64,000 nucleotides of DNA from NCBI GenBank assembly GCA_020543525.1, contig JAHYIO010000039.1, forward strand, positions 1,612,001-1,676,000, read 5' to 3'. The position numbers and the translations under genes were made by a program. Position 1 is the stretch's first letter, and each line of letters begins with the position of its first letter. The DNA comes from Coriolopsis trogii. Taxonomy: Eukaryota > Basidiomycota > Agaricomycetes > Polyporales > Polyporaceae. Under the pieces are notes generated by a model. It saw nothing but the letters and a program-made list of their open reading frames with translations. It had not been told where the DNA came from and ran no database searches. Below, one piece after another: positions 1 through 64,000 of the stretch.

Positions 1-601
1 ATTCCTCATTTTCAGGGACTGCCTCGACCGTCTTCTCCGACGTGCTCCTCCGCTGTACAAGGACAATTTTCACCTTCGCGGCGCAGCTCTCTTCTTTGCC
101 CGATGTTGTGTACGAGCGTTCCTCGCCTTGAAAAAAAAGGCCTCAATCCTCCACGTCACCGATGCGATCAATATTTACTTCATCTCTTACGTTTTCTTTC
201 CCCTCTCTGTCTATACTCTCTCCCACTGTCTACCTACCTACGGCAAGTAGACATACCGATTCATCCTAATCTCCCTTCTCATAGAACCCCGTTCACATTC
301 CCCCAATACGTATTCATAGCGAAATTGAATCCATACGCGACACTGCTTCCACACGTCCGCCGTATTCCCGCGGCATAATTCGTCCGTTCGAGAATCTCTT
401 CCTTTACGACAAGCAGTACTCCATAGGTCAAACTCTATCGACACATGGCAACACCCAGATCTGTATCGCCGTTTGCGCTCTCCCGCATACCTCTACTCAA
501 CGTACCCTGCTGCAGCTCAAACCCCCCTTTTCTACCTCATCGTTCTGCCTCCAACTCTGTACACACATCCTCGCCAACTTCATCAACTCACACTGCATGC
601 T
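1..601. other. No gene recognised; C/T-rich upstream region
   Basis: The plus strand here is rich in C, T and A and poor in G. Several short open frames exist on both strands, but none has convincing splice partners or family features. It probably holds the 5' flank of the Zn2Cys6 gene that begins near 602. No RNA gene or repeat was seen. Confidence 0.4.
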
Positions 602-2481
602 ATGGCCGATCGACCACCCCCTACAGCAAGTACGGGCACCTATCAACGTCGTAATCGTACGTACAAGGCAAACACTACCCCTATGCCACATGCTCATCAT
701 ATTCCTTCCACGTTATCGACCAGACGTCGACTTTGAACTCGACGTCAAACCTCGAGTACGTTTCTTGCACTTCCGGATAGTCATGTCCGACTAACACTAC
801 TGCAGCTTTCCACCGCGCAGGCAGGCAGAGAGAACCTTTCCTGCAGAGGTTGCCGGAAGGACGGTTGGACGGTAACTATTCATAATCTACTGCGTATTCT
901 CGTCATACTCACAACCATCAGTGCCATCCTTACAACGATGACTCCTGTGTCGGCTGCTACATGCGCAAAATTCCTTGCGAGCTGGAGGACGGGTCTCCTC
1001 CTCCTCCCTGTGACCATGCTGCTCAGCCCGGACCCTCTCTTTCGGCTTCTGCTCCAAACATCGACACTCGCTCAATCCACGCATTACCTTCCCAGTCCTC
1101 TCCGCCCTCTTCGATGTCAATGGTTCCCGCCTACCATACATCGTTTCGACCGCCATCGCCCGGTTCATATCCCACCACTACTATAAATGCTTGCCCCTCG
1201 TCCGTCGCCCGCAGCGCTCATCAAGCCGACGCGCTAAGGCTCACTCAAGCGCCACGTCCCCCTACTCATCCTTCCTTCGACGCGCCTTACGTGCAGCCAC
1301 CTCCTACCTATCCACCCTTCGTGCAACCCGATTTTTTCAACATCCAACCGCAAAGCTACAATCAACCGGCCAGAATGCAGACTTTCGCCACCCCAGGGCC
1401 ATACCCTGCTTCCAACGGAATCGGATACATCACGACCGCTACCAACGTCGTCACTTACCCTGTCCCGTACCCTCGCCCCTTGGTCTCTCGACACCCGTCG
1501 GTATGTATTATAAACTCTACATAAGCTACGCGTGCTGACATGACTACAGTACCATCCATACAATTGTACTCCCGCTTTCCCCATGCCACCTTCGAATGTC
1601 TACCGACAGCCGGCTATCACGCAGCCTGTTCCACCTGACGACTTAGGCAATATCGCTGGTCCCCCACCTCAACATTCAGCCGCTCGTCATGCTCCCGTAC
1701 CCCAGAACGATCACGTCATCCATGACCATGCTCAACGCAATCACCTCAACACGGTCGATGCAATCGGTCGATCGTATGGAACTCAACGTCAAGGTCATGC
1801 ACCACCCCCGTACACCCCGGTGAATACATAACAGTTTTCATTCTGCGTGCCATTCTGATATCTATACCGCAGTCGCTTCAAGGTCCTGTAACAGACGGCA
1901 ATTTCGATACTGGCACTCAAGCAGCTCACACTCACCCAATCCCAACCATGCCTATAAACCATGACCTTCGGAGTGGTCCTTCCTCATCGTCGTCTTCACA
2001 CAGCCGGTCTGACGTTTCCACACTCATCGTCTCTGCCGTACCACGAGAACATGCACGCATCATACCTTCAGATGACACTCCTCATGCACCTCATCATCAC
2101 TCATCGCACAGACACCACCATGAATTTGGCCATGAAGTCGGCGCAATTCAGACCGATCTTACGGATAGAAAGCGGACGCGAGCCAACCTTGGCCACCTCT
2201 CCCCCTCAACCGATAGCGGACACGTTCAGAAACCAGCTTCGCATATCGTGCGTCCTTTCACATGTACTCTCATGATCGCATGTTCATCCGATTTGATTGT
2301 CAAGGCCGTCAAATTCATCGACCAGAATGTTATTGCGGCACAGGCGGTTCAGACGCGCATGTCTTCCAGCCCTTCATCTAAGTCTCGTCGAGGGCAAACT
2401 CAAGTGGGAAGTATCAGCCAGCGTCGTCCACGTGAGCATAACCCATTATATCGATCGTTTGAGACGGCATTCAACTATTGA
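602..2481 (+). CDS. Zn(II)2Cys6 fungal-type transcription factor, proline/histidine-rich
   Basis: Predicted nuclear DNA-binding regulator. Exons: 602-656, 724-755, 806-871, 922-1500, 1550-1819 and 1873 onward to a stop at 2481, where a 3'-terminal intron near 2250 is possible. The six cysteines appear only after joining exons 3 and 4. They read CRGC, then a third Cys six residues later, then after seven residues CVGC and a last Cys after six more, which is the C-x2-C-x6-C-x7-C-x2-C-x6-C pattern of fungal binuclear zinc clusters. The conserved basic residues are weak: RK follows the first CxxC and MRK the second. The cluster starts about 47 residues from the chosen ATG. The rest is low-complexity Pro, Ser, His and Gln sequence with a polyserine run and a His-rich stretch, without a visible fungal-specific transcription factor domain. 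Start and 3' end are uncertain; the zinc cluster is the solid part. Confidence 0.62.
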
Positions 2482-3888
2482 TCACTTACTTCCTAGAGTA
2501 TCGCCCCTCACATTCCGACGATGAATGTAAGTCTGTGAATGACATCCCCTTTCCCCAATACTCATCACAGTTCTGCATCACACGACAATATCAGACATCA
2601 GATCACCCCGCCCACGACGTCGGGATTGATGCAGTATCATAGGACCGGCTGCGCAGTACTAGGTACAGCGACATAGTCCACCTGCGTGGAGAGACCCACG
2701 TCGACGGGGTGCACATTCACGCCGTCCAAGCATCTACTCTTCGAGATATATCTGCTATATGACTCTCATGGATGTGTACTTGTAATTTCTCTGCATCTCA
2801 ACCGTCCCTCCCCGCTTCCTGACTATTCATAAGTACCTTGCGGCCCCTTTCCAAATTTCTGCTATCGCCTACGATCTATCTCACTAATGTACTACTACAG
2901 CGTCTACGCTCGCCCACCGTGTTGTCTTGTCATTGTGCACCCTTTGAGCAGTCGTCTTCGCTATCCGCGCTCTCTGTTACGGCTACGTCTCTTACCTCTG
3001 TATCACCCTGTACGACCGCTGACTCCACCTTACTGTCTCCGCGCCTGTAACATTACTGTATTTACCTCTTACATTGTACTTTTACGCTGTACATATCGTG
3101 TAGATTTGTACTATCACTCTGTATTATTACTGTACCACCAAATATTCACTGTACTACCACCTGAAAGCGCTTACTTTCGACTCTCACGGTCATGGTATCT
3201 ATATCCTCTGGATCAACGCAGTAATATACGGTTTTTTTGCCGTAAATCGTCAAGCTGAAGATATCAATCTAAAGCTCTCCGCTCCTAACTTAGCTTATTG
3301 ATACACATACGAAGCCTGCTTGCCGCAAGTTTGTCATCACACAAGGGGTCCTTGGTGACAGAGACGTGAGTCGTACCCTATAGCCAACCCAGACGCCCTT
3401 CTGCTGGTACTCTGCCGGTTCAAAAGGCTTTTAGTAGCATCCTCCTACAGTTCGACTCAGCAAACTTCACTCTGCTTCACTTCCCATCCGTCTCCTCACG
3501 CTGAAGTACCTGTTCTACCACGCAGAGTTCTCTTCATCTCGATCAGATAACGTTTCATCCGATTACAAATACATACATTGCTAAATGTCAATACAAACAG
3601 ATACAGCCTCGACTACAAGTACACTACTGACACACTATCGTACACCACTTATAACTCTTACTGGCTACTACTATTAGCTAACATTAGAACAGCTCACTTG
3701 TACTTCACAATAAGCTAATACTAATACACTTACTCATACAGATACTCATACAGATACAATCAACCCACGACATTCGATATACCGGGAGCACTCTTGCGCG
3801 CTAACGTTACAACATATGACCTAGCATACATAGGCAACCACAACCACTTCAGATGCATCGGGTCAAGCATGGTGCTGTCACTCACCAA
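2482..3888. other. Intergenic, no gene recognised
   Basis: About 1.4 kb between the convergent ends of the zinc-cluster gene and the minus-strand gene at 3889-5537. It is AT-rich and G-poor on the plus strand, with only short patternless frames. A small direct repeat (actcatacagat twice) lies near 3730-3755. I see no terminator-like or RNA structure. Confidence 0.4.
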
Positions 3889-5537
3889 TTACACATGTCT
3901 CATCCGGTTACGTGTGCCCTTTTTACCTTTCGAGGCAGACATTTGACTGGCAGCAACCATCTCATACCCGTCTTCATCGGCAATTGTAGTCTGCCGGTCC
4001 GGACGGTGCGATTCCTCATTGGCACCGGCAATACCCGAGTCCTCATCGGACGGCAGCGTGGAGACGCTTGACATCGACGATGAGCGCGACTTCCTCCTAA
4101 GACGCCCACTCTCCATCCCTTTCAAGTCCACATACTCCAGTGCGTGCTGGTCGGAAGGTCCTCCTTCATCAAGCTCCATCTTCTGGGACACGCTTTCACC
4201 CACATCACTTGCATCCGGCTGACTTTCAGCCTGATCACCTACAGCCATCTCTTCGTCACCATCGACCCCCATATTGCCCGCCACCGCGCCGCCTGTTTCA
4301 ACCACCATAGCGCCCTCTGGCCCAGGCTGCAACAGCCGCGACTCCTCTTCCTCCAGCCTCCATGGCGGCGAATACCTGGATGCTCCTCTCGTCCTACATT
4401 CATTGCCAACCACGTCAGACGCATCCTCATCTGGACAGTAAAAGGTAAGTTTTCTTCTTGCTACCTTTCCACCCATGTACACACCCACCATTCACAACCT
4501 CGCCGTCAGCCAGTGACATACGCTGCGTGGCTTCCAATAGCCCTCCGACAAAATACCCCACGGATGCCGTATGTTCCACCCCCAATGCAAGCACCCGGAC
4601 AATGTCGAAAAGGTGAATTTGCGGGTACCAATCACGTTGACCTTCGATGTATGACAGAGTAAACGATATAGCCACCACATCACCTTTCAACAACTTGTTA
4701 GGGATGCAGCGCTTGATGTCGAAAAGTCGTCCATCCACAAGAGCCTTGACCGACGGTCGCGCAGAGTTGGCACGGTACGTCCGTGATCGCCGATCCGCCT
4801 CCCGAATCCATCGATGAAGGAAAGCCGGTGAGTCTTTCTTTCTCTCGCCTTGTTCAAGACGAATGAACATAGGCACTTTGATCCAGAACCGACGTGGGAA
4901 TGCCGCGCCGATTCCTGCTTGCCAACTACGACGAGCCAGATGCCGCGGATTGAAATCGTGACGCTTTATAAGATCCTCTTCCAGCACCTACGATACGTAT
5001 CAGTACGTCATGACACATCACCTCCTAAATCACAACGCACTCACTCGTTGCATAACATAAAAATCAGTTTCGTCGGTTGTGTCGAAAGCGTAAGAATAAC
5101 AACAACGGTAACTCGCGAATCCTCGCACCCTATGCCGAGAATCAGTTACGTCCCTACCAATACCGACCTACTCACACGCCTGCCTCATCGAGACCTGCAG
5201 GGATAGGGCCATCTCCCATAATCAGGTTCCCTGTCTCATAATCATCCGCATACGAGAAGATCGCTGCATGTGAAAAGACGGCAGGCTGCTCCGTCCCAGC
5301 GATACAATACTGCATGTATATGTTAGTGAGCTTCATCTACAAACATTAATGACTATGCACAACACTTACGACCCATTCCGCCGGTCCTACTCGTCGCGCT
5401 TCCACCTGTGGGGATGCCGTCCCCAAAGAACGAACAGCTTCACGGTAGGGGAGATCGGTCTTCCGGAAGCCACGTGACTTCCAGTGCTCCAACGCCGCGG
5501 ACACCTTCTCAGAGTCTACGGTTGTGTCTGTCGCCAT
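3889..5537 (-). CDS. Conserved-looking hypothetical protein, 435 aa, four exons
   Basis: Not recognised. Exons on the minus strand: 5370-5537, 5178-5309, 4522-4987 and 3889-4430. All three introns have GT-AG borders (GTAAGT, GTGTGA and GTATGT donors) and keep the frame, which is the main evidence for a real gene. The first three exons encode a mixed globular region of about 255 residues. The last exon is acidic and Ser/Glu/Asp-rich with a basic RRKSRSSS patch, and it ends in a Lys/Arg-rich tail that could act as a nuclear localisation signal (inference). There is no signal peptide or membrane segment. It is divergent from the gene starting at 6015, with about 480 bp between them. The plus strand is less C-skewed here than in its surroundings, consistent with transcription from the other strand. 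Confidence 0.6.
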
Positions 5538-6014
5538 ATAGCAGATGCAATGCGTAATCCAAGCGGAACGATCAGTTACCCCTTACCCTGAACATTGTGC
5601 GCTTTTATTCGTCCCCATGTCCCCACGAACTCCACCTGACGCTAACCACCCGCATTCATACAGCAGACTAAATGATGTCCCGGTCACTAACTTTCCTCTA
5701 CACCGGTTTGTCCCCTACTTTTCCTGCATTTAATGTTCTCCGCAATGCACCATGTATTTTCGATACCGCCGATACAAAACCCACTCCATCCCAACCTTTG
5801 TCGTCACCACCGACGACATACTCTCCCATATGTCCCATGAACGCAACTTTCGACGTCATGCCAACTCACATAGATCCACTACAACTACTATAAAGGTTCA
5901 CACTCGTAACCACATTCCTGTCTCGCTTCATTAATTCTTCACGCACACAGCGGTCACGCACCCAGGCTATTGTGCCTTCCTCCACTCCCAGACGCAACAG
6001 CCAATACCATCGTG

Positions 6015-6733
6015 ATGTTCCAAACTGACATGTCAACTCCACTGGATCACGACGAAGCCGACAGTCTGGTCTGTACTCCTATCTTACAGAACCAACGTTC
6101 ACTTACATTCCCTTTAGACTGAAGCCGATCAGATCCAACAAACAACACGTCAAGCTCTTGCAAGCTGGAACGAGGCCATGTATTCCAGACGACGGCAGGT
6201 GCTTCCACATCATGAACTTTTCTCTTCAATTCACTTATCCCGCTATACGAATAGTATGGCTCGAAGTCTGTGGTAGTCGGTATCCTGTATCCGGTCGCCG
6301 GCGGCATACCTCACCAAATCCGCCTTCCAGTCAAACTTTCAGACGATCCCGACCCCGACGCCACGGGATGGCTTGAGGACGTCGACATAACAACCTTTTT
6401 CCCTCTCGGCTATGTGACGACGTCAGTAGACGTCATACCCACCACCGACTTCTCCCTCCGTAATCGCTACACCATCATCCAAAGTCATAGCTCCACACCA
6501 CCTACGACGAGTCCCATGAACCTCACCTTACACAGACGCCACAGTGTACAGACATATGGGAATACCATAGTCCTTCGGCATGCCCAGAAGAACCGTAATC
6601 GTGTGGCAAACATCCACTCCGCTGAAAGGTGCATGATAGATTTTATCATCGAACGGTGAGATACTGAACTTGCACACTGAACATCTGTGACTCATCGCAA
6701 TCTAGTTTCTATGCTCATTCTAACTCATTGTAA
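6015..6733 (+). CDS. Hypothetical protein, about 187 aa, four exons
   Basis: Not recognised. Exons: 6015-6068, 6118-6198, 6255-6655 and 6706-6733. The third exon is open for about 130 codons and reads like a folded domain with alternating hydrophobic strands; it includes a GNTIVLRH segment near its end. The last intron is phase 2 and joins to a short exon ending in TAA. The first donor (GTCTGT) is weak, so the N-terminus may differ and could extend upstream. There is no signal peptide, transmembrane segment or known catalytic motif. A minus-strand frame over 6047-6307 is treated as a shadow, because using it as an exon requires a 28-nt intron. Confidence 0.5.
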
Positions 6734-7728
6734 ATTCTATTTTCGACCTGCCACGTCATCACCACATCTCACCGTTCCCCTATTCCCTATTTTCCATCAA
6801 TCCGCCACCAATCCTTGTATCGTCTTGACCATCTGTACTTCTACGCTCTCCACAAGCATTCCCTGTATAGGAGTCCTGTAACAGTACCACAGATTCAATC
6901 CACGCATCCCAATCGCCGGCCGCATCACCTCATATTACTCCTGTACACTACCGTTTCATTATCGTTACCACATACCTATTGGCATTGAGTACTACTGTCA
7001 AAAGCGCACAATGACCCTGCCACCTTGACAGCTTCGCCCGACACCCAATACCTTCATGGCACCCAACGCCGGCATTGAATGCATATACAATCTCCCCATT
7101 CACGACCAGATGCGTACGTATTATTGTACCACAACTACTTTCCAGTACCCCCGGACGCCTCCAGTCGGCAGTCTTACCCTACGATTCGCAAAATTACTTT
7201 TCCGGACAGCCAGCATCGCAACCCCAACGTTGTCCATGATTGCACGACCATTCGCACCCGTCTCAACCCCTAAATTCAAACCTTAGTCTCATCGGCGACC
7301 ATACATACAAGTGCTACTTCCATTCCCGACCCTCTTTTCCTCCACACCGCTTCCTCCCTTACTCATCCTCTCCATAATGAACCTTACTACGCAACGCAAC
7401 ACGCCATACGACCCATACGATCACTACCGTATCCTCCTACGCCACAGACCACCCCAGTTCCCATGAGTCCCATTTCCGTCACCCCCTTTCACAGTTCCCC
7501 GCCGGCCCAGCTGATGTAACTGCTACCATCTTCTTAATCCTCATGACATCGCTCTAGACTGCTTACCTACCGCTCCACTATCCAGTCACACACCGTGATT
7601 CTGCAAGCATACATCTCCGATCCGACTCCGGCCATTCAAACCACCTTCCAGGACGAATATAAGTATAAATACTTATGATTCTAACCTCCTCCTGACATCC
7701 ATTTCCAATCACCTCCCTCACCTCCCTC
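6734..7728. other. Intergenic and probable promoter region of the RNR paralogue
   Basis: About 1 kb with strong plus-strand C-over-G bias (in 6721-6780 I count 22 C and 5 G by hand). No coding pattern with valid splice partners was found. An AT-rich patch with TATAAG and TATAAA lies at about 7660-7672, roughly 60 bases upstream of the RNR start, and is a candidate core promoter. Confidence 0.4.
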
Positions 7729-10700
7729 ATGGCTCCACCGCACAAGCACACACAACTCGCCAATGCAGACCTCCGCCGCGGAGTAATCAAACGAGGTACA
7801 CCCGTTACCCACTCTACTAATCACATTTACTTCAACGACTGCCTATTCATTCATTACACTTCTTGCAGACGGGTATGTCGCTCCACTCATTTCCTCCTAA
7901 TTTTACACTCAAAATTGGAATCAGATCCGTGCAACCATTTGACATCGCAAAGGTAATCCCCTTACCTCATCCCATCATCATCATGTTCCTCATCAACTAG
8001 CTAGCTCGTCACATTCTTTCAGAATGTAATGCACAACGCGCCAACCCCCCGTTACACCATGTCTCTCACTTACAGGACTACCTGCTACAGTTATCATTCG
8101 GTTTGGATCCGGAAGTCATCGACGCCAAAAGGTAAACTTTCCTGCACCTCACAAACAGTATCCACCATAACTAACGATCTGGGCTTATTCCTCAGCATGG
8201 CCACTGAGGTCGAACAAGCCCTTACGCATGAAATTACATCGCATGACATACAGGTAGCCATTCCTCTCCTTCCGTGCACTATTACCATTCACAACAACTA
8301 CGCAGAAACACGCTACCTCCGTCATCGCATCCTTAAGCACCCGGCACCCCGACTTTGCCGTCCTCGCTGGTAGGATTGTCGTTGCTGATATACACAAACG
8401 TGTGACAGACTCCTTTTCGGAATGGGTCAAAAGCAACGCAGAAGGTGACGGGCATCAAGCTGTCTTGTTTGTTTCTCTAAACCGCACACTGCTTTAGTCA
8501 ACGGGGGAGAACTCAACCAGAAATTCGTGCACTACGTGATGAAGAACTCGCAGCGCCTAAATGAGGCCATCGATCACACCCGAGACTTCGACTTATCCTT
8601 GTACGCTTATCCATATACGTACGCCACACGCAGCCACTAACACTCACATACCATTACAGCCACGCAGTACAAGTCTGCTCCAGGATGTACTTGAAGACTG
8701 ACAACTCGAAGACCGTCGAACGTCCCCAATTTCTGTTCATGCGAACTGCGGTCACAGTACACATGACCGAGCTCGAAAGCAACACCGTCTTGGCATCTAT
8801 CATCGACACTTATCAGGCGCTCTCTCAGCGACTCTACACGCACGCCTCACCTGTGCTCTTCAATGCAGGAACCAACAACGTCAACTTCGCTTCCTCTTAC
8901 CTCTATCAGCCAGACCCTTCCGACCCACTCGCTCTTCTGAGGAGCGTTGACGACATGAGTCGTATATGGTTGAAAGATGGGGGTATAGGCTTGTCCCTAG
9001 CAGCAGTGCCTGCACGACGGTAAGTGCTCATGCGATCATCTCCGCCCTGTCAAGACTACCCTTAGCCATATAAACAGAAACCGCCCTACACCGCAACCAG
9101 GAATCCTCGCACTCATGCAGATCTACGAGGCCCACGCAAACTTCACTTCTTTGTACCGCGAACGCAGACGCTCCGCCTGCACTGTCTACCTGCCCATCTG
9201 GCATGCCGACCTACGTTGGTTCGTCCTTTGCAGGACAAACCGTGCCGCACGTGGCAGTCGCTTCACTCATCTATTCCCTGCACTCTGGATTCCCGATCTA
9301 TTGTGTGTCCACTCACCTCATCATAATGAAACACATAACTTACAATTCTCAGCATGCAACGCCTAGCCGTAGGCGGACAATGGTCCCTTTTTGATCCTGT
9401 CGACACACCCGACCTTCTCATCACCCATGGCGAAGAATTCACCGCGGCCTATGAACGCTACGAACGTTCAGTTCAACGGCAAGCCCACATGTCTTGTATG
9501 GATATACTCAAGAACATCTCCGCGGCTCAAAAGGAATCTGGAACTCCGTTCATGCTCTACCAAGACGCCATTAACAGTGAGCACATTTTCCTATGACACC
9601 GCTCGCGATCCGCACAATTGAACACCCTACAGACAAGAACAATCATAAGCATCTCGGCATCATAAGATCCTCCAACCTTTGCACCGACATCATGCAACAC
9701 TCATCTGTCGCCGAAACAGCTGTCTGCATTCTTGCGTCCATTTCACTGCCGCGATTCATCAAGCACGACAACACCTACGACTTCCAACGTTTGCACGAGA
9801 CTACGAAACTGGTCCTTCGCAACACCGACAGGCTCATTGATATCGGAACCTACCCCTCCTTCTCAGCCGCAGCATCCGCCCTCAACACACGATCGATCGG
9901 TATAGGGGTCCAAGGTCTCGCAGATACTTTCATGGCCTTACGTTATCCTTACGACTCCCAGCCCGCACGTTCCCTGAATATCGAGATCTTCGAGACTATC
10001 TACCATGCTGCACTGGAAGCTAGTTGCGAGTTAGCAAGAACCCACGGGCCCTACCCCGCCTTTGCGGGCTCTCCAGCGTCACGAGGTCAATTGCAAATGG
10101 ACTTCTGGGGTGCACGAGGCAGTGGTCGTTACGACTTCGACCTCCTACGTGGCAATATCATGCAATATGGGCTGCGGAACTCGATGGTAACAGCTCAAAT
10201 GCCAACGACCTCAACCTGTCACCTCTTAGAAAACTCCGAAGGTACTGATCCACATGTCAGGTACGGTATAGTTCATCTCCCATTGCTCCCCTCTAACCTG
10301 ACTTACTACCGATCGCAGCAACGTCACCACACACCGCATCATCACCGGTGACTTCACCGATCTCTCTCCCCAATTGAGTCGCGATCTCATCGCCCGTGGC
10401 TTATGGAATGATGCTGTCCGCGTCGCTCTGTTACTCAACCACGGTACACATCATACCTTACATTGAATGCTTCGCTCACAAAAATCAGGATCAATCCAAG
10501 ACATGGTTGGCATACCACCCGACATTCGTGCCATATATCGAACTGCTTGGGAACTCGACCCTAGAGTGCTCATCGATATGGCCGCAGACCGTGGCCCATT
10601 CATTGATCAGAGTCAATCTCTAACCATGTACATGCTTAATGTCACTCCAGATTGCATGGTACGTCTAATTCCACAATCTCCTACCACAACATCCCTCATG

Positions 10701-10954
10701 ATGCATAGACGGATTTGCAACTGTACGCCTGGCGGCGAGGACTCAAGACAGGCTTATACTACTTACGCACCCGCACACCAGCCTTTGGACTTCCTTACGG
10801 CGCTCCCACACCGACAGCATACAACCCCGCTCCCATACCGAACACAATTCCGACGACTATCACCACTGCTGTCGCGGACTCTCAACCACAAGGTACCAAT
10901 CTTCCGCCCACATTGGTCGAAAGCACTTCTCCGATCACAGCTGAAGAGGACTGA
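7729..10954 (+). CDS. Ribonucleotide reductase class I large-subunit paralogue lacking a catalytic cysteine
   Basis: Homologous over its length to the RNR alpha subunit, which converts ribonucleoside diphosphates to deoxy forms. Exons: 7729-7795, 7869-7872, 7925-7952, 8076-8131, 8196-8253, 8306-8444, 8498-8600, 8660-9019, 9078-9302, 9353-9576, 9633-10260, 10319-10443, 10489-10658 and 10709-10954. They form one open frame of 810 aa (yeast Rnr1: 888). An ATP-cone-like N-terminus is present. Kept residues include N436 and the radical-site C438, the second C453, the PTTST loop, NMAADR-like DMAADR and the radical-transfer Y746-Y747. Changed: the SSC motif Cys is Ser231, Glu of the active loop is Asp440, the glycine-rich specificity loop before WHAD is unrecognisable, and the C-terminal CxxC tail is absent. 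Canonical disulfide turnover should therefore fail. Exon 2 would be only 4 nt. Probably a neofunctionalised or regulatory paralogue with normal RNR1 elsewhere (inference). Confidence 0.92.
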
Positions 10955-11774
10955 GACGATCTCAATTGCCTTCTCTCGCAATCTGTACTTACTGGCAACC
11001 ATACTTACCCCCATCCTCTCATCGCCACGCGCTTCCGACTTTCCCTTGTCCTCCATGTTGTAAGACTACATCCGTCCTATCAGCCACAATCCGTCAACGA
11101 ACCCTTATATCAGTTTCCCTTAACGGACCGATATAACTCAACCTTGCGGGCTCCCTACCGTGTACCATAGTCTCGTGCTACTGACTTTCACCGCATCTGT
11201 ACACTGTACTAGTATGATAAGCGTCGTGTCTGTACCAGTAGCCCAACTCCGCACCACCCTCTCAACCTGTAACATTACCTTCTCTGTATTATCAATCCAT
11301 ACTTCGTCAGTCGAAATGCATGCCTTCCGCCCGACAATCACATACTATCCGACTGTATTCCAGTAACTACTAGCCTATACATCTAGCGACATTCCAGCAC
11401 CACCCAATAGACACTTCCGGACCTCTAAGGACGTGTCCAGGTCTGCCCGGAGGGCCCTACCCGTATGGTACAGGAGAGAGGGGTATGCACATTCGGGCGA
11501 GATGGGAAGTGAATATCATGTTCCTACCCCGCAATTCGGGCTGTTAGAGGCCGGCAAAGGCGCCCGTTGGCCGGACCGAAGCAGCCGCTCCCGAGCACAG
11601 CCACATTTACCGGAACCGCCTGAGCCCAACCCGTGGCTCCGTGTCTTTCGCGGCTGTAATGGTCCCCTAGCTTCAACGTTCTGTTCTACGAGCATCATCC
11701 TACAACTTCCACGCATAGACTGCCTCAATTCAGATCTTGAGACAATAAGACGGTCCTCCGTTGCTGCCACTGTC
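10955..11774. other. Intergenic; base-composition boundary near 11.4 kb
   Basis: No gene recognised. Up to about 11,390 the plus strand stays G-poor; from about 11,430 it becomes G-rich and balanced, within the 5' flank of BTN1. An open plus frame from 11,433 runs into BTN1 exon 1 but shows no conserved sequence, so the downstream ATG at 11,775 was preferred. Confidence 0.45.
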
Positions 11775-13892
11775 ATGAATGGCGGTGAGAACACACGGCC
11801 AGTGACGACGGGGCTCGAGGAAACTGAGGAGGCGGAGCTCGGACGTGCAGAGGACACGTCAAAGTCAGGTATGTCTTGTGTCTAAAAGGAATACAAGATT
11901 GCGGAATGGAATGTTATGCTATGCTGGGATTGCTAGACATGTTGTGAGACTCCAACTCCCTCATTCCACGTCTATTGACCTTTCGCGCCAGGATATCGCA
12001 CATTACTCCGCAAGCTCGGTCTCTCGTTCTTCTTGTTCGGCCTAATCAACAATGGTATGTACTGTACATCTGCGCTCAAATGCTGCTGAGGTCAATGTTT
12101 CTCGCAGTACTATATGTTATCATACTTTCTGCCGCCCTGGACCTCGTCCCTCCATCCACCCCCAAAGGCATCATTGCCTTCTGCAATATCTTTCCGGCAC
12201 TCGTCGCTAAACTAGGATGGCCGTACCTACTGAAAGGAAGAATACGTTACGCCCGTCGTCTGCTGGGCTGCACCTTGTGCAGTGTTTGTGGCATGCTGGT
12301 ATGTTTGAGATCCGCCACAGTCCTTCCCAATGGCTCATGTCTCAACAGGTTGTCTCTTTATTCGACACGCTTTCTATGCGTTTGCTTGGAATTTGTGCGG
12401 CATCATTCTCATCAGGTACGCACCCTAATCTCCCCCGTCGCCACCGTGCCAATTCTATCAGTTAGGGCTCGGCGAGTTGACATTCCTGCAACTATCCACT
12501 CGGTATCACCCACCGTCAGTGGCGGGGCGCAGTGTAGGGTGTGAACAGTGCTCTTGTTCCATGAGTCAGAATCTCCTAACGTACAAGCTCGACAGGTACT
12601 TCGCATCGGGTACAGGAGGCGCAGGTCTGGTGGGGGCATTTCTATGGTGGGAGCTTCGAGGCCTTGGTGTTCGTCTAGGAGTTGGGCTATCTTCGGTACG
12701 TGCTACATCTTCTTTGATAGCCTCTCGAAGGGCAGATATCCATGCAACCCGTCAGGTACTACCCTTCGTCATTCCCTTATCCTATTTCTTCATCCTACCT
12801 CATCCCGACAAGTTCTCATCTGCGGCATCATACGATGATGAAGACGAAGGCGCACCTCTCTCTGCCTCTTATAGCCGTCTACCGAATGAAGTGGACGAAG
12901 GGGACTCGATACCCGTCACTGAGTCTGAGGCAACAGTCGCTGTACCTGTCGCATTGTCGTTGCAGGACAAGTGGACGCTTGCTAAGCCGATGTTGACCAA
13001 GTATATGCTACCTTTGTGTAAGTCAACATACCCATCTATAGCACGCCATTGTTGCTGATCCCGCGCAGTTTGTGTGTATCTCGTAAGTCCTCCCAAGAAC
13101 GGGAGCCCACAATGCAGTACTGACCATCGATCATCGTAGTTCGAATACACTGTCAATCAGGTATGTCGCATGCTCTACACCTCCGACACTTTGCTGACCT
13201 GTGTTTCAAGGGCATCGCGCCGACGCTCGTATATCCTGTCCCGACCAGTGCCCACTGGTTCATGAGTCGCATCATTCACTCCATTCGCGATTACTATCCT
13301 CTCTGGCAGGTTAGTCGCGTCTCCCACCCCCGAAGTCCCTGGCCAACTGACAAGGTCTTGTACTGACAGCTCGTCTACCAAACGACGGTCTTCCTCTCCC
13401 GCTCCTCGATCACACTCGGCCTGCCACCCTTGCCCGGCCGGCTCCTCTCCCTCCCCGCGATCGTGCAAGGCGCCATCCTCACCACGCTCGCGTTCGAGTC
13501 CGCAGTTGGTATTTTCGGCGACGATAACGAGGGCGCGAGCTTCGCCTTCGTGTTCCTGCTCATCAGCATCGAGGGCATTTGTGGCGGACTCGCATAGTAC
13601 GTCTCTCCATTTCTTGGCCTCAGTCGTGCATGTGTGCCCTCGCTTTCGCAAAGCAATGTACTGATCGCATGCATACAGCGTGAACGTGTTCTACCGCATC
13701 AACCAAGAGAAGCACGACACGCGCGGGGCCGACCCCGAGCGCGCAAAGCAGGAACGCGAATTCAAGATCGGCTCGATAGGCCTCGCCGACTCGACTGGCA
13801 TCCTCATGGCATCACTCCTCGCGGTCCCGACGGAGATCGAGCTCTGTAGGGCGCAGGTTGCGCGCGGCAAGACATTCTGCCACAGTCTGTGA
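11775..13892 (+). CDS. BTN1: Battenin/CLN3 family vacuolar membrane protein (Btn1)
   Basis: Multispanning protein of the vacuole/lysosome family that in yeast (Btn1/Yhc3) affects vacuolar pH and basic amino-acid levels. Exons: 11775-11868, 11992-12054, 12108-12298, 12349-12415, 12466-12538, 12596-12695, 12756-13017, 13069-13082, 13140-13160, 13211-13309, 13370-13596 and 13679-13892, giving 474 aa in frame. Family hallmarks seen: FGLINN followed by LYVIILSAALDLV, a SSGLGELTFLQL segment, FEYTVNQG, DYYPLWQ, SRSSITLGLPPLP, EGICGGLAYVN, and the C-terminal ADSTGILMASL with EIELC. Several hydrophobic helices are evident. The acidic loop around residues 240-300 lies where the family has a variable cytosolic loop. 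Two microexons of 14 and 21 nt encode the FEYTVNQ region. It looks intact and is probably a single-copy housekeeping gene bordering the accessory block. Confidence 0.93.
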
Positions 13893-14171
13893 GGAAACGA
13901 GCAGCGGAAGGGCACGACCAGAGCGGGCAAGGCGCGCACGTGCAACTTCGTTGAGGATTGCATTGCGTTCAGACAGGTTGTGGTAGGGAACCGTATAATC
14001 ATATACTGGTACAATTGCATGTTTCCCTGACTACTGCATATATATTGCGTTTGGCAGATCTCGAGAGCATAGTGACCTCAGCAGAGCCAGGTGATGGACT
14101 GCACGCCATCGGAGGCGCGCATATATCAGTATTGGGAATGCACACTGCAACTTCCCCAAATTGCGGTAGGG

Positions 14172-15937
14172 TCAGAATTTGGTTCCATATGGGGGGCTGG
14201 TATTATCACTGTTCTCAAAGGAGTCAGTTCGATACGCTTAGGGCGCAAGCTAGTCATGAGAACTCACACAGCACCCTCTAGCACTACGGGTTTGCCGGAT
14301 GTACGACCGGGCGGCGCAGGATGCCATTCCAGCCACATACTACGATAGCCATGTTTGACAAGAGCGACGTATTCCAGCGACATACACGCTGCCCGGAAGA
14401 CGTCAAATATCTCCATGCCACGTTCCTGGAGCGTCCTGCCCCATTTCCACAGACGAGTGTAGTCGGCGCTGGTATAGCACCGGTCTGCGAACTGTACGCC
14501 GCACGTGTCATGGAAATCAAGGTTCAGCCGGACGGTTCGCAATGTGGAGATGGCAGACAGTGTGTGGGCAACGTCCATCTGGAGAAACTGTAGTCAGACA
14601 TCGCTGGTAGCATGCTCATGCAGGCGAACGCGTTGGACCCACGTATGCTACAACATCCTCTTCTAGCTGCCGATAGCGATGCAGTTCCAAGTCTTCGAGC
14701 CGAGGGCACTCGCGAACGATATAGTGAAGGAGAGCATCGTCCATATCGTCGACCTGATAGACAAGCTCGAGGCTCTCAAGGTGATCAACCTGCAAGCCTG
14801 TGAGTATATGCAGGCACTCCGACGCTTTGAGGATTGGCGTGGCCCAAAGCCGGTGATTGTCTCTTGTCCCGTACCAGTTCTGATAATAGCGTGGTCGGTC
14901 GCACAGGGACAAGCGAACAAGCGAGGAAGCCTTGACGATGGCGAATATGGCATCGTGCGGATCCGGATAAGCAATCGACAGTGACCGCAACTGCGGGAGC
15001 TGGAGAACGTCCATCCCGCCATCGGGCGCAGGGCGTCCTAGGATAGGTGCTCGGGCGAGATGCGCCGGTTGGGCAATATGCACGGATAGTGAACGCAGCG
15101 AGGGCATAGCATGGAGGAGATTCGGGAGTGGCGATATGTGCCAGTCTTTTGGATATCGCCCGTGAAGCGAGAGGGTGCGCATGTTGGGCCATGTGAGCGT
15201 GGCCATCTGGGATAGTGGTATGGTTTCCACTGGCAGGTTGAGAACCTCGGCGCTCTCGTGCATACCAAGAATCAGAGGGGTAAGATATTGCGACTCAACA
15301 GCATACTCTTCCTCGATATCTCGACGACGTGCCTCGGCATCCATCTCCCTCCACAGGGTGGTCTCGTAGGTCAAAGAGCGGAGGCCATTGTTTATGAGAA
15401 ATGGGCCGTCTGTTGTGGGACTGTCGTATGACGGCCGCCAATTGGCGTCCTGCGCGATGCAGAGGTCTTTGACGTTGTGAAGGATGCATGTGTCAATTAC
15501 GCGCCAGGGAAGACCTAACTTGCTTCTCTTGAAGTATACCGAAGAGAGGAAGGGACAGGACTTGACACAGGCAACGAATGTGTCTTGTTCAGCATCGCTT
15601 TTGAGATACCCGACAATTTTGAGATGTCTGCAAACGTATAAGCGAATGTCGGATTTCCTGCCCCTTTCACGTACCGCACAATATATCTGATGCTTTCTGG
15701 AGGAGTCCTTTGCTTGTCCGTACGGCAAGTGGTGATGCAACGAGTGAAGAGGAGTTTCATGGACAGTGCTCGTAACCGATGACATGTCCGTGATAAGGCA
15801 TTCAGCGATCCTCTTTCACAAAGGACATACAGCAAAATGACATGGATTGCATCTTCAGGAAGCGAGTTCAATCTAGTCTCGTCATGAATCTTGAACGATA
15901 GTGAGGTACTTGGGGTCTTACGAGGGAGTGGCTCCAT
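14172..15937 (-). CDS. FB1: F-box/LRR-like protein, 531 aa, partner of AP1
   Basis: Predicted substrate-recognition subunit of an SCF ubiquitin ligase. Exons on the minus strand: 15675-15937, 14643-15627, 14268-14578 and 14172-14208, in frame throughout. An F-box-like segment lies at about residues 28-70 (SLPEDAIHVILLYVL, then LSRTCHRLRAL and an LF pair). Then come irregular leucine-rich repeats with motifs shared by every copy in the window: LxLPVETxPLSQM, W-x-x-MRTLSLHGRY, RAPILGR, LRSLSIAYPDP, LSLCDRPRYY, SLELVYQ and LELHRYR. The last exon is the least certain. FB1 is more diverged from FB4-FB9 and closest to FB2. Its start lies 854 bp from the divergent AP1 start. No lesion seen. Confidence 0.83.
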
Positions 15938-16791
15938 GCGTCTGAATTCGACAGGCGACAGGCGTAGCTGTGTAGGTAGCAGGTAGATTGCGTGTAGTGA
16001 AAGGTGAATGTGGCCTATCCCCATCCATGTCTTCTTGGCGAAAGTAGAGGTCTAGATAATGAGCAGCAGAGTGATGAACCAGTGCGTCCGACTTGGATTC
16101 CCACTGACGACGCGTGTCTTGTTTGGCTTGTGCTTGTTTTGGAAACTGCACAGCCACAGTTCAACTTCATTTTGAACCTGGAAGTGACTCTCCGCCATAT
16201 CAGAATGACGCCCTCACTTCTCGTAGCGTCGAAATATTGGACGTCCTAACATGGTTTGAGGTAGGAGCAGTGTCAGGGCCTAAACATGCTAGCACTACCG
16301 CTACTGATGTTCGCAACTGGCAGACATCAACTGGCATACGTGGAATGATAACAAACCTGGTCTTGGCAAGGCTTCCCGCAGGTCAGGGTACCGCACGCCT
16401 GTGGGCGGATGGTTATCTGATCTATGACGATCTGCCGTTACTGCGGTATTAGGGGGCTCCTCAACCGTCATATGCCGGCCTCATGCGTTGCTCCAATCGC
16501 AGCTGGGCGCATATCATTCAGTGTGCCTTATGCTTTCCTTCCCATGTTTTGATGTTTTATTGTTCTCAGAAGAGCACAATAGCAATCGAAACGCCTTCTT
16601 TGACCTAGAAGCAGGGAACGAGCAACGCAGATCAGACTCCGGAGTGCCTTGAGGCGTAATGGCATATCTCGGCGCGTATCGCTCTGCACCTCAACTATTG
16701 CCCCCGACCATGGATCTCTTGATAAATACGCCTCGACACCCCGCACTGGTGAACCCTGCTCTTTTCTCCGAGTCCTTACCCACACCCAGAC
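15938..16791. promoter_or_regulatory. Divergent spacer between FB1 and AP1
   Basis: 854 bp separate the two start codons. It is longer than the equivalent spacers at 50.6 and 59.1 kb and not obviously alignable to them by eye, so this pair is the most diverged of the FB-AP modules. No clear TATA box was identified. Short frames inside it lack family features. Confidence 0.5.
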
Positions 16792-17667
16792 ATGTCCACG
16801 GTCCACGAAGAGGAAGAGGCCATTCTCTTTCTCACTATCCCACGACAGCAACGCGGCAACGAATCCGATACGGAGATATGGACGTCCGCAGTCCTGGTAT
16901 GTGGGATATTGAAGGATTGACTTTGCGCACGTACAGCGCCGGGATTCTTTTCTCGACTGATCACATCTGCAGCGTGATGTCATCCGCCACAACAACGGTG
17001 TATTCAAAGGCGCTCCGCATGGATTCTACGTTGTGCAGGATGAACGCAATCCAACCGACAAAGATATATTCGGTTCCTTCGTGGGCGATGATGTCTTCTC
17101 GGCCTTACAGGAAGCTCAGAGGGAGCGCACTTCATCCGATGCCCCCAGCGTGATAGATGGTGATACCCGAACCATCCAGACCACCGAAACGCTCGATACA
17201 GTACGTCGCTCGACCTATATCTTCTCTAGTATAACGACTCACGCTTGTGCTGTCATTGTAGCCTTCGTGTACACGACCATCCAGGGCTGCGCAACACCGT
17301 GCGGAACGTTGGACGTCGAAGCCTACCCCGCCACGTAGTGTCGGACACGCGCAGATGACATACGTTCCACCTGCGGGGTTAGAAGACATACCTCTGAGGG
17401 ACATTCAGCGAGGTATCATACCAAGAGATCGTAACTCACTCATGCCTGTCAAAAATATTGGCGGCAATGACAGAGGCAGTATGTCTCTAATTCTGACCAG
17501 TGGTACTTTCACACTGACATCCTGTCATGAACCTTTTGGACAGTGTCGCTCTACTTTGTCTCTCTTGTACGTGATGCCTGTTCATATCTCCACCTGCGTG
17601 TCTCTGAGCTACAATCTGTGTGCGATCGTTGACAGTTGATGGATCACACGTGGAAGAGTCCCAAGTA

Positions 17668-17867
17668 CAGCTGTTGCCGAAATTCATGTCCGCACGGCGC
17701 GCGCGCACTTTTGACGCGCGAAAATCGAGAACACAAGAAAAATCGCTCGAGGCTCGAAATCCCCTCGCAGTCTCAATAAAACTACTTGAAACGTTGGTTT
17801 TAGTGCTCCTAATAATGTACGAGCTTTTCGCAATGTCGCAGATAGTCTGGTTGTCGAGATGTGTGAA
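17668..17867 (+). repeat. Left terminal inverted repeat of the AP1 insertion
   Basis: It matches the reverse complement of 18223-18422. The tract GGCGCGCGCGCAC and an AATCGAGAACACAAG segment are shared; similarity fades beyond about 200 bp. Confidence 0.85.
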
Positions 17868-18222
17868 CCATGTCACACGGAGAGAGTAGTTCACCTATCC
17901 CGTCAGTTCCCGCAGCAACGCAACCCATGATAGCTCAAAAACAATACCCTACGTTTGATATTGCATTGGTGTAATTGCATAGAAAGCTTCAGATTTTTCC
18001 TGGCCGCCCTCGACGAAATGCAAGGATGTCGTCTCTTAGGTACACTAGGCGCCCGGGAAGTGTTCCTCAGATTGTTCTTCCTGGACGAGTACTCCGAGAT
18101 TCTTATCTAGAATCATCGTCGTATGTAATAGTAAAGGGTACTACTCAACGTCATTCACGGTTCATGGGTATGTCACGCTGATGTACGGACAGAAACAGTG
18201 AGATCGCCACAATATGAGCTGG

Positions 18223-18422
18223 CTCATATATCGCAACGACCAGGCTATCTGCGACATTGCGAAAAGCTCGTACACTGTTAGGAACACTGAAACCAACGTT
18301 TCAAGTAGTTTTGTTGAGACTGCGAGGGGATTTCGAGCCTCGAGCGATTTTTCTTGTGTTCTCGATTTTCGCGCGTCAAAAGCGCGCGCGCGCCGTGCGG
18401 ACATGAATTTCGGCAACAGCTG
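18223..18422 (-). repeat. Right terminal inverted repeat of the AP1 insertion
   Basis: Inverted partner of 17668-17867. Single-base differences between the arms suggest the insertion is not very recent. Confidence 0.85.
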
Positions 18423-20369
18423 TATGCCGGCCTCAAGAACTTATGGTTCAAGCTTTTACTCGACACAGGTGAGGTTCTACGAATTCTTGCTCTGAGCCAA
18501 TGAAATATTGATCATTCTTTTCAAGGTGATGCTTCATTGTAAGTGATGCTATGCCGAATCATACCAGTGACACGACGCCTGAGCCGATTTAAAAGCTGGT
18601 TGTATGCGCAAGGCTTCAAGAAACTCGTGGTCAGCAATGAGGTCATACCACTCCTGAAGTGGCCTAGCAACGAGTTCGAATGGGAGAACAGACTACAGGT
18701 TCCCTGGCCTGTATCTTACCTTGACAGAAACCCAACCATGGGGTTTCGCCCAGAATTGGGCGAGCGTCCAATCCAGTACGGAGACAACTCAGCAGTCCGT
18801 ATGTTCTATGTTTTCCCCGTTCTCTTGTATATTACATTGGCTCATGTCGTGCAGATGTCCGCCGTTTTGGCGCCGAACACAATCTGGTTATGCATTTTCC
18901 CGCATGGGACTGGAGGAAGGCCAAACCGCTACGGGATAACCCACCGCGGCTCCAGGTCCCATGTGTTCTTGCCTATGCCGCTAATCATATCATTGCACGA
19001 CGGCCGTGGGACGGGATCATGGGGCTTGCTGTACCTTCGTGCGTACCTCCCGTGACTTGCGTTGCACGTATGACTGACTCATTGAACATCCGTAGTGCCA
19101 CAACTCTCCGTGGATCTTCTGCCTCAAACATGTCGGTGAGTACCGCCACAGCAACTGGACTTCCTGCTACGATGTTGATCGACGACATCTACTCAGAACG
19201 TGATTGACGCCATGGAACGGGCTGCTCACGTCTACACAGTATGTCTATATTATTATATTAACCTGCGGCATGCTGACGTTCCGAACAGCCTCGTGGTTTC
19301 CATATCCGTTTGATTCATCCGGACTACACGATTGCTTGTCGAAGTTCTAGAGCGTGAGAATTCATGCCTATGAGCCCATTCAACCCATACTGATCCACAT
19401 CGCCAGGAAAAACTTTGTGTGTTTTGGTCAATTTCCATGCAAGGTGCCTGCGGATTATGGACCCGAAATTCCTGTCATTCCTACCCACTACACGGCCAAT
19501 CCCTTTGCCTTCAAGGAGAAGTTTCTCCATTGGAGAGTATTCCTCCATTCGATGGAACTCCTAGTTCCTCGTCCTGGAGTCCAGCATCCAGACCACCGGT
19601 CTATGGATGACTTCGTAGTTGTGAGCTCGCTTAGGTTGGCCGAGGATGACTCCGACCCGGATCATGTCGCCGATGACATGGACTGTGTAGATGTTGCCTT
19701 GGACACGGGTTAGTGCGCAGATCTCCAGTGGACACGCATCTGTTGCTAACATACCCAATCATCTAGGGTCCACATCGAGCACGTTGCCTGTGCATGTCGT
19801 TGATGCAATTGCAAGGCATTGGATCCGTTGCAGAAGTGACAAGAGCCATGTCACAGATCCTGCGCAAGGCGAGAATACTACCCACGAAGATCTCAGAACC
19901 AATGGTGAGCTGTACTGCAGCTCGCGCCGCAACCTCAAGCATTGCGACATAATCTTCCGATTTCTCGACCAGGACAGCAACACGCTTGTCCCATTCAGAT
20001 GTCCCGCTGATCGCTTTCTACGATCACCCTGGACTTTGCAGCGCGGCGCGCATGTCGCTGACCCTCATGAATTCAGGGTCTGTCCTATCAGAGCTGTGGA
20101 CCGTAACTACATATTGGGTCTGGTGAGTGAGAGCGGAGTACTATATCACGGAACGTTGAGCGCTCAACAGCCGACAGAACTTTTTCTGGAGTGCGATGGT
20201 ATTCCATCATGCACCTGACCCAGGAGCCGGGGGACGGTTCAAGCCATATATCAGGCTTGCCCCTCCCAGGAAGCTCGATGAGAACGGACAAGTGCTGTCC
20301 TGCGAAGAGGGATTTAGATTCCATGACAAGTTGCCCACTCGGTTCTACTCATCTGAGACGGAATTCTGA

Positions 20370-21174
20370 TGCATGTTCAAACACTTACGACGCACGCTTT
20401 TGCTCATGATTCGCTCGGAGTACTCGATGTATGGTATTGGTTAGCTTCAATGATATACGAGACATACAGTTACTTGACACGGACAGGCCTCGGAGCGTAT
20501 ACATCATGGGTGGTGGGTTGACCGACTCGACTGAAGATCTCTTCTCATAGCCTCCTTCGTCGCGATCCCAACAAGGGGCGAGCTCTACGATACCCAGGTC
20601 GCGCACATAAAGACTGCTGGCAACCCACTAGCAGCGTACTCATGGTCGAGGAGGATCGCATAAGTACTCAACAATCGACCCGGCTGCTCGACATAGGCGA
20701 AATTCGTCTCTTACGGGCACTGCACCACAACGAGGCGTACATCCGTCCAGCAGTTGCTTGGGGTGTGCCTAGGGTGCCGTACTCGATTGTTCCTCGCCAT
20801 GAGCGCAACGAGACCGTCGTGCTTCTACCCATGATGTCGTAGTAGGGAAGGGGCCCGGGCTGCGCTGTGGAGACTGCGACATTCGAGTATGGGTGGCTCT
20901 GCTAACGTGATCTCGGCGTGCCTTGTTTGTCTCTTGCCTCATTTGGTCGGCCGCGCGACTCATAGTACGCATGCAACAGACAGCGGGCGACTCAGGACCC
21001 CAGGAACGATATCTGAGTCTCGCATGCACCAAGTAGCACGAGGAGGCATCCCCTCGGATGGGGCCGGGAATCCATTGCATCTTATTATACAACAATGACT
21101 GACTACGCCAATCTCGTCAAAATCGACTACGGTACGGCGGACTGACGCTATCTCTGTTCACAGGGCATGCGGTG
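20370..21174. other. Spacer between AP1 and FB2, no gene recognised
   Basis: About 800 bp at the convergent 3' ends of AP1 and FB2. A plus frame near 20,642-20,840 is open for about 65 codons without known motifs. No repeat with other parts of the window was noticed. Confidence 0.4.
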
Positions 21175-22845
21175 TCAGGAACGAAGTTTCAGAAAAAATG
21201 ACGTCCTCTCTACTCGCATATTTCCTGTGTGCGCTTCAAAGTCTGCAGCATCCCCTTCGCGTACCACCGGACGCCACTCCTCCCACGTACTTTCGTACCC
21301 ATGATCGATGAGGCCAATGTATTCCAGCGATGGACACGCTGCACGGAAGACGTCAAAGATCTCCTTCCCGCGTGATCGCAGCGCTTCTCTCCAGTCCTGG
21401 ACACGCAGCATATCGCTCCGGCTGAAATTGAATCCTCGAAGAGTACGCCGCACGTGTCGTGAAAGTCGAGATTGAGGCGCACAACTCGTAGTGTAGAGAT
21501 GGCGGACAGTGTGCGGGCAATCTACGGACATGGCTCGTCAGCAGGCTGATATCGCGAACGGATGACTCACGAAAGCGACAGTGTCCGTGTCTCGTTCACG
21601 GTAGCGATGTAAATCGAGCTCGACGAGGTGGGAGTATTGAAGAATGTGTCGAAGCAGTGCGTCATCGGCCTCGTCCGCCTGGTAGACGAGTTCCAAGCTG
21701 CTGAGCATGGGAAGTTCTACGCATTTCAGGATGCGTAATGCTTCGGATGCCCGTAGAATGGGTGTCGCCCAACGATGTACACGTCGTGCTCCATGTAGAT
21801 CCTGGTAGTAACGGGGCCGATCACATAGCGACAGATGTGTCAAGGTGGTGAGGTCGAGGGCGAAGAAGAGATCGTCAGGGTCTGGATATGCTATAGTGAG
21901 TGAGCGAAGGTGGGGGAGTCTCGGAGCGTCGCTAGCTTCAGATCCTGGCGCAAGTCGTCCTAGTATTGGTGCTCGTGCAAGCTAGCGACTAGAACGGAGA
22001 GTAAGCGCAGAGATGGCATAGCACGGATGAGGTTCGGAAGCGGTGAGGGATTGCATGAATCAGGATAATGTCCATGGAGGGAGAGCGAACGCATGCAAGG
22101 CCACGACAGCCTTGTCATTTGGGACAAAGGTGCAGTCTCTACGGGGAGCGTCAGCACCTCGGCGCTCTCGTGCATGCCGAGAGTGAGTTGGGCAAGATAG
22201 CTTCCCTCGGCGGCGTGCACCTTGTTGATGTTATGATAGGACAGACTGATCACAATGTCGCGCCAGGGTATAACCCGATAGGTTAGTGCTCGAAGACCAT
22301 TGGGCATGTCGCATGGCACCAATCCAGATGGACCCTCGCGCGACCGACTCCAAGTCGCGGTCTCTGCGATGGATACGTCCTTCATGTTGTAGTCGATGCA
22401 AGCCTTGAGTACATGCCAAGGCACGCCCCCTTCGCATTTCTGGAACAAAACAGAAGAGAGTAAGGGAAAATACCTGACTTGCACGGAGAATTGTTCTCGG
22501 TCGTCCGGAGTCTGGAAGGGCGCGGTAACAGTGAGATGCCTGTTCAAATAAGTAGGTGAGGACACTGTTTTTTGATCAATTCGGATGCATACCGCACGAG
22601 GGGCGTATGTAATCAGGCGGACATGACAATTGGCCGTAACCACATGTGGTGCGGCTACGCAAGAAGAGACGTTTGATGCACAGGGCTCGTAATCGACGGC
22701 AAGTGCAAGAAAATGCATGGAGAGATCCCTGGTAACTCAGCAGCTCAAGGATAAAACAATAAATTACATCGTCTGGGACCTCTGTGAGCCTGGTTCGATT
22801 GGTCAATTGTATGATTGCAGGAAAGCGAGTGGTCGAAACACTCAC
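21175..22845 (-). pseudogene. FB2: F-box/LRR-like gene with at least two frameshifts
   Basis: Sister of FB1: F-box segment (RLTEVPDDVIYC... CTCRRLRALCIKRLF), then LPVETAPLSQM, RSLSLHGHY, LSLCDRPRYYQ, SLELVYQ and LHRYRE segments. Two breaks are visible. Near 21,975 the frame ending VLVAS must shift to continue as ARAPILGR. Near 21,435 the frame with LNLDFHDTCGV must shift to reach the FDVFRAACPSLEYIGL segment. The 5' end is uncertain: the apparent start at 22,845 is a GTGAGT that may be a splice donor, with the next exon opening at RLTEVPDD. It is head-to-head with FB3. Its former product would have been an SCF adaptor of about 530 aa. Confidence 0.8.
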
Positions 22846-23488
22846 GAAGTAGGCTGTTGATTATAGGGTACCGTGGCCCATTGTTTTATGGGCTGTGCGT
22901 GGTCATTTTCTGAGTGAAAATCGTTGTCCGTGCCCATGGCTGTATGTTGAGAGACAACGCGGGATAGTGACGAGGAAAGAGGTAGTAGTATGCGTGAAAG
23001 GGAGAAGTTATGTCATTTGCAGGCATTGGGGCTCCGCACTTAGCCTGAGCCTGAGCGTGCCATGTTTGGTGTGAGCTGGAATAATAGGCGCCAGTCGGTC
23101 CTCCCTCGCATTCTCGGCCTCGGCAAGACAACCGAATTCTGGTCTTTTGTGTTGCACTGCACACACATCGAACAAGGACTAGACAAGACTGTCAGATGCA
23201 GAGGCTTCACTATTGTCAAGGTATGCCGGTCGAAGCATGGGCGCTTCGTTGTGTTGACCAAACATAGCTTGAAGACGTTACAACGACTTGCGTCGTTCAA
23301 CGTCCAACGTGGACCCCATTTTTGCCATGCTCCCCGTCAATCAAGCCCTCTCGTCTCTCTTTGTCTTTGTTGTACCATGGGCCCGTCCCATAGAAGCAAG
23401 ACACCAAATAGAAAGCTCCTCGCTGACCCCGCCACCGGAATCTCTACGTGCGCCCGAGCACTGTTCACAACGGCAAACGGGGACAATC
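22846..23488. promoter_or_regulatory. Divergent spacer between FB2 and FB3
   Basis: About 640 bp between two oppositely oriented F-box genes. No protease copy or relic was found here, unlike at the other divergent F-box starts. A short plus frame is open across 23,062-23,529 but overlaps FB3 exon 1 in another frame. Confidence 0.4.
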
Positions 23489-25277
23489 ATGGACACGAAA
23501 CGACCACACCGACATTCCGACGCTTCTAACTGTTTGTCTGCAATATGTGGGAAGACATCAACAACGTCAGTCTCTTCATTCCCGTATGTCTTCGCCTATT
23601 GATGTTGTCTCTCAGACTCGAGACTCTGAATGCGGATGTTTTCCGATTGATTGCGCTGGAGTTATCCAAAGACCGCAGGTTGAAGGCACTTGCTACATGC
23701 TCGCGTACGCTTCGACGCCTAGCTTTCCCCGTCCTGTTTTACCGCTGTCACCTGGGTGCCGAACGTTTTCCCCCACCTGCCATTCGTCCCTTTGCCCGGT
23801 AAGTGATTTGCAACGTCTCATGTTATGATGGCATGCGGTGACTCTGCCCAGATATTTCAGGCTTCCTGGAGACATCCTCAGTGAGGAATACTCTCGCTGT
23901 CTACCTGAAATACTCGACAGCTTCCCATTTCTTACTGCCGTTATCTTTGAGGACGGTGGCTGCGTGCCATGGGAGCTCCTCAAGCCATGCCTCGCTCGGC
24001 CGCGTATCCTTTCTCTAACCTTTGAAGGGCTGACTAGCCTGCCTGATACCGAGCCATATCCGGAGGAAGAGCTGTCGTCCATCCCCACAAACCTTACCAA
24101 CTTCGAGTTCATCACCCCAGTGTGGCGAGACATCTCGGTCGGGCCAGCGATCTTGCGTAACCGATATGATTACAAGAAAGTGCTTTCCCGCGAAGCAACC
24201 AATCTCGCAGCACTTGTTAAGAGGATTAACGGCTCCGTGGAGCGTCTAGCAATCCCGGTGGAGTCGGTACCGTTGCACACCATGGCGGACATGTCTTGGC
24301 CGCATCTCCGAGAGCTCGCGTTCTGTGGGGTGTACAGGACCACGTCAGAGGTTGAACAGCTCCCCGTCTTCCTTTCATCGCTGCCTAATATGCGAAAACT
24401 ATCGATTCAAGTGCAGCCCTCGGTGGAGCCCGAGCTTCGAGCCCCCATTCTTGGCGATCACCCCGCTCCGTCAAAGGTCCTTTGCGGGCTACGATCCCTC
24501 ACCGTCTCATATCCGAATCCCGATGACGCAATCTTCTCAGTCGACACTACATGCCTGACACATCTCTCTCTTCGAGACTTTCCGCGATATTACCACAAGT
24601 TGTTTGGCAGGCGCTTCGGCCGTAGCTGGGGTTCTCCCCTTTTGTCTCCAGAGGAATGCTTGTCCATCTTACAGCGCATGGCTTTACCACAGCTCACAAG
24701 TCTCGAAATCGTCTACAAAGCTGAAACGGCCGGCTCCGACGACGCTCTCCTCACATACGTTGCCTCCAAACTTCCGAAGCTCACCCACCTCGAGATCCAT
24801 CGCTATCGTGTGGACCGGAAGGAAGTAGTGGCGCACGTGCGTATATGCCCAGTTTCGCGGTATTCTCTTGTCTACTAACGTACTGTGTCGTATCTGTGCT
24901 CTAGATTTCAATCGCCAAGATTCTGGCTGAGGCAAAGTCGCTTGAGAGGGTGTATCTCTATCTCGATATGCACGACGACCCCGGTCTGTACCGCAGCAAT
25001 GACGACGAGCTGTTCAAAGTGTGGTTCCCCACGTTTAAGAAGCGGGGCACGCAGATCCTCAAGATCATGCAGGTCTGCCCCCAGCTGGAGTTTGTCGCCT
25101 TGCTCTACTTTGGCCAAAGGTCGCCCTTTTGGGCCGAGTTCCACCCAAAACGGTGTGCAATGCCCCGGTTCCTCGTCGACCTGCGCCAGAAACCGTGAGT
25201 CTTTGTTGTGTTTGCATTGAGGCTGAGCTCACCGTCTTTCTCGTAGTGATTCGCAGTTGTTGCCCTTCAGGTGGTGA
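23489..25277 (+). CDS. FB3: F-box/LRR-like protein, 527 aa
   Basis: Probable SCF ubiquitin-ligase adaptor. Exons: 23489-23583, 23616-23798, 23852-24836, 24905-25194 and 25247-25277, intact. The F-box starts at residue 33 (LETLNADVFRLIALEL, then TCSRTLRRLAFPVLFYRC). The LRR-like region contains LAIPVESVPLHTM, RAPILGDH, LRSLTVSYPNPDD, SLRDFPRYYHK, SLEIVYK and EIHRYR. A short final exon ends in LPFRW followed by TGA. Exon 3 has the same length as FB1 exon 2 (985 nt), showing a common gene structure. Closest relative in the window is FB10, including the 3' flank. The distinctive DDPGLYR and FKKRGTQI segments mark this subgroup. Confidence 0.87.
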
Positions 25278-25359
25278 GGCCTGTCGGTGCGCTTTTGCCT
25301 CCACACCTTATGACCGTTTGTCACACTGTTCTCACCTCTAGCCCGTCTACCGTGACAGA

Positions 25360-25530
25360 TGACCCACAGCTATATCCCCCGCTGTATTACTGATTGGAAG
25401 CATGACGAGCTCATGCGGTGTATAGTAGTTACATTCGTTATGTCATCACCTCTCGCTTGAGGGAGAAGTCGAGGAGACCGGCGGACCTTTGTTGCGAGGT
25501 AGCTGACACTGGCCCAGCCGTACGTCGTCG
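25360..25530 (-). repeat. 3' flank of FB3 duplicated downstream of FB10
   Basis: Reading the minus strand here gives near-matches to 63,000-63,140 plus (for example CTTCTCC-T-CAAGCGA and TATACACCGC). Both lie downstream of an FB3-type gene, so the duplicated segment extended past the coding region. Confidence 0.6.
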
Positions 25531-25577
25531 TCTTCCCACATTCAATACCTGGGTGTTGACACAATCATCATGCGTAC

Positions 25578-25653
25578 GGCAGCAGCACCTAGGAGCTGAG
25601 AGATATTATTAGGATCAACCTTGGAGCACAAAGACGAGGTCCTCATCGGACAT
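25578..25653 (-). pseudogene. Relic of aspartic-protease exon 1 (AP type)
   Basis: On the minus strand this starts ATG and encodes MSDEDLVFVLQG, matching exon 1 of AP2 and AP3 (MSDDDLVFVLQ). An 8-bp deletion then breaks the frame before VDPNNISQLLGAAA. The exon is 76 nt instead of 84 and still ends at a GTACGC donor. No later protease exon follows: the next sequence is the FB3 3' flank. It is divergent from FB4, so it is the remains of a fourth FB-AP pair. Confidence 0.85.
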
Positions 25654-26242
25654 AGTGGACTAATAGTGGTGAACTGGTCGGCTTGGTAGAGGCGTGCGGA
25701 AAGGGGAAAAGGACAGGTAGCGAAACACAAGATTCGAGTCTGCCTTAAGAGAGAATAATAGCAGCTAGCGCGCACGGACCTCGAGTCGGAGAACAGGAAC
25801 ATATTGATGAGGCTTATGATGCTGGAGGCCGCACGGGAGTGTGCGTCCTCACTGGGTGCTTCGATATGGGGCACCAAAACACACATCGCCTCTCGTGTGC
25901 GGTGACGGACAATACTCGGCGCGCGTGGGGACCTCGAGGATGAAAAGAATCGCGGTTCAAACCATGGGCGCGAGGTGGACGCGAGCACCAGAACTTGAAG
26001 GAGAGCAGTGGTTTGCAAGAACGTGTTCTTCATGCCCATCGGAGTAATCGGGCAGCGGGCCTTAGATCCGGCAGCGACTCCGAGACTCACGTGTGCCAGC
26101 TCAGCGCTCAGCGCTCAGGCCGCCGACTTTAACACTGCCCCATACGCTTTCGTTCTCTTCGAGGACGGACACCGGACATTCGAAGGCCAATGATTCTCAC
26201 AACCCGGATCCTAGAAAAGCTCTTCACTTTCTCAGTGCCATC
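25654..26242. promoter_or_regulatory. Divergent promoter of the relic AP / FB4 pair
   Basis: 589 bp between the two start codons. It aligns by eye with the spacers at 50,647-51,179 and 59,096-59,611 (CCATGGGCGCGAGGTGG-like block, CTCTTCGAGGAC near the F-box side). This shows the protease exon and FB4 were duplicated as a unit with their shared promoter. Confidence 0.65.
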
Positions 26243-28193
26243 ATGGGCACCACTACACCTCGATCGCAGCATACTTTGATCGAGAACATACCCCCAGATT
26301 CGTCCGAGTCTAGCGTACCAATATTGAGAGTTCGACATACACAACCCACGTAAGTCGTATGCGCTGCCAATTCTCATCCTGTCTCGCTCTCTCATGACAG
26401 CTTTCCAGACTAGAGACTCTCAACGTGGACGTCTTCCGAATGATCGCCTTTGAACTCGAACGCTGAGGTCCTGGAGTGTCACTCAAACGGCTCTCCTCGT
26501 CCTCACGGGCCCTCCGCGCTCTCGCGGCACCTATCCTCTTCTCTCGTTGTCGTGCGGGGCTGCATCCTGACATCCCGCCTTCCATATGCCCTTTTGTCCG
26601 GTATGTGTCTCGCACTTCATCTGTGAATCGTCTTTCTGAACTATCGCAGGCATCTTCAATACCGCATGCAATATTCAGAAACTCAAGCAGCTGAGTTGTT
26701 GGGAACGGTACTCGGACGCCTTCCATCCCTTGCGACTATCACTTTTGTTGAGAGTGGTGCCATTACATGGGACGCACTCAGGATATGCTTCGCTTCCCCG
26801 CGCATCACGTCCCTCACACTGGGACCCCATGTTGAGCTTATTGAAACCGAGGAATTCTCCTTGAAGAGCTCTCCAGCACCTCCGATTATGGTCTCGTCTT
26901 TTACATACGATTCACCCTTCTGGCGGGAGCTCTACGTCACTGAATTTCTTGGCCCATGAAGTCTCCCGGACAGACGGAGAGGCGATCTCCCTGAGATATA
27001 CTCTCGGGAATGGGCTTCTCTTTCACAGCTCATCCCGTTGATGAATCAGTCTCTCAGGCAGCTTACTTTACCGATGGAGGCTGCACCTCTTACCTTGATG
27101 GCAGCGCTCACCTGGCCAAAGCTGCAGGAACTGTCTATTCGCGGGCGATATCATGATCCGGCGCGAATAGGACTCCTCCCGACTTTCCTGTCTACCCTTC
27201 CGCAGCTGGCCACACTTTCCATTCAAGTATTTCTATGCTTACACTCCGACACAGAACGAGCACCTATTTCAGGAAGGCATCATCCTACCCCTCGCAACGT
27301 CCTGTGCGGTCTGCGCTCGCTTACAGTGGCCTATCCCGATCCCGAAGACTCCATATTTTCTGTTGACACTGCGACTCGGAACCTCGCGCATCTATCCATC
27401 CGCGACTGTCCACGATACTATGAATGGTTGGGATCTAAGGAAATACTTGTTTGGTCTTGGCCTTGTCCCCTCCTATCCCCGGTCGAGTGCTTCTCAATAC
27501 TGTCGCGCATGGACATGCCTAAACTCACCAGTCTTGAGCTTGTATACCTCGTCGATGCGGCTGACGAAGATGATGAGCTGCTCAAATATATTGTGGCGAC
27601 GTATCCGAGTCTCAGCCACCTCGAGCTGCATCGATATCGCCGCAACCGGGACCAGGTTGTCGATTACGTGCGTCCTTCCCGCTGCATCCGGTCTGCACAG
27701 CGCACGCACGCCCATCTAACGCGACTTACTCCAGCGCCACATTGCGACCCGAGTGTCCGAGTTGCGGTCCTTGCGGACCATCCATCTAAACCTCGACTTC
27801 GAGAAGGACCACGGCGCCTATTGTGTTGATGAGGACCGGCGATGCGCCTGGTTTCGCATCCTCAGGGGAGAGTACGGGCCGCAGATTGTTGACATTATGC
27901 AGGTCTGTCCTCGACTGGAGTACGTCGGCCTCCTCTACCACAACATTCCGACGGCCATCTGGCTGGAGTTCCATCCACCGTGCTGTGCAGAGCCTCGGTT
28001 CGTGCTCACGAATGATGCCGCTCACAAGTGAGTCCGCTCGCTCGCTCGACTGCTGATCTGTTCATTGGCATGGTCGTCGGTCTGGGTCTTGAGCAACCTC
28101 TGTGGCTGACTGTGTTCTCGCAGGGACTCCGTAGCTCTACCCAGACGATGGTACCGTGGATATTCCGCCGCCACCCGCTTCACGCCGCCTTGA
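26243..28193 (+). pseudogene. FB4: F-box/LRR-like gene with two in-frame TGA codons
   Basis: Exon structure is complete: 26243-26349, 26409-26600, 26650-27667, 27735-28027 and 28124-28193, with the same intron phases and exon lengths (192, 293, 70 nt) as FB5, FB7 and FB9. Two stops break it. One is in the F-box at about 26,464, where relatives have CGA (Arg). The other is at about 26,957, in the EFLGP-stop-SLP segment, again where relatives have Arg. Both fit CGA-to-TGA changes at CpG. The N-terminus has also shifted frame relative to FB7. All other motifs (LPMEAAPLTLM, LRSLTVAYPDPEDS, RDCPRYYE, LELHRYR) remain, so inactivation looks recent. Confidence 0.85.
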
Positions 28194-28597
28194 TGAGGTG
28201 GACCGTGATGCCATGACGGTGGTCTGTTGGGTTTGCAGTTCGGGATCGACTGACTGCAACTTGGCCGGGCTCCCAAGTTGTAGTGTATATATCACCCTGG
28301 CTCACTATGCTGAATCGTTACGCATCCTGATATGGAATTTGTCGCTGAACTCGTACTACGAGACTGTACAGCTAGCAGTGTGTACTGTGAGTGCACGTGT
28401 CCCAGTACGTCGGCTTCTCCCGGTCCGCCAGCTCAGCGCCCATTCAAGCTGGCCAGCTACCAGTACTACATCCAAGCTACACCCCTCTCGCGCAGCTCGA
28501 GGACCCGAGACTCACAGCGCACGAATTGATCTTCAACGATCTCCGTAAATAGGACACTCGCACAACTCTTCCTAAGTCAAGAGTGCAGCATACTGCC
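28194..28597. other. Spacer between FB4 and FB5
   Basis: About 400 bp. Its right part resembles the sequence upstream of FB8 (minus strand around 56,560-56,690: GTGAGTGCACGTGTC, then CGGCTTCTCCCGGT), so FB5 and FB8 share a promoter type distinct from that of FB7 and FB9. No gene seen. Confidence 0.5.
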
Positions 28598-30473
28598 ATG
28601 ACTGATAGCACACTCATAGATGCGTCCGTGTCTAGTGAACCAACATCGAGGTGTCGACGTGTACCTCCCACGTTAGTCTTTGTTCTGATTCCCCTCCCCT
28701 CCTCTGCGCTCATCATGTCATGTCCCAAGGCTAGAGACTCTCAACGTGGACGTATTCCGTATGATCACCCTCGAACTCGAGCTCCAGAGGCCTGGATTGT
28801 CACTCAAACGGCTCGCATCGTCTCCGAGAACACTCCGCGCTCTCACCTCACCAATCCTCTTTTCCCGTTGTCGTGCTTGGCCACATTCTGACGTGCCCCA
28901 TTCCATATGTCATTTCATTCGGTACGTGTTTCGCAGCTCATTCGCGTACTGTCCTTCTTAGTTCTCGTAAGGCATCTCCAATACCACATGACGTATTTGG
29001 ACCCTCAAGCGGCTCTATTGCTGCGAAGAGTACTCGAACGCCTCTCATTCCTCACTGCTATAACTTTTGTTAATGGAGGTTTCATCACATGGGATGCGCT
29101 TAGGGTTTGCTTCGCTATCCCCCGCATCACGTCTCTCACTTTGGGACCCAATGTTGAGCTTGTCGAAATGGAGCAGTACTCCTCAGATGGGTCACCAGCA
29201 TTCCCCATCCCGATGTCCGCTTTCACGTACAATACACCCTTCTGGTGGGAGCTTGAATTCCTGGGGCCAGGAAGAGACCTCCCTGAGATATACTCTCAGG
29301 AGCGCGCTTGCCTTTCACAACTCCTCCCTCTCATGAACGAGTCTCTCCGGCAGCTTTCCTTACCGATGGAGGCTACACCCCTCAATATCATGGCAGAGCT
29401 CACTTGGCCGAAGCTACGAGCACTGGCCATTTGCGGTCGATATGATAACCCGGCTCGAGTTGGGCTTCTTCCGACCTTACTATCTGGCCTTCCCAAGCTG
29501 TCCATGCTTTCCATCCAAATATTGCCATGTCCACATCCCGAGACAGAACGCGCACCTATTCTAGGACGGCATCCTTCCCCGCGCGACGTTCTGTGTGGTC
29601 TACGATCGCTTACTGTGGCCTATCCTGATCCGGAAGACTCCATCTTCTCCGTTGACACAGCGAACCTCGCACAATTATCCATCCGTGACTGCCCACGATC
29701 CTATGAACGGCTGGGTTCGGGGGGACTATTTCACTGGACGCGGCCCTGTCCTCTCCTATCCCCGGCCGAGTGCCTCTCCATACTGTCGCGCATGGACATG
29801 CCGAGACTTTCCAGCCTTGAGCTTGTTTACCTCGTCGAGGCGGCTGACGAGGACGACGAGCTACTCAAATACATCGTGATAACGTACCTGAACCTCAGCC
29901 ATCTCGAACTGCATCGCTATCGCCGCGACCGTGACCAGGCTGTTGATTACGTGCGTTCTCCTCGCTCTACATTATGCACATGCGGCGTACACGCTCACAG
30001 TCCACGCTCCCTCGCACAGCACCATATAGCGACGCAACTGTCAGAGTTGCGATCCCTGCGCACCATTCACTTGAACCTCGACTTCGAGAAGGATCATGGT
30101 GCATACTGTGCTGACAGGGCCCGCCGTCGCGCCTGGTTTCCGATCCTCAGGACGGAGTACGGGCCGCAGATCGTCGAGATCATGCAGATCTGTCCTCGAC
30201 TGGAATACGTCGGCCTTCTCTACCACAACATCCCGACAGCCATCTGGCTGGAGTTTCACCCACCTCGCTGCGCGGAACCCCGTTTCGTGCTCTTGAACGA
30301 TGCCGCCCATAAGTATGTCCGCTCACTCGGTCCCTCGGTCCCTCATCTGCTTGACTGTTGGTCCTGACTTGAGCAACACTGGTGACTGACTGCGTTCTCT
30401 CAGGGATTCCGTATCTGTTCCCGGACGATGGCATCTCGGATTGTCAGCGATCCCCCGCCTCACACCACCTTGA
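28598..30473 (+). CDS. FB5: F-box/LRR-like protein, 535 aa
   Basis: Probable SCF adaptor, intact. Exons: 28598-28671, 28730-28921, 28972-29950, 30020-30312 and 30404-30473. The F-box starts at about residue 25 (LETLNVDVFRMITLELELQ, then RTLRALTSPILFSRCR). LRR-like segments follow: DALRVCFAIPRITSLTLGP, LPMEATPLNIM, W-PKLRALAICGRYD, RAPILGRH, LRSLTVAYPDPEDSIFSVDT, SIRDCPRSYERL and SLELVYLVEAADEDDELLKYI. The final 70-nt exon gives DSVSVPGRWH and ends with PP. The start codon is supported by its match to FB8 (MTDST versus MIDST). It is in tandem with FB4 and has no divergent protease partner. Confidence 0.87.
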
Positions 30474-30959
30474 TGGCGTGGGCCTCACCCTATTGGGTTT
30501 GCAGCCCTCTTACTTGAGTCGCGACTCATGTACCCCTTGGAAGTTGTAGCATACATATCACTTTGCTTTACAGGTCTGGAGTCTTTGCGTACCCTGGCAT
30601 GCGGTTGTTTTGTACTCGCTCAAACTCACACACACACCGTACCCTGTTGTATCGAGCTGACTGGATGCATGACCTCTCATGACTTATGGCTTTCGTCTGG
30701 TGATGGCGCGATGGTCAGCTCCGCATACAAACACGATCTCTGAAATACCTTCTCAATCACGTAGCCGCGCGCACACTCTCCCTCCACAATCTCGACTACT
30801 TCGAACTCGTCTACGACATCCCATCAGGGTTTCACGTCGTATTCGCGTCGTAAAGTGACCATCGCTCAACAGGGACGGGGTGAGTCATTACAGGGAAGGA
30901 TGAGCCGTGCTGTGAGTGTCATCATATGTGAGTCTGTATATCACGCATCAATCACCGTA
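30474..30959. other. Spacer, no intact gene
   Basis: A short plus frame near 30,735-30,850 contains YFELVYDI, reminiscent of the SLELVY motif of the F-box family, but too little remains to call. Otherwise nothing recognised. Confidence 0.35.
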
Positions 30960-31260
30960 TCGCGGGACCTCTTGAAGGGTAAAGAAGGTATAAGTGGGTC
31001 GAACGCACAAATAGCTCCCAGGTACTATGATCGCGCCAAAGCCATAGGTCGTACTTGTACCTCTTGTTTCTCGGAATTCCTCCCACGCAGTTTCGAAGCA
31101 TGGATGGCGTCCGATGAGCTCTTGGGGAGGAAACAACACCTTGAACCTCTTGTACAAGGACGATTCGTGCGTATGAATGCCGTCTTGACGCAGTCCACTC
31201 TGTATGAGCGTCACGATCTTCTCCAGGTTATGTTCAAGAATGGCTTGCGCCGCGGCCTAG
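30960..31260 (-). pseudogene. Rearranged fragment of the TPR/DUF4470 gene
   Basis: The minus strand encodes IVTLIQSGLRQDGIHTHE and FPPQELIGRHPCFETAWEEF, close to the gene at 43,167-46,855 (around 44,920-45,080). It then jumps directly to sequence matching 45,745-45,835 (TFFTLQEVPRY). The roughly 650 bp that separate these parts in the longer copy are missing, so this is a deleted relic. No flanking exons were found. Confidence 0.8.
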
Positions 31261-31329
31261 GAGACTCGGTGGCAGGGGTGGAATACTTCAGCGAGAGACA
31301 GTTGCAAGCGAGAAAATGCGATACTTATG

Positions 31330-31615
31330 TCTCTATAGCCCGGCGACGCACGGACCTCGCATTGTGCGCGCGTGGGAGTGCATCGGAGTCAGCGGGCCGT
31401 AGGTCCTACCCCGGTCCGGCAGCCGCACCGGCTCGAATTGTCACTTCCCGACCAAGTCTCTTTCTCGTCTGTAAATTCTAACCTGCCCACGCTCCGGCCT
31501 CATGTACTCGTTCGCTCTCTTCGAGGACACCGCACATGATTACCATCAAAGATCCCCACAAACCGGACTCTCGCAAAATTCTTCCTCATCATTGTTCCGC
31601 CTTCGTCCTAGTTTG
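31330..31615 (+). repeat. Orphan copy of the divergent FB/AP promoter plus the start of an F-box exon
   Basis: Aligns with the reverse complement of about 47,870-48,110: CGCGCGTGGGAGTGCATCGG, then TCTTCGAGGACACCGCACA, then the CCCCACAAACCGGAC segment that begins FB6 coding sequence. The ATG itself is lost (AAAGATCCCC) and no F-box follows. It is a remnant of a further module. Confidence 0.75.
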
Positions 31616-33121
31616 ACTGGTCATGGTCGAATGCAGGGCTAAGTATGTTGAAGCTAGTGTGTGACATACTGACCCGACTGCCTAGAATGTCGGTGGACCA
31701 TAGCTTGCTCCCTCCGTCACTTGTTGATTATAATTTCTGTGGCACAGCTCAGGGAGTCTGCGGTGAGAGCCACACATGCTTCGATGAACTCCCAGCTACA
31801 CCATTGAGTCGACAGAGAGGTAAAGGGCGTGGCTGCTTGTTGGGGGACTACGCCTGCAGCATGCGATATTGAGAGCAGTCTGTTAGTACCTAAGCCGGCT
31901 CCTTGAAGACCTCGCATATCTGCTCGGGCCTCGTGAGCTCAATGTGACAGACATCAGGGATTCAAGCGGTTGGAAACGAGAAGTCCGCTGTAAACAGGAT
32001 AACGACACAGCAGCGCGGGTATTGGGACTCTCGACAGCAGGTATGGGGCTGAGACCCGCGCATGGTAGAGTAAAGTCAACGTCTCCGATCCAGAAAAATT
32101 ATAGGCGCCTCAGCTCGTCTCTTCACCATCGACCTCCACTTGCTCTACCACGTACATCTGCTGATCGTCTCTGCCGGCGACGCCTATTGCCACATTCCCT
32201 GGAGACCTCATCGTACGACCAGCCCATCGCTCGCTGTGTGAGCTGACCCTTGCATTCACTCGGTGAGATCCCGCATCCGAGAAGGCAGTCGTGCTGCCTC
32301 CGATCCATGCACATGCCAGCGTTGCCAGCAGCTCCGCCATGCGGTGATGTCGGGTAGAGAAGACGAGCATTCAAGAGCATCTGACGCAGCGCACAGGTTT
32401 GCGAAGGACGAGAGACTCAGCTGAAGTATTTTCGGTGTCAGCCTGGCAGTGGAGTACGTGCATCTCCGTCAATCTCGAACGCACGGACGCGGACCGCATG
32501 AGCTCGGATACTGCCGGCAGTGTATAGCCGATAGGACCAACGACCATCGGACTCACAACGAACCTCTAAAATCAACGCGTCGCGATACTTCTGGTGTCCA
32601 TCGTCATGGTATCCTCCTCCAGGCTTGGCGTCCTCAGACATCGCCGTCCTTCGTGGCCTGCTTCTCCGCCAAACTCAACGCCAAACGGCCTACAGAGAAG
32701 CATGCTAGCATTGATTTGAGTGGGTAAGTCCACACGCTGCGGTACGTACAGCAAGCACATATGCATGTTCTACGTACAGCCCCCTCCGCAGCGTAGAAGA
32801 AGGTTTGGGGTTCGTGATCCTATTGTCAAGGAAGCTCGAGAAGGATACGCGGTCCGGGAATGATTTCTCTAGAGGCGTGCACTTCCGAGCCCGATTCATG
32901 ATATATGAGCTAGCCTCCGCCGCCTCTGGAATACTTATAAGCAAGCCCGCCCGCGTGAGGAGCAGTCCCCATTCTCGCTCACTTCTTTCTTTCTTCGCGG
33001 CCTGGTGCTGTCCATCGAGTGTTCCTTCCTTGCAGCGCATCCTTGTCGATCGTCTTGACTTCGCTCGCCTCGCCAGTGCAGTTCCACCTCGTAGTACTAT
33101 CCACACGCATTAGCATCCGAG
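31616..33121. other. Intergenic with probable promoter of the secreted-protein gene
   Basis: No gene recognised in 1.5 kb. A TATAAG box at about 32,935-32,940 lies some 185 bases before the ATG of the next gene and is followed by a C/T-rich tract, a typical fungal core promoter. Frames around 32,110-32,380 (minus) and 32,449-32,727 (plus) have no family features. Confidence 0.45.
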
Positions 33122-33821
33122 ATGTCGCGCTTCATTTACTTCCTCTTCGCCTTCCTCTCGCTCTTCGCGATCTCCCAGATCTTCGCCGGTGCGTCATCTC
33201 AGCGACGCATCCCACACTACAACATACACTAACGCCCCATTCGCATGAACAGCTCCCGTGAACGAGATCGCCGCTCGCCAGATCGGCAACCTCCAATGCA
33301 ACATCGACCGTCTGGCCATCGTCGGCCAGCTCGCAGGTCTTCAGGGCACGCTCAAGAACCTCGCCGGCCAAAAGTCTGTCCATCCCCCCACCCCGTTCGT
33401 CGTCCGAGCCCCCTGACTTACCGAGATCCATTCGCGTGTGTGCGCGACAGTGACGAGAGCACCGCCGCGGGCGTCCAGACCGCGGCCGACGCTGTTTCGG
33501 GCGCGCAGAGCGCCATTGGCGTGATCGCGAAGGCGCTCTTCACCGGACAGGCTGCCCCCGCGGAGGCGCGGGACCAGGTCAAGACCAACTTGACCGCCGC
33601 GCAGGAGGCGCTCTCTGGTCTCAGCTCGTGCGTACCTGCCTCTTCTCACTCGTGCGCGATGGCCGATCGCGGCGCGCGGCTTCTGGGACGATGTGGCTGA
33701 CCTTTGTGTCGTGGGGGTGCGCAGGACGGACCCGACGGTCGCGTCGGGTTTGGAGAAGGCGCTCAGCCAGCTCTCCAAGGCGGCTGACGCGGGCGAGGGC
33801 GTCGTCGCGAACTGCAAGTAA
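33122..33821 (+). CDS. Small secreted protein, 153 aa, four exons
   Basis: Exons: 33122-33188, 33253-33373, 33451-33627 and 33725-33821. The first 22 residues are a signal peptide: MSRF, then a hydrophobic run YFLFAFLSLFAISQIFA. The mature part is about 130 residues, rich in Ala, Gly and Leu, with two cysteines only (LQCNI near its start and NC two residues from the end). These could form one disulfide. It has no known enzyme motif. Alanine-rich helical small secreted proteins of this kind are common in Agaricomycetes; a role at the cell surface or in hyphal interactions is inference. Higher GC and strong C/G third positions suggest good expression. Confidence 0.68.
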
Positions 33822-36241
33822 GCAGCGGATGTCGTTACTCAACGTGACGGCCAGAAGGCACGGATGTGGATGGGGCGGATGGAGGTGTGCAGTCCCGCTT
33901 CCGAGGCTTTGAATGGAACACTCTTGGACTTTCGACCTTTGAACAGTTGCAGGGTAGTAGCATTTCGTCCGTCGTTGCTACCTGCGTGCCCGATTCAATA
34001 TGATGAAGTGTCCGCAAGTAGTCGCAGTATAGCATGGAAGGGCCCTCGAGTTGCTGTGCAGGTGAGTAGAGGTAAGTAATGAGGCGCGCATAAGGTGCAT
34101 GAAGAACTGGTTAGTGGCTGTAATGATCGTGGGAAATGGCTATCCACTATAAAGTATAGCGCTTGTCCTCGCGCTACTCAAACTGCTACTTTCGTGGTTA
34201 CCCCTCCTTGCTGCGTCTCGTTCGCCCTCGCGCTCGTTTAATCCCTACTTTCGGAGGTCTCTGTGAGCTTCAAGACATGGACGCTGCTTATAGACGAACA
34301 TTCCAGCCCTCCTCAAGGTTAGGCGACCTTGGCACAGCCGCTCTTCGTTCTGGTTACTCCAAGTTCGGGGTTCCACTCGGTGCGCATACAACTGGCAATA
34401 TTCTTGGAGAATACACCGCTGCTTCCTAACGAGTGCGTTCGTTGGTCTTCACGCGGGCACCGCAAAGTCGACGAAAATCTGCCTTGGAACCTGCCTACTC
34501 GCTATTGGCCAGCTCTTACGCTCGGGTAATTCCTCGATGTATGTCATCGCGCCTCACTTTTGTGAAGACCGGCTAGCCTCTTGGTTCTTTTCGAGATGGA
34601 AGGACAGCCTCGCGATGCGTGCAGTGTCCGGGCGGCCTAACCTGTGAAGCACGCCTAGTCCAGAACCACTTAGCGCCAGAAGTCAAACCATACTGGTCTC
34701 CTTCAGGCAGACGCACCGACTCTGCTCCTTCCTTCCCCTTAGGCTCGCCACTATACTTGCCTGCCGTTCTCTGCGTTCTCGATTTCTGGCATCGTTCGTC
34801 CTAATATGCGGGGAACGGCTTGAAACGCTCATCCCACCGCGGCGACGAGGATATGCCGAAGATGGTTACTCTTCCTCCTAGTGGCGTCATCACCTCTGCC
34901 GGCTTACTTGCTCGTTTGATGGCACTTGTCTTCTGTACTCCGCTCCCAAGCCAGCTGGATCACCTGAAACACGCTCAGGACGTCGGACAAAGCAAGTGGG
35001 ACACATCCGCCCTGGCACGTCAGCGGCAGCCAGCTTCTCGCGCATCGCGCCCGGTTGGAAATATCCAGTGAGCACCTTCCTTGTCGCACAATGCATTCCT
35101 GTTATGTATGTCCGGTCGGACGACGTTGGGTATGGAATGGTACAGTGGCGAGCTGCCTTGTCCGAGTCAGCCCCGCCGAGACGAAGCGGAACAACGACGA
35201 AGTTGACCGCCACTGTCGGCAAGGGCTGACGGGTGCACGTTGCTACGAGACGGCGCAGGGCCACAAGCATCGGGAGTTGCAGCAAGCAAGCGAGCGAGCG
35301 GAGTGTCTACCGACAATGGTTCATGCTCTGTGAGCCTCGGGGATCGCCGGACTGCCCCGACCCGCATGGTACGCGAGCCTCAACGTGTCTCACACGCACG
35401 CGAGCCTAGTCCTGGCCCCAAGTCCATCTGCCGCGTTTGGACGGCACCGCGCGATGGGCGAAAGGCGGGCTGCTGCTTATGGCCATGGCGGGGATCGTCG
35501 ATGTGCTCAGCATCGTGCTGCAGGACAACGCGTGCCAAAGTCGTGTTTTCCCGCGCACGGAATGGGTGCTATGCAAGCCCTGATCTGTCCGCTATTCTTC
35601 GACGAATCGGGACAACTGGCGTTGTATGTGGCAGCGATGAATTGCATGGCCACTCGGACGACCATGGCAACCTTGTCCTTGGCCGCGAGCCGCGTCTGTG
35701 GCGACGCGGCGAGGGCGCGAGAGACGGAAAAGTCTTGCGTTGTATGTGGGGAGGGCTGAACGGGGCCGTCGTTGGGCGCGCGAATGGCCGGGGGTGTTTG
35801 CCGCTGTTTGTCACGGTGGGCGGGGCTTTGGCTGGAGCCCAAACAAATGCCATACAAGGCAGGAAGCAATCCAAGCCCTGCGCCGTCTTCAGTCCGCACC
35901 CAACGCACTCCTTTATCCTCTTCTCCCTCCTTCAGAAAGACAATCCACCCTAGCCGTCGCCATGGTCTCTGTTTCGTATAAATACGATCCCCCTTCGTGT
36001 GGTATTACCACCACCATCCCCACCCCCGTCCCCCCGAGTCGACTCCTTCGCTCGCCTCTCCTCAGTGCACACTGCCAGCTCTTGTACTCGCATGCGTTTG
36101 CAGCGTGCTGCCAGGCGGACTCGTAGTGCTAGAGAAAACCCCGTGACCGGAATCAGACTCACGTCCCCACACGACATTGTGCAGTCGGCCAAGCTCCGCG
36201 CACGCATACCTTTCGGCGAATATTTCTTAAACCCTCCCGCC
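33822..36241. other. Intergenic, 2.4 kb, no supported gene
   Basis: Long overlapping frames exist on both strands at 35.2-36.0 kb because the region is GC-rich, but none has splice structure or family motifs. A TATAAATA box at about 35,977-35,984 probably belongs to the gene starting at 36,242; the transcript leader would be about 230 bases. Confidence 0.45.
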
Positions 36242-37268
36242 ATGTCCACCGGCATTCTTGACAAACCGAACGCTGCTGCGCCGCCAGCGCTACAGGTCGA
36301 ACCTCTGGTCTCACCTGAGAACTGGCGCAGTCTCCCGGCCACTCTCAAAAAACCTCCGATGGCGGAGATCGATCCCCGCAAGATCGAATCCGTCAAGAAA
36401 GAGTGGAAAGACATCCCGGTCGAACACATCAAGGACGGATGGACGTGGATAATGTATCGGTGAGCTTCATTCAGCTGCACATCCCCATCGCATGTCCTCA
36501 TCGTCCACGTGCCACTGTAGACTGCAAACAGACCTCGTTCAGGTCTTCGTCGACCCTCCGAAGTCAACTCTGCGTGAACACACGTTTAAAGTGAATGACA
36601 ATGCCCTCTCCCAGTGCTTCACGCACTGTTTCGCCGTCTACAGTTACCCCCACCCGGACGCCGCGGGGGACCCCGCTCGTCGCCAGATCGGCCGGGAATT
36701 CCGACGTGCAGTCACGCTGTACCCGACGCACGCCGTCATCTGGGCCGCGTACGCGGCCAACCTACCCGCGATGCGCCCTTCTACACCGGAGGTCGCGTTT
36801 CATCAGTTCATCGACGAAGGGCGGGACGCCGAGAGGTTCATCAAGCTCCCCGTGGTGTCCGTCCCTCTCCCATACCCGGAGATCTTCCACCTCGTGCATC
36901 AGTTTCTCTACTGCCGCTTGCGCTCCGTGTTCATTCGAGACGTCTTCCGCTATGAGGAGAAGAAGACGAAGTTCAATGGCCTGAGCGAGGGGCTAACGGA
37001 ACAGGACGCCGAGCTCGTTATCAACGTGCTCATGAACGAGCCTGGGAGCAGTCTCCTCCGTCTCTCGTGCTATGCGACCAACGTCTATTCGCTATGGCGC
37101 AACGTCATCGCGCTCGGCATTTCTGACGAGAGGCTCTGGTCCGCGATAGACTTTGCGTGGTCAGTGCTCCTCCGTGCGTTTGAGAAGGTCGAGGAACGTG
37201 ATGGGCCATGGAGGGGCACCGAGGCTGTGGTAGGTGGAGCAGAACGCATGCCGCGAGCCTCTGCTTGA
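36242..37268 (+). CDS. Possible Clp1-like protein, 321 aa
   Basis: Exons: 36242-36459 and 36521-37268, joined in phase 2. The N-terminal 70 residues are proline-rich, then comes a folded region with HTFKVND, AVTLYPTHAVIWAAYAANLP, KLPVVSVPLPYPEIF and a YCRLRSVF segment. These resemble, from memory, basidiomycete Clp1-like proteins; Clp1 is needed for clamp-cell formation in Coprinopsis and for post-fusion growth in Ustilago. There is no signal peptide or membrane segment. The family assignment cannot be verified here; gene structure itself is well supported. Confidence 0.5.
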
Positions 37269-37805
37269 TTGAATCTTTTCCGATCTTCATTGTGAGTCTT
37301 CAAGTTCTGTCATGCGAGTTGCAAGGGTAGTACTGAACATTGGTTCTTGCGTGCAGAATCGCTTGTCTCTTCCTGTCAATACTGTACTCGATACCTTGCG
37401 CGCTCGTCATTAGTTTGTTCACTTTGTAGCGGTAGCATCAGTGGTTTCTTTGCGAATGGGATGTTGCTCGGATCCCAACAGCGTCGACGCGACTTACGGG
37501 TTATTCATGTTGCGCCACCTGTTGTAAAGACGAAGGTGAAAACAGCAAGTTGCAAACATTCATTACATGTCGTAACAAATCGTGAAAGATGAGAGCAGGT
37601 ACTAGCAGTAACGGGGATCAGTGCATGGGACACATTCGGAGCACGTTAGGACAGAGCGCAGGACACAAGCAACAGGAAGCATATCTCACCTCCCCAACAC
37701 ATAGTTCATATGCAGTACAAACACGCGACACACCACATACAGTCCAAACCACCACCCCAGCCGACATCGCCAGGCGCGAGCGCAGATCCGAGGGTCGAAC
37801 AAGCC
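37269..37805. other. Convergent 3' region
   Basis: About 540 bp between the stop codons of the convergent genes at 36,242 (plus) and 37,806 (minus). No coding features seen. Confidence 0.4.
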
Positions 37806-40321
37806 TTACGCCTTCTCCTGGAAGAAAGCGACGAGGTCGCCCACAGGCACCTTCTGCTTCCCGACGAGCGCCTTGGGCGGTGGCGGCCCCCCACCCGCCT
37901 GCGCCTCCTTCGTCGCCTGCCGGCGCACGACGAGCGGGTCGACGAACTTGCCCGACGTCGGCGTCACGGGCGGGATCTGCGCGCCCGTGCCCGAGTCCGA
38001 GAGCCCGAGCCCGAAGCGGTCCGTCGAGCGCGAGCGGAGCCGGACGTTGAGTGGTGTGATCGGCGATGGGGCAGAGATCGCCTGGGACGCCATCGGGGCG
38101 TACATCGACTGCGGGCGGACGCGCCGACCGCCCGCGCCCGCGCCGGTGTTGGTCGTGGTGTTGGTGTTGGTGTGGGTGTTCGTGTTCGTGGCATGCGCGC
38201 CGTGGTTGCGGCCTGGCGAGGGCGAGGGCGACGTCGAGGGTGAGGTGGCGTTGGACGGGGCCGCGAGGCCGGCGCTGATGTGCCGCCCCGAGTGCTTGCC
38301 GATCGTCTCCTCGCCGGGGTCGTCCGACTCGTCCGCGCTCTGTGTGCCGTGCGGGTCCTCGAGCGCCGAGGACGTCGAGGACGGTGAGGTGGAGAAGAAC
38401 GCGGTGCCGAGCTCGCGCGACTGCGAGCGGGAGTGCGAGTGGGGGGTGGTCGGACGGGACCCGCCGTCCTCGCGGTCGCTGCCGCTGCGGGCCATGATGT
38501 GCGTGCCGAGCGCGACTGTGTAGCGTTTGCGGGGCGTCGGGCTGGCGCTGGACGGACGCCATGCTGGGGGGTTGGGTGCGGGCAGAGCGCCTGGGCTTGT
38601 TCCGCCGTTGGTGGCCTTGTTGTTTGGAAGCCCAGAGGGAGAGTTGCCCACCGAGAAGGTGTCGAAGTCTTGGGAAGGGAGGCCAGAAACAGACATGTGT
38701 CTCGCCTTGGATGCAGCAGTAAGGGAAGCAGGAGGTGAACTGGTAGGAGAGAAGGGTCCCTGACCGAGCATCGTAGAATCAGGGGGCGACGCGTAGTCAC
38801 CAGTGGGATAGGGAAGTCGAGTGCGGGATGCGCGACTGTTGGATGGAACAGGGGTCGTGGTGGTCGGACTCGTAGTACCTTGAACTCGTGGAGGGGTCGA
38901 CCGCGGAGGACTTGTAACATTCCGGGATATCGACTGTACAGCGACGGAAGAGCTTGTGGATGGAGCCCTTCCCACCGTAGGAGCGTTCCGCCCGGGACCA
39001 GAGGATAAATTCCCTGGTGCAATGACCATCTTCGCCATCTCTCGGCCTAGCTCACCGATTCGACCTTGCAGCTCAGCCATCTCTTCTCTGACCTCGTTGA
39101 GGGCACTGTCCGGCACACCACCCCCTTGCGTTTCCTCCTTCTCGCGTTCTTTCTCCACGAGCCATCGCTCTACGTCGTCCATACGCTCTTCGAGGGCGCG
39201 TACATGGCTGACGGTCCACTTCTCGAGCTTCTCGAAGCGTTTCGTAATAGTGAGGAGCGTACCGGCTATGTCGAGTGCACCTTGTGCGTTGAATTGCGCG
39301 TAGAGGGGCGGAGGCACGCGGGACGGAGAAGCGCCGTTCTCGAGGTCCGACTCGCCTCCACGCATAGGTGACGGGGCCAGACTAGGAGGGATGCTAGAGA
39401 CACCTCGAGGGAGCGGGGATGGGGATGATGGGGATGAAGACACAGGGCGGCCTGGGGAAGCTGCCATCCCGAGTTTGATAAACGCGGGATCGTCAAACTT
39501 GCGTTCGGGTGTGGTAGGCCACTCCTTTCCTTTCTGTTTCTTCTCCTGTTTTTCGATCTTCTTCTTCTCCTTCTCCATCTCTTTGTCGCGGGCTTTGGTG
39601 TCTTGTATGATTTGCTGTGCGGGAGTGAGCTCTTTCGTTGGTGTAAGCTTCTGCTTGGCCGTAGACCACCAGCTTGCTTCCTTCTGCGACGACGATGGCG
39701 AGGGAGGGGTGACCGGCATGGTCTGCGAGCGGGCAGGAGGGGGTCGGAGAGCTTCCTGTTCGTTCAGCATGGCCATAACTCGTTGCTCGACCGTCCGTCT
39801 CTCCTCGGCCTCTCTTGCAAGAATCCGCTCCGCCTCACGCCTACTGCGTTCGCGTTCTCTCTCAGCCTCAGCCTCCAACTCCTCATCCGTCGGTAAAGCC
39901 GATCGGGAGCTCATGTTGCTCATCAGCGAGCCGACGCGCTGCGCAAAATTGGCTGCAAACTGAGTGACTGATGGTGTGGGTGATGTTGCGCGTTGGCCCC
40001 ACTGCGCGTGATTGCTCGACTCCTCTGAGGGGTGAGTCGAGCTGGAGTCGCTGACCTCGCCGGTGCGTGGATCGATGGCGAAGCCGTTTCTGAGGGGCGA
40101 CGGGGGTCTTCTGTTTCCGTATACTGGCTCCGGCTGGACATAACGGCAATCAACACGTTGAACACGAGTCCGGGTACGACAGGGGAGTCTGGTCTCACCA
40201 GGTTCAGAGGCGACGGCGGGGGCGGGAGAGACATGCGCCGTTGCTGCTGAGGGGCGCCACCCGGCGGGACAAGGTTGGTGGTGGACATGGATGCCGAGCT
40301 TCTGTGGGAAGGTGAGGCCAT
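37806..40321 (-). CDS. Hypothetical serine/proline-rich coiled-coil protein, 816 aa
   Basis: Exons on the minus strand: 40199-40321 and 37806-40133, with one 65-bp intron. Long Ser/Pro/Thr-rich stretches are likely disordered. A charged coiled coil lies at about residues 115-160 (Glu/Arg-rich), a Lys/Glu-rich stretch at about 220-250, and the most conserved-looking part around residues 325-420 contains ALDIAGTLLTITKRFEKL, EERMDDVERWL and a second coiled coil. A Thr/Asn repeat occurs near residue 680. The C-terminus GDLVAFFQEKA looks like a short motif. There is no signal peptide or enzyme motif. A cytoskeletal or scaffold role is only a guess. It shares a 174-bp divergent spacer with LCB1. 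Confidence 0.78.
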
Positions 40322-40495
40322 GGCTGCTTCGGCGAGCACGAGGCTCAGCTCGCCGTCGCGGACGTTGAGGAACTGGGAGAGGTTGAACAAGCGCGTGTGC
40401 GAAGAACCGGCAAGAACGCCGGCGTTCGTCTCTTCCTTTCCGACCACGACGACCACGACCCAGCAACGACGACGACGAGCAGCACGACGGTCACG
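40322..40495. promoter_or_regulatory. Compact bidirectional promoter between the coiled-coil gene and LCB1
   Basis: Only 174 bp separate the two start codons. It holds CGA/ACGACG-type repeats next to the LCB1 start. The two genes probably share regulatory sites. Confidence 0.5.
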
Positions 40496-42502
40496 ATGAG
40501 CAGCTCTTCTCAATCCCTCGAGCTGCTCTTCACCTTCCTCTCGAGATCCTACACAACCATAGAGACCAACTTCTACAGGATACCTGGCTCTGCTGTCGTT
40601 GCCCGCTACGTCAGATCCTCGCACCAGAATGATCCCGGACGCACTCTGTTGGAGGTCATCCTCATCATCTTCGCTATCCGAACGTTGCTCCAGTCGCGCA
40701 CCCGTGGTGACCAGTCGGCCAAGCACTTCATCAAGTTTGACGAGAAAGTGCGCGCCCCTCTCCGTTCATCCGCAGCTGTCGACTCATCACCTCCTACTGT
40801 CCCCAGGAAATCGATGAGCTTGTTGACGAGTGGACACCCGAACCCCTCGCGCAGCCTCTGAGTGCTCAAGAGCAGGCTGACCTCGCGGCAGTCCCGGTCA
40901 TCGTCGGTCCTAACGGTCCCAAGCCGAAACTTGCCTCGGGAAAGACTGTCATCAACTTGGCTAGCTACAACTTCACTGGTCTTGCTGGCAACGAAGATAT
41001 CAAGGCGGGTGCTATTGAAACGGTCAGGAAATATGGTCTGGGTAGCTGCGGTCCCCCGGGCTTCTATGGCAATCAAGGTGTGTCCTCCAATCCGTCTGTC
41101 TACCACTCCCTCTCGCAAGCCCACTGCTACATGTCGTCACCCAGTTCATCCTCTTTCCGCTCGCGCTCCGATTTTTCCAGCCACACTCGTTCACCTATAG
41201 GGACATTGTGACCATCGTTATACATAAGTGTCCATGACGCTGACCCTGTCTGGTACACAGACGTACATATCAAGCTCGAGCAGGATATTGCCGACTTCTT
41301 GGGTACGGAGGCAGCTATCCTCTACTCGCAGGCGTTCTCGACAATCAGCTCCGTCATCCCGGCCTTCTGTAAGCGTGGTGACGTGATTGTCGCCGATCGC
41401 GGTGTCAACTTCGCGATCCAGAAGGGTCTGCAGATCTCTCGCTGCACAGTTCGTTGGTACGACCATAACGATATGCAGAGTCTTGAACACGTCCTCGAGA
41501 GCGTAGAGAAGGAACGTCGCAAGCGCAGGGCTCCCCTCACGCGTCGTTTCATTGTCACTGAGGGCATCTTCGACCACGATGGTGCTATGGCCGACCTTCC
41601 AAAGCTGGTAAGCACTTTGATGTCTCCAAGTTGATGTCAATGATTTCTGAATGTCATATAGATCGAGCTCAAGAAGAAATACAAGTACCGCTTGATTCTC
41701 GACGAAAGCGTCTCGTTTGGCAGCGTAGGTCGTACTGGCCGAGGCCTTACAGAGCTATACAACGTCCCGGTATGTGTATATGACAAGATGCGTCAAACGT
41801 TTGGGCTCATATGGTATTGGCAGGCTTCTGAGATCGATATGCTCGTTGGCTCCGTCGCTACTGGTCTTGCATCTTGCGGTGGATTCTGTGCGGGTTCCCA
41901 CATTGTTGTGAACCACCAGGTGAGGCTCTCTTTAAGCAGGGTTCGCTCTGTCGGCTGACATATTCCGTTTTCAGCGTATCAATGGTACATCCTACGTCTT
42001 CTCCGCGGCCATGCCCGCCGCGCTCGCTGCCGCAGGGTCCGAAGGCATCAATATCCTCCGCAGCACGCCCTCCATACTCGGCACGCTTCAGGAAAATATC
42101 CGTGCCGTCCGCGCCATTCTTGACCGCGTCGACTGCATCACCATCCCATCTCACCCCGTCAGCGCGACCATCCACCTGCAAATCCGCTGGCCCACGCTCC
42201 AGATCCCCGTCGCGACGAACGGGTCACCGGGCAAGCCCTCGAACCCGCTCTCCGTCAAACCGCGCGATTCTCCGCAGTACAACGTGGAGCTCGAAGAGAG
42301 ATTGCTCCAGGATATCGTCGAGGAGGCGCTCGCTCAGGGTGTGATGATCACCCGCGCGAAGCGGCTCCGCGGCCAGGAGCTCATCGACGTGCGGCCCAGC
42401 ATTCGTCTCGCGATCACGGCCGCTTTGTCGCGCAAGGACTGCGAGAAGGCGGCGGCGGTCATCAAGGCAGCGTTCGTCAAGGTTATTGGCAAGCGTCGGT
42501 GA
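40496..42502 (+). CDS. LCB1: Serine palmitoyltransferase subunit 1 (LCB1)
   Basis: Non-catalytic subunit of the ER serine palmitoyltransferase that condenses serine and palmitoyl-CoA in the first step of sphingolipid synthesis; it works as a heterodimer with LCB2. Exons: 40496-40747, 40807-41077, 41261-41607, 41662-41769, 41824-41919 and 41975-42502, giving 533 aa. An N-terminal hydrophobic segment near residues 50-65 ([15 protein letters not shown]) fits the membrane anchor. The alpha-oxoamine synthase fold is clear: [57 protein letters not shown]. The PLP lysine of catalytic family members is absent ([20 protein letters not shown]), as expected for LCB1. Intact housekeeping gene. Confidence 0.96.
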
Positions 42503-43166
42503 GGAGCCTGTGTTGGGGCATTCCGCACGGCGTTCGTCCTTGGTTGGGTCTTTAGAGCGCGCTCATAGCGGGCACATATACGATCATCTAATTCATGTAC
42601 AGCATCTGGTTAATGAGGGCATCGTTGTGAAGTCTCCACGTGGTACATGCGAGCGTCGCAGTTCATCGGCCTGCTCGAAAGCCCACATCGTGGCTGTACG
42701 ATCTCGGACTTAGACCACCGTCTGTGGCTACATGGATCTTTGCAACAAGGCATATGCTCAGACTTCATTCCTCAATAGTACGTACATTCGAGCTCGAACG
42801 TAGTCACTGATGTTTGTCCTTCCGAGCGCACACACTAGTTTTCGTGAGTTACTGGTGCCATAACCTTGTTCTCATACGACTCACGTACCGGTTCAGGTGA
42901 TTCGTTTGCCAACCTGCCTTTTATGCCGCAATGGCATCATGTATGCGCGAGCAAGGCAAGATGCTCCTCTCCGTTGGTCGCGAGCATACTGCAGACTGAC
43001 AGTAAGTTTCGGCGTTTGTAGGCGGTTATACTTAGCAGCGGGCAAGGAAACTCACATACTCACGATGAAGTCCTCCTTGTACGTCAAACGCTATCGATGA
43101 ACTCTACTTTGCATCTCTAGCGTTGACCTTTACATTCGCCCACCGCTCCGATTACAACAACGCAAC
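42503..43166. other. Intergenic, no gene recognised
   Basis: 660 bp between LCB1 and the DUF4470 gene. No features beyond short frames. Confidence 0.4.
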
Positions 43167-46100
43167 ATGAGCGGGCATAACGAGATCAAGCGGGCGGTAT
43201 GTCTGAGCCTGAAGCAGCAAGGGAACGAGTTCTTCAAGTCCGGTAGCTTCAAAGAGTACGCACCCACTTTCCAGAGGTTCATGGTGACTGTATGAGCTCA
43301 TGTTCATATGATATTGGATGTAGAGCCGCGATAGTGTATGAGATGGTGAGCCTCACATTCGGACTGGGAACGCCAGTTCGACGAGGGGAGACTGCTACAA
43401 GCGTCTAAGACCTACTTATCGAAATCACTCTCAGGCAGCCAGGACCGATCCAGACGACCCTGTCTTTCCCTCAAACTCGAGCGCGGCCTTTTTTTTGAGG
43501 GTGGTCAATATGCACGTTGCGTCGATGCCATCTTACGATCGTAGACACTCCTCAGGGATAAGGTCGACACAAAGCCCGAACTCCTTGTTCGACTGTCTAC
43601 TCGTTTGGCAAAGGCGCTCTGCTACGGTGTCCGTGATGGAAGCATTTCCGTGGAAGCTTGGGCCGACAGACAGAATGAGGTCAAGCAAATGAGAGATTCG
43701 GAACTCATGTCCAATATTTCTGGAGGGCCGAGTATGAACACCACAGGGATCGCATCGATGAATCATGCTTGGAACGAATGGGAAACGACTCTGGCGGAGA
43801 TGGAAGAGTCTCTGAGGAAACGTGAGGCATGTGCCCGAGGGCTAGCGCGTTTGCCCATGTTTTGCAAACCTTTGTGAGCAATGTCCGAATACTCTCTCAT
43901 ACCACAAGCTAACAATACCACAGAGATCCTCGGAAGGAATACTACCAGGTATGACACGTGTATAGGATTGGAAACATCGAGCTCGTCCTAAAGACAACAG
44001 ATTGGCCACACTGACCCCATCGATCTCACCAAAGGCTGGGGATCCCTTGACGAAGATTCCGTGCCTATCAACTTCGATAAGCTTTGTGGATGTCGACTCG
44101 ACGATATTGCGTTTCTCTACGGTGGTGTTGGAGACGGTAAGCGTCATGAAGACTCTGCGTACACCTCCAAATTGCTGGCTATGTGCAGGACGTCACGTAT
44201 ACAGCACATTGTGTGGCCTAAGCGATGCGTATGAGGCACTCCCTAAAGCTAAAAAGGCTACATTTCACGCGCACCTCACTCTGCTCGACATTCACAGCGC
44301 GACGATTGCGCGCGATTTGTGTGTCTTATTGCTGTTGCACCAATTGGGCAAGTCCATGCTCGTGGGCCCAGGTGCGATCGCCACAACAGAGATCACGGCG
44401 ACAATCATGTATGTGTTCTGCGGGGTGTCGTCATGCCGTCATATTGCTACGAGAGGTACTGGCTTCCCGTTCGCCGCCATCATCGGCATCTGAATCCGAG
44501 TCGCTCACTCACTCGCTGCAGACTCCAGTCCTTAATGCAAGAACTACGACGGTGTCTACGCGCTCAGTCCACTTCTGAAGATCTTCCCTCATGGTTACAC
44601 ATCGCACCCGACACGATTCCTGTGGTAGAAGGCGTCATCGACTATTGGTTGTCCGCGGACAAGTCCACGCAAAAGACGCTCGCTGCGCATGAAGATACGA
44701 GTCAAGTCGGGGAGCGCCCTGAGCCCTCCTTGCCGTACAACGATCCCGCAGTTAACCCTACTCTACGGCGGGTTCTGAAAGAGCGACATGAAGAACAGCG
44801 TGAGTTTCTGAGGAACAGGTATCTGACAATGGCGGACGAGGACATCGCGAACTTGCCCTGGATACCCACTGGGACCCGTCCGGCTGCCGCGCGAGCCATT
44901 CTTGAACATAATCTGGAGATGATAGTGACGCTCATACAGAGTGAACTGCGTCTACACGGCATCCATACGCACGAGTTGTTCTTGTACAAGAGGTTCAAAG
45001 CGTTGTTTCCTCCGCAAGAGCTCATCGGAAATCATCCATGCTTCCAAACTGCGTGGGAGGAATTCCGAGAAACAGGAGAATTGACCCTGACCGCGGAATA
45101 TGATGTGCGAGGCCAAGTTGTCGAACTCGATGCCAATAACTCACTGTGTTGCTTATTTGTAGGTTATGGAACACATCGAGGAAGAGACTGGTATCCAAAT
45201 ATCACTTTATTTGTGAAGTCTTCCTGGCTGACTCGGGCTCGAGCTCTCATTATTAACGATTGATTCTACAGGATCTCACCTGTGACGATCCCAACTACTT
45301 CCCCGAAGGAGACGGATACCCGGAGCTCGAGGAGGACATTTTCGGTGCTATCGGGCAAATCAGAGACTCGATTTCGAAGAACGAGTACGAGCAACCCATC
45401 GACCCGGAGGAGAGACTCGCATGGCATATATTCAAAGCCTACTTCCAAGACGTAGCCAAAGCGCTACAGACCCTGGACTCGCATATCACGCTCGAACTGA
45501 TATGCGGTGGGCTGTCTGAAGAGCTGGCCAAATTACGTCCCGTGAGTCATACATTCGCCATCACTCCTTTCACAACTAATCGATGTATGATAGAGACTAT
45601 ACGCACGGTCCCATGAACATGATCCTCTATATTGTTCCTCACTTACAGCCCGACCCCCAAGCGGCGGCAGCTTGTGACTGTCTCCTGAACACCAGCGTCT
45701 GGGAGCCGGAGGGAAATGATGAGTTTATGTACAAGTACGAGCTGCGGCTTTAGCGCGATCATAGTACCTGGAAGCTGATTGTGCGTTCGACATAGTTATA
45801 CCTTCTTGACCCTTCAAGAGGTCCCGCGATATCTGGCCTGCCGGGTCCTCAACCCCCGTGCTATCATGGGTGTTCTCGTTCTCGCGCCGGCAGAGTTCCT
45901 TCCTCTTCCGCTCTCGGAGCTCGCCACACGCGATGAGCTGACCGCGTGGCTCACTCGCGTTCTCCTCAACACCTTGGTTCCGGGAAGGACGAGGCCTTCC
46001 CCGTGCAACGTCCGCCTCCCCCACAATCTCGTCGCCTTCTTTGGCCTCCTCATATACCTCCATCGTGTCGGCTATCCCAGCCACTGGCTATCAGAGTTCC

Positions 46101-46855
46101 TCGCGCGCCTCTTGAGCGGACGGATGGTGTCCGACATCGAGCCGTACGACGGGTTCTTCCCTATCCCCCCCCCCCCCCAGCGAACGCTCCCAGCTTGTCC
46201 CATTCCGTGCCGTTTGTACAGACCCCTGGCTCATCGAGCTCGAAACCTCATCGCGACCGCGTACCACGCCATCCCGTTTCCCGTCGCCGGTTCGCTCCCC
46301 GCACACTTCTCGCGCGATGCGGACGACGTGGCGGTGTGGGAGGCCAGGGTGCGCCCCACGAGGAACTTCATGCAGCACCACCCGCATTTGGGCTACTGTT
46401 CGCTGTACGAACCCTGTACGCACCTTCTCGTCTATCGCTCCGACCTGCTGGAGGCGTCCGCAGTCGTGAGCAGTGTGCGCGACGTCCTCGACGGCGCCGC
46501 CGGCACCCCCGCTCCTGGCACGTTCCATATCCTCACCGCGCAGGAGCACGTGGAGTATCGGAGGGTGATCCGGTTCAGGATGTGCAAGACGAGGGTAGAG
46601 CGGATGCGTGAGGAACGCTGGAGTATGGTCGCGTTCCGCAACGACAATGGAGTCATTGGTGCGTGGTATCCAGACTCACGTATGAGGACACTGACACCAT
46701 GGCTCATCCTTCCATGTAAGCGACTCACCCCGTACCTGTGGAGGATGGAGACTCCACAACGAGGATACGACGACATGACACTCGACTGGGACGTCGTGGT
46801 CGCAGTAGGTGAGATTGGGTTCGAAGGTTCGCGGCTACGTATTGTCTCGAACTAA
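43167..46855 (+). pseudogene. Decaying TPR/DUF4470-domain gene
   Basis: N-terminal TPR-like helices (QQGNEFFKSGSFKEAA, AARTDPDDPVFPSNSSAAF) are followed by a DUF4470-type core (FLYGGVGDGRHVYSTL, HAHLTLLDIHSATIARDLC) and a long C-terminal region (LPLPLSELATRDELTAWL, RLPHNLVAFFGLL). All parts read as one multi-exon gene with GT-AG introns. Lesions: a T8 run at 43,489-43,496 shifts frame relative to the TPR continuation EGGQYARCVDAIL; an in-frame TAG follows at about 43,542; the frame shifts at about 44,423 before VVMPSYCYER; and a C14 run at about 46,165-46,178 opens a second frame (VPFRAVCTDPWLIELE) that returns about 80 bp later. A 44-nt intron could instead skip the first two. Several lesions lie in homopolymers, so read error is possible. 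Function of this fungal family is unknown to me. Confidence 0.72.
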
Positions 46856-47128
46856 ACAGTCCTGCCATGTATTATGAAGGATCACATGTGTATGTGGAAG
46901 TTGAATGGTTCGCCTTTCACAGAAAGGCAGAACAAGGCCATGGAGTAATGCGACATGTACTCAGTACGCATGCACCCGTCGTGCATCCAGTCAGCGATAA
47001 CGCAATCAAGGCATGCGGGGGATGGCAGATAATCCGAGATGCCATCGTCGCGGTACAGATATTGAATCCCTGCGAGAACGCAGTCAGTCACCAAGGTTTC
47101 CCGAGACCAGAACGACAACGAGTTAAGC
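46820..47128. repeat. Segment duplicated at 48,310-48,790
   Basis: Runs from the last codons of the DUF4470 gene (GGTTCGAAGG, CGTATTGTCTCGAAC, AACAGTCCTGCCATGTAT) through the FB6 terminal exon. The second copy precedes the terminal exon of FB7. This dates the FB6/FB7 split to a tandem segmental duplication that included the end of the DUF4470 gene. Confidence 0.75.
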
Positions 47129-47905
47129 GGACGAGCCGAGGAATTCAAGGACCTCAAGCTCCCGCCAAAAAGGTGCGTCGTACGTGAAAGCGGATATCGT
47201 GATCGGGAGTGCTGGAGAGTCCTCAGAGGAGTACTGCTCCGTTTGGATAAGTTCAACATTGGGTCCCAATGTGAGGGACGTGATGCGGGGGATAGCAACG
47301 CATACCCTGAGGGCATCCCACGAAATCGATCCGCTGCTAACAAAGGTGATGCTGGATATGAATGGAAGGCGTTCAAGTACTCTTTTGAGTATTGCTGCCG
47401 CTTGAGGATCCGAATACGCCATGTGGTATTTGAGATGCCTTACAACAGTTCAGGAGGACGACGCACGAATGGGCTGTAGATGACGTACCGAACGAAACGG
47501 CATATGGAAAGCGGTATGTCGGAATGTGATCCCGCACGACAACGGGAGAAGAGGATAGGCGACGTGAGAGCGCGGAGGGCCCGCGACGAGGAGGCAAGCC
47601 GTTTGAGTGACAGCCCAGGTCCCCGAAGCTCGAGTTCAAGGGCTATCATACGGAATACGTCGACGTTAAGAGTCTCTAGTCTTAGGACGTGACATGAAGA
47701 GAGAGAAGGAGGATACCATCTCGAAGCACACGACTTACGTGAGTGACTGTCGAAAACTCAATGATTGTCCGCGGCATACATACGCGTCCGGATCTGCGGG
47801 TGTGTTATCGGTGACAATACTAGGCTGTACTCTTGAAGTAGGCAGTGCCCATGGTGGCACAATGATGAGGAAGAGTTTCGCGAGGGTCCGGTTTGTGGGG
47901 ATCAT
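47006..47905 (-). pseudogene. FB6: F-box gene with internal deletion
   Basis: Exon 1 (47739-47905), exon 2 (47489-47680) and the beginning of exon 3 (from 47438) match FB7 closely. After ELEVLEFLGSSA at about 47,128 the sequence jumps straight into what is intron 4 plus exon 5 of FB7. The missing part is roughly 1.3 kb, covering most of exon 3 and all of exon 4, so the LRR region is gone. The F-box (LETLNVDVFRMIALELELRG) is intact and could still be translated as a short protein. Its divergent partner position carries promoter sequence but no protease. Confidence 0.85.
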
Positions 47906-48300
47906 TGACGATAATTGTGTGCGGTGTCCTCGAACAGAGCGAGCGAGTACATGAGGCGGGAGCGTGGGCGGGCCAGAAGACAGACGAGAGAGGGCCTTGT
48001 ATGAGAGTCGGAGAGTGACAATTTCAAGCTGGCACGGCCGCCAGACCGGTAGGACCCACGGCCCGCTGCCTCCGATGCACTCCCACGCGCGAACAACACG
48101 TTCTCCCCAACCACCTTCTGGTGCTTGCGCCCACCTCTCGCCCATGCTTCGCACCGCGAATCTTTCCTCCTCGAGGCCACAGGTACACCGAGTATTTCCC
48201 AACAGAGTCTCATGTGTCTAGGCATCCGACGTACTGAGAAGATCGCAGACCTGTGCGGCCCCATGGGTACCTGTCAGGCTTGTTTTTTCGTCTCGAGGGG
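47906..48300. repeat. Orphan divergent promoter next to FB6
   Basis: Aligns with 50,647-51,000, including the block gatgcactcccacgcgcgaa at about 48,075 and again at about 50,829. On the far side, where AP2 starts in the other copy, the sequence runs instead into the duplicated DUF4470-end segment, so the protease gene was lost. Confidence 0.75.
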
Positions 48301-48666
48301 TTCGAAGGGAGGTGAATTGTTCGCGGCTGCGTATTGTCTCGAACAAAACAGTCCTGCCATGTATATGAAGGATCGCATGTGTATGTGGAGCTGAATGGTT
48401 CGCCTTTCACAGAAGGGCAGAACAAGCCTATGGAGTCATGCGACGTGTACTCAGTACAATACACCGCATGCACCCGTCGTGCATCCAGTCAGCGATGACA
48501 GGGCATACAGTAGAGTTGAGCGAGTACAACACTGTGTGTCTGGGTACGCAACGACTCCAACCTCATAGAGCAGGGTAAGGTGGATGCCATAACCCCGGAG
48601 AGGCGGGTCGGAATTCATCGTATCGGACTGCAAACCCAATAGACCGTCACGACGAAGCCCACGCGA

Positions 48667-50646
48667 TCAAGGCGGTGAGATGCGGGGGATGGCTGACAAT
48701 CCGAGATGCCATCGTCTCGGTACAGATATCGAATCCCTGCGAGAACGCAGTCAGTCACCAAGGTTTCTCGAGACCGGACTGACAATGAGTAAAGCGGACG
48801 GGAGGGTGAGGGAGCGGACTGACTTATGAGCGGCATCGTTCAAGAGCACGAACCGGGGCTCCGCGCAGCGAGGTGGGTGGAACTCCAACCAAATCGCCGT
48901 CGGAACGTTGTGGTAGAGCAGGCCCACGTACTCCAGTTGAGGACAGACCTGCATGATGCCGACGATCTGCGGCCCGTACTCCGTCCTGAGGGTCGTGAAC
49001 CAGGCGCGGCGACGGGCCCTGTCAGTACAGTATGCGCCGTGGTCTTTCTCAAAGTCGAGGTTCAGATGGATGGTTCGCAGGGACCGCAATTTGGACAATT
49101 GCGTTGCAATGTGGCGCTGGAGCAAGGTGTGAGCACTGTACACATCAGATGGGTTAGAGAGGACGCACATAGTCGACAACCTGGTCCCGATCGCGGCGAT
49201 ATCGATGCAGTTCGAGGTGTCTAAGACTTGGATACGTTGTCACAATATGCTTGAGCAGCTCCTCGTCGTCATCAACCGCATCGATTAGGTAAACAAGCTC
49301 AAGAGTGGTAAGCTTCGGCATGTCCATGCGCGACAGAATGGAGAGGCACTCTGCAGCGGATAGGAGAGGGCAGGGCCAGCCCCAGATAAATAGATTCCTT
49401 GATCCCAGCCGCTCGTAATATCGTGGGCAATCGCGGATGGAGAGATTGGCGAGGTTCGCAGTATCCACGGAAAAGATGGAGTCTTCGGGATCAGGATAGG
49501 CCACCGTGAGCGACCGTAAACCACATAGAACCTCGCGCGGGGAAGGATGATGCCGCCCTAGAATAGGTGCCCGTTCAGTCTCGGTGTGGGGGCAAGGGAC
49601 GATATGAATGGAGAGTGCGGACAGCTGCGGAAGGGCAGATAATATGGTCGGAAGAAGCCCTACTCGAGCCGAGCTATCATACCGACCGCATATGGTCAGT
49701 TCCTGCAGCTTCGGCCATGTGAGAGTTGCCATCAATGTAAGGGGTGCAGCCTCCATCGGTAACGAAAGCTGCCTGAGAGACTCATTCATCAACGGGAGGA
49801 GTTGTGCAAGACAGGAACGCTCCCGGGAGTATATCATAGGGAGGTCTCTGCTCGGTCTGTTTGGCGCCACGCGTGAGCCGAGGAATTCAAGGACCTCAAG
49901 CTCCCGCCAAAAAGGTGCGTCGTACGTGAAAGCGGGAATCGTAATTGGGAGTTCCGGAGACTCCTCAGAGGAGTACTGCTCCGTTTCGATAAGCTCAACA
50001 TCACGAGATAATGTGAGGGACGTGATGCGGGGGATAGCAAAGCATACCCTGAGCGCATCCCATGAAATGGAACCGCTACTAACAAAGGTGATGCTGGATA
50101 TGGATGGAAGGCGTTCAAGTAATCTTTTGAGAATTTCAGCCGCTTGAGGATCCGAATACGCCATGTGGTATTTGAGATGCCTTACAACGGTTCGCAGTTC
50201 AGAAGGACGACGCACGAATGGGCAGTGGATGACGTACCGAACGAAAGGACGTATATAAAGGGGCATGTCGGGATGTGGCCAAGCACGACAACGGGAGAAA
50301 AGGACAGGTGAGGTGAGAGCGCGGAGTACCCGTGACGACGAGGCAAGCCGTTTGAGCGACAGTCCAGGTCTCTGGAGTTCAAGTTCAAGGGCTATCATAC
50401 GGAATACGTCGACGTTGAGAGTCTCTAGTCTTGAGACGTGGCATAAAGAGAGGGAACAAGAAGAAAGATCAAACATACAACTTACGTGGGGGGTGAATGT
50501 CGATATATCCATGGTGGTCCGGTGGATGCAGAGACATTTGTGGGTGTGCTATCCGTCACAGTTCGCTGTACTCTTGACGTAGGCAATGCCCATGATGGCA
50601 CGATGATAGAGAAGAGTTTTGTGAGAGTCCGATTTGTTGGAATCAT
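48667..50646 (-). CDS. FB7: F-box/LRR-like protein, 575 aa, partner of AP2
   Basis: Probable SCF adaptor, intact. Exons on the minus strand: 50486-50646, 50238-50429, 49169-50180, 48824-49116 and 48667-48736. The start ATG (MIPTNRTLTKLF) is supported by the same N-terminus in FB6 and a similar one in FB9. The F-box begins at about residue 54 (LETLNVDVFRMIALELELQ). LRR-like motifs: LPMEAAPLTLM, LQELTICGRYD, RAPILGRHH, LRSLTVAYPDPEDSIF, SIRDCPRYYERLG, TLELVYLIDA, LELHRYRRDRD and HLNLDFEKDHG. The C-terminal exon gives DSISVPRRWH and ends PP. Its start is 533 bp from the divergent AP2 start. Introns with GTAAGT-like donors suggest normal expression. Confidence 0.88.
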
Positions 50647-51179
50647 TGACAGTAACCTTTGGAGGTGTCCGCGAACAAAGTGAGTGAGTACATGAGGCGT
50701 GGCCGTAACGTGGGCAGACCCAGGAGAGAGAGACTTGGTCCCTTGGACGAGACAAGCCGGACCGAGGCCCGGACAAAAGATATATATTTACTTTTTGTCT
50801 GGGGTAAGCCTTCGGCCCGACGACCCCGATGCACTCCCACGCGCGAACAACACGTTCTCCCAAACCATCTTCTGGTGCTCGCGCCCACCTCGCGCCCATG
50901 CTTCGCACCGCGATTCTTTCCACCCTCGAGGCCATCGTGTGCACCGAGTATTGTCCGTGAATGGCCAAAAGAGTCGTAAGTGTCTTGGTACACCATATCG
51001 AGAAGATTGCACATCGGTCCCTGTTTTTTGCCTTGAGTTCCGTGCGCAGCCTCCGTACGCAGTTGCCAGTCTATAAAGACATCTCATATTCTGTGTCTCA
51101 TTTGCTGCCGACTCATACTGCATATCTCTCCCCTCTCCTGCGATTCTATAGGCCGAGTCATCTCACGTTCTTTACCACC
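50647..51179. promoter_or_regulatory. Divergent promoter between FB7 and AP2
   Basis: 533 bp, similar in sequence and length to the spacers at 59,096-59,611 and 25,654-26,242. Shared blocks include a GCGCGAACAACACGTTCTCC stretch and CGCGCCCATGCTTCG. On the AP2 side a CTATAAAG at about 51,072 lies near the expected transcription start. Co-duplication with both genes argues for shared regulation. Confidence 0.65.
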
Positions 51180-53962
51180 ATGTCCGACGACGACCTCGTG
51201 TTTGTACTCCAAGGTCCTAGGGTCGATCCGACTAAGATCTCTCAGCTTCTAGGTGCAGCTATGGTACGCGTTGATCTCCATTAACGTCAGTATTGTATTT
51301 GACTTGACATCACTCAGGCCAGCTTGGCCCGTCATGCCAGGTTGGACAGGCAGTGGCGCTCCTCCAACGAGTCCACGCCTTCTCCGATCATTCGTGATGC
51401 GCTTCCTGGTCCCTCCAACAAGAGGCCTATTGCCGAGGATCTCACAGGGGAGGTCGGCTCCCTTTCTGTAGCGCCGCCCTCCAAGATGAGTAAAGCCCCG
51501 CCATCTCCGACTGCACCTCAGATACCCCTACCTACTCGACGTACGAGCATGGGGGTGACGACAAGATCCCCTACGATAGTGTTGGGGAGGGGCTCGGTAC
51601 GTGGTTTTTTACCGCGTTCCTCGTCCTCTGCAAACTCACCTGTACACCATATGCTCATGCGTGCAGCGTACAGGCCAATTGGCGGCATCCTCACGCTTTG
51701 CCTCCTTGGCTTCCAGAGTATCGGTTGCTCCATATCAGCAGGGGATCCTCCCGGCAGAAGAGAACTCTGTGATGCCTCTCCAAGCCCCGAGAGCAAGCTA
51801 TCCGGAGGGAAGCTACATCGAGGAGATTATGGCTCTCCGTACGTATACCGCTTATTACGATCTCGCTTGTATGCTGAGCATCCTGAAGTCTGGTACAGTT
51901 TAGACTTGGTGTGTGACTGTTTACACAACTCAGCTATTCCCGACTGACGTTGGTGTCGAATTCAAGAAATTATGCCGCGATGCAACAAGTAGTGACGATC
52001 TGCGACCCTGGATCGGAATCGTTTACTCGCTTGCAGCTGATACCGGTACGAATTCTAAGAAGTCATCGTGTAGTTATGCGCCACTGACCTTCGTAACGTC
52101 AGCCGCTGCTCACTTGTAAGCTACCAATATGGTCTTCGTCATCGTGATGCTGTACTCATTGTGCCTCCAATAGCTGGTTCTTTGGAAGAGGCTTCCAACA
52201 GATCGAGTACAACGCTGTCACTAAAGAGTACAATACGTTACCTTGGGATCCTCCCTACGGTAACGGACAACGAAAAACGATTCCGATGGGCCTCGCAGAC
52301 AAGAGAGCAGAACGCGATCCTCGCTTGATCAAGTACCTTGACGGCGGCGCAGTTAGTAAGTCACGTTACCGAGACAGAGTAAAGCACCTCATCCTGACAT
52401 GATATGATTGACTCGTCAGGCGTCCATCGATGGACAGACGAGATGCCGTTCTTTGTCCCTTCGTGGGACTGGAGGCAGAACAACAAGGATCATCGTTCGC
52501 ACATACTCAAGTTTCCACGTGTCCTTGCTGAGAAAGCAACACGTGTAGTTGCATCGCAGGACGTGGACGGTGAGCTTGGCCTTGCCGTACCAGGGTGCCT
52601 ATTATTTCGCAACCTTGCCATGTAGCCGCAATGCTGACTCCCGAGTATCCTGTAGGTGGAGATATCCGTGGACGGATGCCAAGCCTTCTGATCGTCTGGT
52701 ATACTTCGACTCACCTATCGTGCACGTAGTACCTACTCATCGACTGTATCTGCTGCTATTTACGCAGACGTTCTTCGACGTGCTCAAGCAAAGCAGGGGT
52801 CAAACAAGTGTAGAGACGGTCCGTATCATCGATTGTCCGCGCTGCTGCAGACATTGTACTGACAGCAGGAGAGTAGCCGACCGCCCTCATCATCCGGTTC
52901 CTGATCCCAGACGATGACAGGGAAGCATACGCCCCTGCGCCAGTGTAAGGATTCACATCCAACGTGGAACTCGTGACCATGCTGAACCGCACGCTCAGGC
53001 AAAGTTTCTTGTACTATGGTGTCGGCATGTCATGTGGTATACGCCAAAATGACGGTCGATATCTCCTTCCAGAGTTCAGTCCACCCCTTCGGATCCTCCC
53101 CAAGCTCCCGCAAAATCCACCCATGCACGGGCACCCGACTCCGCCCCCTGTGTTTGAGTTTTGGACTCTCCGGCTTTTGTCCATGACGCTGTTGGTGCCA
53201 AAAAGGGCTGACCCAAACTACGATGTCCTGGATAACACGGACTGGGAACACAAGACCATCAATATCGGAACGTCTAGGAATTCCACAGGCGGGCTTCCGG
53301 TCATCCTGGACTCAGGTAAGCAATCACGCTGACTGCGCACTCGTTCCAGACCGTACAGACTGATCATACTCCGTAGGCTCCACATTTTCGTGTCTACCGG
53401 ACTTTGTCCTGGGCGAAATGTGGGCGTCCTGGTTCAATCGCGATTTTGAAGAGTATATGTTCTCCGAGGAGATCGGCCTACTCTCGCACGACCAGGACTT
53501 CTCTGCGCATGACATCCTGTTTGAGTTCGAGGACAATGGCGGTCAGAAGTTCACTTTACGCTGCAGCGCAAAGGACTTCCTGACTAGCCCGTGGATGAAC
53601 CCCGACGACCACTGCAAGTACTCACTTTTCCAGAAACCTGAGGATGAGACCGACAAGACTAGTTTATACATACTTGGTGTGGTACGTCGCACATCATACT
53701 CCTCACATCGTTCTCTGCAGTCATCGCTAACGTCCCCTCCTTCTCGCAGAACTTTTTCTGGGTCGCGATGCTCAAGCTGGAATCGGCTCATCGCGGCAAT
53801 CGTCCGACTGAGACGTGGAATCCCACTGTGCAGCTCGCACCTCAGAGGGTCGTGAAGGATGGCAGGAAGGTCGGGGAAGCGTACGATCTCCATTTCTTGA
53901 AAGATCTGCCCCCGAGGATCGCAGCGATGGCATTGGACCAGCCGGAGCTGTGTCCGACCTGA
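51180..53962 (+). CDS. AP2: divergent pepsin-like aspartic protease, 677 aa, 14 exons
   Basis: Exons: 51180-51263, 51318-51596, 51667-51838, 51889-51908 (20 nt), 51934-52045, 52103-52115 (13 nt), 52174-52355, 52420-52594, 52656-52698, 52768-52818, 52877-52944, 52999-53315, 53377-53681 and 53750-53962; one continuous frame. About 120 N-terminal residues are acidic then Pro/Ser-rich and probably disordered. Pepsin landmarks follow: DTA at 221-223 then HFWF; flap-like KYLDGGAV near 280-287; DGELGLAVP near 336-344; DSGSTFSCLP from 504; FEFEDNGGQKFTL; YILG at 603-606 followed by NFFW. Both catalytic Asp are kept, but the Gly of the first DTG is Ala, so activity is uncertain. There is no signal peptide; extracellular pepsins have one. 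Divergent from FB7. Confidence 0.85.
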
Positions 53963-54668
53963 CATCTCTATGGCACGATGTGCCATACTGTTGCCAACAT
54001 TATTGGCATGCATGAAGCCTCCCGTTTTCATCCTCTCCGTCCATCCTGTTATCGGTGTCTCAGCCATACATTTGTCTGCCATACTCTGCATGCCGATGAT
54101 ATATGTACGTAGCCATAAGTTGCGTATATAACTGCCAAGGTGTCCGGGTCAGTACTGTTCACGAGTCTCAAATACATCAGATCGTCATAGACGTGTCAAC
54201 GGAACGTATCGCAACAGTAGTGTATCGAAGTCGACGAGTTGGACCGCCGTCCAACCTACCCGAGATAATAAGGCGCCTTCAACGCACCTGCGGAACCTGT
54301 CAGCAGGATATGGGGCCATATCCGGATGACGCCGTGGACCGAGCAGGGTGGTTGTGCGACTATTACAACATGCGGCGGTGGGAGCTACAGCGCGATAAGG
54401 CCTGCCATTATACTGGTCCGTCAAGCAAAGAGAATGCCATGAAGTCATAAGAAGCGTAGCTACTACTACACATCACATGAGCTCGTCACGCATCAGCAGT
54501 ACAATTACAAAAAGGCTATACTCTGCGAGTACAACAGAACCGCCTGTATGGGTCAAGAGCCATGATGAAGCAGTGTGAGATATATGCCGCAGTACGGCGA
54601 GGCGTCGCCACGTATGATGTATCGTCCACACGGCAATCCCAATAGGCCGTCGTAGTAGGACCCACACG
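53963..54668. other. Spacer between AP2 and FB8
   Basis: 700 bp at convergent 3' ends. A plus frame at 54,103-54,450 is open for 115 codons but has no family features and overlaps opposite frames. Nothing else recognised. Confidence 0.4.
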
Positions 54669-55132
54669 TCAAGGCGGCGTGAAGAGGGTGGCGGCGGACT
54701 GTCCACGGTGCCATCGGATGGGTATAGAGACGGAGTCCCTGAAAGGACACAGTGAGCTACTGGTGTAATGAGTCGAGACACTGGCGAGAAATCCGACGTA
54801 CTGATGAGACGCGTGTTTCACGAGCACAAACCGGGGCTCCGCGCAGCGCGGCGGGTGGAATTCGAGCCAGACGGCCGTCGGGATGTGGTGGTAGAGTAGA
54901 CCGACGTACTCCAGTCGGGGACAGACTTGCATGATGTTGACAATCTGCGGCCCGTACTCTCCCCTGAGGATGCGGAACAGGCGCATCGCCGGGCCTCGTC
55001 AGCGCAGTACGCGCCGTGGTCTTCCTCGAAGTCGAGGTTCAGATGAATAGTGCGGAGCGCGCGCAACTCGGACAATCGCGTCGCAATGTGGAGCTAAGAA
55101 GGATTGCGTAAGGTGTGAGCATATGTTAAGTA
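54669..55132. repeat. Near-identical tract shared with 57,136-57,597
   Basis: The last two exons and flanking introns of FB8 and FB9 are almost identical. In the part from about 54,745 I see two differences, one of them the frameshift. Identity falls sharply just before exon 3 (after GTGAGCATATGTTAAGT), where FB8 and FB9 differ at many sites. The pattern indicates gene conversion or a very recent partial duplication. Confidence 0.8.
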
Positions 55133-56523
55133 AAGCGGAGCGAGGAAGACGCACGTAGTCGACAGCTTGATCCCGGTGACTACGGTATCGATGCAGTTCC
55201 AAGTGGGTAAGACCAGTATATGTTGCCACGATATATTTGAGTAGCTCGTCGTCATCATAAGCCGCGTCGACGACGTAAACAAGCTCAAGACTGGTCAGTT
55301 GTGGCATGTCCATACGCAACAGTATCAAGAAGCACTCAGCCGGGGATAGGAGGGGACAAGGCCGGGACCAAACATATCTGTTCTTTGATCCCAACCGTTC
55401 GTAGTATCGTGGGCAGTCGCGGATGGATAGATGTGCGAGTTCTGCAGTGTCCACCGAAAAAATGGAGTCCTCGGGATCGGGATAGGCCACTGTAAGCGAG
55501 CGGAGACCGCGCAGCACCTCACGCGGGGATAGATGATGCCGTCCTAGAATAGGTGCTCGTTCTATCTTTGGGTTTGCGTAAGGGGAGATTTGTATGGAAA
55601 GTGTGGACAGCTCCGGAAGGGAAGATAAGAAAGTCGGAAGGAGTCCTATTCGAGCCGCTTCATGATATCGCCCGCAAACGGACAGTTCCTGCAGCTTTGG
55701 CCAAGTGAGCGCTGCCATCAAGGTAAGAGGTGCGGCCTCCATTGGCAAGGAAAGCTGCCTGAGAGATCCGTTCATTGATGGGAGGAGCTGTGATAGACAT
55801 ACGCACTCCTGAGAGTATATCCCAGGAAGGTCACGCTTTCGCCTGTTCGGGAGACGTCTTGGCCCAACGAATAGCTCCCGCCAGAAAGGTGATTCGTATG
55901 TGAAAGAAGTGAGTGTGATTGGAGGTGCTGGACAATCCTTTGGGGAATACTGCTCCGTTTCAACAAGTTCAACGTTGGGTCCCAGTGTGAGGGACTTGAT
56001 GTTGGGAATAGCAAAGCATACCCTGAGCATGTCCCACGTGATGGGACCGCTCTCAACGAAAGAGATAGTCGCAAGGGATGGGAGGCGTTCGAGTACTCTT
56101 TGTAGCACTCCAGCCGCCCGAGACTCCGAGCGATTCATGGGGTATCGGAGATGGCTTATGACTGTTTAGACTGTGAAAATGCAAATAGGCGGCAATTCAC
56201 ATACCGCACGAAAGGACATATGCGCAGCGGCATGTCGAGATGTGGCCGGGCTCGACAACGGGAAAAGAGGAAAGGTGCAACAAGAGCACGGAGGGCGCGC
56301 GAGGTAGAGGCAAGCCATTTCATTGACATTCCAGGTCTTCGGATTTCAAGTTCAAGGGCTATCAGGCGAAATACGTCTACGTTGAGAGTCTCCAGTCTTG
56401 GAACGCAGCGTGATAAGTGAACGAGGAGGAAATCGGAATAACGACTTACGTGGGAGGTATACATCGGCACGATGCACTAGACACCAATGCGTCTGTGAGT
56501 GTGAGTGTGCTATCAATCATCAT
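54669..56523 (-). pseudogene. FB8: F-box/LRR-like gene with a one-base deletion in exon 4
   Basis: Exons on the minus strand: 56450-56523, 56205-56396, 55155-56154, 54802-55093 and 54669-54738. Exon 4 is 292 nt, whereas the same exon is 293 nt in FB4, FB5, FB7 and FB9. Comparison with FB9 places the missing base at about 54,977 (GGAACAGG versus GGAACCAGG on the plus strand), shifting frame after RRCA. The rest is intact: F-box LETLNVDVFRLIALELEIRR, LPMEAAPLTLM, RAPILGRHH, LRSLTVAYPDPEDSIF, RDCPRYYE. A truncated protein of about 440 residues with F-box and most LRRs could still form. The lesion is a single C in a run of two, so sequencing error is possible. Confidence 0.82.
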
Positions 56524-57135
56524 GGCAGTATCATGCTGCAGTCTTGATTGGAAAGTTGTGCGACTGTCAAGTAGTGATTGAAGCAGGGGTATAGCTGGCC
56601 AGCAACTTGAGATCGGGGACAAGCTCAGCTGGCGCCTGGCACACCGGGAGAAGCCGATGCATATACGACACGTGCACTCACACTGCACTCGCAAACCTGT
56701 TCACCGCCAACCCTTCCTCCTGGTAAATCCCACATACTCACCGCGTAGGGCGTATTCATGAGTGTATGGAGGATGGGCGAGGGTTGCATCAATATCTACA
56801 ATATCGTGATCAATCAACGATGGCGTTTGTACTACTACGTCCATGCGAATCTTCATATCACGCCTTCAAAGCTTCAACAGAAGAGGGGATCCAATCCGTT
56901 AGTCATGAAATGCATGCCAAATACCATATACTCGCATGAACCCGTCAGAAACGCGGTCAACGAGTTCAGTGAGTACAACATGTCCCCGTATCAGGGTGCG
57001 TAAAGAGTCAGGATACTGGTGAGGCAGGGTGACATGTACTTACTATGCGGCACCACGAATTCGAAGGGGCTTGGCGTCTCGATTGTTCGTTACAGAGCTA
57101 CAATTCAATAGACTACAGTAGTACGGCCCACCCCA
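56524..57135. other. Spacer between FB8 and FB9
   Basis: About 600 bp: upstream flank of FB8, similar to the FB5 upstream region, and downstream flank of FB9. No gene recognised. Confidence 0.45.
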
Positions 57136-57597
57136 TCAAGGCGGCGTGAAGAGGGTGGCGGCAGAACGTCCACGGTGCCATCGAATGGGTATAGAGACGG
57201 AATCCCTGAGAGGACACAGTGAGCTACTGGTGTAATGAGTCGAGACACTGGCGAGAAATCCGACGTACTGATGAGACGCGTGTTTCACGAGCACAAACCG
57301 GGGCTCCGCGCAGCGCGGCGGGTGAAATTCGAGCCAGACGGCCGTCGGGATGTGGTGGTAGAGTAGACCGACGTACTCCAGTCGGGGACAGACTTGCATG
57401 ATGTTGACAATCTGCGGCCCGTACTCTCCCCTGAGGATGCGGAACCAGGCGCATCGCCGGGCCTCGTCAGCGCAGTACGCGCCGTGGTCTTCCTCGAAGT
57501 CGAGGTTCAGATGAATAGTGCGGAGCGCGCGCAACTCGGACAATCGCGTCGCAATGTGGAGCTAAGAAGGATTGCGTAAGGTGTGAGCATATGTTAA
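57136..57597. repeat. Near-identical tract shared with 54,669-55,132
   Basis: Partner of the FB8 tract. FB9 carries the full 293-nt exon 4 and so preserves the frame that is broken in FB8. Confidence 0.8.
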
Positions 57598-59095
57598 GTG
57601 GAGCAAAGAGGACGCACGTAGTCGACAGCTTGATCCCGGTGGCTGCGATATCGATGCAGTTCCAGGTGGGTGAGACCCCCGTATGTTGTCACAATGTATT
57701 TGAGCAGCTCGTCGTCATCGTCAGCCGCGTCAATGAGGTAGACAAGCTCAAGACTAGTGAGTTTTGGCATGTCCATTCGAGATAGAACCGCAAGGCACTC
57801 TGCCGGGGATAAGAGAGGGCAAGGCCAGCCCCACTGGGCGCCATATCCTCTTGATCCGAGACGTTCATAATAACGGGGGCAGTCGCGGATCGATAAATGT
57901 GTGAGGTTCGCGGTGTCAACCAGAAAAATCGAGTCCTCGGGATCGGGGTAGGCCACTGTTAGGGATTGTAGACCGCGCAACACCTCGCGCGGGGAAGAAT
58001 GACGGCGCCCCAGTATAGGTGCGCGTTCTGCCTCGGCGGATGAGAATGGGAAAACTTGGATGGAAAGGGTGGACAATTGCGGAAGCGCAGACAGGAGAGT
58101 CGGAAGGAGCCACACTTGAGCTGGGTTGTCAATGTCATAACGACCGCAAATAGTCAGTGCCTGCAGCTTTGGCCAAGTGAGCGCTGCCATCGCAGTGAGA
58201 GGCGCGGCCTCCATCGGCAAGGAGAGCTGCCTGAGAGACCCACTCATGGAAGGAAGGAGCTGTGATAGACAGATTCGCTCCCGAGAGTATATCTCAGGGA
58301 GGTCTCTGCTCCGTCTATTGGGAAGACGCCTTGGTCCGACAAATTCACGGACGTATAGCTCCCGCCAGAAAGGTGCTTCGTATGTGAAAGAAGTGACCGT
58401 GATCGGAGTAGCTGTACGATCCGCTGAGGAATACGACTCCATTTCGACAAGCTCAACATTGGGCCCCAGTGTCAGGGACGTAATGCTAGGAATAGCAAAG
58501 CATACCCTGAGCATGTCCCATGTAATGGAACCGCTGTCAACGAAAGTGATAGTGGCAAGGGATGGAAGGCGTTCAAGTATCCTCTTCAGCACTTCAGCCG
58601 CATGAGGATCTGAGCATTGGATGGGGTATTGGAGATGCCTTATGAATGTTCAGACGGGAAACATGCGAAGAGACAGCACGTCACGTACCGAACGAAAGGA
58701 CATATGTACAGCGGCATGTCGAGATGTGGCCAGGCCCGACAACGGGAGAAGAGGATAGGAGCGGTAAGAACGCGTAAGGCGCGTGATGACGAGGCAAGCC
58801 GCTTGAGTGACACTCCAGGTCTTCGGATCTCGAGTTCAAGTGCTATCAGACGGAATACGTCGGCGTTGAGAGTCTCTAGTCTTGGGACGTGGTATGATGA
58901 GTGAAAGAGGAGAATGATTAGAACAACGACTTACGTGGGGGGAATACATGGGCACCTCAAGCTCAGTCGTGAAACACTAGCCATGGGCACATCCGTGGGT
59001 GTGCTATCAACCACAGTCTGCTGCACTCTTGACTCTGTAGGGAGCACCCATGTTGGCACGACGACAGAGAAGAGCTGTGCGATTGTCCTGTTCAT
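57136..59095 (-). CDS. FB9: F-box/LRR-like protein, 578 aa, partner of AP3
   Basis: Probable SCF adaptor, intact. Exons on the minus strand: 58935-59095, 58689-58880, 57618-58638, 57269-57561 and 57136-57205. Exon 1 has the same length as in FB7 (161 nt), and the N-terminus (MNRTIAQLFSVVVPTWVLP) aligns with it, supporting the chosen ATG. F-box from residue 54 (LETLNADVFRLIALELEIRR). LRR-like segments match FB8 and FB7: LPMEAAPLTAM, LQALTICGRYD, RAPILGRRH, LQSLTVAYPDPEDSIF, SIRDCPRYYERLG, SLELVYLIDAADDDDELLKY and HLNLDFEEDHG. Intron 4 is 63 nt without a stop, so its retention would add 21 residues in frame. The start is 516 bp from divergent AP3. Confidence 0.88.
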
Positions 59096-59611
59096 GCTTT
59101 GATGTAGCGATGCTTGCACCGTGTCCGCAAACAACGCGAGGGTGTGTGTGAAGCAGGGACGTAGCTGGCGACCTGGTCCTCAGAGCCGCCACCACAGACA
59201 AGTTCAAGGTGCGTTGGCGCCAAGCAAGTCTCACATAGCCGCCGGACCGGGAGAGGGCCACGGCCCGATTACTCCGATGCAAGACACTCACGCCGTTCTC
59301 ACAGTCCAACTTCTCGTTCTCGCGCCCATGGTTCGACGTGCTGTTCTTTCCGCCCTCGAGGCTACCATGTGCACCGATTATTCTCCTTGATCTCACACGG
59401 GGGGTCACGCATATCTTGGCATCCCTTACCGAGGCTCTCGCGGCAAGTTGTACGCACCACGACCGCCGCGGGACGCCTCAACAATCCATTTTCCTCCTTC
59501 TGAGACTTGTCTATAAGGAGGACCCCTCTCTTCCTCTGTGGTTCAATCCGCGGTCCCCCTCTCCACGCTTCACCACTCGAGCTGATTCGGACCTACAAGT
59601 TGACCACCGCC
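59096..59611. promoter_or_regulatory. Divergent promoter between FB9 and AP3
   Basis: 516 bp. Alignable with the FB7/AP2 spacer on the protease side (TTCTCG...CGCGCCCATG, CCGCCCTCGAGGC) and the F-box side. A CTATAAGGAGG at about 59,510 lies roughly 100 bases before the AP3 ATG and is a candidate TATA element, matching the position of the element before AP2. Confidence 0.65.
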
Positions 59612-62456
59612 ATGTCCGACGACGACCTCGTTTTTGTGCTTCAGCCTCCTAGGATCGACTCAAAGAACATTTCTCAGCTTCGAAATGCAGCCGCGGTACG
59701 CATCAAAGTCTCCATCCCTCATCGTTGTTATATGACTGAACCGCCATCCAGGCCAGCGCAGCCCGTCAGATAGGGTTGAACCGGCGGTGGTGCTTTCTCA
59801 TGTCTGAAGATGAGCCTCCCACCGCTCTCAATCCGCTTCCCACTCCCGCCAACAAGAGCGCCGTTCCCGATGCTCACGCCGAGGAGGTGCTCAACGCTTC
59901 CGCGAAAGCGCCAACCTTGCCGACAACTCAAGGTTCAGCTACCCCGGTGACACCCGACGCGGAGGTGCCCATAGCCACTCGGCCTGCGAGCCCGGGAACG
60001 ACAACTCGGTCTCCTGCAATCATGACGGGGAGGAATTTGGTACGTGCATATCCCATCATGTTGCTCACCGCACTGCAGTACATGACCTTGAGTAATACAT
60101 GACCTTGAGTAAACTGATCGTTTACACAGCAATCGGGTGGTCGCTCACGCTATACTTCGATGGCGTCCAGAGCCCCCGTTGCCAGAGTTAGTGATGCTCA
60201 GCCGCATCTGCGAAGACTCCAGAAAGGTATCTCCGCGGCCGAGATTAACTCCGGCATGCCTCTGCAAGCCCCGAGAGAAGATCATCCTAAGGGTCGGTCC
60301 ATTTATGATATTCTGGCTCACTGTACGTATTCCGTCAACCGCAGCACCATTTTACTACCACTGAAAAGTTGAAAGTATGGTACAGTTTGGATTTGGTGTG
60401 TTCATTTTACTAAGTTGTCGAGTCCCGCCTGACGCATATGTTTTGCTCAATCTTGAAGGAACTATGGGGTGATGAAACGACCCGCAAAGATTTGGAGCCC
60501 TGGATGGGACATATCATCAGGCTTGCAGCCGACACCGGTGAGGCCTCTACCGAAGTTCTCGTGACGCACCCCTACTAAACTGCGATGTCTTAGCCGACAG
60601 TGCTTTGTGAGTTAATAGTAGTATCAATCATGGTGAGGCTGTACTGACTATGCGCAATAGTTGGTTCTACGGGGAGGATTTCCGAGAACTCGAGTTCATC
60701 AATGCTAACCGCACAGAGTACATTACATTCAGTTGGGAAAAGCCTTACAGTCACGGCATACGTATGGCACTGCCTATGGGTCCGGCAGATGAGAGGGCAG
60801 AGCCTGAGCCTCGGCTTATTGGGTATGGGGACGAGGGTGGAGTTAGTGAGTCTTGCTTCGCATGAAACTTCCGGGAATCACTTACTGATGGGGGGTCACC
60901 GTCACATTAGGCGTCTTTCGATGGACCGACGAGATGCCCTTCTTTGTCCCTTCATGGAGCTGGAAGCTGAACAACAAAAGCCGACGTTCGCACATGCTCA
61001 AATTCCCCCGCGTGCTCGCTGAGGCAGCAACGAGGGTAACAGCTTCGCAGACCGTTGATGGAAACCTTGGTCTTGCCGTACCTGGGTGCCCACTATCTTC
61101 CGACCTTATTGTGCGGCTGAAATGCTGATTTTTGACTGTCTTCAGGCGGAGAGCTCCATGGAAGGGTGCAGAGCCCTCGGATCGTCTGGTCAGTTCAGAT
61201 CTGGTTATATTTTGCGCTGACCATTCTGACCGGCTTCGCTGTTGTCGCACAGACTTTCTTTGACATATTGAACCAAGTCCCTGCTGAACGCACCGTAGAG
61301 GCGGTTCGTAGCTCTGATCAGAGTTGCAGTGGATTGTGCTGACGACTATAAGCAGCCGGCCGCTCTCCTCATCCGATTCCTAAAGCCGGACAATACGAAG
61401 GAAACGTATGCTCCCGTAACAACGTGAGCACACCTAGAAATTGCGGACATTTGCTCTTACTGACGTGTCGCAAACACAGGCAAAGTTTCTTGTACTATGG
61501 TAGTGGCCTACCGTGTGCCATACCTCAGAGCAACGGCCCGTACCTCCTTCCACAGTTTGGCCCACCCCTCCAGATTCTTCCCAAACCCCCGCAGTACCCA
61601 CCGAGAGAGGATGGACCGACTCCGCCCCCTGTGTTTGGCTTCTGGGCTCTCCACTTTCTATCCATGACCCTATTGGAGCCTGTAGGTCACGATCCCAACC
61701 ACGACGTTCTAGATGAGGCAAACTGGGTACAGAAGACCATTCGCATCGCAAGAATTAGGGGCGGCACAGGCGGGCTACCTGTCGTCTTCGATTCAGGTAA
61801 GAGCATGCCCGTCCTGCTTTCCTACGAATATTGGACTGGACTGATTGTATCTACTATTGCAGGCAGTACTGCCAGTTGCCTTCCAGAGTCTGTCCTCTTC
61901 GAGATGTGGACAGCTTGGTTCGGCGGCGACGACGATGAATACCTCAACGATGTCCAGGGCGATGTGCTCTGGCACTCGCGCGACTTCTCGAAACACGACA
62001 TCTTGTTCGAGTTCAAGGACAACGCGGGTCAGATATTTACTCTGCGCTGCAGCGCAGAAGACTTCCTCTCGAGCCCCTGGCACACCGAAAGCGAGCCAGC
62101 ACGCACCTACTCGCTGTTCCAAGCGCCTGAGGACGAGACCGACACGACTCTTTGGGTGCTCGGTGTGGTACGTACCGCGCCATGCTCCCCTCGTCGTTCT
62201 CCACAGTCAAGGCTGACGTCTCCGTTTCCCCTTGCAGAACTTCTTCTGGGTCGCGATGCTCAAGCTCAAAGCAGAGCATCGTGGCCATCGTCCGTCGTCC
62301 ACCTCGAACCCCACCATGCAGCTCGCGCCCCAGAGGGTCGTGCAGGATGGGAGGAAGGTCGGAGAAGCGTACGATCTTGAATTCCTGAAGGACATGCCCC
62401 CAAGGCTCGCATCGAGGGTATTGGGGCAGCCGGAACTGTGTCCGCCTCCGGTCTGA
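59612..62456 (+). CDS. AP3: divergent pepsin-like aspartic protease, 680 aa, 14 exons
   Basis: Exons: 59612-59695, 59752-60039, 60130-60322, 60376-60395 (20 nt), 60459-60537, 60594-60606 (13 nt), 60661-60845, 60911-61085, 61146-61188, 61253-61303, 61353-61423, 61480-61796, 61863-62167 and 62238-62456. All phases equal those of AP2. Landmarks: DTA at 220-222 followed by DSAFWFY; flap GYGDEGGV near 280-287; DGNLGLAVPG near 336-345; DSGSTASCLP from 505; KDNAGQIFTL; VLG at 605-607 then NFFW. As in AP2 both Asp are kept and the first motif has Ala for Gly. The N-terminal 125 residues are Pro/Ala-rich and variable, while the C-terminal 65 residues (NPTMQLAPQRV, KVGEAYDLEFLKD) are nearly identical to AP2. 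No signal peptide. Confidence 0.85.
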
Positions 62457-63270
62457 CAGTCTGCCGAGCGCATGGCACGCCGCTGCCATATTTTGCCATC
62501 ACTGGCACACATAGAGCACCTGTCCTCGAAGTTCTCGCAACTGTCACGTTCAGTATCGCTGTTGATACAAGTTGTCTGTCACTCCCCCCTCGCTGATGTA
62601 CGTAGCGCAACCCGGATCCTGTACCTAGCATGGGCCTCATAGTAAATATACGCATCCCTCGCTCCATCACGTACTCGGAATCACGGCGCGCTTTACATAG
62701 TGAGGTGGCACCCATCGGTATAGGACCTCGTCGGCCTGTAATTCATTGCAATTCGAGGGTCGTATGTGCGCGGACAGTGGTAGGCCTATGAAATCACATA
62801 AGAGGTATGTTAACGGCGACAACAGTATGGACATTGTCGACGAGTTGAACCGCTGACCGGCCACCACGATGAATTGAGACGCGATGGATACACCTAGCAG
62901 CTCAGGCGACGTGCAAAATACGGAGCGAAATCCGGCTGACGCTGTCAACCGAGACGAGAGGTTGTGCGCGAAGAGGATGTGCGGTTGCGTCTGCTATGCC
63001 GTGCGAAGGTCCGGCGTTCTCCTCAACTTCTCCTTCAAGCGAAGAGCAGGACGTGAGCTCATAAGAGACGTAACCACTAGTATACACCGCGTAAGCTAAT
63101 CCAATCAGTGATACAACAGGGTATATATCCGTGAACTTATCTGTGGAATTGACAAGCCACAGGTCAGCACGGAGTGACGAAAGAGTAGGGGAAAGCGTAC
63201 ACACAAATATGCGAGATATAGATCGACAGCCGCTCCACAACTACAAGCACAGAGGGAGCACTGACAGGCT
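62457..63270. other. Spacer between AP3 and FB10
   Basis: About 800 bp at convergent ends. The part at 63,000-63,140 repeats the 3' flank of FB3 (reverse complement of 25,360-25,530). No gene recognised. Confidence 0.5.
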
Positions 63271-64000
63271 TTACCATCGGAAGGGCAACATCTGCGATTC
63301 ACTATGAAAGGCACGGTGGGCTCAGCGCGGTCACCGTGTGCGAACGTAACAAACACTCACGGCTCCTGGTGCAGGTCGACGAGGAAACGGGGCATCGCGC
63401 ACCGTTTCGGGTGGAACTCGGCCCAGAAAGGCAATCTTTGGCCAAAGTAGAGCAAGGCGACATACTCCAGCTGGGGGCAGACCTGCATGATCCTGATGAT
63501 TTCCGTTCCCCGCCTCTTGAACGTTGGTAACCACGCTTTGAAGGCGTCCACGTAGTCGCGGCGGTACATACCGGGGTCGTCATGCATGTCCAGATGTAGG
63601 TACACCCTCCGGAGCGACTTCGCCTCGGCCAGGATCCGCGCTAGCTGGACCTGTTGTAAGAGCGGAGTGGGTGGTGAGTGAAATGCTAGTATAAGGCTTG
63701 GCAAAGACGTACATGCGCCACTGCTTCACTCCGATCGAGACGATAGCAATGGATCTCGAGGTTCGTGAGCTTTGGGAATTTGGATGCTACATGTTTGAGA
63801 AGAGCGTCGTCCGAACCTGCCGTCTCCGCTCTGTAGACGAGTTCGAGGCTCGTGAGCTGTGGTAGAGCCATGCGCTGGAGGATCGACAGGCATTCCTCTG
63901 GGGACAAGAGGGGAGTGCCCCAGCTACTGCCCAATCGCTTCCCGAATAACTTGTGGTAATATCGCGGGAAGTCACGGAGAGAGAGGTGCGTGAGGGACGT
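63271..64000 (-). CDS. FB10: 3' part of an FB3-type F-box/LRR gene, cut by the window end
   Basis: Minus-strand exons: beyond the edge to 63713, 63361-63650 and 63271-63301. The last two have exactly the lengths of FB3 exons 4 and 5 (290 and 31 nt), and the C-terminus MLPFRW matches FB3 LLPFRW. Shared segments include SLRDFPRYYHK, GTPLLSPEECLSILQRMALP, SLELVY, DMHDDPGMYR, FKRRGTEII and ALLYFGQRLPFWAEFHPKRC. The F-box itself lies outside the window. No lesion in the visible 240 codons. Confidence 0.87.

Follow-up and report, generated by a model that had tools for sequence, protein, structure and literature searches.

The window (the whole stretch of 64,000 nt analysed here) harbours three head-to-head pairs of an F-box/LRR gene (FB) and a gene for an A1-like aspartic protease (AP), interspersed with further F-box genes, an exon-1 relic of AP and detached spacer copies (Table 1). 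AP1, AP2, AP3 and the relic are divergent from FB1, FB7, FB9 and FB4, respectively, as the earlier note on this DNA had described. Its spacer lengths of 854, 533 and 516 bp were reproduced, while the fourth, given there as 589 bp, measures 536 bp from the FB4 start at 26190, which is homologous to that of FB7 (MILTTRILEKLF / MIPTNRTLTKLF). The FB1 start was counted by hand in the printed reading frame, and the AP1 model comprises exon 1 and exons from 18420 on. An inverted repeat (17666–17875 / 18215–18424) sits within AP1.

Table 1. Coordinates of the F-box/LRR (FB) and aspartic protease (AP) genes, their spacers and relics in the window.
Feature	Position	Strand	Remarks
FB1, F-box/LRR gene, partner of AP1	14312..15937	-	core 14312–15874 spliced, without stop or frameshift; ATG 15937
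FB1/AP1 intergenic spacer	15938..16791	.	854 bp; without similarity to other spacers
AP1, divergent A1-like aspartic protease	16792..20369	+	ATG 16792; motifs DTG / DTG
FB2, F-box/LRR gene without AP partner	21268..22791	-	two frameshifts
FB3, open F-box/LRR core without AP partner	23617..25177	+	clade of the AP6/AP7 partners
AP exon-1 relic, divergent from FB4	25572..25658	-	ATG 25653; MSDEDLVFVLQG, then frameshift
FB4/relic spacer segment aligning with the FB7/AP2 spacer	25861..26052	.	74% over 193 nt
FB4 core, F-box/LRR gene	26407..28022	+	two in-frame stops; probable ATG 26190
FB5, open F-box/LRR core without AP partner	28728..30307	+	
Orphan FB7/AP2-type spacer copy, inverted	31362..31595	.	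66% over 262
FB6, truncated F-box gene	47132..47682	-	
Orphan FB7/AP2-type spacer copy	47859..48196	.	74% over 360
FB7, F-box/LRR gene, partner of AP2	48829..50646	-	open core 48829–50431; ATG 50646
FB7/AP2 spacer	50647..51179	.	533 bp
AP2, 666 aa, 14 exons	51180..53962	+	ATG 51180; motifs DTA / DSG
FB8, F-box/LRR gene without AP partner	54807..56398	-	one frameshift
FB9, F-box/LRR gene, partner of AP3	57274..59095	-	open core 57274–58882; ATG 59095
FB9/AP3 spacer	59096..59611	.	516 bp
AP3, 679 aa, 14 exons	59612..62456	+	ATG 59612; motifs DTA / DSG
FB10, F-box/LRR gene without AP partner	63378..64000	-	runs past the window end

The last three of these spacers had been said to align. The similarity is real but patchy: the FB7/AP2 spacer matches a segment of the FB4/relic spacer, and matches the FB9/AP3 spacer at 81% over only 72 nt, the remaining matches of that pair falling in exon 1. 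The AP1 spacer yields a self-match only in this comparison. Both orphan spacer copies were found, and the relics and breakage are equally real, affecting FB2, FB4, FB6 and FB8; FB4 has decayed along with its AP. A second exon-1 relic lies at the locus FBl. Its peptide score of 30 is at background level; as DNA, it shares 38 of 57 positions with AP3 exon 1, a level reached at three of 234,916 plus-strand positions (the FBl relic, AP2 and AP3). A third AP-like exon-1 frame (C36:1505692–1505775, minus strand) is found beside the fragment FBg, in an order that is not divergent.

AP is predicted to be a cryptic aspartic protease of the pepsin family (A1) without an evident signal peptide, in keeping with the first assignment. 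In Foldseek, a partly confident model of an AP relative has only A1 enzymes among its 40 best matches, and both catalytic aspartates are present in all 11 rows compared. The glycine following them is less conserved, being kept at site 1 in 4/11 rows (Ala in the other seven) and at site 2 in 7/11 (Cys or Ala in four); D[ST]G occurs at both sites in the Fomes, Daedaleopsis, Cerioporus and AP1 rows. Some AP proteins may therefore be inactive, given this replacement beside the catalytic residue. The curated cut-off of PF00026 (19.9 bits) is not reached by any of five members; two match the family at all (member 1 at 13.6 bits, E 0.046), and P0001, P0002, P0043 and P0044 give no PF00026 match in Pfam. 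This shortfall marks a limit of profile sensitivity; a score above the cut-off does not define the fold. AP thus resembles family A1 in its predicted fold, two Asp motifs and ILG-type C-terminal motif, and differs from it in the lack of an evident signal peptide, the sub-threshold Pfam score, the frequent loss of the motif glycine and the linkage to F-box genes. A single-sequence AlphaFold model of P0001, the Fomes relative, was discarded (mean pLDDT 30). An origin from an LTR-retrotransposon protease is not favoured, as the genes have 14 exons and two Asp motifs per chain.

F-box proteins are the substrate adaptors of SCF ubiquitin ligases. The FB genes and their close relatives show weak F-box-type matches in Pfam (best E 0.026, below cut-off), and several members match LRR families at best E values of 0.0001–0.03, all under the curated cut-offs; a distant Grifola relative, P0042, carries PF00646 above cut-off (E 5e-7, residues 18–55). 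The family profile found no PDB match at E 10 or better, so the identification as an F-box/LRR-like protein, which we uphold as probable, rests on these weak matches together with P0042.

The pairing proved general in the genome. All seven AP genes found (AP1–AP7, all on contig C36) stand head-to-head with an F-box/LRR gene, the tight linkage of two genes expected of a toxin–antidote system, and both exon-1 relics keep the divergent arrangement. AP searches of the genome returned nothing beyond C36, and no AP shows up in the 4-kb 5′ flank of the F-box loci on C5, C34 and C8, the flanks that this check covered (best tblastn E 0.014); remoter F-box-like loci lie on C20, C25, C33 and C36:1838k. 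Within the examined C36 cluster, a start site placed at random on either strand, clear of F-box bodies, has a divergent F-box core within 1.7 kb, a limit chosen after the pairs were seen, with p = 0.073, giving a chance of p^7 = 1e-8 for all pairs, or p^4 = 3e-5 if independence is granted to just four AP lineages. A module copied whole keeps its genes adjacent even without selection, so that the seven pairs do not count as independent cases.

Adjacency of this kind could reflect neutral linkage, whereby ancestral chance neighbours sharing a promoter were copied within a repeat-rich F-box array and their proteins act independently; we consider this unlikely. Three duplicated blocks cover both genes and little else, so that adjacency was inherited, and the array abounds in duplications, relics and traces of gene conversion, all of which suits such an origin. 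Partners have similar dS values, and the FB and AP trees pruned to the seven pairs agree, bearing out co-duplication and co-phylogeny. In the AP tree, AP2/3 and AP4/5 join with support 87/91 (unstarred), and AP1 and the Ganoderma row join on long branches. The dS of AP4/5 drops from 0.53–0.63 (codons 1–247) to 0–0.06 (from codon 409), and that of FBc/h follows the opposite trend, from 0.11 to 0.47; these opposing gradients indicate gene conversion. The near-equal mean dS of the two averages over mosaics and owes part of its agreement to luck.

However, the pairing is kept in four lineages of AP, the very divergent AP1 among them, and losses are one-sided. Among the 24 F-box loci of the examined C36 cluster, seven have an AP, two a relic and 15 neither, and no orphan AP, which would be a toxin without its antidote, occurs among the loci found in the genome. 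On the FB tree, from which the fragment rows FBg and FB6 were removed, the paired label is as scattered as in shuffles (500/500 as low or lower), so that the place of an FB in the phylogeny is no guide to whether it has an AP. At least eight changes separate FB genes with and without an AP, against zero AP without FB, an outcome of probability 0.5^8 = 0.004 were both genes equally likely to occur unaccompanied. Other fungi also speak against neutral linkage, AP and FB relatives being located on contigs of identical size in Cerioporus and Fomes. In Cerioporus squamosus, the contig with C8T65DRAFT_665879 and C8T65DRAFT_665885 measures 104,316 bases. Of four AP relatives, two thus partly bear out, at the level of contigs, the expectation that F-box genes adjoin AP elsewhere; the remaining two come from species with no F-box relative among the matches listed. 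FB relatives are found in at least 11 named species, in only two of which AP is among the matches listed; the protein search scored about 8000 candidates per query, so that failing to find AP in further species carries no evidential weight.

The pair could also serve in non-self recognition of the kind seen in fungal incompatibility or in warding off invaders, with LRR-varied FB paralogues sensing proteins of foreign or allelic origin and the protease linked to them acting as an effector released or activated upon recognition. Consistent with this, 24 related FB loci are clustered, an AP accompanies only a subset of them, and the protease shows no evident secretion signal; expanded F-box families of nematodes and plants have been suggested as innate immune elements (PMC12680543). 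We nevertheless find this role improbable, as both genes are under constraint and no sensor or signalling domain exceeds the Pfam cut-off. The dN/dS ratio is 0.17 in three F-box pairs and 0.24–0.38 in three AP pairs, and dN is lower than dS in all 80-codon windows tested except one; an AP6c/AP7c estimate, being out of frame, was excluded. With every one of the six ratios well below 1, the fast selection proposed in the earlier note is not supported, and there is no sign of an arms race.

It is very unlikely that AP is a pseudo-protease, working with FB in one ligase as a scaffold or substrate-trapping subunit instead of being its target: the glycine replaced by Ala or Cys in 7/11 rows would fit, but both aspartates persist throughout and four rows keep D[ST]G twice.

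We tentatively prefer, at somewhat less than even confidence, that the linked FB restrains AP through SCF degradation, in a toxin–antidote-like or self-restrained effector pair. AP and FB would form a two-gene module passed on and copied as a unit; FB would act as an SCF adaptor whose LRR surface recognizes the linked AP and directs its degradation. AP, apparently cytosolic judging from the lack of a visible signal peptide, would be harmful, or need tight control, wherever FB is absent. One-sided orphaning and the published F-box antidotes favour a poison–antidote or incompatibility reading of the pair. Against our preferred reading stand the possible inactivity of some AP proteins, the constraint on both genes, the scatter of paired FB genes over their tree, the joint decay of FB4 and its AP, the weak Pfam evidence for the F-box and the few FB-bearing species in which AP is among the matches listed. 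We further speculate, as a rather unlikely possibility, that mushroom-forming fungi carry selfish or incompatibility pairs in which a pepsin-like poison lacking a secretion signal lies back-to-back with its F-box antidote, the pairs duplicating, and being disarmed by protease loss, time and again.

Worms and rice are documented to have F-box antidotes, and a protease-partnered fungal counterpart, if true, would extend them to a third kingdom and provide mushroom genetics with concrete candidate killer or incompatibility loci. FB7 with AP2 and FB9 with AP3 are directly testable pairs. Regardless of that function, a pepsin-family branch for which we found no description in the literature searched is lastingly linked to a ubiquitin-ligase adaptor. 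Listings of the open-access PMC literature, including work on spore killers, divergent gene pairs and fungal F-box expansions, yielded no described F-box and aspartic protease pair of this form.

The KSS antidotes of Caenorhabditis tropicalis, which counter the KLMT-1, PZL-1 and HYDE-1 toxins, are F-box proteins degrading the linked product through SCF (PMC12680543). Likenesses include the linkage of two genes, one encoding an F-box solenoid protein, a clustered and expanded antidote family and an F-box that sequence comparison barely reveals; recurrence is proposed there to be driven by duplication of the toxin/F-box module. However, the toxins countered by KSS originated from a tRNA synthetase subunit rather than a protease, the system is animal and its function is shown by genetics and biochemistry, whereas that of the fungal pair is a prediction. 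KSS proteins also evolve rapidly, unlike the three constrained fungal F-box pairs. At rice qHMS1, the F-box protein HPA is likewise the antidote to a linked toxin, HPT, by a mechanism of detoxification that the authors hypothesize; the toxin is a DEAD-like RNA helicase, and this is a single locus in a plant (PMC10657391). The S-RNase/SLF self-incompatibility locus similarly links a cytotoxic enzyme to F-box genes whose products deliver it to the proteasome through SCF (PMC12403065). There, the enzyme is a ribonuclease with a mating function, whereas in the fungus every protease is matched by a divergent F-box gene next to it.

The two gene families were searched for across the 38.8 Mb genome of Coriolopsis trogii using single proteins as queries: AP, the divergent cryptic aspartic proteases of the pepsin family (A1), and the F-box/LRR family, designated FB. 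Gene models were reconstructed manually as well as by spliced alignment, and the window (C36:1612001-1676000) was compared with neighbouring DNA of the same contig, namely C36:1452001-1612000, 1676001-1687000 and 1722001-1737000. The whole-genome search identified seven AP genes, every one of them located on contig C36, and all seven possess a divergently oriented F-box partner, no AP gene found in the genome lacking such a neighbour. The distance between AP exon 1 and the F-box core is 713-749 nt for AP2 to AP5, 918 nt for AP1, 1083 nt for AP6 and 1482 nt for AP7. Ordinary A1 proteases served as a control: 49 matches to PF00026, reduced to 29 loci by our own grouping, included none near the F-box loci obtained in the genome searches (0 of 29). 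The window and the compared C36 stretches contain 24 F-box loci, seven of which are paired with an AP gene, two with a relic of AP exon 1 and 15 with neither.

Coordinates of the protease genes, their F-box partners and other features (C36, contig coordinates; window, coordinates within the window)
Feature	Location	Strand	Partner or remark
AP1, AP2, AP3	C36, within window		FB1, FB7 and FB9, respectively
AP4	C36:1493173-1490268	minus	FBc
FBc	core from C36:1493919	plus	AP4
AP5	C36:1514343-1517225	plus	FBh
FBh	core from C36:1513630	minus	AP5
AP6	C36:1680850-1677763	minus	FB11
FB11	core from C36:1681933	plus	AP6
AP7	C36:1728361-1733430	plus	FB12
FB12	core from C36:1726879	minus	AP7
AP exon-1 relic	within window		adjoins FB4
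AP exon-1 relic	C36:1527820-1527903		623 nt from FBl core
AP-like exon-1 frame	C36:1505692-1505775	minus	adjoins F-box fragment FBg
Repeat element	C36:1730353-1732330		interrupts AP7
Inverted repeat	window 17666-17875 / 18215-18424		in AP1
Exons, ribonucleotide reductase large subunit and CLN3 family protein	window 9581-11063 and 11948-12541		left of F-box cluster
894-aa open frame	window 37809-40490	minus
Inverted copies, 197 nt	window 31061-31257 and 44882-45078

The AP-like frame beside FBg does not stand in divergent order with this fragment. A repeat element roughly 1.9 kb long breaks AP7; copies of the element (83-89%) are present on contigs C6, C1, C30 and C5, and it carries a smaller dispersed repeat nested inside. 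FB12, the partner of AP7, has an open core. Between the first exon and the DTG exon of AP1 lies an inverted repeat with arms of 210 nt, 93% complementary, possibly a small transposon.

Three duplicated blocks each contain both an AP and an F-box gene and end just past the 3′ ends of the two. The dS values of AP pairs are close to those of their partner F-box pairs, a comparison affected by gene conversion in AP4/AP5 and FBc/FBh. AP4 and AP5 are mosaics, with a dS of 0.53-0.63 in codons 1-247 and of 0-0.06 from codon 409 onward, and this difference along the gene suggests gene conversion between modules. The F-box tree (36 rows) and the AP tree (11 rows), both pruned to the seven pairs, agree in placing pair 1 by itself, pairs 6 and 7 together, and pairs 2 and 3 joined with pairs 4 and 5; the shared topology is one of 945 possible unrooted seven-leaf topologies. 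In the AP tree the latter join is supported at 87/91, and the AP1 branch is long. The starred branches of the F-box tree force at least eight changes between F-box genes with and without AP, AP alone being found in no case, and the with-AP label is scattered over this tree as much as in shuffles. Neutral co-inheritance of the two genes may alternatively underlie their association.

Both families are under constraint, weaker in AP, as indicated by dN/dS values of 0.17 in each of three F-box pairs and of 0.29, 0.38 and 0.24 in the three AP pairs (each value averaged over 60 bootstraps), with upper limits below 0.5 in all F-box and AP pairs tested. The AP product may alternatively be a pseudo-protease partnered with the F-box protein.

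The FB family matches the LRR families of F-box proteins weakly. Its distant relative from Grifola, P0042, contains a clear F-box (E 5e-7) and matches the FB family profile with an E-value of 5.7e-44, covering 45% of the first query sequence. Among the matches listed, relatives of the F-box family came from at least 11 named species, and AP was also present in two of these, Cerioporus and Fomes; none of the F-box relatives listed came from Ganoderma sinense or Daedaleopsis, the other two sources of AP relatives. The Cerioporus AP (C8T65DRAFT_665879) and three Cerioporus F-box relatives (P0007, P0020 and P0024) are each listed on a contig whose length is exactly 104,316 bases, and for the Fomes AP and the Fomes F-box relative P0022 this length is in both cases exactly 2,509,152 bases. 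Identical base counts were taken to denote one contig, which would indicate co-location at the level of the contig.

The genes matching ribonucleotide reductase large subunit and CLN3 to the left of the F-box cluster are ordinary ones. The 894-aa open frame matches no Pfam family at E 0.01 and lies where the G+C content of the window peaks (0.63 at 38-40 kb). The two 197-nt inverted copies are 89% complementary, and the stretches holding them contain open frames that match one another.

We hypothesize that the F-box protein could act as an adaptor of an SCF ubiquitin ligase, restraining the protease encoded by the linked AP gene. The observed pattern would be expected of a restrained-toxin pair: a putative SCF adaptor and a protease without an evident secretion signal are in lasting divergent linkage, and many adaptor genes have no protease beside them, whereas every protease gene found has its adaptor. 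The two products may instead constitute an effector pair of immune type. For a restrained toxin with an F-box antidote there are counterparts in other organisms: such antidotes are established in C. tropicalis (PMC12680543), and rice also has one (PMC10657391).
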